IMG/VR virus record: IMGVR_UViG_3300031951_013707 | Location: 1-44,292 of that record | Source of the DNA: a virus | Length of the DNA stretch: 44,292 bases | Strand: one strand, 5' to 3' | In this document: positions 1 to 44,292 of the stretch, piece after piece | How the letters are laid out: the number at the start of each line of letters is the position of its first letter | Position numbering within the stretch: position 1 is the stretch's first letter | Made by a program: the position numbers and the translations under genes | Notes under the pieces: model-generated | Told to the model about the DNA's origin: nothing | Databases searched by the model: none | What the model saw: the letters and a program-made list of their open reading frames with translations, nothing else

Positions 1-61
1 GGTTGCCTTCGACGTAATCTTTTACAATTGATAGATTACTTTTACCTGATGCTTTTTTCAT
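1..61 (-). CDS. 5' end of an unknown phage gene, running off the window
   Basis: An ATG at 61-59 opens a frame with no stop through base 1. Its first residues are MKKASGKSNLSIVKDYVEGN. It follows the 344-residue gene with an 18-base gap, so it belongs to the same leftward transcript. Only about 20 codons are visible. The SGKS string is too short a context to call a P-loop. No clear Shine-Dalgarno sequence precedes the start. It does not carry the hydrophobic (L/I)-x-E leader of the four genes before it. Function unknown. Confidence 0.6.
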   Translation of the reverse strand, partial: MKKASGKSNLSIVKDYVEGN

Positions 62-79
62 AACAAATACGTATTTAAT

Positions 80-1114
80 TTATTTCTTAAACTTACTTCC
101 GAGACCTTTTATAATAAAACTTCCTGTAATTTTAAATGGATTACCATAAATACTTGTGTCTCTCACAACTATACCTTCGTGTTTTTCTAAGTCTCCAATT
201 TCACTAGTAGCATTTTTTAATATTTCATCTCCCAATTTAATTGTGGTTAAATAAACAATAGTGTCATTTAATATTTTATTAACATCTTGACCTGGAAAAT
301 CTTGACTGATATTCTTACTATCAACTGCTTTCAAAAATTGTTCACGGGTAATAAGAGGAGTTTTAAACTTTAATCCTTTTAACCAATCTTTCAAAGACTT
401 AGTTACAGCTTCGCCAGTGGGATACAATGTAACTGGTTGCGTCAAAACGCTTGCTAGTTTTGGTTCTGATTTGAAAGTAGTGTCAATACTACCCAAGACC
501 TTAAAACCACTCTTCATAGCAACCTTATTTAATTTATTTATATAAGACTGCATAGCTGTTTTGTCATATGGTATTTCAACAGCTTCTCTTGACTTAACAC
601 TTCCATCTTTACCAAACGTTTTTGGCTTAATTTCTTTCAATCCGTGAATAGCTAAAAAGTTTCCAATCTCACCATATCCAAGTACATTTGTTTGACCCTC
701 TACATATTCAATATTGAATAGTATATTAGGATTATCAGATAAACCCAACGTCTTTAACTCAGTTTGTGTAGATGGAATAGCTTCGTCAAAAATATTAATA
801 ACTTTAGATCCAATATTGATAAATCCGTGACCGGCTCCAAACCTTGTTTCCAAGTCTTCGGGTCTCATACCTTTAATATCAAGTGGTTTTGCAGATCCAC
901 GGTCCATCACAAATTGACCATTTACCATGCGAATACTAGCATTAACGCCATCGATCTTCACACTACCAGCGCCTTGCTTCAAAGACTTTATTGCTTTTGC
1001 AAATACATCTACTAATTTAGCACCAGTGTTTACAAAATCAAATGGATGTGCCATATGACCTCCGGCACCACCTTCTTGTATTACTTCACTTAAAATATTA
1101 TTCAGCTTTATCAT
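80..1114 (-). CDS. Ligase-superfamily nucleotidyltransferase-like protein with capsid-targeting-like leader
   Basis: This 344-residue protein shows the ordered motifs of covalent nucleotidyltransferases (DNA/RNA ligase and capping-enzyme fold). Motif I is K53-I-D-G with the predicted adenylated lysine, followed by N58-A-S-I-R. An acidic EYVEG lies near residue 136 (motif III-like), EGIVVRD near 313 (motif IV), and K-I-T-G-S-F-I-I-K near 327 (motif V). No OB-fold domain follows motif V, because the protein ends there. A helical insert of about 100 residues separates motifs III and IV. The GGAGGHMAHPFD string near the N-terminus recalls T4-like cyanophage proteins of the DUF6267 type (recalled, not searched). 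The first 14 residues, MIKLNNILSEVIQE, carry L-S-E and I-Q-E sites like T4 gp21 protease sites, as in the next three genes. Substrate (DNA, RNA or protein) is unknown. The superfamily assignment is fairly secure; a ligase role is not. Confidence 0.65.
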   Translation of the reverse strand: MIKLNNILSEVIQEGGAGGHMAHPFDFVNTGAKLVDVFAKAIKSLKQGAGSVKIDGVNASIRMVNGQFVMDRGSAKPLDIKGMRPEDLETRFGAGHGFINIGSKVINIFDEAIPSTQTELKTLGLSDNPNILFNIEYVEGQTNVLGYGEIGNFLAIHGLKEIKPKTFGKDGSVKSREAVEIPYDKTAMQSYINKLNKVAMKSGFKVLGSIDTTFKSEPKLASVLTQPVTLYPTGEAVTKSLKDWLKGLKFKTPLITREQFLKAVDSKNISQDFPGQDVNKILNDTIVYLTTIKLGDEILKNATSEIGDLEKHEGIVVRDTSIYGNPFKITGSFIIKGLGSKFKK

Positions 1115-1127
1115 ATTTCTATTTTAT

Positions 1128-1787
1128 TTACTTTTTAGTTTTTCTATGTTCTGACAACCACTCAATTGAACTATTATATATCTGATTGACCATTTCATTA
1201 ACTGAATTAAATTCAGAGAAAAGTATTCCAGTAGCAACATGTTTATTTTCTTCAGTATCATAAAATACCTGTATTCTACCCAGACCGCCTTTACCATCAA
1301 ATAAATTTATAACTAATGTTTTTAAATATGGATGAGGTCGATTACCCAAAGTTAAATCACTTATAAAAAATTGCATGGCTGGATTTTTTCCTTTGGTTAA
1401 ATCAGTAAAACGACTATCAGCATTGATTGCATCAAATACTTTTTTAACTTCAACCGCTCTTTTATGAAATTCTTTTATTTCATCAGATGAATAACCATAA
1501 GCGTCAGATGATGTAGAATCATCAGAATCATCTGTACGGATTTGTACAGGCTTTAAATGTTGTGTCAGCGTTTCATATGCTGCATTTATTTGTATAAAAT
1601 CTTCATGTTTACCACCAGCATCAGGATGATGTTTAAAAGCAATTTTTCTGAATTGTTTCTTTAGTTCATCATCAGATAATCTATCCGCATTACGTATACC
1701 AAATTTTGATAATATTTTAGTGGCTTGAGTCGGAGTATATTTTATTTCATTGAGTAATTTTTTTAATATATTAATTAGTTTTATCAT
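1128..1787 (-). CDS. J-domain (DnaJ-like) protein with capsid-targeting-like leader
   Basis: Residues 17-80 form a J domain: helix II is DELKKQFRKIAFKH, followed by the essential H54-P-D loop and a helix III of type FIQINAAYETL. J domains recruit and stimulate Hsp70 (DnaK) ATPase. The protein (219 residues) lacks the Gly/Phe-rich region, the Cys4 zinc repeats and the C-terminal substrate domains of true DnaJ. Its C-terminal 130 residues are unrecognised. The start MIKLINILKKLLNE is nearly the same as the leader of the 344-residue neighbour and ends in L-N-E. It overlaps the upstream flavodoxin-like gene by 17 bases. No DnaK gene is visible, so a host Hsp70 would be the partner. The J-domain call is solid; the cellular role is inference. 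Confidence 0.85.
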   Translation of the reverse strand: MIKLINILKKLLNEIKYTPTQATKILSKFGIRNADRLSDDELKKQFRKIAFKHHPDAGGKHEDFIQINAAYETLTQHLKPVQIRTDDSDDSTSSDAYGYSSDEIKEFHKRAVEVKKVFDAINADSRFTDLTKGKNPAMQFFISDLTLGNRPHPYLKTLVINLFDGKGGLGRIQVFYDTEENKHVATGILFSEFNSVNEMVNQIYNSSIEWLSEHRKTKK

Positions 1788-2544
1788 ATGATTTTAAAAA
1801 TGTTTTATCAAATACAGGAATTGCTTTTTTGTATGAACTCTTAGTTTCATCTAAACTATTGTCAGTAAATTGCCAATTCCAAAATAATTCATTTGGTGTT
1901 TTGAATCCAAAAAATTGAAGCACTTCTTTTTGTGTTTGGGTAACATCTTTACCATTCCAATTTTGTCCAGTTGCAATAAATCCTGAATCAATATTTTTAA
2001 CAATATTACTTTCTCCCAAAGTGGAATGTCTATTTTCAATCCAAGTTAATCTTTCAATTAACTTTTGATAGTATCCGTTAGCTTGTCCCCATCTAACACT
2101 TGCGAAAAAGACTACACAGTCACTTTCAAATAACTCTTTACTTATTTTCCACAATTCATCGTTTTTGTTATTAATACTCGCCCAACAACGATGTTCTCCA
2201 CTTGGATTTTTTTCTTTATCTTTTAAAACTGAATCTTTTGTACCACAATGATTTCCCCATTTTGACGATACGTTGCCTTCACACGGAACTATATTTAATT
2301 TGGTAGTATCTATCAACGATACTTTTTCTTTGCCGAGTAAATCTTGTATTTTAATAGCTAACTGTGTGCTTTTAGCAATATCATCTTTATGACCACTCCA
2401 TCTATTGCTAGTAGTTAATAACAATACTTTGTTCTTGGTACGTAAATAATCTATTGTTTTTTTGTATTTACGAGCATAAAGATCCATATCTTGCTCGCTT
2501 TGAGGAAGTTTAGCTTCTAATAATAAATCGGTTAAACTAATCAT
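1771..2544 (-). CDS. Flavodoxin-fold NAD(P)H-dependent FMN reductase-like protein
   Basis: This 257-residue protein has the layout of NADPH-dependent FMN reductases and flavodoxin-like oxidoreductases. A first strand KVLLLTTSNRWSGHKDDIAKS could supply the FMN-phosphate loop. A later strand DCVVFFASVRWGQANGYYQKLIERLTW matches the family pattern in which a strand is followed by W/S-x-x-G and a helix that carries a dimer face. An insert with C and H residues (CEGN, NHCGT, HRCW at about residues 88-120) is unusual and might bind metal. The N-terminus MISLTDLLLEAK has L-L-E at residues 8-10, the same leader type as its neighbours. The start overlaps the upstream stop as ATGA. Flavin binding is predicted from fold only; the substrate is unknown. 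Confidence 0.6.
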   Translation of the reverse strand: MISLTDLLLEAKLPQSEQDMDLYARKYKKTIDYLRTKNKVLLLTTSNRWSGHKDDIAKSTQLAIKIQDLLGKEKVSLIDTTKLNIVPCEGNVSSKWGNHCGTKDSVLKDKEKNPSGEHRCWASINNKNDELWKISKELFESDCVVFFASVRWGQANGYYQKLIERLTWIENRHSTLGESNIVKNIDSGFIATGQNWNGKDVTQTQKEVLQFFGFKTPNELFWNWQFTDNSLDETKSSYKKAIPVFDKTFLKSYDKTN

Positions 2545-2831
2545 TTTGATAACTCATCTAGTTTTTTTTGCATAGTCATACCACGAATTACTTCGGGAGT
2601 ACCACCATTGTCTCTATTAAAATATCTTTTATAATTACTTAAAGCTACATCCAATTTAGCTTTATCAATCGGCTCTTTTGATATTATATCTTTTATCATT
2701 TTTAAGTTATTCACAACTAAAACATTTGTGTCGTTGATAACTTCATCTATCATTTTTAAAAGCGATGGATCGACTGTTTGTTTAACTTGTGGGTTAGTTA
2801 AATCTTCAACAATTCTAGTTAATAGTATCAT
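2541..2831 (-). CDS. Small protein (96 aa) with capsid-targeting-like leader
   Basis: This is a mostly helical, Lys/Asp-rich small protein with no recognised domain. Its N-terminus MILLTRIVEDLTNP has I-V-E at residues 7-9 and the same spacing (L at 4, I/L at 7) as the three genes that follow. It is first in this group, 24 bases past the U-tract of the terminator that ends the sheath transcript. It must therefore depend on read-through or on its own start signal. The upstream sequence has no Shine-Dalgarno but holds TATTTATA four bases before the ATG. Size, charge and leader resemble T4 internal head proteins, which are small and highly expressed. Function otherwise unknown. Confidence 0.7.
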   Translation of the reverse strand: MILLTRIVEDLTNPQVKQTVDPSLLKMIDEVINDTNVLVVNNLKMIKDIISKEPIDKAKLDVALSNYKRYFNRDNGGTPEVIRGMTMQKKLDELSK

Positions 2832-2835
2832 AATA

Positions 2836-2843
2836 TATAAATA
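2836..2843 (-). promoter_or_regulatory. AT octamer TATTTATA before start codon
   Basis: On the coding strand TATTTATA lies 4 bases before the ATG at 2831, where a Shine-Dalgarno would sit. The same kind of octamer occurs 4-6 bases before starts at 9793, 23154 and 33218. It may be a -10-like element, giving a nearly leaderless mRNA, or an unstructured AU-rich translation signal. Chance is possible in such AT-rich leaders. Confidence 0.25.
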
Positions 2844-2855
2844 TACCCAGTAAAC

Positions 2856-2883
2856 AAAAAACCCCGCTTATTTCTAAGCGGGG
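2856..2883 (-). terminator. Rho-independent terminator after the tail sheath gene
   Basis: On the minus strand the arms CCCCGCTTA and TAAGCGGGG pair perfectly over 9 bp around a GAAA tetraloop and are followed directly by TTTTTT. It lies 24 bases beyond the sheath stop codon. It is the only strong intrinsic terminator I found in the window, and it would isolate the sheath transcript from the next four genes. Confidence 0.95.
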
Positions 2884-2906
2884 CTCGTTATTGCGTTTAA
2901 CTCAAC

Positions 2907-5900
2907 TTATACGTTGAAACTTGCTCCAGTTGGTAGAATGTTGAAGTCGAGGATAATGAATTCAGCAGTTCTAGTTGGTTGGATGAAGATTTGTCCGTAG
3001 AGGATGTTACGGTCAATCAAGTCAGGAGTATTGTTTTCAGCATCCATTTTGACTTGGAATGCGTAGATACCGTTACGTTGTTGTACCGATTCCAAATATG
3101 GAGTTACGATACTCAAGAAACGATTACGTGTAGCAGCTACGTTTTGTTCGAATACCAAGTAATTGCTTGAACTTGCGATAAACTTCTTCAAGTTGATCAA
3201 CAAGCGACGTACATTGATACGATCCAAAGCACTTGGAGCGATTTGTAGAGTCTTTTGACCCCATACACAAATACCTTGACCAGGGAATGCTGCGATTGGA
3301 TTTACACGACCTTCATAAAGTTGGTCACGTTCGCTATGAGTCACTCTATCAAGTACTTGTACTGCGGTTGGAATACCACCACGGTTTAGACCGGCTGGAG
3401 CGTACCATTCAGCAGCAGCATTGTCATTAGCAGCATAAACTGCTGGTAATACTACTGAAGGTGGAACACTAATAATCTTGTTGGTGTTAGTATCTAGGAT
3501 TTTAACCCAAGGATAATAAGTACCTACATAATTACTGTCGATTGTAGCAACAGTGTTAATTGCTGCATCAATCAATCCTACGGTTTGATTGCTTGCTGGG
3601 AACACTACGTTATCCATAATGTAGAAACAATCTTGACGAGTTTCACACATATTGATTACCAAGTCGGTAACATAACTGTGCATCTCACGGAAGATACCGG
3701 GCAATACGATCAAGTTGATATCAAATTCATCGGCATTACCTAGAGCAGCAATACATTGTTTGTAAGCAATACTACCTGGACTGTTGATATTTGTACAGTC
3801 TAGACCTTGTGTATTACCTGGTGTAATAGCACTACCTACGTTGATTGGAATTGCTGGCCATTGACCATCAAATCCACCTTGGAATCCGATAACGAACTTA
3901 CGTAGTTTTACATATGTAGATTCATTTACTGGATCGTAGTTACTTGGAATACTACCACTCAAACTTGGAGCTAGTAGAGAACCTGTACTTGCTGGTACGC
4001 CTTGAGCGTAATACTTAGCTGTACTTGTACCCCATACTTTATCTTCAAGATCAAAGTCGATGTTTTGACCATTTGCATCAACACTTCCAAAATATGGTAG
4101 TGGTTTGAAGTATTGTTGTGTATTATTTTCTACACCTACACCAAACGAAGCGGTTGGATATAGAGCTAGAATTTCGTCATCACTTTGTGGTACGGCATTA
4201 AATACTGTACCAGATGGATACTTACCAGGAGCCAAACCGTAGATACTTGCCTTACTATATTGAATATAAGGAATATAAGCATTAGCGGTACTGTCAATTG
4301 GAGTATTGTATGCTTCAAATCCGTATGGAACTGAGATAACAGGATAAGCTGTATCTGCCATTTCGATTCTGACATATCTACTCAAGTTTGGATAATCACC
4401 AAATTGGATAATCTTACCAGCATAAGTGATATATGCGTATCTATCACCAATCTTACGTGCTACGAAATTAGCAGAGGCTGGATCTAGATTACAATTTTGG
4501 AAGATTTCCAAATACTTTGGTTTCTTATCAGTATCGCTATAAGCACGTACTGCTAGTGTAAATGTACCCCATTCACTGCCTGGTACAGTTCCGGCCAACT
4601 TAACGTTGCTGATTTCGATCTTGTATTTTCTGTTACTCAAAGTACCATCACTCAAAGTATGTACTCTGAACAATTGGAACTTAGTTGGAGTAGTATCTCC
4701 TTCCGCACTACCCTTGAATGGAGCAATTTGTTGACTGTAAACCCAAGGTGTAATTGCGTTGGTGATAGAGAATTGACTGTCACCCGCATTTAAATTGGTG
4801 CTATATTGATCAACAAACTTCAATGGCTCACCAACCAGAGAACTGCCTGATAGAGTGTTTGTACCAACCAACAATCTCCAACCCAAAGTACTGGTCTTTT
4901 CTGCTACGAACTTCTTGATACTATCTTCGAATAGAACGTAGTTATAAGCAGCTTCTACTTTTTGTCCAGCGATTTGTTTGGATGGATTTCCAACGGTTGG
5001 ATCCATTCCGAATACATCCTTGATGTAGTTATTATCACTTTCGTTTAGTCTGAAATCATAATAACCGTATGTACCGGCACTTACGGTACCATCTGGATTT
5101 GTGAAGTTATACTTCAATGCCAAGTTGTAAACGTTTTCATTAGGATTAATTGCACCCTTATATGGGAATACGCTACTTGTCAATTGAGATAATGTTGAGG
5201 TATTGAATCCATATACTTCATAATCACTACTGAATTGTGTTGAAGCATTTTGTGTATTAGCCAACACTGCCAAAATCATCTTCTGACGACCAGCTATATT
5301 TGGATTACATGGATCGTTACCTGGGTTATCTTGGTTATTGAAATTACCGTTATATTTACCAAAATCGCCACTGATTACACCTTTTACTTGTAGACCGGCT
5401 ACACAAGTACCAATTCCTCTAATGGAAGCAAAGCTACCACTAGTTAGTACTGGATGATTGCCAGATACACTGAAATAAGCATCATTTTCAATAATTGTAG
5501 CTCCTGTCTTAATAAATGACGAAGAGAACAAACCATTGGTTGTGCTACTTTCAGCAAAGGCGGTACCTATTGCGGTTTCTGCATCTACAATCAAGCCTTG
5601 AACACTTGAAGTCAATAAGAACAAACCTTGTCCGGTTGACAATACTGATGCTCCTGAAGGAGTACCAATTTTTGTTGCACCACCAATTACGAATTTACGT
5701 AGTAATAGTACGTTATTTATATCACCAACTTCAACACTTTGACCAGCATACAACAAACTACCACTCAAAGTTCCTGTTGCTGTCAACGAACTTGTAGTTG
5801 TATTACTGGTTGCTGCTACTGAACCAAATGTTACGTTCAATGAACCACTCAATGCTACTCTTGAAACATCATAACGAGCTTCGTATTGAGCAGATGAAGA

Positions 5901-6929
5901 TTGGAAACTTGCAGTAGCAAATGTTAATGCTTGATTAGAAGGATATTTAGCAAATACAAATCCGTACTTGAACGGAGATGGTGTATATGATGCTGTCAAA
6001 TAAGCATAATAATTAGGATATGTTGGACCGTTACCTGTTTTATTACCAGGAGCGTCTGTACCACCTGTTGTAGTAAATACGGCTGTATCATATGCTAGTT
6101 TAAACTTAGCAGAACCACCGCCTACAAGAGTAATACTTCCGCTTACACGGGATTTATCAAAATCGAATCCTGCCAAAGCATATCCGATTGAAGATCCCAA
6201 ACTTGCAACTCTACCTTTAGTAGCTGCACTACCACTAAACAATTTATAGTATGAATTTGCTAGACCGGCAAATGCATCGGTTACACTAAATAATTTACCT
6301 TTACTTGCGGAAGCATACATCGATGCTGATAGAACACTATAACCTGGCAAACTACTACCTCCTAAACTTGATAGGAAAGATGTAACATCAGCTGTGGTAA
6401 CTTTTGTAAAGGTTAGTGATCCTGAGAAAAATGGAGTAGTACCCATTCTTGGACCTACTGCAGCACTTGCTGACAATCTTAACAAAGAACTACTTTGTTG
6501 ATAATTGATATTTGTGGTATAGCTATTGCTATCTAGATACATGAAAGAAGCAGATGTAATTGCACCTGCGTCTGTATTACGTAACCATTCACCTGGTTGA
6601 GCGTATACAATCAATGGATTCTTTTGCCAATAACCTGTTAGACCACCTACACGAACTACAGTAACGATACCTTGTTGTTGTAGATATTCTTTTGCGGTAT
6701 ATGGACCATAATATACTCCATCTGCAACGCCGAAACGACTTTCTAGTGTAGAAACTTCACTTATTGTTGCTGGAAAGAACGCTGGACCGTCAGCGAATGG
6801 AGCTACTATAGCACCGCCTATATTGGCTACTCCTTGTGCTAAACCTGACAGATCGTTTTCTCTTGTGAAAACGCCTGGACTTACTATATTTTGTGTTGGG
6901 GCAAACGTGCCTCCTTCTTGTATTGGCAT
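2907..6929 (-). CDS. Contractile tail sheath protein (gp18-like), greatly enlarged
   Basis: This is the tail sheath subunit that forms the contractile outer tube of the tail. The N-terminus has the family pattern (NIVSPGVFTRENDLS, then GGAIVAPFADGPAFFP and RFGVADGVYYGPYTAKEYLQQQGIV). The C-terminal 300 residues carry the conserved end, including HSERDQLYEGRVNPIAAFPGQ, VWGQKTLQ, the RINVRRLLINLKKFI helix and a terminal strand with TRTAEFIILDF. At 1340 residues it is about twice T4 gp18 (659). The extra length lies in the middle (about residues 120-1000), rich in Ser, Gly, Tyr and Thr, and may form surface-exposed domains. A Shine-Dalgarno AAAGGA is present about 10 bases before the ATG, with a hairpin upstream. 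The gene has its own terminator, which fits high late expression. Identification is secure from both ends. Confidence 0.95.
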   Translation of the reverse strand: MPIQEGGTFAPTQNIVSPGVFTRENDLSGLAQGVANIGGAIVAPFADGPAFFPATISEVSTLESRFGVADGVYYGPYTAKEYLQQQGIVTVVRVGGLTGYWQKNPLIVYAQPGEWLRNTDAGAITSASFMYLDSNSYTTNINYQQSSSLLRLSASAAVGPRMGTTPFFSGSLTFTKVTTADVTSFLSSLGGSSLPGYSVLSASMYASASKGKLFSVTDAFAGLANSYYKLFSGSAATKGRVASLGSSIGYALAGFDFDKSRVSGSITLVGGGSAKFKLAYDTAVFTTTGGTDAPGNKTGNGPTYPNYYAYLTASYTPSPFKYGFVFAKYPSNQALTFATASFQSSSAQYEARYDVSRVALSGSLNVTFGSVAATSNTTTSSLTATGTLSGSLLYAGQSVEVGDINNVLLLRKFVIGGATKIGTPSGASVLSTGQGLFLLTSSVQGLIVDAETAIGTAFAESSTTNGLFSSSFIKTGATIIENDAYFSVSGNHPVLTSGSFASIRGIGTCVAGLQVKGVISGDFGKYNGNFNNQDNPGNDPCNPNIAGRQKMILAVLANTQNASTQFSSDYEVYGFNTSTLSQLTSSVFPYKGAINPNENVYNLALKYNFTNPDGTVSAGTYGYYDFRLNESDNNYIKDVFGMDPTVGNPSKQIAGQKVEAAYNYVLFEDSIKKFVAEKTSTLGWRLLVGTNTLSGSSLVGEPLKFVDQYSTNLNAGDSQFSITNAITPWVYSQQIAPFKGSAEGDTTPTKFQLFRVHTLSDGTLSNRKYKIEISNVKLAGTVPGSEWGTFTLAVRAYSDTDKKPKYLEIFQNCNLDPASANFVARKIGDRYAYITYAGKIIQFGDYPNLSRYVRIEMADTAYPVISVPYGFEAYNTPIDSTANAYIPYIQYSKASIYGLAPGKYPSGTVFNAVPQSDDEILALYPTASFGVGVENNTQQYFKPLPYFGSVDANGQNIDFDLEDKVWGTSTAKYYAQGVPASTGSLLAPSLSGSIPSNYDPVNESTYVKLRKFVIGFQGGFDGQWPAIPINVGSAITPGNTQGLDCTNINSPGSIAYKQCIAALGNADEFDINLIVLPGIFREMHSYVTDLVINMCETRQDCFYIMDNVVFPASNQTVGLIDAAINTVATIDSNYVGTYYPWVKILDTNTNKIISVPPSVVLPAVYAANDNAAAEWYAPAGLNRGGIPTAVQVLDRVTHSERDQLYEGRVNPIAAFPGQGICVWGQKTLQIAPSALDRINVRRLLINLKKFIASSSNYLVFEQNVAATRNRFLSIVTPYLESVQQRNGIYAFQVKMDAENNTPDLIDRNILYGQIFIQPTRTAEFIILDFNILPTGASFNV

Positions 6930-6939
6930 AATGTTAATA

Positions 6940-6945
6940 TCCTTT
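6940..6945 (-). promoter_or_regulatory. Shine-Dalgarno of the sheath gene
   Basis: AAAGGA on the minus strand, 10 bases before the ATG at 6929. It stands out because several neighbouring genes that follow a gap lack a recognisable ribosome binding site. Confidence 0.7.
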
Positions 6946-6949
6946 CGAA

Positions 6950-6974
6950 GTTATATTTAATCAATAAATATAAC
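6950..6974 (-). repeat. Perfect inverted repeat in the sheath 5' leader
   Basis: Two perfect 10-base arms, GTTATATTTA and TAAATATAAC, are separated by 5 bases. On the mRNA this is a hairpin ending 4 bases before the GAAAGGA region of the sheath. It could protect the 5' end, regulate translation, or be an operator in DNA. The stem is almost all A-U, so stability is modest. Confidence 0.5.
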
Positions 6975-6995
6975 AGAAAAAAGTCAAGATTGAAC

Positions 6996-7003
6996 TATTT
7001 ATT
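6996..7003 (-). promoter_or_regulatory. Possible T4-type late promoter for the sheath
   Basis: AATAAATA on the minus strand differs by one base from the T4 late consensus TATAAATA. It lies about 67 bases before the sheath ATG, in the 92-base gap after the glycosyltransferase gene. A start just downstream would include the leader hairpin and the Shine-Dalgarno. AT richness makes chance matches common. Confidence 0.3.
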
Positions 7004-7021
7004 ATATCTTTTTGGATTTTG

Positions 7022-9793
7022 TTAAGATTTATTTACAAACCCAGATATAATGATCTCCGTATAGTAATTTGGATCGTTCCAGAAGCTATCTGTAATATCA
7101 ACACCATCGATAGAAAACAGTCGAACGGTTAAATCTTTATCGTACATTACCTTCTTAAGTACTTCGTATCCGTAATTTCTGGGAAAATGTCCACCTGCAA
7201 AATGAAATTCTCCGCTGAACTTTTTGACAGAAGATTTAAATAAATCATAATTTTCGTCTAAAAACGTTTTTTCAAAACCTTCGATATCAAATTTTAAGAA
7301 ATCAACAGAACGATTCAGTAATTTTATCAGATCCGGAAATGTTATAGATAAAGATTTTTGTTCTTTGTTATTGTGGAACATTGAAGCAAATGTTTGAATT
7401 GATTTACGTGTATCAATTAAGGAGTGAATTAAAACAGGCGACGTATCTCCGTCTATATTATCTATAAAGTCAGACAAACAATCGGTACTGCCATCTACGC
7501 CAATATACTTTATACCTTTATTTTTGTGTTTGATATAAAAATATCCCATAGAACATCCCAAATCTACTACAAAATCATTTTTTTCCACCTGCACAAATTT
7601 CTCATATTGATTCCATTCAAATATTTCTTTATATGTAAATGGATCGAATTTTTTTGTAGATTTAATATCTTGATTTGGGTTTATCAACCGATCAATATTT
7701 TGTTTTACCGTTTCAAACGATATTTGTTTATAACATTCAAATTGTTTTTCTGTACCTTTATTAACTGGACACCAATTCCAATCTCCGCCGTCGAATTTAA
7801 ATTTTGTATTATTCCAACATCCATTACATACCGATTCATTTATCACTCTATACGGATTATTGAATTCATTAAAAGCCTTTGTAAATCCAGAAATCATAAT
7901 TACAGGTTTATGACAAGCCCATGCTAACCACGATAGTCCAGAACTAAGTCCTATAAAAAACTCACAATTAGATATATCATCTATACGGTCTTGTAAAGAA
8001 ATGTCTCCTGTTTTATCAATACAATTCTTAGGAATAGAGTTTATTACAACGCTATTGCCATATTGTGAATATCTATCTATACAAACTACTTCATAGTCAA
8101 GTGATTTTAAATAGTCTACTGTTTGTTGCCATCCATCTGCACTCCAGTATTTACACTGAGACGTTGACTGTGTTGCTATACATACGTATTTTTTTGGAAT
8201 ATTACTTCCCCGTGTTGATTTTAACTTTTTGGGAAGAATTTCTTTATATTCAAATCCCAAAATCTCAGCGGTTATTTGTTGTAAATTCTGTGTTCTATAA
8301 TCTTTTGGAGAATATTGTCTCGCCTCATCAGACATAAAACATCCAATTTTATATGAAGCGTAATATTCTTTTAAAACAGCCGCGTCAAATTTTAAAAAAT
8401 TAATGTTTGGATATGATTCTTTAAACAAATCTAAATGTGGTGTATAAAAATCTAAATCACACTTATGAGTTTTTTGAAATTTGTCAATATAAGGCATCCA
8501 CGAAATAAAATCTCCTAAAGATGGGGATTCATTTATAATTTTTACAGATTTACCATTCAAATCAAAATCAAAATTAGTTTGTTCCTTTGTATGAAGATCT
8601 AAAACTTCAATTCGCCAGTTTATAAAATACTTAATACTAGGCATACACCACATATTATTTTTTATCCGAGTCTCATAAACCAAACTATTATTTTGTTTAT
8701 TAAAAAACTTGACAGAATACTCTCTATCAAAGTGTCCCAATACTTCCACTTTACACCCATCTGTAAAATCATGTTTTATAACATTTCTAGGAGGTATGCT
8801 ATTTTTATGGTTAATAACTGTATTTTTATAAATCTCTTCTAATTGAGTTTTCATATTTGAATCTTTTAAAACGTATCTATCTAATAATGTATCTACAATT
8901 TTGTCCCACGATTTATTTTTTGCTGTAATTATAGAATTTTCTCTAAATTTATCGTAGTGTTGAATAACATGTTTCACGCCTGTTAATACACTTTCAGTAT
9001 CTCTTTCTATTCTATAGAGACCAGATAATGTATTATTTTTTTCAAACGTTCCTACGATTGGTAAACCACATGACATCGCTTCTAATAATGTTAAATTTGG
9101 ATGTCCTGCTTCTAATATAGAAGGATGTAAAAATATAGTATGTTCTTGATAAGTTTTCAACAACTCCTGTTCAGTAAGATCGTACTTTATAGTTAATTTT
9201 TCATACGTAGGATTGATTTTATCAAAAAACTTCTTGTTATTTTTCGGTCCTGCAATGGTAATTGGTAAGTTTAATTTTTTAGCCACTTCAATTGCGTACA
9301 AAAATCCTTTACGATCTTCTGACATGTCATGTGTAAACCCATTATTAGCTACACATAATAGTTTATGTGTCGAGAACTTTTTTTCAACTGGTTTAAAAAA
9401 ATCAGAATTTACACCGTGACTTAAATATTCTAAATTTGGTAAATTGAAGTAATCTATTAAGTACTTTGCCGGAACAAACGATTTTATAGAATTTTTTATT
9501 GCTTCGTAGTTTTGTTTGAATATACCGGAATCTTTACCGTATAAATAGGCATGATGATCATGACATGTAAAATAATAAGGTATTCCTCGTTTATGTGCCT
9601 GTACTGCTAAATTTGCAATGTGTATGTGAACTATATCGCCATGTTTATAATTAACTTCATCCAAATAACAAATTTTACTCTGTATATTTTTACGTTCTAA
9701 AATCAAATGATATTCCCAAATAATTTTTTCTACAGCCCCCCATCCATTTGGAGGAATCGAAATTAGACCCGGTGTAACATTAATAATTCTCAT
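7022..9793 (-). CDS. Three-domain enzyme: GT4 glycosyltransferase, BAHT-type heptosyltransferase, FkbM-like methyltransferase
   Basis: This 923-residue fusion has three parts. Residues 1-310 are a GT-B, GT4-like glycosyltransferase starting MRIINVTPGLISIPPNGWGAVEK, with an E-x7-E type motif (EAGHPNLTLLEAMSCGLP, about 226-242). Residues about 335-700 resemble the autotransporter O-heptosyltransferase (TibC/BAHT, GT9-related) family: a beta-rich lead-in, SLGDFISWMPY near 431, a GLSSGLSWLAWACHKPV segment, and a four-cysteine signature (CNGC, WCP, FEC, about 655-687) like the iron-binding cysteines of TibC. Residues about 735-923 are a class I, FkbM-like methyltransferase (VVDLGCSMGYFY, then FLKFDIEGFEKTF). 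BAHT enzymes put heptose on Ser of adhesin repeats, and FkbM enzymes O-methylate sugars. It is the last gene of block 2, just before the tail sheath. The sugar and acceptor are unknown. Confidence 0.8.
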   Translation of the reverse strand: MRIINVTPGLISIPPNGWGAVEKIIWEYHLILERKNIQSKICYLDEVNYKHGDIVHIHIANLAVQAHKRGIPYYFTCHDHHAYLYGKDSGIFKQNYEAIKNSIKSFVPAKYLIDYFNLPNLEYLSHGVNSDFFKPVEKKFSTHKLLCVANNGFTHDMSEDRKGFLYAIEVAKKLNLPITIAGPKNNKKFFDKINPTYEKLTIKYDLTEQELLKTYQEHTIFLHPSILEAGHPNLTLLEAMSCGLPIVGTFEKNNTLSGLYRIERDTESVLTGVKHVIQHYDKFRENSIITAKNKSWDKIVDTLLDRYVLKDSNMKTQLEEIYKNTVINHKNSIPPRNVIKHDFTDGCKVEVLGHFDREYSVKFFNKQNNSLVYETRIKNNMWCMPSIKYFINWRIEVLDLHTKEQTNFDFDLNGKSVKIINESPSLGDFISWMPYIDKFQKTHKCDLDFYTPHLDLFKESYPNINFLKFDAAVLKEYYASYKIGCFMSDEARQYSPKDYRTQNLQQITAEILGFEYKEILPKKLKSTRGSNIPKKYVCIATQSTSQCKYWSADGWQQTVDYLKSLDYEVVCIDRYSQYGNSVVINSIPKNCIDKTGDISLQDRIDDISNCEFFIGLSSGLSWLAWACHKPVIMISGFTKAFNEFNNPYRVINESVCNGCWNNTKFKFDGGDWNWCPVNKGTEKQFECYKQISFETVKQNIDRLINPNQDIKSTKKFDPFTYKEIFEWNQYEKFVQVEKNDFVVDLGCSMGYFYIKHKNKGIKYIGVDGSTDCLSDFIDNIDGDTSPVLIHSLIDTRKSIQTFASMFHNNKEQKSLSITFPDLIKLLNRSVDFLKFDIEGFEKTFLDENYDLFKSSVKKFSGEFHFAGGHFPRNYGYEVLKKVMYDKDLTVRLFSIDGVDITDSFWNDPNYYTEIIISGFVNKS

Positions 9794-9798
9794 ACTAT

Positions 9799-9806
9799 TA
9801 TTTATA
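9799..9806 (-). promoter_or_regulatory. TATAAATA, exact T4 late-promoter octamer before start codon
   Basis: An exact TATAAATA on the minus strand, 5 bases before the ATG at 9793, in a 42-base gap. If used as a T4-type late promoter, transcription would begin at about the A of the ATG, giving a leaderless mRNA. No Shine-Dalgarno is present. It may instead be chance or an AU-rich initiation signal. Confidence 0.3.
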
Positions 9807-9835
9807 GAACAAAAATACCAAATCGTTTATTTTAA

Positions 9836-10810
9836 TTAAACTGTTTGTACGTAGGCTATAGATTTTAAATTCTCTATAGTATTGATATTAACTATCCTAT
9901 CAAATAAGATTTCATTATTATATTTAAACACAATCTCGGTATCAATTTCATTTATATCTATGAAATGTAATAACCAATTTGATTTATTGCATTCAACCTT
10001 GAATATAGTTTGATTATTAACTATCAACTCAAACTCACCGTCTTCGGATGTTATATAAAAAAACAAAGGTTTAAATTTATCATTCAAATTATAAATCAAT
10101 GAATATTTTTTGTTGAAATGATGAAAAATATCAATTTGGCTTTTTGAAAAATAAGAGTTTATATTATCTTCTATAATATACAATTCATTTTCAAATTTAT
10201 TAAATAAAGATACAAGTATTTCTTCCACTATATTCGAAGAAGATTTATATGGTTCTATATTAAGCCAATCGTCATAACTCACAGGTAATGGAACGGCATC
10301 TACAAAATAATTTACGTCACCCGCAAAAAATTTAGATTCATACGAGTAACCACCAGGGCTGGATCTATTATAATTTTTAAAAACAAACATCTTTTTACCA
10401 TGTTGATCTAATAACTGTGGTATATTACTAATTTTAAATAAATCTTCATCGTTTAAAATGTTGTCGTAATCTGAAAAAATAAATTTATCATAACCTAGAG
10501 ATTTGACAAATTTTAATGCATTATTCACGTTTTTCATAAACGCAAATCCATGTCTACAACTAAGTATGTTTATTTTTAACTTGTTATAAACAAACCAAGA
10601 AACAGGTGTGTTTTGTAGGGGCAATAAAAAGTTATCGGAGTCGTAAATAAAGTAATTAATCTCATTTAATATATGTTCCGGTAAGGGAATATGTGATACT
10701 AATAATATATCAGTATTTGATAGTTTTTTAAACTGTCTTATATAATCAAGTAATATTGATTTTTTATAAGGTGAATCTGCATAACATGATATTATTGCTA
10801 TATTTTTCAT
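9836..10810 (-). CDS. GT-A-like glycosyltransferase with C-terminal beta module
   Basis: This 324-residue protein begins with a Rossmann-type strand (MKNIAIISCYADSPY). Near residue 116 it has FIFSDYDN, where D-Y-D sits in the position of a GT-A DxD metal/nucleotide-sugar motif. A region around residues 145-175 includes FAGDVNYFVDAVPLPVSYDDW. The last 100 residues are beta-rich and share a pattern (W, about 20 residues, then paired strands) with the other three block 2 enzymes. It sits between two clear glycosyltransferase genes, one base downstream of the triple GT. The family is not certain. Divergent GT-A is the best reading, and a non-catalytic partner is possible. Confidence 0.5.
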   Translation of the reverse strand: MKNIAIISCYADSPYKKSILLDYIRQFKKLSNTDILLVSHIPLPEHILNEINYFIYDSDNFLLPLQNTPVSWFVYNKLKINILSCRHGFAFMKNVNNALKFVKSLGYDKFIFSDYDNILNDEDLFKISNIPQLLDQHGKKMFVFKNYNRSSPGGYSYESKFFAGDVNYFVDAVPLPVSYDDWLNIEPYKSSSNIVEEILVSLFNKFENELYIIEDNINSYFSKSQIDIFHHFNKKYSLIYNLNDKFKPLFFYITSEDGEFELIVNNQTIFKVECNKSNWLLHFIDINEIDTEIVFKYNNEILFDRIVNINTIENLKSIAYVQTV

Positions 10811-10811
10811 T

Positions 10812-13394
10812 TTAATCGAAATGATATATATGTGTTATAAATTTATTGACGGTTTCAAATGGTTTTACTAATATCGTTTTATATAATAAAGTGCCTTCAC
10901 TAAAAACCTTAAGTTCATGACGTTTTTTACTATCCAATTCAACACCCCACCAATTATTAGCACATAAAACTAAATTAATAGGCGCGTGATGTATTGTAGG
11001 GTGTGTAATATCATTGACATGTACAGTAATAAAATGAAGTTTATCAGCTATAAATTCGATATAGAATTGATTCGTATCACTAAATTTGACTGTTAACGAT
11101 CCATTTATTTCAGATCTAACTTTGTTTTTACTAACAACTTTTATTTTATAATTTTTTAAATGATTAAAGATATAATAATCATCGTGAATTTCCGATTTGT
11201 CAAAATTCATCCAAGAATATTTTACACTTTCGTCTACCTCAATATGTTTTGGTAAACGTTTATTTTTCATATTATTTTCTGTGATAGTGTATGTTTTAGC
11301 ATCATGACTTGGATTCCACTTATCATTAAACAATGATAAACCACAACCTCTAATAACATTATATGCCGATGAGTGTTTCAAATAGTCATATTTAGATAAA
11401 TCTAATTTTACATATATTGCCTTTCCAAAAAGTTTAAGTCTTAAAGCAAAATCGTTATCTTCATACTCACCGGCGAGAAACCGTTCATCCATCATGCCTA
11501 TTTCTTTAAATAATGATTTTGTTGTACCAAATAAACCAAATCCAACTAAAGACGCAAAGCATTTACCTAACATTAATTCTTTTATTATAAACTTTAAATC
11601 ATTCTCATTTAAAACTGTTTTTGGATTTACAAAAATCATATATTCGGATTTCGTATTATAAACCGATTCATTAACCATTTGTGAAAATGAAGCATATCCA
11701 TTTGGAGAATAATCTCTTGAAAGATAAATCTCCAGCTCAAATTGTGTGTTTTTCACAGACTGTAATTGACTATTAATTATGTAATCGTCGTTTGAAAATA
11801 ATATTAAAGCAATCTTTTTTGGTAACATATATTCCAAAAAGTCATCCAATCTTTGTTGATACGATCTACCACAAAATTGAATAATAAAGTCGCCTGATTG
11901 ATATATGTTATCTTCTTGATTCCAATTTGGATAATATTGTAACACATTCGGGTCATTTGTTTTACAAAATCCATTACAAACTCGTTCATGAATCATTTTT
12001 GTACGATTCTTATAAACTTCTTCGTTTAATAATAACAATCGCATAGATTGTTGTGCATGATCAAATACATTAACATCTATGTTTTTAAGATATGGTTTTT
12101 CTAAGTCATATGCATCTCTTAAAAATTGTTTTGTCAAATCACAATTTCTATAAAACGCAGATCCATTAGATATATAACTGTATTTGTTTGCTGTAAAAAT
12201 TAAATCATAATTATTGTCAATTATCGATTCTAACTGAATATCAAAATTTACTATCAACGAATCTAAATCGATCCACCATACCCAATCATATTTATCCGTT
12301 AACAAAAGACTTTCTACAGCCTTCACCATTCCCCATTGAGCAGGTCTTGTCCTATCAATAACATCGTTAAAATAAATAAAATCATAATCATATTTACCGG
12401 CGTATGACATTTTATTTGGTATTGATAGTTTTGCTAAATCAGCATAGTTTTTATCAAACAACGTTACTATTGCAATTCTCTTTTTATTTTTATAAAATCC
12501 ATTCATATTAAAAATCTTGTTTTTTAAATATTCTAAACAGTTATCTAACTCAGAAACCGATTTACATCCATGGAAAAATTTTATATCATTTTTATCTTTT
12601 GGTATGTAATGCCATGCACATTCATCAACCCAATAATCAGTTTTTGGATTTTCATAAAAATTTTTTATAGAATCGCAATTCGACAAATTGAAGTGAATAA
12701 TAGGCAGATGTTTAGTTGCATTATATTTCCATAACAATACATTTATTATTGTTTCATCATGATACGGCGCATACAATAAATTATTGTTTAATATACGTAT
12801 ATCATTTGATATTTTTATACATTCTTCAAAAAAAGAACAACAGTTCTTATTAAATACTATAAAATTTGTTTGTACATAATACATCGATCTATGTTTAACA
12901 TCATATAGATTCATCATTGGAAGTTCCAACGGGTCGCCTAATCTGGGATCGCCAATTCCGTTTAAAATCATGTATTCGAATATACCTTTACCAACCAGAG
13001 GATAATTTTCACACTCTTTTAAGTATTCAAAAGATTCATCGATATTTTCACGAACTATCCCATCAGCATCTAGAAATATTCCTTCTTCTAATCCATGATT
13101 TAAAACATCTAATATTACACTTGGTTTTCTACTTAAAACGTAGTATGTATTATAATCGCTACGTTCTACTATACCTAAACTCGTATCAGTACTAAGTATA
13201 AAATTAGGGTCTTTCAAATTCACATCGTCTATACGTTTTGTATAAACGTTATTATGTTTCTTAGTATAGTCAAAATTAAAAGTGTATAATATTATTGGAT
13301 AACTTGAAAATAAACTTATACTTTCTATTAATTTTTCTACTAATGGACAGTAACGTTCATTAACAAACGTTACAAATGCTTTTTTAGGAAACAT
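10812..13394 (-). CDS. Triple GT-A glycosyltransferase fusion
   Basis: The protein is 860 residues from the ATG at 13394. An 18-base longer frame would need a TTG start inside the upstream gene, so I prefer the ATG. Three nucleotide-sugar transferase modules follow one another. The first has EGIFLDADG near 107. The second resembles GMA12/MNN10-type (GT34) enzymes with WVWWIDLDS near 374. The third is GT2-like with a FVNPKT strand and EYEDNDFALRLKLFG near 644. The last 110 residues are a beta-rich module also seen in neighbouring enzymes (NNWWGVELDSKKRHELKVF). Each DxD-type motif is intact, so all three could be active and build a glycan in sequence. Substrates are unknown. The gene lies 4 bases after the GT4-FkbM gene and 1 base before the 324-residue gene. 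Confidence 0.75.
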   Translation of the reverse strand: MFPKKAFVTFVNERYCPLVEKLIESISLFSSYPIILYTFNFDYTKKHNNVYTKRIDDVNLKDPNFILSTDTSLGIVERSDYNTYYVLSRKPSVILDVLNHGLEEGIFLDADGIVRENIDESFEYLKECENYPLVGKGIFEYMILNGIGDPRLGDPLELPMMNLYDVKHRSMYYVQTNFIVFNKNCCSFFEECIKISNDIRILNNNLLYAPYHDETIINVLLWKYNATKHLPIIHFNLSNCDSIKNFYENPKTDYWVDECAWHYIPKDKNDIKFFHGCKSVSELDNCLEYLKNKIFNMNGFYKNKKRIAIVTLFDKNYADLAKLSIPNKMSYAGKYDYDFIYFNDVIDRTRPAQWGMVKAVESLLLTDKYDWVWWIDLDSLIVNFDIQLESIIDNNYDLIFTANKYSYISNGSAFYRNCDLTKQFLRDAYDLEKPYLKNIDVNVFDHAQQSMRLLLLNEEVYKNRTKMIHERVCNGFCKTNDPNVLQYYPNWNQEDNIYQSGDFIIQFCGRSYQQRLDDFLEYMLPKKIALILFSNDDYIINSQLQSVKNTQFELEIYLSRDYSPNGYASFSQMVNESVYNTKSEYMIFVNPKTVLNENDLKFIIKELMLGKCFASLVGFGLFGTTKSLFKEIGMMDERFLAGEYEDNDFALRLKLFGKAIYVKLDLSKYDYLKHSSAYNVIRGCGLSLFNDKWNPSHDAKTYTITENNMKNKRLPKHIEVDESVKYSWMNFDKSEIHDDYYIFNHLKNYKIKVVSKNKVRSEINGSLTVKFSDTNQFYIEFIADKLHFITVHVNDITHPTIHHAPINLVLCANNWWGVELDSKKRHELKVFSEGTLLYKTILVKPFETVNKFITHIYHFD

Positions 13395-13398
13395 AATT

Positions 13399-15321
13399 TT
13401 ATTTTTTTGCAAAAAAGAAACCTACATCTTCTTTGAATTCTGGGTCTTCTGGATTATATATTGAGTATCCTATAGATTTAAATCTTTCAACAATCGGCTT
13501 TATATTTTTATGTTTGGCCCAGTGATATTCAATTAAATATCTATCTGATTTTAATAAGTCTTTATCTGAAAGGCTATTGATTACATCATACTCGGCTCCT
13601 TCAATATCTATTTTAATCAAATCTACGTGATCTAATTTATTGTTGATCATAAAGTCTTTAAGAGTGATGACATCGACTTCTTCTTCATTCATATTGTGAT
13701 TTGTATATGGATGAGTATCGTCTATAAATCCACTAATCGTAGAATTATCTTCGACTGACTTTATTTTAAATTTTCCATTAAAATTATAAATTGCTAACTT
13801 ATGAATATGAGCGTTGCTTTCACCCTTTAAAGATTCCGATATTTGATCAAACGCTTTCTTAGTAGGTTCTACAGCGTGTATAGTATTACAGTTACGTATA
13901 TTTAACATATACAAACTGAATAATCCTACATTTGCTCCTATATCAATAACAGTATTAAGATTTGACAATTCACAATTTTTATAAATGTCTTCATAAAACA
14001 TTTGTTTATAATTAATATACAAACAGTCAAACGGAGAAAAGTTTTTATTCAGTTTGATCGGAGTATAGTCCAGATCTCTTATCTTTAGAGTTTTAGAGCC
14101 AATTAGTTTTTTATCATTTGTATAAAATTCTAACAAAAATTCGCTAAAATAACTTTCGTTTTTAAAGTTTCTATCTCCATTTGGAACTATACGCCACCAA
14201 CAATCTTTTTCCATGCTTATATGACAAAAATACATAGGCATTTTTGTCATATTATCTTTAACAGATACATAACCACTAAATCCTTTACTTGAAATTAAAT
14301 GTATAGAGTTTGGCTCGGTAAATGATAGATTGATATCTAAATCGACATTGGTAATATCTACAATATTTGATTTTATTTTATCTTTTATCAACTTTAAGTT
14401 GTTTTCAAAATCTGGGGTTAACCAATTTAAATTTGGATACTTATCATACATTCCACAGTAAACTGGTAAGTTATACAATAACGATGGAATATTCCAACCT
14501 ATAGCTTCTCTTATAACTAATGGACTTGTCTCTTTATCTTTAATAGTACCTTTTGAGGTAAACAAAAATACATCCATTGCATTATAAAATGTATCTACAT
14601 CTCTACGTTCTCCCCAAATCTTACAATTTTTAGGTAAATCTTTTATTAAAGGTTCCCAGTAGAAACTAAAATTTTGTGCTTGATTACCTACGAAATGAAA
14701 TTGAACAGGCTGATCCGTTAATCTACGAGCATATTCTATAATTTCTGCCTGATTTTTACGAGGAGTAAACAATCCTACATTCACAAAATGTGTGAGATTC
14801 GGATCTAAACCTAATGCCAATAACGAACTATTTCTATCAGTCTTGGTTTTATATTCAATAGGATATTCTACAACATCCGATGGTATATCCAAAGAGGCGA
14901 ACATTTTCTTTTGATAAATGCTTACAAAAGCAAATCTATCTGGAAAAAATTGTTTAGAACTTACCTCGAAACTACTATCATGTGAGGTTTCTATGATTTT
15001 ATAAGTTCTGTCAGAAACATAGATTTTTTCAGCAATCGTTCTCTCACAAAAATACTCAGGCAATTCTTCAAAGTGAATTACGTCAGGTTTAATATTATCG
15101 ATTTGATTTAATAATTCTACTTTATTGTCGGTAAGTGTTATTAACTTATCGCCTAGTATTTCTCGTATTCTATTACGTTGTACTACAAATACACCTCCTG
15201 TAATATCATCATATTCAACACAATAAACATCGTGATGATCTTTCAATTCGACGATTTTCTTTAATAAGTATTGTGGACCTCCGCCTGTAGACAAATGTGG
15301 TGTTATAAACAATATCTTCAT
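13399..15321 (-). CDS. GT4 glycosyltransferase fused to FkbM methyltransferase
   Basis: This is a 640-residue, two-enzyme fusion. Residues 1-330 are GT-B/GT4-like: MKILFITPHLSTGGGPQYLL is the Gly-rich acceptor/donor loop of the family, and a strand DVFLFTSKGTIKDKETSPLVIREAIGW supplies the Glu-x-Glu type donor-binding segment. Residues about 335-430 are a beta module (MEKDCWWRI, then FLLEFYTNDKKLIG). Residues about 450-640 are a FkbM methyltransferase with the SAM loop VIDIGANVGLFSLY near 463 and DLIKIDIEGAEYDVI near 574. FkbM enzymes commonly O-methylate sugars, so this protein could add a sugar and then cap it. It is the first gene of block 2, 6 bases downstream of the SbcD-SbcC gene, so it is probably co-transcribed with DNA-repair genes. 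Confidence 0.85.
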   Translation of the reverse strand: MKILFITPHLSTGGGPQYLLKKIVELKDHHDVYCVEYDDITGGVFVVQRNRIREILGDKLITLTDNKVELLNQIDNIKPDVIHFEELPEYFCERTIAEKIYVSDRTYKIIETSHDSSFEVSSKQFFPDRFAFVSIYQKKMFASLDIPSDVVEYPIEYKTKTDRNSSLLALGLDPNLTHFVNVGLFTPRKNQAEIIEYARRLTDQPVQFHFVGNQAQNFSFYWEPLIKDLPKNCKIWGERRDVDTFYNAMDVFLFTSKGTIKDKETSPLVIREAIGWNIPSLLYNLPVYCGMYDKYPNLNWLTPDFENNLKLIKDKIKSNIVDITNVDLDINLSFTEPNSIHLISSKGFSGYVSVKDNMTKMPMYFCHISMEKDCWWRIVPNGDRNFKNESYFSEFLLEFYTNDKKLIGSKTLKIRDLDYTPIKLNKNFSPFDCLYINYKQMFYEDIYKNCELSNLNTVIDIGANVGLFSLYMLNIRNCNTIHAVEPTKKAFDQISESLKGESNAHIHKLAIYNFNGKFKIKSVEDNSTISGFIDDTHPYTNHNMNEEEVDVITLKDFMINNKLDHVDLIKIDIEGAEYDVINSLSDKDLLKSDRYLIEYHWAKHKNIKPIVERFKSIGYSIYNPEDPEFKEDVGFFFAKK

Positions 15322-15327
15322 ATAATA

Positions 15328-18300
15328 TCAAATATATACTACCTTACTATATCCGTTTTCTTTTTTTATTTCTAGTCTAGTATCAACCATATCTCTCATT
15401 TGATCCAGATGACTAATAACCCAGATAAAATCAAATTGATGTTTTAAATAGTTAAATAAAGCACCCATCTGACCCAAGTGGTCGCTGTCAGCACAACCAA
15501 ATCCTTCATCAATACAAATGATATTTGGTCTTGGTAAGTTACTAATGTTGATCAATGCAACTCTTATTGCCAATCCACTTACAAACTTCTCCATACCACT
15601 AGCCATTTCAAGTGGCCATTGTCTATCATCATAAACAATATTTGTACTGATGTTTTTACCATCTGTTTGCATAGATACACTAAATTCCACCAATTGATGA
15701 AGAATGTTGTTAACTTCCTTCTCAATTTCAGGCAAAGTCTTGGTAATAATCTCATATGGAATACCATCTCGGCTGATAACATTGGTATATAGTTTATAAG
15801 ACTCATACGAATCTTCAAGCTCTTTAACCTTGTTAAGCTGATCGGTTGTATTTTTATACTGCAATTCAAGTCGTCCCTTTTCAGTAGAAGTATTAAACAA
15901 TTTATTATTCAACGATTTAATCTGAACTTCACAATCCTTAATCAAAGATTTCACATCATTAATTTCTGCAATCAGCTTGATGTTATTTTCAATAATATCT
16001 TTATTTTTATAAAAATTTTCAATCTTTTGAACTACCTCTTTTAAAGTGTTTTGTAGTTTAATCTTGAAATTTTCGTCACGTAATATTGCTGTAGATAAAA
16101 CTTCTTTGGTCTTCTCTAATTTAACTTTATTGTTATTAACGCTCTGGCATTCTTTATAACGGGTTTCTATATCACCAAATGAATCCAATCTATTCTTTAT
16201 GATATTATACTCTTCTACCAACAATTTTCCTTTGTTTTTATCAAGTTCCAATTCTTCTTTGGTCTTAATAGCATCTTTTACAAAAACGTTATTTACACAA
16301 TATGTACAATTAGGATCGTACTTATGTTCTTCTAATTTTTTTAACTTGTCGATTTTATTTTTAACGACTACTTTAAGCTTATCAATTTCAGAAGACTTTT
16401 TGGATTCTTCGTCTTTGCAAATTTTATATTGTTCATAATCAGTTTCGATATTATCACAACTTTTTAATGACGAAGATAAATTATTTAATTCGGATTCAAT
16501 CGACAAAAACTTAGTCTTTTTATCATTAATATCTTTTTCAAAGTTACTAACTTTAGATTCCAAATCTTTCTTTTCTGATTCTAGTTCTGTGATATCAATA
16601 TCAAATGAAGAGGTCTTAACAACGTTATTTGATAGCTCCAACAACTTGTTATTTTGTTCGTCTTTTTTAGATTCCAACTCTTTTACTTCTAAATTATATT
16701 GTGTAATACTTGAATTATTAATATCAATACTACCAGATACATTTTGTAACTCTTGAAGTAACTGTTCTTTGCTTACATTCTTTAAAAGTGTATTTGTTTC
16801 TTTAAACTTGTCATTTGCCAAATTGTACAATTGATCAAATACGGTCAATCCCATAAATTGGCACAATAAATCCTTACGTTCAGTTTGACCTAGATCGATA
16901 AAAGATCCAGCCTTACTATTCTGTATACTAAGAACTGTTAAAATAAAGTCTTCATACGTACCTACGTAATCTCTGATTATATCATTCGTGCTTCTACGAG
17001 CTTCTCCGTTTAATGGTACTTCATTGCCGTTTTCTATTTTATAGAACTTAACATCAACCTTAACATTTCCTTTTTTATCGGCTTTACCGTCACGTTCAAT
17101 AAAGTAATCGACTCCATTTACCTCAAAGTTGAATTTACAACGAAAACTCATCTTTTGAGTATTTAAAACGTGTGATGCTTTGAATCCTTTACTAAACTTA
17201 TCAAATACACAAAACGCAAGTGCATCCATGATACTTGATTTACCACTTGCATTTGGTGCAAATAATCCGATAGTACCTTTTAGTTTTGTGAAATCAATTA
17301 TGTTACCCTCACCATAACTAAACATATTATCAAACTCAAACATCTTTGGCTTCCATCGAATGTTCTTTGGTGCTTTATCCTTGGGTATTTCTTTATTCAG
17401 AGTTTTATTTAACTCTTTAACTTTTTCTATAATATCCTTACCCAAATTTTTAGATACGAGATTATCTTCAATAAGTTTATTTTGATAATCGACATTAAAA
17501 ATGTTGTGTATGTCAAATATCTGACCAGACTTTAAAGTCAAATCATTAGAAAGTTCATCACCACGAACATATGTAGTTTCAACTAAAGTACATTTCTCTT
17601 TAATTTCACTTACAATTTCCTTTACCTGTGAGGGTATAGATTCCCTACAGATTACTCTTAATGTAGCCTTCTTTGGAATTGATGAAATATCCGTTACTAG
17701 CTTGCCTTTATTGATTTCAACTGTATAAAAACCGTGATCATTTGATAACTCATAGTGTTTATATACTTTACGTTTTAAGTCCCACATCAAAAATCCATGA
17801 CCTTTAAGTTCTTCACCATGATTTTGTTGAATCATAGAACCTGCGTATACAATTACTGGTTTATTTTCCTTTTCATCATATTCTTGTAGAACTTGGTGCT
17901 TGTGAATGTCACCTAACATTGCAATATGGTGACCGTCAAATAGTTCATTTGTAATAGCACGATTGCTTACAGTATATCCAATATCAGTAACAGCATTATT
18001 TACGGGTCCGTGAAACAGTGCAATGTGATGATCTGTACCAACCAGATACTTTGCGGGTACATCATCTAATTTTACGTATTTTTCAGGACTATCAAATACG
18101 CTGAAATTATTAAACAAGATATTTTCATACCTAAATACATCACTTGCCTTTAAGTAATAAAGATTTGAATGATTTAAACTGTCTACGATTGGAGTTAAAC
18201 AATCTAATCTAGACTTATTAGCTAATGTAGCGTCATGATTTCCCGCAGTGAGAATTGTAGGAACACGATCAGCGCAATTTTTTAGAAATTCACTTCCGAT

Positions 18301-18513
18301 TTTTACACATTCCGGACTTAAGTCAGATTTATTATGAAAAATATCACCCGCAACTACTAATACTGCATTTAGTGTTTTTGCTTTATCAAGAGCTGCATAA
18401 AACTTTTGAAAAACTGACTTATATTCATCGTGTCTTTGTGTAAGACGAATATGAATGTCTGCAATATGCATTATGCAATTGATTTTTTCATCTGTATTTT
18501 TTAATACAATCAT
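15328..18513 (-). CDS. SbcD-SbcC (Mre11-Rad50, T4 gp47-gp46) fusion nuclease/ATPase
   Basis: One 1061-residue chain carries both subunits of the Mre11-Rad50 complex. Residues 1-340 are a Mre11/SbcD phosphoesterase with HIADIHIR (D19, H21), VVAGDIFHN (D57), TAGNHD (N92-H93-D94), LFHGPV and MLGDIHKHQ, the full metal-binding set. Residues about 380-1061 are SbcC/Rad50: Walker A APNASGKSS near 420, a long coiled coil broken near 737 by the zinc hook C-T-Y-C, an ABC signature region SGMEKFVSG near 974, and Walker B IICIDEGFG near 1000. In T4 these are two genes (46 and 47) that drive recombination-dependent replication and host DNA degradation. Fusion fixes a 1:1 ratio. The gene overlaps the primase stop as ATGA. 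Function is secure; the fusion is directly visible and has no internal stop. Confidence 0.95.
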   Translation of the reverse strand: MIVLKNTDEKINCIMHIADIHIRLTQRHDEYKSVFQKFYAALDKAKTLNAVLVVAGDIFHNKSDLSPECVKIGSEFLKNCADRVPTILTAGNHDATLANKSRLDCLTPIVDSLNHSNLYYLKASDVFRYENILFNNFSVFDSPEKYVKLDDVPAKYLVGTDHHIALFHGPVNNAVTDIGYTVSNRAITNELFDGHHIAMLGDIHKHQVLQEYDEKENKPVIVYAGSMIQQNHGEELKGHGFLMWDLKRKVYKHYELSNDHGFYTVEINKGKLVTDISSIPKKATLRVICRESIPSQVKEIVSEIKEKCTLVETTYVRGDELSNDLTLKSGQIFDIHNIFNVDYQNKLIEDNLVSKNLGKDIIEKVKELNKTLNKEIPKDKAPKNIRWKPKMFEFDNMFSYGEGNIIDFTKLKGTIGLFAPNASGKSSIMDALAFCVFDKFSKGFKASHVLNTQKMSFRCKFNFEVNGVDYFIERDGKADKKGNVKVDVKFYKIENGNEVPLNGEARRSTNDIIRDYVGTYEDFILTVLSIQNSKAGSFIDLGQTERKDLLCQFMGLTVFDQLYNLANDKFKETNTLLKNVSKEQLLQELQNVSGSIDINNSSITQYNLEVKELESKKDEQNNKLLELSNNVVKTSSFDIDITELESEKKDLESKVSNFEKDINDKKTKFLSIESELNNLSSSLKSCDNIETDYEQYKICKDEESKKSSEIDKLKVVVKNKIDKLKKLEEHKYDPNCTYCVNNVFVKDAIKTKEELELDKNKGKLLVEEYNIIKNRLDSFGDIETRYKECQSVNNNKVKLEKTKEVLSTAILRDENFKIKLQNTLKEVVQKIENFYKNKDIIENNIKLIAEINDVKSLIKDCEVQIKSLNNKLFNTSTEKGRLELQYKNTTDQLNKVKELEDSYESYKLYTNVISRDGIPYEIITKTLPEIEKEVNNILHQLVEFSVSMQTDGKNISTNIVYDDRQWPLEMASGMEKFVSGLAIRVALINISNLPRPNIICIDEGFGCADSDHLGQMGALFNYLKHQFDFIWVISHLDQMRDMVDTRLEIKKENGYSKVVYI

Positions 18514-19427
18514 AATTTATTTGTTAACTTATATCTGTACAATAGACTTTCATCCATTCTAACACTGTTGCTGATGGTTTGCCAAGTTTTTTCGTGACCG
18601 ATTTCATTTGGATCTTTGCCATCCAACAATACCAAGTGTGTTTCTATATTATTACTTACTAAGAATTCACAAATTTTAATACTTGAAGATAATGCATCAT
18701 TGTCCAAAAGAACATTTACTCTCGGAGGTTTATTCGTCATCAACTTTATTTTTAGTTTCTTTGATAGTGTTTTACCAAATAACGGTACAACGTTGTACTT
18801 TACAGATAAAGCGTCAAATGGACCCTCTACAACTGTAATTGGTTGATTAAAATCTGTAAATAATTCAAATCCGATTATATCTTTACTACCGTCACACAAT
18901 CTATATTTAAGTTTACCACCACAAAAATCTCTACCACAATAAAAGTTTAGTTTTCCATCTTTGTCGTATGATGGAATAATTACTCTATTAGCAAAATTGC
19001 CTTCAGAACAATATCCAATGTTGTATCTAACAATTTCATGAATTGTAAGATTACGTTGTAAACAATAATTCAAAGCATGTTTGTAAGCAAAGTCTTTGTT
19101 TGGTTTACACAACGGTTTAAATTCCTCTGGTAAAATCAGTTCTTTTTTATCTTCTTCAATTGTATAAGTTATTTTAACATTATCCTTACACAATACCTTA
19201 TAAAATTCTGCGGGTGCCTTTACCTTCTTTAACAAAGATGTAAAGCTTTTACCACTAAAACCACATACCCAACACTGATAATAACCAGTTGTAGTGTTAA
19301 TATTTAATTTTCGTTTGTGATGCTTACAACTCGGACAAAAAACTAATATTTCATCCCCACCTTTTTGTATATGAGGCTTTTGCTTAAACAGTTTTGAAAG
19401 TGTTTCTATAACAGAACCATTAGTCAT
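18510..19427 (-). CDS. DNA primase, DnaG-type (zinc ribbon plus Toprim)
   Basis: This 305-residue primase makes RNA primers for lagging-strand synthesis. The N-terminus has a zinc ribbon (CPSCKHH at about 31-37 and CWVC at about 52-55). The Toprim core has TVVEGPFDALS near 200 (catalytic Glu), VLLDNDALSSS near 243 (D-x-D) and DGKDPNEIG near 274. It is short compared with bacterial DnaG (about 580) because the C-terminal helicase-binding domain is missing, as in phage primases. It overlaps the SbcD-SbcC start by 4 bases (ATGA), so the two are translationally coupled. A sigma70-like element lies directly upstream. Confidence 0.9.
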   Translation of the reverse strand: MTNGSVIETLSKLFKQKPHIQKGGDEILVFCPSCKHHKRKLNINTTTGYYQCWVCGFSGKSFTSLLKKVKAPAEFYKVLCKDNVKITYTIEEDKKELILPEEFKPLCKPNKDFAYKHALNYCLQRNLTIHEIVRYNIGYCSEGNFANRVIIPSYDKDGKLNFYCGRDFCGGKLKYRLCDGSKDIIGFELFTDFNQPITVVEGPFDALSVKYNVVPLFGKTLSKKLKIKLMTNKPPRVNVLLDNDALSSSIKICEFLVSNNIETHLVLLDGKDPNEIGHEKTWQTISNSVRMDESLLYRYKLTNKL

Positions 19428-19434
19428 TTACTAT

Positions 19435-19463
19435 AGTATATCAAAACATTTAAATTAAATCAA
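19435..19463 (-). promoter_or_regulatory. Possible sigma70-type promoter before the primase
   Basis: On the minus strand TTGATT (19463-19458), a 17-base spacer and TATACT (19440-19435) match the -35/-10 layout, with 4 of 6 and 5 of 6 consensus bases. It lies in the 41-base gap before the primase ATG at 19427, so a transcript would be almost leaderless. Chance is possible in AT-rich DNA. Confidence 0.3.
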
Positions 19464-19468
19464 GCACT

Positions 19469-19978
19469 TTAATTTTTATATAAGCCGGCTACTATAGCAT
19501 CATACATATCACCGTTACGTTCATCCCAGTTGCCTTTTTTATTCTTAACTGTAAAATTAACTATGTCAGGTATCAAAGATTCCAACTCTTGTTTAACAAA
19601 GTCTTTGGACTTTACTCCTTTGATTCTACATTTACCAAATAATTGTTTTCTCATTGTGTTAACCGACAATAAGTTAACTTTCTTTTTAAAATGTTCTTCA
19701 ATGATATAAGCGAATACAGCGTTGTGTCTAGCCAAAGTTATAATAACTTGTTGACTGGTAAACCCACCGGCAAATCCACTTAATGCTGCCTCAAGATTAA
19801 TTTCATCGACTCTTTTAATCTCCTTGGTTTTTTCCAAACAAGATATAACATGAAACGTTTTCTCTTTAGTAGTTTCTAATTTTTTTGTATCTATAAAACC
19901 AGCAGAAAGAATCTTTCCATTTTCACAGAAAGACCAACCAGTTGTAGATGTAGATGAGTCTAATCCTAATATAACCAT
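19469..19978 (-). CDS. RuvC-like Holliday junction resolvase
   Basis: This 169-residue RNase H-fold nuclease has the RuvC acidic residues. ILGLDSSTSTTGW (D6) opens the first strand, INLEAAL near 60 supplies the Glu, and GDMYDAIVAG near the C-terminus supplies the last Asp pair. RuvC cuts Holliday junctions as a dimer. T4 uses the unrelated endonuclease VII (gp49) for this step, so here a RuvC-type enzyme may do branch resolution before packaging. It is 41 bases upstream of the primase and 12 bases downstream of a small unknown gene. The length and motif order match the family, and the substrate is assumed. Confidence 0.85.
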   Translation of the reverse strand: MVILGLDSSTSTTGWSFCENGKILSAGFIDTKKLETTKEKTFHVISCLEKTKEIKRVDEINLEAALSGFAGGFTSQQVIITLARHNAVFAYIIEEHFKKKVNLLSVNTMRKQLFGKCRIKGVKSKDFVKQELESLIPDIVNFTVKNKKGNWDERNGDMYDAIVAGLYKN

Positions 19979-19990
19979 TTAGAATATATA

Positions 19991-20485
19991 TTAACGAGTA
20001 AATGAACCGTTAATATATTTGTTACTATTAAAACCTTTAACGTACCTTGAAAGTTCCAAACTTCTTTGTCCAGATACATCTTTAAATTGACTTGCACCAA
20101 TAGGAGTTTTTAGTCTAAAACCAGGATCTTTAGTATATAGAGCATCTTGTAATGAAGCTCCACCATTCCAATTTGTAGAAATCTTATTTACGCCTGACTT
20201 TAAAACAGGCCCGTTGGCTGTATTGTCACTATAATTTAAAGCTTTACCGTTAAAATTTTCAGTGCCAGTATTAACTCCAACTTTAAAACCCGGTTCGACT
20301 GTATAATCTCTTGACTTTTGTGTAAAACCATACGGAGCAGTTACACCTTTAATCATAGTATTGTTTCCAGCATCATATGCTGAAAATGCTCCACCAGCAG
20401 GAGCCTTAGAAAGATAAAGATCCCCTATTCCTTTAGATAAAGATGTACGGTTTATTTTTGAAGTATCTGAAGCTATGGTTGCCAT
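19991..20485 (-). CDS. Unknown 164-residue protein
   Basis: This is a Gly/Asn/Ser/Lys-rich protein with few hydrophobic stretches, no Cys and no membrane segment, starting MATIASDTSKINRTSLSKG. Repeated short strings of type PGF-K/R (EPGFKVG, DPGFRLK) suggest an extended or beta structure. It lies between the FG-GAP fibre-like gene and the RuvC gene. Composition resembles the nearby virion proteins more than the enzymes, so a minor virion role is the mild favourite. I do not recognise a family. Confidence 0.6.
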   Translation of the reverse strand: MATIASDTSKINRTSLSKGIGDLYLSKAPAGGAFSAYDAGNNTMIKGVTAPYGFTQKSRDYTVEPGFKVGVNTGTENFNGKALNYSDNTANGPVLKSGVNKISTNWNGGASLQDALYTKDPGFRLKTPIGASQFKDVSGQRSLELSRYVKGFNSNKYINGSFTR

Positions 20486-20511
20486 AAATGTCTATTTTAT
20501 AATAAATATAA

Positions 20512-23154
20512 TTAAGTGTCCCATTTAACAACAATATTAATAGGAATCTCACCTGTATTTTTAATAGGCGCTGCTAATTTAGCCATCGCAACCAAATCAG
20601 CACCACTATATAGGCCTACAGTAGTTATATATGGTGCTAGGTATGAACCTGTTGGATCAAATGATGAACTTATACTATATCCAAAGAAATCGTTCTTTAT
20701 TAAACCACTATTAAATTTACCTGTTTTCTTATTTAAGAAAGAAACCATATCATCATAGTTCTTTCGTTTAGATCTTTGATTGATATAATTTTGATAATTA
20801 TTGATGGTAAAGTCTTGAATGAAATACTTCCATATAGCAGAACCATCTTGACTATTAGCTATACCGTCGCCGTTAACGTCAAAATCTAAGGTACTGCATT
20901 TATACTTCAAAGCTTCGGTTAATCTATTTTGTTCATAATCATAAAACGATGATGTATAGAAAGTAAATATGGATTCTTCCACATCTCCGCTTATAAAATT
21001 GTTCCACCATTTTTCAGACCCGTCTACAGAAATTCTATAATTAATATATCTTAAAATGATATCAAGATTATTAAAGTCAAACGTTTGTGTATTTATTACT
21101 CCATAATCAAACATTGAAGATGTTATTGCCGTAGGATTGGTTGAAACGTTAAATTCTCCGGGTTCAACTGTACAAATATATTGTTTTTCGTGTAAAGAAA
21201 TTTGACTTTGATATTCCATATACAAATATGTGTTTTCATAATTTGTAGGATCCAAAGTTAAATTTTTCAATACACTGCCGGTATTATTGATAACGATTGT
21301 GTTAGTGTTGTAGAACACATTACCAACATTGTAGTCTTTTTGTAAGTCTGTTAAATTATAAATGTAAGATTTACCCAAAATCAATTCGGATGCATCTTTA
21401 ACATCGCCTTGTTCTTCAACAAATACCACCAAATTGTTACATTTTTTACAATAACAATAACAATCTTCAGGGCCACTAACGGGTTCAGTTGGACCACAAC
21501 TTATACAATCTTCCATCTGAAAATATACAAAACTTGAAGTCACTGTACAATCTTCACTTTGATATGACGATGTAAGTAAATACGATAAATCACTTCTACT
21601 GCCCGATTCGGTAATTAATATTCCGGATAATCTAAAATCATCATTAAGCGGAATAGGAGCTCCTATCACAACATTTTGATCTGATACAGATACACTATAA
21701 CCAAATGCATTAAATGGCTTACCTATTTCTTTACGTTTTGAAATCGGATCGGTAGTTAGTTGAGTAATTAAAGACTTTGATACATAATAAAGTAAACTTT
21801 GTCCACTGTATGTAGATTCACCGTAATCATATTGATCAAATGTTAAATCGTAATAATTAATTGAACTAGAAATAAACAACGAACTAAATGGAAAATATGG
21901 CTTAGGTGATCCTATTAACACTTTATTGTTGTAAACCGAAACCGAAAATCCAAATAGATTATCTTTGAAAGTTACGTCATCTCCGTATAATTTAGTCAAT
22001 AATTGAAATCCACAATTTACATCAGCGTCGCATTGACCGTTTTCATATAGATAAACACTGCCTCGTTGACGTAATACATTTGATCCGGAATATTCCCAAT
22101 AAACCAAGTCATTTGGAGCACCTATTGCTAAAATCCTATCATATAGTGATACCGAATAACCAAATCTAGTTTTAGTTTGACTTCCACTTGGAAACAATTC
22201 AAACGTAGAATTCTCTAATTTATAATATTGTGAACTTGTGTTTTGACTAAAAACTTGATTTAAATTCCATCCATTTGATGAAGTTTGATATAAATATACA
22301 TTTGAATGAGATACTTGATTACTACCCACCACCAAGATATTTTCATTTTTCTTGTCAATAGAGATAGAGAATCCAAATCCAGTTTGAAGAGGGTAATCGT
22401 TTATACTACAACTTAGAATTTTTTGAAGCGAATATATACAATCTGCATCGGAATATTTATATAAATAGACAGCACCTCTACCACCGTTGTATGTAGGCGC
22501 ACCAACTGCTAAATAGTTATTTGAAATACTTACACATCTTCCAAACTGATCAATTTGTGAACCTGTAATTACACATATTGGAATATTACTTACATTATAA
22601 GTTTCCAAACTTTGATAATCAGTAGTTTCTACAGCCGTTACACTTGAAGTAAGATCATATACATAATTTGGATTTATTTCATATATAGATATGGTAGCTT
22701 TTGATGCTGTTAACCCAGGATAGTAACTATTAATTGAACCATAATCGCCAACCGCCATGAAATAGGTAGATAAATCTACAGCATATCCGTATTTAGATTG
22801 ATATATGTCTTCAGTACCTACTTCGGTTACTAAATAACTACATGTTGTATTAACACTATTAACCCCACCGTCATCTTTTGTAAATGATGCTGTAAATGAA
22901 GTACTACTACTTTGTTCAGTATAATACGTAAACAACGTACCATTTTGCGCAAAAGTTTTATTGGTAAGAATATTAGACAATCTATATTGATTTAAATAAT
23001 TGTCTTTTTTATACAACAATACCTGTCCTATTTTGCCAAATCCCTCACAACTGTCATAGTCTTGATCAATTGGATTGCCTATAGCAACATAATCGCCGTT
23101 GGTACAGACTATAGTACCATAATTTTGATTATATATGTTTTGTAAATTGGACAT
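20512..23154 (-). CDS. FG-GAP beta-propeller virion protein with dockerin-like calcium loop
   Basis: This 880-residue protein has at least five repeats of the FG-GAP type: FGRCVSISNNYLAVGAP, FGFSISIDKKNENILVVGS, FGYSVSLYDRILAIGAP, FGFSVSVYNNKVLIGSP and FGYSVSVSDQNVVIGAP, each ending in a strand such as AVYLYKY. These form integrin-like beta-propellers used in adhesion. A Cys cluster (CISCG, CYCYCKKC) lies near 550-580. DVNGDGIANSQDG near 764 matches a dockerin/EF-hand calcium loop. The C-terminus has YITTVGLY and an alternating strand ending that is shared with the 373-residue structural protein, which suggests a common virion-attachment or folding module. It probably is a tail or baseplate adhesin. 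It lies just upstream of the RuvC/primase genes and downstream of glycosylation block 1. Confidence 0.7.
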   Translation of the reverse strand: MSNLQNIYNQNYGTIVCTNGDYVAIGNPIDQDYDSCEGFGKIGQVLLYKKDNYLNQYRLSNILTNKTFAQNGTLFTYYTEQSSSTSFTASFTKDDGGVNSVNTTCSYLVTEVGTEDIYQSKYGYAVDLSTYFMAVGDYGSINSYYPGLTASKATISIYEINPNYVYDLTSSVTAVETTDYQSLETYNVSNIPICVITGSQIDQFGRCVSISNNYLAVGAPTYNGGRGAVYLYKYSDADCIYSLQKILSCSINDYPLQTGFGFSISIDKKNENILVVGSNQVSHSNVYLYQTSSNGWNLNQVFSQNTSSQYYKLENSTFELFPSGSQTKTRFGYSVSLYDRILAIGAPNDLVYWEYSGSNVLRQRGSVYLYENGQCDADVNCGFQLLTKLYGDDVTFKDNLFGFSVSVYNNKVLIGSPKPYFPFSSLFISSSINYYDLTFDQYDYGESTYSGQSLLYYVSKSLITQLTTDPISKRKEIGKPFNAFGYSVSVSDQNVVIGAPIPLNDDFRLSGILITESGSRSDLSYLLTSSYQSEDCTVTSSFVYFQMEDCISCGPTEPVSGPEDCYCYCKKCNNLVVFVEEQGDVKDASELILGKSYIYNLTDLQKDYNVGNVFYNTNTIVINNTGSVLKNLTLDPTNYENTYLYMEYQSQISLHEKQYICTVEPGEFNVSTNPTAITSSMFDYGVINTQTFDFNNLDIILRYINYRISVDGSEKWWNNFISGDVEESIFTFYTSSFYDYEQNRLTEALKYKCSTLDFDVNGDGIANSQDGSAIWKYFIQDFTINNYQNYINQRSKRKNYDDMVSFLNKKTGKFNSGLIKNDFFGYSISSSFDPTGSYLAPYITTVGLYSGADLVAMAKLAAPIKNTGEIPINIVVKWDT

Positions 23155-23160
23155 TATGTA

Positions 23161-23168
23161 TATAAATA
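23161..23168 (-). promoter_or_regulatory. AT octamer TATTTATA before start codon
   Basis: TATTTATA on the coding strand, 6 bases before the ATG at 23154, in a 30-base gap with no Shine-Dalgarno. It is the same octamer and nearly the same distance as before the starts at 2831 and 33218. Confidence 0.25.
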
Positions 23169-23184
23169 TTCAAATTTGCCATAA

Positions 23185-25575
23185 TTATCCAGCATTTTCT
23201 TTTCTTTCCTCGGGTTTATAATAAGCAATTCTATTGTGATTAACAGGACTTGCTAATAATACAGCTGGTTTTAAGTTACCTTTTCTTGTTTCTTGAAACA
23301 TATGACTCATCCACGTTTGTTCATATGGATGGGCCCATGTGGTATCTAAAAACATCTTTTTATTTCCTCGTTTACCGACTATCATTGGCCAATTTGCATA
23401 ATATACTTCACCCTTGATATAACTCAATCCGTCAACTACTTCGATTGTATCAAACTTAGTTCTAGGACAGTTAGGATCGTGTCCCGTAACTGGTAATTTA
23501 CTGTAAGTAGGCCAGATTTCATTTCTTACTGTTTGAGGCACATTGTACCAAGAAACTTGTATGTTGTTATCCATGTATACTTCTGTGTATGAAAACTTTA
23601 AGAAATCTACATCGTTGTCTCCATCAATAATTTTTAAAACTTTATCATACAAATTTGGTACGTAGGTTGTGAATCCATTACGACATACTTCGGATCCGGG
23701 TTCATGTATACCCATATCATCTTCCAAAAATACATAATAATCACTATCAGATTCTTGAAAGTGTTGTGCTGCTTTAAATCTACCACCATTTATTCCTGTA
23801 TTTTGATTATTTATGATATGTTCAAAATTATACTTTTTACACAATTCTGCATTTGCAATTCTAGCTTCTTCGTTTGTAGAATTATCAATCAAAATGTTTC
23901 GTGTATTGGTTATCCACTTTGGATGTTTAAGCCAGGTTTGTATAGTATGTTCGACTTGATGTGGAAAGTTAAATGTTAACATATATATTGATAATTTTAA
24001 CTTATCAACATCCACTGACTTTTTTGGAATATAAACATTAGCTGTTTTAGGTATCTTTTCAAGTTGTACCGTATTATCAATAAGCGATTGTACAAATTTT
24101 ACAATTAAACCATTTGAATCTAATGAATATCTTCTATACTTCTCCGGCTCTAAATAAGACATTATAGTAAATATACTCTCTTCTGTACCCATACAACCAT
24201 CATTCAAACTTCTATCTAACAACGAATAATACATTGCGTTTGCTTGATTAATAACATCTTTACTTCCACCAAATAGCCCACCCCTACAAACGTATTTTAC
24301 TTTCTGACCACAATACTGATTAATTTTGTTGTAATCAAATCCATGTATTTCTTTATCAGCTTCATATGGATAACTTAAAAACAAAAATGATTCTAAATAA
24401 GGAATTATTTTATCCAAACACTTATTGTCAGTAAAATATTTTTCATATACGGTATTTGTTATTCCTGCGTCTAACCAAATAAAATGTTTTGTATCAAACG
24501 GATTCCAAATGGTAACATCATTCAATAAAAACATTTTTGATTGTACTATTGGATTATACCATTCTAAAGATGCTTGTGGAGAAGATGATAACCACCCTGC
24601 TATATTGAACCAATTATGATCGGTTCTTATTTTTTGTGTTTTTTCCCAAAATGGGTTATACATATTTTTTATATCACTCAACTCATATATTTTTACGTAA
24701 GTGTTTTGTGGAGATCTTTTTTTCCAAACCAAATGTTCTAATTCTTTTGGCAAATAAATAAATAAATTTGCATCAATATCCAATAACTTATTAAAATGTT
24801 CAATATAATGATCAAACGATCTTCCTGTTCTGTTTATGTTCCAAAGACCTGTAACAACGGTTAAGTCTTTAGATATTTTACTTTTACCGACTGTGTTAAC
24901 ATTGTTTTTAATTTTTTCGTAAATTTGTCTATCGACGCCATCTATATTTTGACCTATTTCAATCACATAACCATTTTTTTCAAATTTTTCAATTGTTAAT
25001 TTTTTCTCTTCTTCGGAAAGATTGATATATTCTAATCTTATAAATTTTGGACGAATTTTACTAAAATCTAATTGTTGAAATATTTTCCAGTCATAACCTT
25101 CGGCATCACAAATTAAAACGTCAATTTTTGATATGTTATGTTTATCTATTAAAGATTTTAATGTTAACGTATTAACTTTTATATCTACTCCGAATTTGGA
25201 TTTAACATCTACGTCTCGTTGATAATCACTTCCAAATCCATTTCTTAAAGGATACAAAGCACTCATACCTTTATATCCAGTATGTAAATTCTCTCTTTCA
25301 ATAACATCTGATGGAATTGTTAACATTACAGTTTCTCCATCAAAATCGGATATAGCAGATTGTTCGTATTTATAATTATCTACATAAGAAAAGTTCTTTT
25401 TTAACTCTTCCATAATAGACGGAATCGGTTCAACTAATAATGCTGGCCATCGATACATATCTAAAAAACCACGGGTATCGTCAAAAATTATACCGTCCAT
25501 TGCTCCAATTTGCAAAACAAACGTATCATTGTAGTTTTTACCTATATAATGTAAAGTGTCAGATATTATATTCAT
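23185..25575 (-). CDS. Three-domain enzyme: FkbM methyltransferase, HtrL/YibB-like, GT-A glycosyltransferase
   Basis: This is a 796-residue fusion. Residues 1-215 are an FkbM-type methyltransferase (VLQIGAMDG at 20-28, VLICDAEGYDWKIF near 157). Residues about 232-505 match the HtrL/YibB pattern: LTVVTGLWNINRTGR, then HFIWLDAGI near 368 with a D at the sugar-donor position, GGLFGGSKD, and GCMGTEESIF. Residues about 530-796 are GT-A/GT2-like (SIYMLTFNFPHQVEHTIQTW, then YYVFLEDDMG near 618 as the DxD motif). It ends block 1 and overlaps the upstream GT-A gene by ATGA. FkbM first and GT last is the reverse order of the block 2 fusions. Methylated-sugar transfer is a reasonable guess; the acceptor is unknown. 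Confidence 0.75.
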   Translation of the reverse strand: MNIISDTLHYIGKNYNDTFVLQIGAMDGIIFDDTRGFLDMYRWPALLVEPIPSIMEELKKNFSYVDNYKYEQSAISDFDGETVMLTIPSDVIERENLHTGYKGMSALYPLRNGFGSDYQRDVDVKSKFGVDIKVNTLTLKSLIDKHNISKIDVLICDAEGYDWKIFQQLDFSKIRPKFIRLEYINLSEEEKKLTIEKFEKNGYVIEIGQNIDGVDRQIYEKIKNNVNTVGKSKISKDLTVVTGLWNINRTGRSFDHYIEHFNKLLDIDANLFIYLPKELEHLVWKKRSPQNTYVKIYELSDIKNMYNPFWEKTQKIRTDHNWFNIAGWLSSSPQASLEWYNPIVQSKMFLLNDVTIWNPFDTKHFIWLDAGITNTVYEKYFTDNKCLDKIIPYLESFLFLSYPYEADKEIHGFDYNKINQYCGQKVKYVCRGGLFGGSKDVINQANAMYYSLLDRSLNDGCMGTEESIFTIMSYLEPEKYRRYSLDSNGLIVKFVQSLIDNTVQLEKIPKTANVYIPKKSVDVDKLKLSIYMLTFNFPHQVEHTIQTWLKHPKWITNTRNILIDNSTNEEARIANAELCKKYNFEHIINNQNTGINGGRFKAAQHFQESDSDYYVFLEDDMGIHEPGSEVCRNGFTTYVPNLYDKVLKIIDGDNDVDFLKFSYTEVYMDNNIQVSWYNVPQTVRNEIWPTYSKLPVTGHDPNCPRTKFDTIEVVDGLSYIKGEVYYANWPMIVGKRGNKKMFLDTTWAHPYEQTWMSHMFQETRKGNLKPAVLLASPVNHNRIAYYKPEERKENAG

Positions 25576-26396
25576 TTTAAATAACCCATTTTATAAAAAT
25601 TAGTGTGTGAATCGTCGGCTTGTTCTTGACGATATAAATTGCATCCTTCATTTATATCATGTGTTGTGTGTGAAAGTACAGGAAAAGTCGTTACCCCTCC
25701 TTTGTCTCTCCAGTCTTGTAACGATAGAAGTTTTTCTTCGTTTTCATAAAAAGTCACCATTTTTCGAATGTTGTGTTTTCCTAAATATGCTGCAACGATA
25801 ATATCATCATTCCAACTTCCCTCTTTATAAAATTCAAAAAAATCATCTTTAAAAAAGTTTCTTTTATAAGAAACAGTTTTATAGTGTTGCAATACATTAA
25901 CATATATGTTTTCAGCAACCGAGACGACATAATGATCTCTTACATCTCCTTTTAATTTTGAAACGTCTTCTGGTGTTTCTCTATCAGCCCTCATACCATC
26001 ATAACCAATTGCAGTATTTTCATATATAGATTGGTTCTTAACGTGTTCTGATAACATCGAAGGATGATATATTAAATCATCATCACATACCACTATTATA
26101 GTATTTGGATTGTCTTCCCGATGTAATGTATAAAAAATCTTAGTTATTGTCCCCAAATCTTGTAATCCACAAAATAACTTTAATTTAGGATTGGTTATGC
26201 TTAAATTTTTAAGACAATCAGGCACAATATATTTTTCTTTGGTTTTATGATTTTCATCTGGTATGTTTAAATGGATTTCGTAATCGCCATCAAATTCTTG
26301 ATTTAATAATGAATTTAAACAATCTTTAATACCTGACGTATATGTTGTAGAATTTAAACGTGTGGGTATTGTGGTAAGCGTGATTATGGTTTTCAT
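25572..26396 (-). CDS. GT-A glycosyltransferase
   Basis: This 274-residue single-domain enzyme begins MKTIITLTTIPTRLN, typical of an N-terminal donor-binding strand. IIVVCDDDLIY near residue 102 is the metal-binding DxD, and SWNDDIIVAAYLGKH near 218 is a likely catalytic-base region. No membrane segment is visible, so it should act in the cytoplasm on a phage protein or a soluble acceptor. The start overlaps the upstream gene region by only a 2-base gap, and the end overlaps the next start as ATGA, so it is tightly coupled within block 1. The sugar is unknown. Confidence 0.75.
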   Translation of the reverse strand: MKTIITLTTIPTRLNSTTYTSGIKDCLNSLLNQEFDGDYEIHLNIPDENHKTKEKYIVPDCLKNLSITNPKLKLFCGLQDLGTITKIFYTLHREDNPNTIIVVCDDDLIYHPSMLSEHVKNQSIYENTAIGYDGMRADRETPEDVSKLKGDVRDHYVVSVAENIYVNVLQHYKTVSYKRNFFKDDFFEFYKEGSWNDDIIVAAYLGKHNIRKMVTFYENEEKLLSLQDWRDKGGVTTFPVLSHTTHDINEGCNLYRQEQADDSHTNFYKMGYLK

Positions 26397-26398
26397 AT

Positions 26399-27415
26399 TT
26401 AATTTCCAATCGTGGTATAAACGTGGGTATCGGTAATTTCTAAAATTGGGAGATGTTGATCATAATATTTTTTAAGTTGTAACTTATTGTTTTTAATAAA
26501 TTTTGATATAGACGTTACATCCGAATAGTCAAAAGAAAAATGGTCCCAACATGAACGGGAACCAACTGAATGAAATGTATCCTCCGGCCTAGTTTTATGA
26601 ATCATTATATTACCCCATTTTGGTAAATGAGTTAGATCTTGTGCATTTAAATATAAATAATCTAAGTTATTTTTTAATATATCAAATGCCGTTGGAAATG
26701 TCCAAATAAAATTGTGATAATACGTTCCTTTAAATAAAAGAGTCTGGTTCAGAGAAAATGATTCAGTTATAAAAGTATCGATTAAATTAAATAATAAAAG
26801 TAAATCTTTTTTATTTTTAAAATTTCCGCCATAAATAAAACTATCATCGTTACGAAACTGAAAATTTTCTAATTTAAATTTGGGTAATTGATTATTAGTA
26901 CATTTTTCCAAAAAATTAAAAATAATATTAACATAAGAAGATTCTTTTGTATGATATCCTTGATTCCAAGCATAAACCGACCCTACAGGTATATTATTAA
27001 AAAAATCTTCAATACATTCTATATCGTTTCGTATAACCATATCAGTATCCACAATAACAAAATTTAGAATATTTTTTTCCGAAAAATATTTTAATATATA
27101 CCTGTTTAAAAACAAAGGCACTTGAATTTTATTTATAGAATAAAATTGATTAAATTTTAAATAAAACTCTTCGTCTGAAGAAGCTTCCATGCATATTTCG
27201 TTTTGTAAACTTAATAAATTATCGTTTCGTAAATCGTCAATTACAACAAACGTAAATAAATCGTGATAATCTTTATACAACTCAAAATAATATTTTGTAG
27301 TAAATATTACAATATAATTCTTAACAACGTCACTACAAGATTTTAGTAGTAAATCAAACCTATATTTCATAGGGGTGCCAAAACAATACATTGCAATTTT
27401 AGGAGATTCATTCAT
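26399..27415 (-). CDS. GT-A-type glycosyltransferase
   Basis: The protein has 338 residues. NFVIVDTDMVI near residue 123 is a DxD strand of GT-A enzymes, preceded by a VPLFLNRYILKYF helix that matches the GT8-like layout (helix then DxD). A later region RNDDSFIYGGNF (about 185-197) and HNFIWTFPTAFDIL could form the acceptor pocket. IMIHKTRPEDTFHSVGSRSCW near the end contains a conserved-looking His. It starts inside the upstream methyltransferase gene (8-base overlap). The glycosyltransferase call rests on the DxD motif, length and location. The family assignment is uncertain. Confidence 0.65.
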   Translation of the reverse strand: MNESPKIAMYCFGTPMKYRFDLLLKSCSDVVKNYIVIFTTKYYFELYKDYHDLFTFVVIDDLRNDNLLSLQNEICMEASSDEEFYLKFNQFYSINKIQVPLFLNRYILKYFSEKNILNFVIVDTDMVIRNDIECIEDFFNNIPVGSVYAWNQGYHTKESSYVNIIFNFLEKCTNNQLPKFKLENFQFRNDDSFIYGGNFKNKKDLLLLFNLIDTFITESFSLNQTLLFKGTYYHNFIWTFPTAFDILKNNLDYLYLNAQDLTHLPKWGNIMIHKTRPEDTFHSVGSRSCWDHFSFDYSDVTSISKFIKNNKLQLKKYYDQHLPILEITDTHVYTTIGN

Positions 27416-28112
27416 GATTTATAAATATCGATTGCCTCCCCCCCACGATTTTTGTATATCCATTTTGTAAAAGATATGGTGTTAATAATTTGTCTTTTCC
27501 ACCAACAGGTTCTATAAAATCAGTATCATCTACAGATATTAAATGTAAGGGAGATAATTTGGGTCTTGCTGTAATAAATGCTTCTAAATGTTTTTCTGCA
27601 TATAAATGACTACCAACATCCCATCCATCTAAATACAAAAAGTCGATTTGTTTATTAAAATTTTTTAAAAATTCAATTCCACATTGTGGAATGCAAATAT
27701 GTAAATTACTTGGAAGATCTTCGTTTAAATGATATTTATACTGATTTTCTAATTGTGTCTTACAATGTGGATCTATATCAACTGTGTATACATCGTATCC
27801 TTCTTTAGCCCAAAAATGAGTAGAATGTCCATCTTGACAACAAGGCGGTGCCTCACATTCTTTTATATCAAATGATTTGTTATAATAGTCGATACATTTT
27901 TGTGTAGTTTCTATACGAGTAGATCCTATTTCCACTATAGTTTTTGCTTCTAAAATTCTAAGAAACTCATGTGTTTTTCTTATCCATTTTGCGGGATAAC
28001 TTCTTAGACTATTTTCAAATGGTTCTAATCTAACACGATCCCAGTAAATTACATCTGGATTAAAATTTTTAGATAACTCTAGTATTTTTGTATATTTCTC
28101 ATTCATAATCAT
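27408..28112 (-). CDS. Class I SAM-dependent methyltransferase
   Basis: I start this at the ATG at 28112, whose ATGA overlaps the upstream stop. A longer frame to 28139 would need a TTG codon. The protein is 234 residues. TIVEIGST near 58 is the SAM-binding glycine loop, YDVYTVDIDPHC is the acidic second strand that binds the ribose, and IDFLYLDGWDVGSHLYAEKHLE is the next strand with the catalytic region. A CEAPPCCQDGHSTHFW insert of Cys and His residues between strands 1 and 2 is unusual and could bind metal. The end overlaps the next GT-A gene by 8 bases. By context it should methylate a glycan, which is inference. Confidence 0.7.
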   Translation of the reverse strand: MIMNEKYTKILELSKNFNPDVIYWDRVRLEPFENSLRSYPAKWIRKTHEFLRILEAKTIVEIGSTRIETTQKCIDYYNKSFDIKECEAPPCCQDGHSTHFWAKEGYDVYTVDIDPHCKTQLENQYKYHLNEDLPSNLHICIPQCGIEFLKNFNKQIDFLYLDGWDVGSHLYAEKHLEAFITARPKLSPLHLISVDDTDFIEPVGGKDKLLTPYLLQNGYTKIVGGRQSIFINHE

Positions 28113-30712
28113 AATTTTATTTCTATACGTTCTGACCAACCTCTTGTTTCACTTACTGCCCAATAAACCACTTTTATAGGCCACCTATCAGTTAAGAAAT
28201 ATTCTTCATAATGAATTGGCGTACTGTTATGTATAAAATCGGTTAATTGTTTTCCAACAATATATTTACTATTTACAGATTTACCACCAGCATCATCGAA
28301 TGCTACTAAAATAGCAGAATAATCATTTGCAGGTAATTGATCTCTAGTAATATTAACTAGATGATAAAATGACTTTTTAAGTGATTTTTTCCATTCATCG
28401 TCTGACATTGGTGGATTTGGTGGAATATCATTATCCATAGTATACTGTTGAACTGATTTTTCTTTAAAACATATACCTGAATATAGTTCGTAATCATGTA
28501 ATGATCGTTCTTTACCAAGATCATATCCAGTCAAATCAAATCCATTGTATTCGGTTTGTAGTAACTGTCTAATTTTAGCTCTCGCCTTATTCTGTGAATC
28601 ACTCCAATTTTCACCTCTTTTATTTTGATCATCCCACACAAGAATACCATCACGCTCTTTTCTAGTCATTGAATGCCAAATAACAACTTTATGTGGATGA
28701 TAAATATCATATCCGTGTGTAAAAGATCTAACGGTGAGATTTATTTCTTCTCCACTAAAGAAAATATCCACATCGTGTTTAATAGTCTTAGCCCAGTGAT
28801 TATCACCAAAACAAAAATGGCCTGATAAAAACCGAGCTGGTACAGGTTTTGTTATTTGATTAAGATTCTTAAAAGCAGCGGGTCTAATAAAAATAGTACC
28901 GTGTGGATAAAAACAAGACATTACCGACTGCCAAGGTTCTTTTGTTCTAGATTTAGGATCGTCAGTTGGATCATAAAAAGGAAGATATCCAGCAACAAGT
29001 GGTTTTTTAACACCGTCTTTTTTTAAACCGTCGTGCATTTCAATTAAAGTATTATCCCAGTCTTTATTAAAACGATGATGACTGTCTAACTGTAAAATGT
29101 ACTCTTCATCGAGCATCATTGTGTTGATCTGATACCTAGCAAATGGCAACCCTTTTGCTTCAGTATAATCCATGTCAATAATTCTAAACCTTTCGTCGTT
29201 ACGATATTTGTCTATATCTCTAGAAAACTTATCATCTTCATTAAATTGATGACAAATTCCAAAAACTAATCTTTCAGGATGTTTAGCATTAGTCAATGCA
29301 CTTTCTATCGTAGGTAATAGTTCAGGATCTCTATATGCCGGTATATGAACAAATATTTTACGTTTATTTGGATTTTTATTAAACTTAACTTTGGATTTCT
29401 TGTATTTGTTTATATGTTTCCACAGACTGACAGGATCGGGTGTACGTGGAATTGGTTTTTTAAAATCATAAATGATACGTTCTATTCTCTCCGTCCATCC
29501 CTTTGATTTACTATGTGGCCAAAATACATAACTGTATGGAAGTTCTTTTGTATAAAAAGTTCTCCAAATTCTATACCATTTATCAGAAGGATTTGATCTT
29601 TTAAATGAATTTACTTCATTTTCATCCGCGTCACATCTAATAATTTCTTTACCATCTGCATTTTTAAATGCAATGATCCAGGCATCATAATCGTTTTCGG
29701 GAACACTATCTACATGCATATCTATGCAAAATTTAAAAACATGTATCCACGACTTTTCATATTCAACCGAATCTTCTATAATCGGATTTGGTGCCAGTTT
29801 TTGATCTAATGTATATTGTTGTACAGCTCTGTCTTTAAATCTTACTCCAGCAAATCTTTCATAATCTTCTAATGATCTAACTTTACCCAAATCAAAAATG
29901 CCAAAATCTATATTTTTGATTTCGCCATCCATACCAAATAGTTTTCTTGTTCTAAGATGTGAAGAATTGTTTCTCTCATTCCAAATCTTATCATCATCCC
30001 ACTGTTTAACCGCACCATTTCTATAATAATAATGCCACGCTACAATTTTATGTGGGTGAAATAAATCATATCCGTGTGTGTAAGCTCTAACAGCCATATT
30101 TATTTCTTCACCGTGAAAGTATAGGTTTGGATCATATACAACTTCTTTAACAAATGAACCAAGTGTAAAAACAAAATGTCCGGAAAAAAATCTTGCTGGA
30201 ATGGGAGAAGTCAACTTTTTATAATTCGGTATCACAGACGGCGTTGGAAATATTGGCCCTTCAGGTAAATATCTATCAAAACATATCATCCACGGTTCGT
30301 GTACTCTAGCAGCAGGATCATTATTTGGTTCATATGACGGAATATAAGCAGTAATCAATGGTTTTTTAGATCCTTTTTTTTGTAGATCTTTTAACATTTC
30401 AATTAATTGTTCATCCCAATTTTCCACAAATCGATGATGACTATCTAATTGCATACAATACTCTTCGCCAGAATACAATAAATTAAGTTGATGTCTTACC
30501 CAACAGACACCTTTGCTTTCCTTATAAGGTATGTCAATAATTTTGAATCTATTATCATTTTTGAATTCATCCAAATTTTCAGATTCATCATGTTGCCATC
30601 CTATAGCAAAAACTAAATTTTCCGGATGTTTTGCTTTATCAATACAATCTTTGATTGTTGGAATTAATTCTGGATCTCTATAACTCGCTATTTGTACAAA
30701 TATCTTTGACAT
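28109..30712 (-). CDS. Tandem-duplicated GT60-like N-acetylglucosaminyltransferase
   Basis: This 867-residue protein holds two copies of one domain. Copy 1 (residues 1-400) has IFVQIASYRDPELIPT, MQLDSHHRF near 88, PARFFSGHFVF, and FHGEEINMAVRAYTHGYD. Copy 2 (about 425-867) has IFVHIPAYRDPELLPT, LQLDSHHRF near 541, PARFLSGHFCF and FSGEEINLTVRSFTHGYD. Each copy has its own DSH motif, so both should be active. This pattern fits the GlcNAc-transferase family of Skp1 hydroxyproline GlcNAc-transferase (GT60). Members also glycosylate Thr of trypanosome mucins. It lies immediately downstream of the Pro/Thr/Ser repeat gene, a striking substrate candidate. It opens block 1 and is followed by an ATGA-coupled methyltransferase. 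Confidence 0.8.
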   Translation of the reverse strand: MSKIFVQIASYRDPELIPTIKDCIDKAKHPENLVFAIGWQHDESENLDEFKNDNRFKIIDIPYKESKGVCWVRHQLNLLYSGEEYCMQLDSHHRFVENWDEQLIEMLKDLQKKGSKKPLITAYIPSYEPNNDPAARVHEPWMICFDRYLPEGPIFPTPSVIPNYKKLTSPIPARFFSGHFVFTLGSFVKEVVYDPNLYFHGEEINMAVRAYTHGYDLFHPHKIVAWHYYYRNGAVKQWDDDKIWNERNNSSHLRTRKLFGMDGEIKNIDFGIFDLGKVRSLEDYERFAGVRFKDRAVQQYTLDQKLAPNPIIEDSVEYEKSWIHVFKFCIDMHVDSVPENDYDAWIIAFKNADGKEIIRCDADENEVNSFKRSNPSDKWYRIWRTFYTKELPYSYVFWPHSKSKGWTERIERIIYDFKKPIPRTPDPVSLWKHINKYKKSKVKFNKNPNKRKIFVHIPAYRDPELLPTIESALTNAKHPERLVFGICHQFNEDDKFSRDIDKYRNDERFRIIDMDYTEAKGLPFARYQINTMMLDEEYILQLDSHHRFNKDWDNTLIEMHDGLKKDGVKKPLVAGYLPFYDPTDDPKSRTKEPWQSVMSCFYPHGTIFIRPAAFKNLNQITKPVPARFLSGHFCFGDNHWAKTIKHDVDIFFSGEEINLTVRSFTHGYDIYHPHKVVIWHSMTRKERDGILVWDDQNKRGENWSDSQNKARAKIRQLLQTEYNGFDLTGYDLGKERSLHDYELYSGICFKEKSVQQYTMDNDIPPNPPMSDDEWKKSLKKSFYHLVNITRDQLPANDYSAILVAFDDAGGKSVNSKYIVGKQLTDFIHNSTPIHYEEYFLTDRWPIKVVYWAVSETRGWSERIEIKL

Positions 30713-30759
30713 ATCTATAATATATCATGTTATATTTGTAACTATTTTTTATAATTATG

Positions 30760-30775
30760 AGACTCTTAAGAGTCT
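30760..30775. repeat. 16-base perfect palindrome in the largest intergenic gap
   Basis: AGACTCTTAAGAGTCT reads the same on both strands. It lies in the 100-base gap between the repeat-fibre gene and the GT60-like gene. Neither strand has a U-run after it, so it is a poor intrinsic terminator. It may be an operator or an RNA processing hairpin. I see nothing else in the gap beyond AT-rich leader sequence. Confidence 0.5.
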
Positions 30776-30812
30776 TTAACGACGTTGGATTTTAGTTCAT
30801 ATAACTTTTAAC

Positions 30813-33218
30813 TTACGGACATGACTGACAAGGAGATTGAGGTTCAGAACCTTGTGTGAATATACGATATGGATCTTCGACAGTTCCACTACCACAAGCA
30901 GCTGCCAACTTAATTAGGAATGAGTCAAAGTCTACATTATAGTTAATATTTACATTTTGTACACAACAACCATCGACTGGCGAATAAGCCTTTTGTGTAG
31001 TATACAATGTAACGGCGGCGCCATTGTCTGGAACAAAGCCTGAACTAATATATCCTGTAGCTATAACTTTGTTACTACATCTCAATCCCAATGCCGTTAG
31101 AGGAACTTCAGCTGTATCTGTAATAGTGACACTTGCATTGCATTGTGTATAAACCAATATACCATTACCGCTGTTTTGTGATACACACGATGATACAACT
31201 TCCATATTACCATTATTACATCTTGCTCCGGTAGGAGCTCCTGTGTAACAGTCACACCCACTTGGTATAGGATCGGGACAAGGGTCTTGTTGAGGACATG
31301 CGCTAGCCGCTGGATACACAACGAAATATGCAGCGCCGGCTGGAGCAGTACTAGTGCTTGGTGTAGGTGTTACTGTAGGCGTAATACTAGGTGTAGGTGT
31401 AATGCTTGTTGTAGGTGTTATACTTACACTAGGCGTTATGCTGACGCTAGGCGTTATACTTGGCGTAGGTGTTATACTCGGTGTTACACTTACACTAGGC
31501 GTTATGCTGACACTAGGCGTTACACTTGGTGTAGGCGTTATACTCGGTGTTACACTTACACTAGGCGTTATGCTGACACTAGGCGTTATGCTGACACTAG
31601 GCGTTACACTTGGTGTAGGCGTTACACTTGGTGTAGGCGTTACACTTGGTGTAGGCGTTATACTTGGCGTAGGTGTTATACTAGGAGTTATGCTAATACT
31701 AGGCGTTACACTTGGTGTAGGCGTCACACTTGCTCCTGGAGTACCACTAGGTGTAGGTGTTACGCTAATACTAGGTGTAATGCTTGGTGTAGGCGTAATA
31801 CTGGTGGTTGGAGTTATACTAGGTGTTGATGTTATACTAGGCGTAGGGGTTATGCTGATACTAGGTGTAATGCTTGGTGTAGGTGTCACGCTTGCTTCTG
31901 GAGTACCACTAGGTGTAGGTGTTATGCTGATACTAGGTGTAATGCTTGGCGTAGGTGTCACGCTTGCTCCTGGAGTACCACTAGGTGTAGGTGTTATGCT
32001 AATACTAGGCGTTACACTTGGCGTAGGTGTCACGCTTGCTCCTGGAGTACCACTAGGTGTAGGTGTTATGCTAATACTAGGCGTTACACTTGGCGTAGGT
32101 GTCACGCTTCCAGCAGGAGTTGTGCTAGGCGTAGGTGTTATGCTAATACTAGGCGTTACACTTGGCGTAGGTGTTATGCTAATACTAGGCGTTACACTTG
32201 GCGTAGGTGTTACGCTAATACTTGGTGTTACGCTAGGAGTGACTGTTACACTTGGAGTTGGTGTTACACTGGGAGTAGGTGTTATGCTAACACTGGGAGT
32301 TATGCTTGGAGTAGGTGTTACACTTGGAGTAGGTGTTACACTTGGAGTAGGTGTTATACTAGGCGTAACAGTTACACTTGGAGTAGGCGTGACGCTAGGT
32401 GTAGGTGTTAAACTAGGAGTTGGAGTGACTGTTGGAGTAGGTGTAACACTAGGAGAAGGTGTTGGTGATGGAGCAGGTGGCGGTGGTGGTGGTGGCACAC
32501 ATAAATATCTACCAATTCCTTGATAACAATAATTTAATACGGATGCTGTATTGTTGGTTTGTAATTCAAAATCATTTACAAAATATGAACCTGATATAAA
32601 CAAATTATTGTTACCATCATCAACAATGTAGGCTACTATATCGCCGGTTTGATTGTTTATTATAACACTCTTGGGTCTAATTTTATCTCCACTTTGAGTA
32701 ACATTTAGGGTATAACTTACAAATTTATCATCAAGATTTAATTTTGCTAATGAAGTATCAAATCCATCGATACCAAATTGTTGATATGCATTATTGTAGT
32801 TGTTATAATACATGTTTTTAATTGTATTATAAACTTGTCCTTGATATGTACCGTCTAAATTGGTAGGATTTGTAAGCGGATTATAATTTGGATCTCCTAC
32901 TGGATAAAAAACGGAACTTGAAGGTATTTTTAAACCCAATCTAAATTCAGGATTATTTTGATCTGTAAATGGAGAACTTGCTAAAAATCCATTTGTATTC
33001 AATGAAGTACCATCACAATTATAATTTATAGAAGCAAACGAACCTGTTTGCAAACTATTATAATTGTAACCACATTCTTGTACAGGAATGATAAGTGGAA
33101 AATCATATGTACCGTCGCTTGCAAGAATTAAATCATAAAAAATGTTATTAGCAATTTTTTTCTTAGCAACTGCAAATGTAGTAATCTGTATATCTTGATT
33201 TTTAAGAAACTTAATCAT
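30813..33218 (-). CDS. Mucin-like Pro/Thr/Ser-repeat fibre protein
   Basis: This 801-residue protein has four parts. The N-terminal 235 residues begin [20 protein letters not shown], which resembles the anchor region of phage fibre proteins. A stretch of seven prolines then leads into about 380 residues (242-620) built almost only of Pro, Thr, Ser, Val and Ile in units such as [12 protein letters not shown] and [12 protein letters not shown]. The C-terminal 180 residues form a Cys-rich knob ([17 protein letters not shown], about ten or more cysteines). An extended, rigid stalk with a terminal knob fits a host-binding fibre. The repeat is an ideal O-glycosylation target and lies beside a GT60-like gene. 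The octamer TATTTATA precedes the start. The virion role is inference; the repeat is directly visible. Confidence 0.75.
31360..32480 (-). repeat. Pro/Thr/Ser-coding tandem repeat array with 72-base units
   Basis: Short 12- and 18-base units encode TPSV/TPSI and TPTPSV. Within them, a larger 72-base unit recurs with exact spacing at 31903, 31975 and 32047 (each marked by GTACCACTAGGTGTAGGTG on the plus strand), and a related start is at 31741. The coding strand is strongly C/A-rich and less AT-rich than its surroundings. Slippage or recombination could change its length. Confidence 0.9.
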
Positions 33219-33223
33219 CCCAA

Positions 33224-33231
33224 TATAAATA
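33224..33231 (-). promoter_or_regulatory. AT octamer TATTTATA before start codon
   Basis: TATTTATA on the coding strand, 5 bases before the ATG at 33218, in a 35-base gap. No strong Shine-Dalgarno is present. It is the same element as before the starts at 2831 and 23154. Confidence 0.25.
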
Positions 33232-33253
33232 GGAAAAATTAAACTTATTTAAA

Positions 33254-34375
33254 TTAAAAATCGATTCTACATTTAATCAACAATTCATTATCAAATGATT
33301 TTTGTGTAGGCTTACTCAATTTACCCACGGCTAATAGTTCGTTATTAGCATCATATAATCCTACTGTAGTGATGTAAGTACGAGGATTACTTATCAAAGC
33401 TGGATAAATAATTGTACCTTTTGTTTGACCATCACTTCCATCGGAAACAAATGTTGGGTTGTTACTATAATTAAATTCTTTATTCTTTACACGAACGAAA
33501 TAGTTTGTAGATGGTACAAACTCACTCTTTCTAACCGCCATGTTTTTGGTGGATTTTCTTAAAGAATTATAAAACTTACGAATCCAATCTCTCCAATAAT
33601 TTTTAAATTGAGTTGATGAAGCATTGGATGGTCTTGTTGCCGTAATTTGTGGTGTACCGGATGGACTGGTAGGTGTAATACCAACTTTAGCATCTAATTT
33701 AATTGCGTTGAATACTACAATACCATTTGTAGGATAAAACAATCCGATTCCTTCGTAAACAGCTGTTACTGTACCGTTTTTGGTGTAAGGTGTTGGTACT
33801 CCGTTGATAATTGATCCTGAAATTAAATTGTAAACATTTTGTTGGGTATTTACAACTTGAGAATCATCTATATATGAATATTGACCAAATGATCCACTTA
33901 AATTAACTTGAATTTGTCCAGGGTCAATTTGATCTTGGAATTTGTCAGCTACATAGTTCAATACGAATATAGCTGAACTATCTACTGGACTATCCACACT
34001 ACCAGACGCAAAACTAAAGAATGTGTCGCCTGGTTGTAGTAGTGTATTTTTATATTGTGTATAAATTACTTTTGTTTCGTTGGTATATACTTTAGCTATA
34101 CTTTGACCAGAATAGTCGAAATAACTACTACCTGAATTATAGTAATCACCATATGCGACTGCAAAATATTGATCTCCTCCGCTATAAACGTCAATATAGT
34201 ATTGTCCGTTTTTAACATCAAATGGACCCGATCCGGTTAATACGTTGGCTTGTGCTGAAGCAGATGTAAATGTCGATTGTGCAACTGTCAAACTGCCAGT
34301 ACCAAACATACCGGATGATACTTGGTTTATTCTACCTGCTACTATATCGTCTGGAGTAAATGGAGTGAATATCAT
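33254..34375 (-). CDS. Virion structural protein sharing C-terminal module with FG-GAP protein
   Basis: This 373-residue protein is Ser/Gly/Tyr-rich and mostly beta-strand (SGDQYFAVAYGDYYNSGSS and similar strings), without Cys pairs or membrane segments. A basic helix WRDWIRKFYNSLRKSTKN lies near 265-283. The C-terminus YITTVGLYDANNELLAVGKLSKP matches the end of the FG-GAP protein (YITTVGLY identical) and is followed by a terminal strand. It follows the 213-residue structural gene by 6 bases in the baseplate/tail operon. It is probably a baseplate or fibre-joining protein. I do not recognise a named family. Confidence 0.6.
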   Translation of the reverse strand: MIFTPFTPDDIVAGRINQVSSGMFGTGSLTVAQSTFTSASAQANVLTGSGPFDVKNGQYYIDVYSGGDQYFAVAYGDYYNSGSSYFDYSGQSIAKVYTNETKVIYTQYKNTLLQPGDTFFSFASGSVDSPVDSSAIFVLNYVADKFQDQIDPGQIQVNLSGSFGQYSYIDDSQVVNTQQNVYNLISGSIINGVPTPYTKNGTVTAVYEGIGLFYPTNGIVVFNAIKLDAKVGITPTSPSGTPQITATRPSNASSTQFKNYWRDWIRKFYNSLRKSTKNMAVRKSEFVPSTNYFVRVKNKEFNYSNNPTFVSDGSDGQTKGTIIYPALISNPRTYITTVGLYDANNELLAVGKLSKPTQKSFDNELLIKCRIDF

Positions 34376-34381
34376 AATTTA

Positions 34382-35023
34382 TTAGTTTGTAGTTGGTACA
34401 CTTACGGTCACATTGATTGAAGCACTACCACCACTTTCATTTCCTATAATTGTAATATTTGTTGTAGTAGTCTTGGATAATGACGTATTAGGTATAAATC
34501 TGAACTTATTACCTACCACAACTTGTGAAGCTTGTGAAGCAAGATCGCCTGAGAAAGTAGGAATAGTTGCTGTTGCAGAATTTAAACTGTTTGTTTCGGT
34601 TACTACAAGAGTACCAACATTTTTATTTGACAAAATTGCCGTATAACCCAAAGTTACATTATAAACTGGACTTGTACTTGGAATAATATCGATTGCTGAT
34701 GTATATGTACGAGGTACTGAAATTACAGGTGGCGCAATACTGATTGTTGGTACAGAAGTTACACCGTCGTTTAGTGTAACCAACTTATACTTCATGGTTT
34801 GTGTTTCATCCGTAATTGGTTCCATAATTGGAGTGTTACGAATTGCAATATCAAAGTATGCACTGCCCATTGGATGATTTGGATTAAATTGTGTATAGTC
34901 AATTTCATCATCAGCCAAAGCAAAAGCTGTAATGTTCAATCCACCCGTCTTTGCCAATACTTCACGACCCTTTTTTGTCAAAATTGCGTTGACGGTGAGA
35001 ACGTTGTTATTAAGGTATGCCAT
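34382..35023 (-). CDS. Small virion protein with N-terminal assembly domain and Ig-like tail
   Basis: This protein has 213 residues. The N-terminal 75 residues (NNVLTVNAILTKKGREVLAKTGGLNITAFALADDEIDYTQFNPNH) are a module I recall from structural genes of environmental T4-like phages, though I could not search for it. The C-terminal 120 residues are Thr/Ser/Val-rich alternating strands ending in GGSASINVTVSVPTTN, like an Ig-like or BACON-type beta sandwich, which often mediates weak carbohydrate or surface binding. It sits between the 1479-residue wedge or fibre gene and the 373-residue structural gene. A role in the baseplate periphery or neck is a guess from context. Confidence 0.55.
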   Translation of the reverse strand: MAYLNNNVLTVNAILTKKGREVLAKTGGLNITAFALADDEIDYTQFNPNHPMGSAYFDIAIRNTPIMEPITDETQTMKYKLVTLNDGVTSVPTISIAPPVISVPRTYTSAIDIIPSTSPVYNVTLGYTAILSNKNVGTLVVTETNSLNSATATIPTFSGDLASQASQVVVGNKFRFIPNTSLSKTTTTNITIIGNESGGSASINVTVSVPTTN

Positions 35024-35072
35024 ATATATTAAATAATTATCAATCGTTTTTGGTTTTTAATCAAAAAATCTG

Positions 35073-38000
35073 TTATAAATTCATAATATAATTATTCAAA
35101 CTAGCACTAGTACATGTAGAACATGTTAGTGGTAATTGTACAAACAAACTATTAGGAGCTCCTGCTGATCCTGTTAATTCACCATATTTAGGGAAGTTAT
35201 CGCTTTCAATATCAACACTCAAAAAGCCTGGTATTGTGATAATTGGAGAACTTCCATTTGGTAACCCTTGACGATTTACAGTAGTTGTAGAATCATTTTG
35301 ACCTTTAACATATGTGTAATAATTTAAAGCACCTGGAGCTAATAACTTTATACCGTTTACTATCTTATAAAAAGATCCAGAAACCGCTTGTTTTTTAACT
35401 CTTGATCCGACTCTAATAAACTTACTCAAATGTCTCTGTGAATAACCGTTGCCTGAAGATCCACTGTAAAGATTCTTGAGAGAATTGCTGCCTGTTATTT
35501 GATTTGACAACTGACCGGATCCAGATCCGATTGATTGAATTAAATCATAACTGGATGTAAAAATAATTATAGCGGATCCGGTATTATTTGTAGACAGATA
35601 GTATTCATCAGTTGGATATTTAACTACATTTCTTACATTATAACCGTTAGAATCAATATACACGTTCTTACCATATTTAGCATATATAAAATCCCTATCA
35701 TCCACCACATCCTTTATCTCAAACATTGAATAATTGTAAGTGTTATTATCAGTTTTTAGAGTATTGATGTTTTTTACATTTATTATTGTATAACTTGATG
35801 TATCGTTTGTATCCAACAATGAAGATGTAAATTTTGGATTTATATTAAATGATATTAAGCTAGAAGTACTATTAGGATCTAATGCGGAAAAATCGGTGTC
35901 TTTATAATTGAATTTAACACGTTCAAAAATAGATGGTTCCAACAATAATCCAGTTTTTAACGTACTACGAGTAGGCGTTAGTTTCTTAACAAAGTCGAAT
36001 ATAGAAAAGTCGATATAAAATCTATATGTCGAATAGTATTCTTGTGGATAAGTATATTTTATATTTGCAGCCGAAAATTCTTTTTGTCTCAACTTTAATT
36101 CTGGGTAATTTCTAGATGTTAGATATTTAGGATCTCCGATAATATCACTAATGCCTTCTTTACCCAAAAAGTCTTCTATCTTGGTATTAAGATAACTGTA
36201 TGGAGAAATGTAATATCCTACTAAATTAGAATCGCTACCCAAAATATCATCTGTATATGTAGAATATTCATATGGTACTAAATTTGAACTAACTTTTTGA
36301 TCAATTTTATTGATATTTGCATTAGCTTTATAATTAGGACCGTACCGATTTGAATTTATAGCTTGTTTAATATTAAACTTTTCAAATTGGTAAGGGAAAA
36401 TATCAGATAATATAGTATCGCAAATAGGAGCGCCATATACTACTGGCGTTCTTTGAAAATTATATGCATAGAATTGTGTATTGTATCTGTTATTTTGATT
36501 TGGAATAACAGCTGGACTTCCATACAAATTTACAGGAGTATCAAAACTCCAAAGATAATACATATTTTCATATACTAAAGACTTTTCCGGTATAGAAATT
36601 GAATTCAAATTATAAGAGTGTTCTCGAAAATCAGCATCGTTCAATGCGTATTTTTGAACCTTGACCTTATCAATATTTCCATAGAATTGTATTGAAGAAG
36701 AAAAGTTTCCGACATAATAACTTCCGGACGAAAAATATTGATTTTGATTATATAATATAGTTTTGTTTTGCGTGTCAGTAAAATTCAATTGAGTTCCATA
36801 ATATTGATTTACTTTCAATGTATATGTATGAGGAACATATTTATCTGCCGCTGAGGACGTTAATGATTGAGTAAGCGCATTCGATTGAGATACAATATAT
36901 AAAGAATCAAATTCAATTGTTTCATTTGGTTGTTTTCTCAACATAAATGTATAAAAATCACCATTTAAATAAGGTAATTCGATACTAGAAATACTTGAAG
37001 TAATTAAAGACTCAATTGGAGTAAGTTCAAATATTAACTTAGCAGATTGTGCTTGTTTTGTTTTATACAAATAAACTTGCCAATCGACTTTATCGTTTCT
37101 TAACTTTTTAATTATAGGAATTCTATCTCTAAAATTATATTTTGTAAAGTCTGATGATCTAAACGTACATTCTACCGTAGATACACCTGTAAATCTTTCT
37201 ACACATGAACGTGTTAGTTGACTGTAACTTCCACTGTAAAATTGTTGTCCAGCAAATATCTTATATTCACTGCCAGTAAAATTGAAATTTATAAATTGAT
37301 CCGTTTCAAATGTAGCGGCATAGATGATATCATCAAAATCATAAAAAACATTTCTGTTAGCCAATACATCTGGACTTGTATATTCTACTACGTTTATTAA
37401 ATCGGAAGAAACACCAAATATGGTTCTAATCAAATTGAAAGAATCAGATGTACCCTTCGTTTTATAAATGTATGGTAAATTATTCGTTATACGATTGAAT
37501 ATAGATTTAGCATACGTAAAATATGAAGAAGACAAACTGCCTGTTAACTGTGTTTGATCAAATAACAATTGTGGTATATTACTTCTATTAAACTTAACAT
37601 TTGTAACGTCCCAATTGAAATTATTTAATAATTCTTCAATGTAATTTTTCGGATAGTGATTATTATCATTATAATCGATTGGATATGATTTTGGAAACTT
37701 TTTGATAAACACAAGAATATTATCAAAAAAATGTCCAACCATTGCTGTAAATTTTACATAATCACCATACGCAGCTTCACTCTTAATATAGTCTGGCAAT
37801 TGATAAAAAAGGCTGTTAAAATTATTTTTATCATAATTTATACCCTCTTCTAATTTATCATCTATACTACCCGTATAGTAAAATAGATATGATTCATATT
37901 CATCAAAACTATTCAACAAAGAAATTTGTTCTTCAATTACAATTTTTAAATCTTGTGAATATGAAGCTGATATCGATGTGTTGGTTGTAGCATTTGCTTT

Positions 38001-39512
38001 CGTTTTGATATTATTCTTCGTAGAATTATATGATTGATACTTAGACAACTTGCTTTTAGCAATCTTGGTTCTTAATTCAGCAGAAGAAAAATTTATGAAG
38101 TTGTTAAAGTCTGTATAATTTATCAACAAGTCATTTATTTTTTGTTGTAAACGAGATTCTGCGGCAAATAATGTATTAGATTTATCGTCTCTAAAATTAT
38201 CGTTTGTAGGATTGACGGTAGGTACGGCAACACTAAAATTTACACCATTTAAAAAGACTTTTCTTGAAACTGGAGCTGTATATAAATTAACTTTAAAGTA
38301 TAGTGGAGCTAAAGATATATTAGATATCCAACACGTATCTTTTATACTATACTGCAAAGGTAGAGGTTGATCCAACTTAATCTGTACATTAACACGACCA
38401 TCTACAGGATTAAAATAACTAGTGTGATTTAAAATCTTAACCAGATTGCCATTATCAAAATTTAATGCATTCTTAAAAAATGCGTAAAACTTATTAAAGT
38501 ATTTATCTAATAAATCCGATGTTTGGGGTGATATCCAATCGTTAAAAACTACTTGTACAAATACATTTAATGTTTCTTGTAAATCAATATCAGTTAACGT
38601 AGTTCTTTGTAATATAGCATCTTGACTTACTTTTGTAACAATAATTTGAAATGCATTGAGTATTTCTTCTTTCGTAAATTCAACTTCGTTATATTGATAA
38701 ACGAAGTTTCTAAGTTGTTCTGCAATACCAACAAATTTAATGTTTTGGGTTATAACCGCATCAGGATCCGATGATAAATTAATATTTTTATCATAACCGA
38801 CGTAAATCAAATTGATAAATTCTTGTAGTTCAGCAACAGATTTAAATCCAAGTAACTGTGCATATTTAAAATAATTAAAATTATTGATTTCCGAGTTGAA
38901 ACTATTGTCAATTGGATTTTTATCAATTATTGGAATGATTTCATCTACAATTTGTAAGAATATGTATTTCTTCTCAGCAAATGCTGAAATTTTCACAGCA
39001 TCTAATCTGTTTGTTTCATTTAGAGCTGTATTAAATGCGAATGATAAACGTATTTCGGTCCTACTAGGAGATATTTCCTTTATAAACAATCTATTGGTTG
39101 TATTACCAGCAATATTTCTAACAGGATTGTATAAAGTATAATATAAACCGGGACTTAGTTGATTAAATTGTAAATCAAATTGAGAATGTAATAACAACTC
39201 ATTTTTATATAAAGCATAATTCGTAAATGGATTTGCTACTCTATAGGATAATTGTTGATTATTTATATCTCTATAACTTGATTCTACGATACTAAAAGTC
39301 GTACTTGGAATTATTCTATCAAAAGATATTGGTTGTTGATTGCTATTATAAACACTTAGTTCTATAATATCATCATTTGAATCCCCGAAAAATTCTTCGG
39401 TATTCAATATTTGTTGTTCGTATAAAGATTGTAAATTGCTATCAAAATATGAAGCACTTACTATGCCATAAGCTAAATCTTGTTCGTTGATTGTTAAATA
39501 ATCGTAAGGCAT
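35073..39512 (-). CDS. Large baseplate wedge or tail protein with P2 gpI-like and LamG-like regions
   Basis: This 1479-residue protein follows the gp25 and gp6/J genes, in the place of gp7 (P2 gpI) in contractile tails. Near residue 686, NLPYIYKTKGTSDSFNLIRTIFGV fits the P2 gpI-type pattern of a chain followed by KTKGT and a helix ending in FG. Residues about 790-970 have a LamG/concanavalin pattern ending in FSGSYYVGNFSSSI-like strands, then GNIDKVKVQKYALND and a final H. The rest is Asn/Tyr/Ser-rich and beta-structured, with no Cys cluster. Length exceeds T4 gp7 (1032). It most likely combines wedge and surface-binding roles. The gp7-like assignment rests on motif and gene order. Confidence 0.55.
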   Translation of the reverse strand: MPYDYLTINEQDLAYGIVSASYFDSNLQSLYEQQILNTEEFFGDSNDDIIELSVYNSNQQPISFDRIIPSTTFSIVESSYRDINNQQLSYRVANPFTNYALYKNELLLHSQFDLQFNQLSPGLYYTLYNPVRNIAGNTTNRLFIKEISPSRTEIRLSFAFNTALNETNRLDAVKISAFAEKKYIFLQIVDEIIPIIDKNPIDNSFNSEINNFNYFKYAQLLGFKSVAELQEFINLIYVGYDKNINLSSDPDAVITQNIKFVGIAEQLRNFVYQYNEVEFTKEEILNAFQIIVTKVSQDAILQRTTLTDIDLQETLNVFVQVVFNDWISPQTSDLLDKYFNKFYAFFKNALNFDNGNLVKILNHTSYFNPVDGRVNVQIKLDQPLPLQYSIKDTCWISNISLAPLYFKVNLYTAPVSRKVFLNGVNFSVAVPTVNPTNDNFRDDKSNTLFAAESRLQQKINDLLINYTDFNNFINFSSAELRTKIAKSKLSKYQSYNSTKNNIKTKANATTNTSISASYSQDLKIVIEEQISLLNSFDEYESYLFYYTGSIDDKLEEGINYDKNNFNSLFYQLPDYIKSEAAYGDYVKFTAMVGHFFDNILVFIKKFPKSYPIDYNDNNHYPKNYIEELLNNFNWDVTNVKFNRSNIPQLLFDQTQLTGSLSSSYFTYAKSIFNRITNNLPYIYKTKGTSDSFNLIRTIFGVSSDLINVVEYTSPDVLANRNVFYDFDDIIYAATFETDQFINFNFTGSEYKIFAGQQFYSGSYSQLTRSCVERFTGVSTVECTFRSSDFTKYNFRDRIPIIKKLRNDKVDWQVYLYKTKQAQSAKLIFELTPIESLITSSISSIELPYLNGDFYTFMLRKQPNETIEFDSLYIVSQSNALTQSLTSSAADKYVPHTYTLKVNQYYGTQLNFTDTQNKTILYNQNQYFSSGSYYVGNFSSSIQFYGNIDKVKVQKYALNDADFREHSYNLNSISIPEKSLVYENMYYLWSFDTPVNLYGSPAVIPNQNNRYNTQFYAYNFQRTPVVYGAPICDTILSDIFPYQFEKFNIKQAINSNRYGPNYKANANINKIDQKVSSNLVPYEYSTYTDDILGSDSNLVGYYISPYSYLNTKIEDFLGKEGISDIIGDPKYLTSRNYPELKLRQKEFSAANIKYTYPQEYYSTYRFYIDFSIFDFVKKLTPTRSTLKTGLLLEPSIFERVKFNYKDTDFSALDPNSTSSLISFNINPKFTSSLLDTNDTSSYTIINVKNINTLKTDNNTYNYSMFEIKDVVDDRDFIYAKYGKNVYIDSNGYNVRNVVKYPTDEYYLSTNNTGSAIIIFTSSYDLIQSIGSGSGQLSNQITGSNSLKNLYSGSSGNGYSQRHLSKFIRVGSRVKKQAVSGSFYKIVNGIKLLAPGALNYYTYVKGQNDSTTTVNRQGLPNGSSPIITIPGFLSVDIESDNFPKYGELTGSAGAPNSLFVQLPLTCSTCTSASLNNYIMNL

Positions 39513-39513
39513 A

Positions 39514-39990
39514 TTATGATTCTAAAGGTAAAAACGGAAAGTCATCTGAAAAATCTGAAGGAACATTTCCTTGTCCCAATTGTATTCTCAATGCAATAAT
39601 AGTATTCTTTTGAGCGTCAATTACTTGTTTGTCATCGTTATTTTCATACTTTTCAACAAGACCATTGACTGTTTGATTCAAAATTCTATTTTCAGCTAAT
39701 AATTCGTTGTATTGTTGTAGTAACTCATTAACATTTTGTTTTTGTTGAGTTTCAGGAGTTTGTAATTCTGTAAAATCTGACGTATTTGAATCTACAATTT
39801 TATTTTCATTATAAACAAATGTTTTTAATGGTACTTTAACATAATTCACATTTGCATTTACAGACTGTGCTACTGAATAAACTAATTGTAAATTTCCAAA
39901 AGAATCTGTATTGTTGGAGAAGGTGCCAAATGTTTTAAAGGTACTTACTTCATCAACAGCTACATCGTAATTTAGTGGGATATTTGCCAT
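39514..39990 (-). CDS. Small coiled-coil tail protein
   Basis: This 158-residue protein has a clear coiled coil at about residues 80-140 (NVNELLQQYNELLAENRILNQTVNGLVEKYEN and on, with Leu/Ile/Val at heptad positions). The first 75 residues are beta-type and start MANIPLNYDVAVDEVSTFKTFG. The C-terminus is acidic and aromatic (DFSDDFPFLPLES). It sits between the DNRLRE-like and the 1479-residue proteins with one-base gaps, so it is in the same operon. It may be a trimeric linker or chaperone for its neighbours. No family recognised. Confidence 0.6.
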   Translation of the reverse strand: MANIPLNYDVAVDEVSTFKTFGTFSNNTDSFGNLQLVYSVAQSVNANVNYVKVPLKTFVYNENKIVDSNTSDFTELQTPETQQKQNVNELLQQYNELLAENRILNQTVNGLVEKYENNDDKQVIDAQKNTIIALRIQLGQGNVPSDFSDDFPFLPLES

Positions 39991-39991
39991 A

Positions 39992-41659
39992 TTATCTTGT
40001 TATTTTAAATACCTTCTGGGTATCAGCAATATCTACTGTTCCGTCAGCATATTCAACCTTAATAAATATTTTCAAATATCTTTCCTGTGGTAATCCTGTT
40101 GTTTGTAACTTAAAATAATTTCCATTATTAGGATCACAACTTAATTTTGTATATTGATCAAATCCTACCAAAACCTCTTCTGACTCAGCATCCTTAATCA
40201 TATAATATGAGGATGTAGGTAAGTATTTAGGTGTAACCATCGATGGTTGTTGATATGCTTTTTGAAAATTCTTCAAAGGATATCTATCTCTAGCAAATAC
40301 ATAGATTTTAGGTAAACTACCGGCTTTATAAGCATCTTTCAAATAGTTTAATGTAATCAAATTTTGAATAGATCCTGTAATAGGAGCTAAACTTCCGGTA
40401 TTAAATACACTGTCATCCCAAGCAACGTCAATATATGGACTATAAATTGTGTTTGTATCTCTACTAAAGAACTGTAATAGTCCATTTGTTTCTTGTAATG
40501 GCGGAGTAGAAAGTTCTAAAGAACTAATCAATATTAAGCCTTGATTAGGTACACATCCACATAACCACGATCTAACAATTCGGGTGATGTCCATTGTTAC
40601 ATCACTTTGTTGGCCATAATTAAACGATTGACTGCAAATTAAACTTGCATTTACCAATGAAGGATATTTCGTAGAGTTACAAATCCACTTTGGTTTATTG
40701 ATATAAGAAGCTGGAACTTTGTAAAACCATGTACCTCCTTGATTTTCAAAACTTGCACTGGAATATGAGGATGTCAATAAATAATCTACTTGTTGATAGC
40801 TATTTGTTATTTGACTACCATACCAAATCCCATTTCCGTCATAGTTTTTGTAGTTCCAACTAGCTCCAAGTTGAGATCCACCGTCGGCATATCTACCATT
40901 TCCATTATTCCAACTTTGACTGATTGGATATGCATAAATTTTATAGTTAAGTGGCAAGTTTCTAGCACCACACGACTTCAAGTTTAATGTAAATTTAATG
41001 TTTGAACCACTAATATTGTTACTTGCAACCGATTGACTCAACTCTGTTATATCAAACTTAATAAATGTTCTTGAAAATTCTGGATAATTTAAATAAGTTG
41101 CGGTTGATGGTCTAGTAAATGATCCAGAATATTGTCCTTTAAAGTATCCAGCAAAATTTACCACATCCACATAGTAAGAATTGCTAGATGTTACTGTGTT
41201 AATTATGCCTCTAAAGCTTGTACTAATAAAACTTCCACTGTAAGATGATGAAATACACAGTGAAGAAGTAATACTTCCACTAAAGGAACCGGAAGCATAT
41301 GTAGCGGATCCAGAAATATACAATGCTCTTTTTGGATTTGTAGTTACATTTGATAGTCTGCCTGTAAAATTAGAAATAAACGAAGTAAATGGAATGACAG
41401 ATGAAGTCAAATCATAAGCATACCATTTGCTTCCAGAATAAATAAACAATGATGACGTAGTATAAGCTAACCATCCGTTGTTACCATATGAAGAAGCGGT
41501 AAGAGGAGCTGTATGCCAGTTTGGATCGGTATATACAGTTGTAGTACCTTTGTTTGATGCGTATATTTCAAGAATCTCATCAATCCCGAAGTTTTTATTA
41601 ATAAACTCAGGTGAATTGTTTATGTAGGTGTCTTGAGATGGATAAATAAATGTGTGCAT
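39992..41659 (-). CDS. DNRLRE/CBM96-like virion protein
   Basis: The 555-residue protein begins FIYPSQDTYINNSPEFINKNFGIDEILEIYA, the usual start of DNRLRE-type carbohydrate-binding modules (DTYI, then NFG). RTFIKFDITEL near 195, a Trp-rich segment (SQSWNNGNGRYADGG, ASWNYKNYDGNGIWYG), VTMDITRIVRSWL near 355 and GLILISSLE near 375 follow in the family order. A Ser/Gly-rich insert of about 100 residues (GSFSGSITSS and on) splits the domain. The C-terminal 130 residues are a separate beta domain. It follows gp6/J by one base. It is likely a baseplate-periphery or appendage protein that binds a surface glycan. Carbohydrate binding is inferred from the family. Confidence 0.6.
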   Translation of the reverse strand: MHTFIYPSQDTYINNSPEFINKNFGIDEILEIYASNKGTTTVYTDPNWHTAPLTASSYGNNGWLAYTTSSLFIYSGSKWYAYDLTSSVIPFTSFISNFTGRLSNVTTNPKRALYISGSATYASGSFSGSITSSLCISSSYSGSFISTSFRGIINTVTSSNSYYVDVVNFAGYFKGQYSGSFTRPSTATYLNYPEFSRTFIKFDITELSQSVASNNISGSNIKFTLNLKSCGARNLPLNYKIYAYPISQSWNNGNGRYADGGSQLGASWNYKNYDGNGIWYGSQITNSYQQVDYLLTSSYSSASFENQGGTWFYKVPASYINKPKWICNSTKYPSLVNASLICSQSFNYGQQSDVTMDITRIVRSWLCGCVPNQGLILISSLELSTPPLQETNGLLQFFSRDTNTIYSPYIDVAWDDSVFNTGSLAPITGSIQNLITLNYLKDAYKAGSLPKIYVFARDRYPLKNFQKAYQQPSMVTPKYLPTSSYYMIKDAESEEVLVGFDQYTKLSCDPNNGNYFKLQTTGLPQERYLKIFIKVEYADGTVDIADTQKVFKITR

Positions 41660-41660
41660 A

Positions 41661-43640
41661 TTATACTACAAGTCCTTTAATGTCAGAATCCATGTATTTT
41701 ACTTCAAATATTGCCGGATCTTTTGGCGGATATACTATATTATTTTGAGTTGCAATATCTATATCGTAAGCTACTGGCGAATAATTACCATCGTCTATAG
41801 TTAAATTTTTAACTACAATCTCACTCACGGATTGTACACCTTCATTTTGCATTATTTCAAAATTGATTTGACTCAAATTGATTGGTTGATTAAAACTCCA
41901 ATTATCAATATCAAAGAAATTCTTTACAGATTGAATACAATTATTTAGTACTTCAGATTTATTGAAACCTTTAAATACTGTAATTTTAAATTGTACTCCT
42001 ATATTAATAATATATCCGTCTACTATATTGATTTTATCAGTTAGAATTTTATAATTTTGTAAATAAGCAACTAAGTTTTGAAGTGTTGCTGGATTTACTT
42101 GTGTAAGATTTTTATTTGCATCGTAACCTAACAAATATAGATTATTTGTAAACGGATTGTTTGATTGTAAAAACTTTCTTCTATCAAGTGGATTTAAAGG
42201 CGTCAAATCTATAGTAGAGTTGTTATTTACATTTAAAACACCAGTTATTAATCCGTTATATTGTACTTCTCTCGTAAGATTACTTTGTACATAAGCTTTA
42301 GCGATGTTTCCGAGTTGTGGTGGCAAAGCATAAACTCTCAACAAGAAATCGTCCTCTGTAACCATACGATTTTGAGTTGAAAAATTCAATATTGCGTTCT
42401 GTCTTATCTCTTCGTTAGATTCAGCGTCATCTCCGCCGGTAGATGATTCAACGTTATTAACACGTAAAGAATTTTTAATAGTATTTAATAAAGTCACTTC
42501 ACTATCAGTCAATGCAGTAACGTCATTCAAATATGATACAGCAGTAATACTATTGATTTCACTTGAATTTACGTTTGAATTTAAACCTCCACCCACAATA
42601 TATGTAATTGTTAAAGTTGTATTTGAGGGAGAAACACCATAAGAATTAGCTTTTAGAACGTTTGTATTGTCCAAAGAAATATTCAGATTTTTTAAGTTGG
42701 AAAGTGATACGCCAATATTAGATGGATTAGGAATTATGATTGTATTGTCATAATTTTCAGTATTTGCTCCAAACTGAATAGTGGTTTGATTATTCTCATC
42801 AATTGTAGTTACAAATCTTCTTTCAGTTCTTAAATACTTAAGTATCTTAGGAGTTTCACTTCTATACTGTGAAAGTGTTTGATTGTTTAGTGGCACATTA
42901 TCTAATTCTACAGGAATAGTATCTTGTGCTAAATAATCTACTTCATAGTAGTTTGTGTTATTACTATCGATAACATTTACAATTTTTAAAACATTGGTCT
43001 CATCCAATTTAATTGTATAAAACGGAACTTGATCACCCACTGAAAACTGTTTTACTACTAATGTTCCAGAATAAGCCTTTGCTGATTTCTTAATCAAGTA
43101 AAATTGTGGAGCTCCTGTATTGTCACGACTATATACTGTTATTTCTCTAGGAGAGAATTTTGTATCTTGACTAAAATCAATACTATCTTCTATTATGAAA
43201 TTAACACCTGATACACTTGACAACTGTGTAAAAGGTTTTAATATCAAACAATAACGTTCGTCTGGACTATATAAATTATCTTTTGAACGTGTTGCTGGTA
43301 GTAATTGAAATATATCTACTATTGTAGAAGAAGCCGATGCTACTTTTGGTTTATATCCCAAAAACTTTGCACCGTTGATAATATTTCTACGATCTTGAGC
43401 AAATTGTAGAAAACTTTCAAAAAATTGTTGATCCGTATAGTACGAAAGAACGTCACCAACATATGCTGCTTGTTCTATAAAAATTTGACCTGGTGAACTT
43501 TCACTAAAATCTTTATAACTTTGAGGGTAATATTGTTTAGTAAAGTCGATTAGTTGTTGACGTAAAGATGCAAAATCTCTATTAAGATAATTTATATCTT
43601 TTGTATTTGCATTAAACGTTTTGTTAATTAATTTTGACAT
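41661..43640 (-). CDS. Baseplate wedge protein, gp6/baseplate J-like
   Basis: This 659-residue protein (T4 gp6 is 660) is the core wedge of the baseplate. It starts NYLNRDFASLRQQLIDFTKQYYPQSYKDF and continues GQIFIEQAAYVGDVLSYYTDQQFFESFLQFAQDRRNI, the conserved first part of the J/gp6 family. GGDDAESNEEIRQNAILNFSTQNRMVTEDDF, near 405, is the signature region of the family before the C-terminal ferredoxin-like domain (KAYVQSN, later FKITVFKG). Its start shares an A with the gp25 stop, and a Shine-Dalgarno GGAAGG lies about 12 bases upstream. Gene order W-J is the same as in P2 and Mu. Identity is secure. Confidence 0.9.
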   Translation of the reverse strand: MSKLINKTFNANTKDINYLNRDFASLRQQLIDFTKQYYPQSYKDFSESSPGQIFIEQAAYVGDVLSYYTDQQFFESFLQFAQDRRNIINGAKFLGYKPKVASASSTIVDIFQLLPATRSKDNLYSPDERYCLILKPFTQLSSVSGVNFIIEDSIDFSQDTKFSPREITVYSRDNTGAPQFYLIKKSAKAYSGTLVVKQFSVGDQVPFYTIKLDETNVLKIVNVIDSNNTNYYEVDYLAQDTIPVELDNVPLNNQTLSQYRSETPKILKYLRTERRFVTTIDENNQTTIQFGANTENYDNTIIIPNPSNIGVSLSNLKNLNISLDNTNVLKANSYGVSPSNTTLTITYIVGGGLNSNVNSSEINSITAVSYLNDVTALTDSEVTLLNTIKNSLRVNNVESSTGGDDAESNEEIRQNAILNFSTQNRMVTEDDFLLRVYALPPQLGNIAKAYVQSNLTREVQYNGLITGVLNVNNNSTIDLTPLNPLDRRKFLQSNNPFTNNLYLLGYDANKNLTQVNPATLQNLVAYLQNYKILTDKINIVDGYIINIGVQFKITVFKGFNKSEVLNNCIQSVKNFFDIDNWSFNQPINLSQINFEIMQNEGVQSVSEIVVKNLTIDDGNYSPVAYDIDIATQNNIVYPPKDPAIFEVKYMDSDIKGLVV

Positions 43641-44041
43641 TATATTCTATTACCTTCCAAATTTAGTTGGGTTGTACCTATAGTATTGTTATATCTAAAT
43701 GTAATACTTATAAATATTGAATTTTTATCATTATTTTCTGGTTGTTGTGGAGATAATTCTACCTTTAGAATTGTAGTACCATTAATATACTTATCTACAT
43801 CTCGTTGTATTACATCAACAATCATTTCATTAGTAACATCACTTTCAATTGGTTGAAAAAGCAAGTTATACAATCCTGAACCAAAACTGTTGTTAAATCT
43901 ACGTTCACCAGGTGCAGTTAACAATAAATTTTGTATATTATCTGCTATCTGAGAAATGGTATCTTTGTTTGTAGCAAAATATCCCTCATTACCAAGTTGT
44001 ATTGGTAGTGACAAACCTATTGCTTTTTTAGGTGTAGCCAT
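43640..44041 (-). CDS. Baseplate wedge protein gp25-like (P2 W)
   Basis: This 133-residue protein (T4 gp25 is 132) forms the wedge joint next to the sheath end. It has the expected PIQLG start, the helix DTISQIADNIQNLLLTAPGERRF with the conserved P-G-E-R-R string, and FGSGLYNLLFQPI. The C-terminal strands finish the lysozyme-like-named but inactive fold. AAGG lies about 7 bases before the ATG. It is followed directly by gp6/J, as in T4-like and P2-like tails, which fixes the region as a baseplate operon. Confidence 0.95.
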   Translation of the reverse strand: MATPKKAIGLSLPIQLGNEGYFATNKDTISQIADNIQNLLLTAPGERRFNNSFGSGLYNLLFQPIESDVTNEMIVDVIQRDVDKYINGTTILKVELSPQQPENNDKNSIFISITFRYNNTIGTTQLNLEGNRI

Positions 44042-44049
44042 TAGTTACC

Positions 44050-44292
44050 TTATTTTTCACCTTTTTTCTTGTTTACCGCTTTCATTAATGATCTATAGTC
44101 TCGGTTCATAGCAGTATATACACTTTTAACTGGTTCAGGAGCATTTTCTGGTGCTTTGGTTTCTGTAATAACTTCTTGAGTTCCACTTCCACCGCCATAT
44201 CCCCCTAACATACTGACCATACCGCCTTCTTGAGGTACTCCACCAGTGGTTTGATTGAGAATATCATTCAATAAAGGATTATTGGTATATTT
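44050..44292 (-). CDS. 3' end of an unknown structural-region gene, running in from the right edge
   Basis: The frame stays open through the last base: residues KYTNNPLLNDILNQTTGG precede the rest, and the codon at 44271 is TTG, so a start there is not supported and the gene probably begins outside the window. The visible 80 residues are Gly-rich (GGMVSMLGGYGGGSG), then Glu/Pro-rich, and end in a basic tail (KAVNKKKGEK). No domain recognised. It is 8 bases upstream of gp25 and co-transcribed with it. Confidence 0.6.
   Translation of the reverse strand, partial: KYTNNPLLNDILNQTTGGVPQEGGMVSMLGGYGGGSGTQEVITETKAPENAPEPVKSVYTAMNRDYRSLMKAVNKKKGEK

Follow-up and report, generated by a model that had tools for sequence, protein, structure and literature searches.

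The question raised by this locus is what a phage would modify with so many glycosylation enzymes: proteins of its own virion, the surface of its host or its DNA. The window, by which we mean the whole 44,292-base IMG/VR fragment IMGVR_UViG_3300031951_013707, is part of an incomplete genome and comes from a T4-like myovirus, with tail sheath and baseplate wedge proteins (the latter at 41661-44041) and with all main genes on the minus strand. Block A (7022-15321; 8,300 bp, four genes) lies between the sheath gene and that of a fused gp47/gp46-like protein, and block B (23185-30712; 7,528 bp, five genes) lies between the gene of an FG-GAP propeller protein and that of an 801-residue protein. The nine contiguous open reading frames together occupy 35.7% of the window, in agreement with an earlier note on this DNA, which described two glycosylation blocks of nine genes filling over a third of it. 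The span proposed there, 7022-30712, does contain both blocks, but ~7.9 kb within it (15322-23184) consists of non-glycosylation genes, which encode the gp47/gp46-like fusion, a primase-like protein, a RuvC-like protein (assigned by eye), a 164-residue protein and the propeller protein.

Comparison of the block proteins with Pfam, NCBIfam and PHROGs returned matches to GT4, TibC/GT9, GT34, HtrL_YibB, GT2-like and two GT60 domains, together with three FkbM methyltransferase domains, of which one matched weakly (Table 1). With assignments made by eye, namely 27408-28139 as a fourth methyltransferase and DxD-bearing proteins without a Pfam match as glycosyltransferases (GTs), the tally for the nine proteins is ~12 GT and 4 methyltransferase domains, close to the ten or more and four counted previously. 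The reported absence of a polymerase, flippase or membrane segment was likewise borne out: the three databases gave no family match to a membrane enzyme, flippase or polymerase in the window fragment, and none of the nine block proteins contains a 19-residue window hydrophobic enough for a membrane helix. In block A, the GT34 match of the 10812-13412 protein scored 8e-12 and its PHROG galactosyl transferase match 0.003, with DxD at residues 115 and 382, and stretches homologous to the 9836-10810 protein are fused to GT domains in relatives. In block B, homologues of the 23185-25575 protein accompany GT60 in contigs L005-L018 and in phage XacN1.

Table 1. Features of the two glycosylation blocks and of the neighbouring tail genes (aa, amino acids; MT, methyltransferase).
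Coordinates	Strand	Feature	Basis or context
2907..6929	-	Tail sheath, 1340 aa; tentatively proposed TibC acceptor	TibC gene directly upstream in TibC-positive close relatives
7022..9793	-	GT4 + TibC/BAHT-type domain (residues 334-703) + FkbM-like methyltransferase; immediately upstream of sheath	Pfam, TIGR04414, PDB 4RAP
9836..10810	-	Probable GT-A glycosyltransferase, 324 aa	DxD-like motifs; no Pfam/family match
10812..13412	-	Multi-domain GT: DxD domain, GT34 (MNN10/GMA12-like), weak galactosyltransferase-like stretch, C-terminal domain	Pfam, PHROG, motifs
13399..15321	-	GT4 + FkbM methyltransferase	Pfam, NCBIfam
20512..23154	-	FG-GAP beta-propeller protein	Pfam; relatives with and without block B have it
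23171..32498	-	Module (stalk, C-domain, five GT/MT genes) inserted relative to G017, which has 57 bp	blastn empty-site comparison
23185..25575	-	FkbM methyltransferase + HtrL/YibB-like GT + GT2-like domain	Pfam
25572..26396	-	GT2-like glycosyltransferase	Weak Pfam match (0.0037); homologues in L008, L017, L018
26399..27415	-	Probable GT-A enzyme, 338 aa, VDTD motif	No family match; homologue in L008 (58%)
27408..28139	-	Probable SAM methyltransferase, 243 aa (by eye)	No Pfam match; homologues in L008, L017, L018
28109..30712	-	Tandem GT60 (PF11397) polypeptide GlcNAc-transferase-like enzyme	Pfam, two DSH (DxH) motifs
30813..33218	-	N-domain + mucin-like stalk + Cys-rich C-domain; proposed GT60 acceptor	Composition, repeats, relatives

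The best lead to the role of block B is the 801-residue protein, which is encoded just outside the span of the earlier note and went unmentioned in it. Its gene lies directly before the GT60 gene, and the protein comprises a conserved N-domain (residues 1-240; mean AlphaFold2 pLDDT 34), a stalk (~244-640) and the C-domain. The stalk, ~397 residues of TPTPSV/I type with 106 Thr, 83 Ser (189 Ser/Thr) and 104 Pro, is coded by a degenerate 18-bp tandem repeat and classifies as mucin-like (PTS) sequence. The neighbouring enzyme matched PF11397 at 7.9e-125 and 417 bits (gathering cut-off 21), with both tandem copies matching, and carries DSH, the DxH motif that replaces DxD, at residues 90 and 543; DSH was present in 29 of 29 homologues. 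GT60 and GT27 are Ser/Thr polypeptide O-glycosyltransferases that have DxH in common (PMC7185993), and the T. cruzi GT60 starts mucin glycans by forming GlcNAc-alpha-Thr (PMC9472816). Judged from its sequence, the tandem enzyme belongs to this family of polypeptide glycosyltransferases.

Relatives were collected by a scan with the baseplate protein, which yielded 30 records, for the most part with 85-97% identity in this protein; PF11397 was found in none of the 30. In the close relatives covering the site, the stalk gene encodes the N-domain alone (241-248 residues) and is directly followed by the propeller gene, the exception being L156 (94% identical baseplate protein), where the sequence passes into a stalk at this site and the contig then ends inside it. 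By blastn, homology to G017 breaks off at window position 32499, in codon 240 of the stalk gene, and is picked up again at 23170; between these points G017 has 57 bp and the window 9,328 bp, so that the stalk, the C-domain and all five block B genes form one insertion. The window nests inside a block-B-negative clade in the core-gene tree, and four contigs of another clade (L005-L008) possess the stalk and block B and lack block A. The insertion shows the stalk and block B to be a shared module. A functional link does not follow from this alone; the two are contiguous, and their co-loss could therefore be one recombination event without functional coupling. An assembly chimera at block B was considered and judged unlikely, because L005-L008 share the gene order from stalk and GT60 through to the 23185 homologue and FG-GAP, and because L156 enters the stalk at the same point.

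The association of stalk and enzyme was also examined in 50 viral contigs chosen solely by a TPTPS-type repeat and 50 controls chosen by a matched Ala pattern. PF11397 occurred in 21/50 of the stalk-bearing contigs and in 0/50 of the controls (Fisher 3e-8), the controls being shorter on average. GT60 lay <=10 kb from the stalk in 11 of the 21 co-carrying contigs, compared with 4.4 expected (p 0.001), and in about half of the co-carrying contigs GT60 and the Pro/Thr stalk were far apart.

Block A contains an enzyme of a different family. TibC of E. coli is a protein O-heptosyltransferase by which autotransporter adhesins are hyperglycosylated at Ser residues. Residues 337-702 of the 7022-9793 protein matched TIGR04414 at 376 bits and 1.5e-112 (equivalog cut-off 200), and the TibC domain matched PDB 4RAP at E 1.3e-74. 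The TibC residues Asp110 (catalytic) and Thr226, Lys230, Arg286 and Trp305 (sugar-binding) are aligned and identical, the Arg286 equivalent being lost in some phage TibC homologues, and the equivalents of the iron-finger residues Cys339, Cys342, Cys358 and Cys370 are kept as C-x2-C-x15-C-x11-C at residue 656, with the same spacing as in TibC. At TibC position 300, the stereoselectivity residue, the phage protein has Ser, as does AAH, which takes both ADP-heptose epimers. No autotransporter family was found among the scanned window proteins, the neighbours being the sheath and GT genes, and because this partner is absent we label the domain a BAHT-type enzyme and not an autotransporter heptosyltransferase. 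These features place the predicted enzyme in the protein-acceptor (BAHT) class.

TibC-type genes were present in 11 of the 30 close-relative records. In each of these 11 the TibC gene adjoins the sheath gene upstream, or nothing but a second, shorter TibC-like copy lies between the two. This second gene (270-294 aa, without the N-terminal part) was seen between TibC and sheath in L186, L187, L189 and L190 (G032, G018, G037 and G029), and also in L374 and L385. At the other end of block A, relatives usually have a GT4+FkbM homologue of 13399-15321 beside gp46/47, and the block is variable in its middle. The sheath itself has a long Ser/Thr-rich region with no counterpart in the sheath (812 aa) of the Microcystis phage Mel-JY01, which carries a TibC-like gene, and AlphaFold2 gave this extra region a mean pLDDT of 30. 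Ser/Thr content of the sheath fails to separate TibC-positive from TibC-negative relatives, sheaths of similar length and Ser content occurring without TibC, and no demonstrated beta-helix acceptor was found.

More distantly, an alignment-based scan found TibC relatives in 434 viral-contig stretches, where a scan with the single TibC protein had given no match; the earlier description of the fused enzyme set as unusual is thus only partly right. At 42 dereplicated TibC loci the next genes often encode either a sheath or a tail protein containing extended arrays of Ser-Ser-Gly/Thr-Ser-Gly. Loosely counted SG[TS] proved unspecific and gave way to a strict array test, in which ([ST]SG)n arrays occurred at 14/38 TibC loci, compared with 0/58 controls and 0/14 GT60 loci. 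Conversely, Thr-Pro stalks were found at 7/14 GT60 loci and 0/38 TibC loci, the 14 GT60 loci being partly non-independent since L005-L008 are close relatives. In LR756501, an unrelated giant phage of 735 kb (L023 20136-25923), block A homologues (GT4-TibC, and a fusion of GT4 with a 9836-10810-like stretch) adjoin the gene of a Ser-Gly repeat protein, with a sheath-like gene ~14 kb away. In G004, which lacks TibC, a second Thr/Pro/Ser stalk protein (L030 10772-12736; 654 aa, weakly laminin-G-like at the C-terminus) adjoins the sheath.

Collectively, these observations make it quite likely that blocks A and B constitute a phage-encoded O-glycosylation system with virion tail proteins as its acceptors. 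Both blocks would act in the cytosol during virion assembly, with donor sugars presumably supplied by the host; no sugar-nucleotide gene was seen, and the PF00483 nucleotidyltransferase was sought in relatives without a match. The tandem GT60 enzyme would start glycans on Thr/Ser of the neighbouring stalk, a pairing that we regard as moderately probable, and the remaining block B enzymes may lengthen the chains and add terminal methyl groups. In block A, the TibC/BAHT domain would transfer heptose or a related sugar from ADP-heptose to Ser of a virion protein, which the GT4, GT34, GT2 and FkbM domains may then elaborate. The adjacent sheath is the foremost candidate for this acceptor, although its assignment is tentative, and another Ser-rich tail protein could serve instead. 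The benefit might be a tail surface that is stiffened, hydrated, shielded or ligand-bearing, which is speculative.

The enzymes could instead alter LPS or capsule glycans of the host during infection, leading to superinfection exclusion or a serotype-like conversion. Many phage GTs modify host surface glycans, and GT4, GT2, GT34 and FkbM domains are common in LPS or capsule loci. However, the nine block proteins all lack membrane segments, the TibC-type and GT60 enzymes fall in protein-acceptor families, and block B arrives with a Thr/Pro/Ser stalk of the virion region, inside the tail gene cluster, which makes this explanation improbable. The preference of the earlier note for soluble protein acceptors over host LPS is supported by the same two families, by the joint movement of block B and stalk, and by the position of TibC before the sheath in 11/11 relatives. 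Glycosylation of hypermodified DNA bases, as in T4, appears very improbable. The phage is T4-like, and virus-encoded GTs that hypermodify DNA are known (from a reference as cited in PMC12619734), but a thymidylate synthase/dCMP hydroxymethylase (PF00303) match is missing from nine related IMG/VR records (60-226 kb, mostly fragments), which weakens this reading, and from Mel-JY01; among the relatives searched, XacN1 was the sole exception, with a thymidylate synthase-family match. Moreover, no GT matched a DNA glucosyltransferase family in Pfam, NCBIfam or PHROGs, and close relatives exist that altogether lack block B or block A.

If the acceptors do belong to the virion, they might still be others, such as the FG-GAP propeller, a 1479-aa protein, the capsid or fibres encoded outside the fragment, with the stalk and the sheath mere neighbours of the enzyme genes. 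The propeller lies between the blocks, the 44-kb fragment is an incomplete genome, and GT60 can be distant from stalk genes. We nevertheless find this arrangement unlikely, given that the stalk is gained or lost together with block B and that TibC holds its position ahead of the sheath while the central genes of block A vary. The earlier note had pointed to the propeller adhesin and the sheath as the proteins flanked by the blocks; the sheath is retained here as the TibC candidate, whereas the propeller, because it occurs in relatives both with and without block B, gives way to the stalk as a candidate acceptor.

The virion-glycosylation reading can be set beside several known systems. With characterized BAHT enzymes (TIGR04414; PDB 4RAP/4RB4) the phage domain shares a family score over the cut-off, the catalytic Asp, the sugar-binding residues, the Cys spacing and an N-domain followed by a GT9-like core; unlike them, it is phage-borne, is fused to GT4 and FkbM-like domains and has no autotransporter nearby, the next gene being that of the tail sheath, in place of which other phages often have a tail protein with Ser-Gly repeats. 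With T. cruzi TcOGNT1 and the Dictyostelium Skp1 GlcNAc transferase, the GT60 protein shares a strong PF11397 match, DxH and a mucin-like Thr/Pro/Ser candidate acceptor, but here it is a soluble, tandem-duplicated and phage-borne predicted enzyme, known from sequence, whose gene stands beside that of its candidate acceptor. Phage-encoded virion glycosylation as such is already known. In mycobacteriophages, phage-encoded GTs decorate structural proteins of the virion, the C-termini of capsid and tail tube proteins being modified according to Freeman et al. 2023 as cited in PMC12619734; compared with that account, the candidates here are a mucin-like stalk and perhaps the sheath, and the enzymes form two large blocks that include TibC-type and GT60 families. 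The Xanthomonas jumbo phage XacN1 is reported to have at least two virion glycoproteins, left unnamed in the main text, which its authors suggest are made by phage GTs (PMC5852040). XacN1 resembles the window in encoding a GT60 homologue (ORF334; 39.6% identical), a protein homologous to that at 23185-25575 and, as ORF350, a stalk protein rich in Thr, Pro and Ser, but it is a giant and distant relative in which the GT60 gene, ~12 kb away, does not adjoin the stalk gene. In the literature searched, which lay largely outside subscription papers, we found no work linking phages with BAHT enzymes or PF11397, and none describing a TibC-type heptosyltransferase beside a tail sheath or the joint movement of a GT60 enzyme and a mucin-like stalk.

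Virion glycosylation in phages has been described in few cases, mostly mycobacteriophages, and what determines its acceptors is poorly understood; in the present phage the enzymes fall in two characterized protein-acceptor families, and the likely acceptors can be named and tested. Judging by the 434 TibC-like stretches and the presence of GT60 in 21/50 stalk contigs, sugar-coated tails may be widespread among environmental phages, which, if true, would have consequences for adsorption, particle stability and recognition. A broader possibility, to which we give slightly less than even chances, is that aquatic phages carry matched enzyme-acceptor pairs exchanged as modules, GT60 with Thr-Pro stalks and TibC with sheath or (Ser-Ser/Thr-Gly)n tail proteins, giving a mucin-type stalk and a heptosylated tail. 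The blocks also offer new soluble Ser/Thr glycosyltransferases.

Several features of the surrounding genes were also observed. The propeller and a 373-aa protein (33254-34375) resemble each other in a C-terminal motif (ITTVGLY...), suggestive of a common module for virion attachment. The gene at 15328-18513 fuses gp47-like metallophosphatase and gp46-like AAA domains in 1061 aa, as also in relatives, and is split into two open reading frames in G017 (L196 5247-8599). The tail gene region includes a phage protein with a DnaJ domain (1128-1787), and at 80-1114 lies the gene of a 344-aa protein with a KIDG motif and an RNA-ligase-like look, to which a stretch inside the 'cytidylyltransferase like' protein of Mel-JY01 (L022 11243-13162) is related. 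Compared with the other close relatives, G029 carries an extra 285-aa open reading frame between the RuvC-like and primase genes (L205 5360-6217).

Follow-up and report, generated by a model that had tools for sequence, protein, structure and literature searches.

A Thr-Pro repeat protein encoded beside a double GT60-type transferase suggests that phages build their own mucin-like glycoproteins

Is the long Thr/Pro/Ser repeat of a viral structural protein the substrate of the glycosyltransferase encoded next to it? The question is raised by a viral stretch of 44,292 nt (IMG/VR record IMGVR_UViG_3300031951_013707; hereafter, the window), in which two adjacent minus-strand ORFs, a repeat gene and a GT60-like gene, fill positions 28109-33218, as an earlier note on this DNA had described. 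The results suggest that such phages make mucin-like proteins of their own and coat them with sugar. We consider it likely that the GT60 enzyme initiates mucin-type O-glycosylation of the TPTPS[V/I] array and that neighbouring transferases extend the glycan; as far as genomics by itself can show, an enzyme-substrate pair is strongly supported.

The repeat protein (801 aa; 30813-33218, minus strand), whose ORF adjoins that of the GT60 protein, has three parts: an N-terminal domain (residues 1-241; 32496..33218) that is conserved in the tail/baseplate region of the phage group, the TPTPS[V/I] array (residues 242-622; 31353..32495), which is the proposed O-glycosylation acceptor, and a Cys-rich, C-terminal non-repeat part (residues 623-801, plus the stop codon; 30813..31352), all on the minus strand. 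The repeat had been put at about 380 residues in the earlier note; 381 were counted (T105, P104, S81, V38, and I37), with 94 TP dipeptides and 30 TPTPS motifs. Pro, Ser, and Thr made up 76% of the 381 residues, a long tandem Ser/Thr/Pro-rich domain such as is asked of a mucin-type acceptor. Codons were mixed at third positions (Pro, CCT 63 and CCA 36; Thr, ACA 52, ACG 30, and ACT 20), and Tandem Repeats Finder gave several overlapping periods over the same array. The array is not a chance product.

No Pfam match was found for the repeat protein, including its C-terminal part, and its sole PHROG match was that of the repeat/C-terminal region to a PHROG of unknown function. The AlphaFold model of the N-terminal domain (pLDDT 30) was too poor to give a fold. 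This domain was 70-87% identical in most relatives and 48-51% identical in further ones, and it occurred as a stand-alone protein of 227-248 aa in 13 relatives. The repeat gene lies a few genes after gp25/gp6-like genes and has no family match of known function; its product may be a fibre, as the earlier note called it.

The neighbouring gene (867 aa; 28109-30712, minus strand) matched PF11397 (GlcNAc, GT60-type) with 417 bits against a cut-off of 21 bits (E = 8e-125) in two tandem copies, and phrog_24687 was matched twice. The GT60 identity proposed earlier was thus borne out, but the single domain became two. Domain 1 (residues 1-420; 29453..30712) carries DSH at 90-92, EE at 202-203, H227, and WDD at 238-240, whereas domain 2 (residues ~445-867; 28109..29380) is a distinct paralogue fused to it, with the motif intact. 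The DSH, EE, C-terminal metal His, and WDD were invariant across 25 phage sequences, both halves included. In a survey of GT-A enzymes, DxH takes the place of DxD in GT27 and GT60, families that have polypeptide Ser/Thr O-glycosylation in common (PMC7185993). The AF2 model of domain 1 had a pLDDT of 91.7, and its best 34 PDB matches were all GT27 polypeptide GalNAc-transferases (E to 1e-10; TM 0.4-0.5), several of them solved with mucin peptides; no GT60 structure was found by a sequence search of the PDB. The model predicts a GT-A fold, nearest to the GT27 mucin-initiating enzymes.

The two halves are old paralogues: in the tree, domain 2 clustered with the second member of GT60 gene pairs that are unfused (G031, G083, and G113; support 100/100). 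In every case this second paralogue followed the first, the two being fused in the window and separate genes in three other viruses (L327, L337, and L345); by analogy with the GalNAc-transferases, it is perhaps a follow-up enzyme. Among the characterised members of the family, the Trypanosoma cruzi OGNT, whose acceptor residue is Thr, and the Dictyostelium mucin-type enzyme start mucin-type O-glycosylation of mucin-like proteins. Skp1 Gnt1, the third characterised branch, acts on hydroxyproline. Hence, the claim that the family modifies just such sequences held for two of three branches. The activity predicted for the window GT60 from its sequence and model is most likely that of a UDP-GlcNAc:polypeptide transferase.

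On the minus strand, the gene order of the window ran from gp25-/gp6-like baseplate genes through several tail-region genes to the repeat protein, the double GT60, and a cassette consisting of a methyltransferase-like gene, two probable glycosyltransferases, and an FkbM/HtrL_YibB/GT2 fusion, followed by an FG-GAP protein. The first cassette gene (27408..28139, minus strand; listed start TTG, with ATG at 28112 being likelier) would encode a Rossmann-type, probably SAM-dependent methyltransferase, judging from its motif, and has relatives in the GT60 cassettes of L008, L017, L018, L338, L339, and L348. A DTD motif points to a probable GT-A glycosyltransferase in the second (26399..27415, minus strand), which has a relative in L008. 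The third (25572..26396, minus strand) is GT2-like (PF00535, E = 0.0037, under the Pfam cut-off), with relatives in the GT60 cassettes of L008, L017, L018, L339, L345, and L348. The fusion gene (23185..25575, minus strand) joins an FkbM methyltransferase (PF05050), HtrL_YibB (PF09612), and a weak GT2-like part; its homologue lay a few genes from GT60 in 14 of the first 14 GT60 loci and in most others, making it the most constant GT60 partner. Further glycosyltransferases and methyltransferases, as announced in the earlier note, were therefore firm for the fusion, whereas 27408-28139 and 26399-27415 matched no Pfam family and 25572-26396 had only its sub-cut-off GT2 match. In the loci compared, the genes after GT60 were of GT25, GT2, HtrL_YibB, and FkbM types, with a putative role in stepwise glycan extension.

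A second sugar cluster of the window (7022-15321) contains a GT4/GT9 gene with a weak match to the TibC N-domain (7022-9793), a GT34-like gene, and a GT4+FkbM gene. It was considered as part of the system and rejected: relatives with neither repeat nor GT60 still have its GT4/FkbM gene (49-73% identity), and the cluster is therefore probably a separate system.

When the N-terminal 229 residues alone were used as the query, 16 loci were obtained. In 13 of them, the protein stopped at the point of the expected repeat start (residue 227-248), and the FG-GAP gene came next. GT60 and the cassette were absent from all 13 repeat-less contigs (GT60 was looked for on the entire contigs), and a search of eight of them over their full length gave no repeat either. 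By comparison, GT60 was present in all seven loci that have the repeat and downstream sequence (the window, L005-L008, L033, and L034), with the two genes adjacent or one gene apart; the sequence of L021 breaks off within the repeat. No informative locus carried the repeat without GT60 or GT60 without the repeat. A block of approximately 9.3 kb (23171..32498, minus strand), comprising the repeat arm, the double GT60, and the cassette, was missing as a unit from close relatives. The empty site of L022 was clean: the stop followed immediately after ...GIGRYLC, exactly at the repeat start, the leader after the stop was nearly the same as that of the window (ATTTATATACATAATGTC), the FG-GAP gene came next, and the flanking genes were mostly 81-95% identical to those of the window. 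Because the difference is one block, this comparison represents few independent events.

A DNA pattern for TPTP[S/T][V/I]TP[S/T][V/I]TP retrieved 120 viral stretches, chosen blind to GT60. GT60 was encoded in 29 of 68 repeat contigs of at least 25 kb and in none of 38 contigs drawn with a neutral 14-mer, which were unmatched for virus type (Fisher, P = 1.7e-7); the first neutral pattern gave eight contigs, among them one (G092) that encodes GT60 as well as the repeat, and was replaced by another. The share of repeat contigs with GT60 climbed with contig size, as would be expected of fragments: it was 6/30 for contigs of 25-50 kb, rose to 9/19 between 50 and 100 kb, and reached 14/19 from 100 kb upward. 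The difference between repeat and neutral contigs was significant among those of at least 100 kb (Fisher, P = 0.006). FkbM genes were likewise enriched (8/30 repeat contigs, 0/20 neutral contigs), so part of the genome-level GT60 enrichment is due to virus type. The adjacency and same-locus tests are free of this mismatch. In the repeat-first set, the repeat was directly upstream of GT60 in 19 of 32 cases (background, 8.6%) and within two genes of it in 25 of 32 (background, 16%).

GT60 was not found in 39 of the 68 repeat contigs (24/30 at 25-50 kb; 5/19 at 100 kb or more), which indicates that the repeat can exist without GT60, although most of these contigs are fragments. The earlier note had named, as evidence against the pairing, a majority of relatives that carry the repeat but lack the transferase; this held only for short fragments. 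Beside the repeat of the GT60-negative contigs, Pfam searches found no consistent alternative transferase family. Large repeat contigs without GT60 include L050, G007, G012, G020, G074, and G129; the gene beside the repeat in L050 (8103-9023) had no Pfam match and may encode a transferase of a different type. In L236/G140, a neutral control contig, a pure (TP)n repeat was accompanied by a sub-threshold GT60-like match (15 bits); the two may be a divergent form of the repeat-GT60 pair.

In the reverse direction, at least 598 viral stretches encode a GT60 relative, and 80 were fetched. A same-strand repeat ORF lay immediately upstream of GT60 in 21 of 80 cases, compared with 31 of 694 other genes in the same regions, and a repeat ORF lay within 8 kb in 47 of 80. 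Among the 33 without a local repeat, all seven on contigs of at least 93 kb had TPTPxxTP elsewhere, so 19 of 19 GT60 contigs of at least 90 kb carry the repeat. These counts are not independent, since GT60 contigs, fragments, and sister phages share kinship. The upstream repeat proteins formed eight groups, between which no similarity was detectable beyond the repeat; GT60 is therefore linked to the repeat itself rather than to any single family of proteins. In one large GT60 clade, GT60 was not next to a repeat gene, and in L011-L018 it lay within a sugar-gene cluster with no local repeat gene. Upstream of bacterial GT60 genes, the repeat was found in 1 of 60 cases, from which it follows that the family has other substrates too. 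Bacteria of many phyla (L448, L450, L453-L456, and others) encode GT60 relatives, mostly without a neighbouring TPTP repeat. Long PPSPPSPPS arrays, a different type of Pro-rich stalk, occurred alongside TPTP repeats in the same viruses (L350, L352, and L016).

Among 50,697 phage records searched for the window type of GT60, only XacN1, RAS14, and CM1 had it; with the repeat protein as query, under a low-complexity filter, tblastn gave no match in cultured phages. All three complete genomes also had the repeat, and eight of eight related jumbo phages (Paride, PA5oct, CBB, 121Q, GAP32, SNUABM_47, BF, and SD-1_S14) had neither; in the cultured jumbo phages, GT60 did not adjoin a repeat gene. XacN1 (AP018399) has at least 12 Thr/Pro-repeat ORFs (ORF174, 180, 233-237, 350, 369, 370, 372, and 384), and its ORF334 is a window-type GT60 by sequence match. 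Proteomic analysis of the XacN1 virion found "at least two glycoproteins," which its authors suggest are due to the phage's own transferases ORF328 and ORF334; the main text of that paper does not name the glycoproteins individually (PMC5852040). Two of the XacN1 repeat ORFs are near tail sheath genes, and the phage has been described as lacking tail fibres. The repeat-GT60 pairing is not a local chance event and recurs across many unrelated large phages; co-occurrence of the two genes in relatives, suggested in the earlier note as a check, was favourable in the same-locus, repeat-first, GT60-first, and cultured jumbo phage tests.

Other readings of the association were weighed. The GT60 cassette could have another target, such as host LPS or capsule or phage DNA bases, the link to the repeat then reflecting a shared hotspot for variable tail modules in large aquatic phages. 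Relatives of GT25 and HtrL_YibB are members of clusters of the LPS type, and such a target would also suit the sugar-gene clusters of L011-L018 and the parallel enrichment of FkbM genes. DNA and the glycans of the host surface, moreover, are common targets of phage glycosyltransferases (PMC12619734). We nevertheless regard this reading as unlikely: immediate same-strand adjacency was far above that of other genes in the same regions, the eight unrelated groups have only the repeat in common, large GT60 contigs always hold the repeat elsewhere, and GT60/GT27 form a polypeptide-acting branch (PMC7185993). In addition, when relatives lose the repeat, only the GT60 cassette goes, whereas the GT4/FkbM gene of 7022-15321 stays.

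It is quite improbable that GT60 glycosylates folded or Cys-rich parts of virion proteins and that the repeat is an unmodified, polyproline-like spacer. Thr/Pro/Ser linkers are unglycosylated in many proteins, and the 39 repeat contigs without GT60 would agree with a spacer; however, the non-repeat parts are unrelated between groups, the Thr-Pro array is what they share, and N-terminal domains without the array never accompany GT60. Hitchhiking, in which a single indel event brought in or removed the repeat arm together with the cassette and their wider co-occurrence stems from a shared habitat or host, fits the single block and few events of the window's own group. It seems very improbable for the association at large, which is seen again in phages far removed from this group (XacN1 type, L033 type, and several GT60 clades), where the repeat proteins and the order of the genes differ.

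In the preferred reading, initiation by GT60 on the array, the enzyme would move a sugar, most likely GlcNAc, from a UDP-sugar in the cytoplasm of the infected bacterium to Thr, and perhaps Ser, of the array in a phage structural protein from the same operon. The GT2-like, HtrL_YibB, and probable GT-A neighbours would lengthen the glycan, FkbM-type methyltransferases may cap it, and the sugar-covered extended segment would enter the virion with its protein, probably in the tail or baseplate region. Covalently bound sugar is thus predicted on TPTPS arrays from sequence. We infer the array's role as acceptor, the identity of the sugar, the order of the steps, where in the virion the protein sits, and what the phage gains. 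The gain may lie in antigenic shielding or adhesion; stiffness, altered adsorption, protease resistance, and mucus binding are speculation. With somewhat better than even confidence, we extend this reading to a widespread mucin system of large tailed phages, in which one trans-acting GT60 would serve many unrelated TPTPS-repeat virion proteins, the particle would be covered with methylated O-glycans, and a second, specialised GT60 paralogue would have been added in some lineages.

Several known systems resemble this locus in part. The CAZy GT60 enzymes (T. cruzi OGNT1/2 and Dictyostelium) share PF11397, DxH, a GT-A fold near GT27, and a Thr/Pro-rich, mucin-like partner; unlike them, the window enzyme is phage-encoded, has two fused paralogous domains, and would work in the bacterial cytoplasm rather than the Golgi, its activity being predicted. 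The animal GT27 ppGalNAc-transferase system is similar in predicted fold, DxH, clustered Ser/Thr-Pro acceptor, and the presence of further transferases, but sequence identity is low (10-17%), and here the enzyme and putative acceptor are in one phage operon; no evidence of a GT27 lectin domain was found in the window GT60. In the bacterial cytoplasm, the autotransporter heptosyltransferases Aah/TibC O-glycosylate a repeat-bearing surface protein whose gene lies next to theirs; the arrangement of repeat protein and neighbouring enzyme is alike, whereas GT family and repeat type differ. In mycobacteriophages, the subunits of the capsid and of the tail tube carry glycans at their C-termini (Freeman et al. 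2023, as cited in PMC12619734); both cases concern phage virion proteins, the sugar of the window being predicted from genes, and the window has a long TPTPS array and GT60. XacN1 has the same combination of GT60 (ORF334) and many TPTPS-repeat ORFs, together with reported virion glycoproteins, but its repeat genes are not adjacent to GT60, and the main text makes no connection between repeat and enzyme (PMC5852040).

Glycosylation of phage virion proteins is known in few cases, and none in the literature searched combines a mucin-like array with an initiating enzyme dedicated to it. No earlier description of mucin-like, Thr-Pro repeat, or GT60 phage proteins was found in that literature, outside of which lay most subscription journals and preprints. 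If the preferred reading is true, mucin-type glycosylation would be common in large environmental phages, given the number of viral stretches that encode GT60, and it could influence how particles adhere, how they are recognised by the immune system, and whether proteomics detects them, since standard searches would miss arrays that bear sugar. GT60 enzymes of bacterial-cytoplasm origin are potential tools, and the system is open to testing in cultured phage.

Two further features of the window were observed. The tail sheath protein (2907-6929) is unusually long (1340 aa), with sheath domains only near its C-terminal end. One ORF (15328-18513) seems to join a gp47-like nuclease and a gp46-like ATPase, which are two ORFs in L022.
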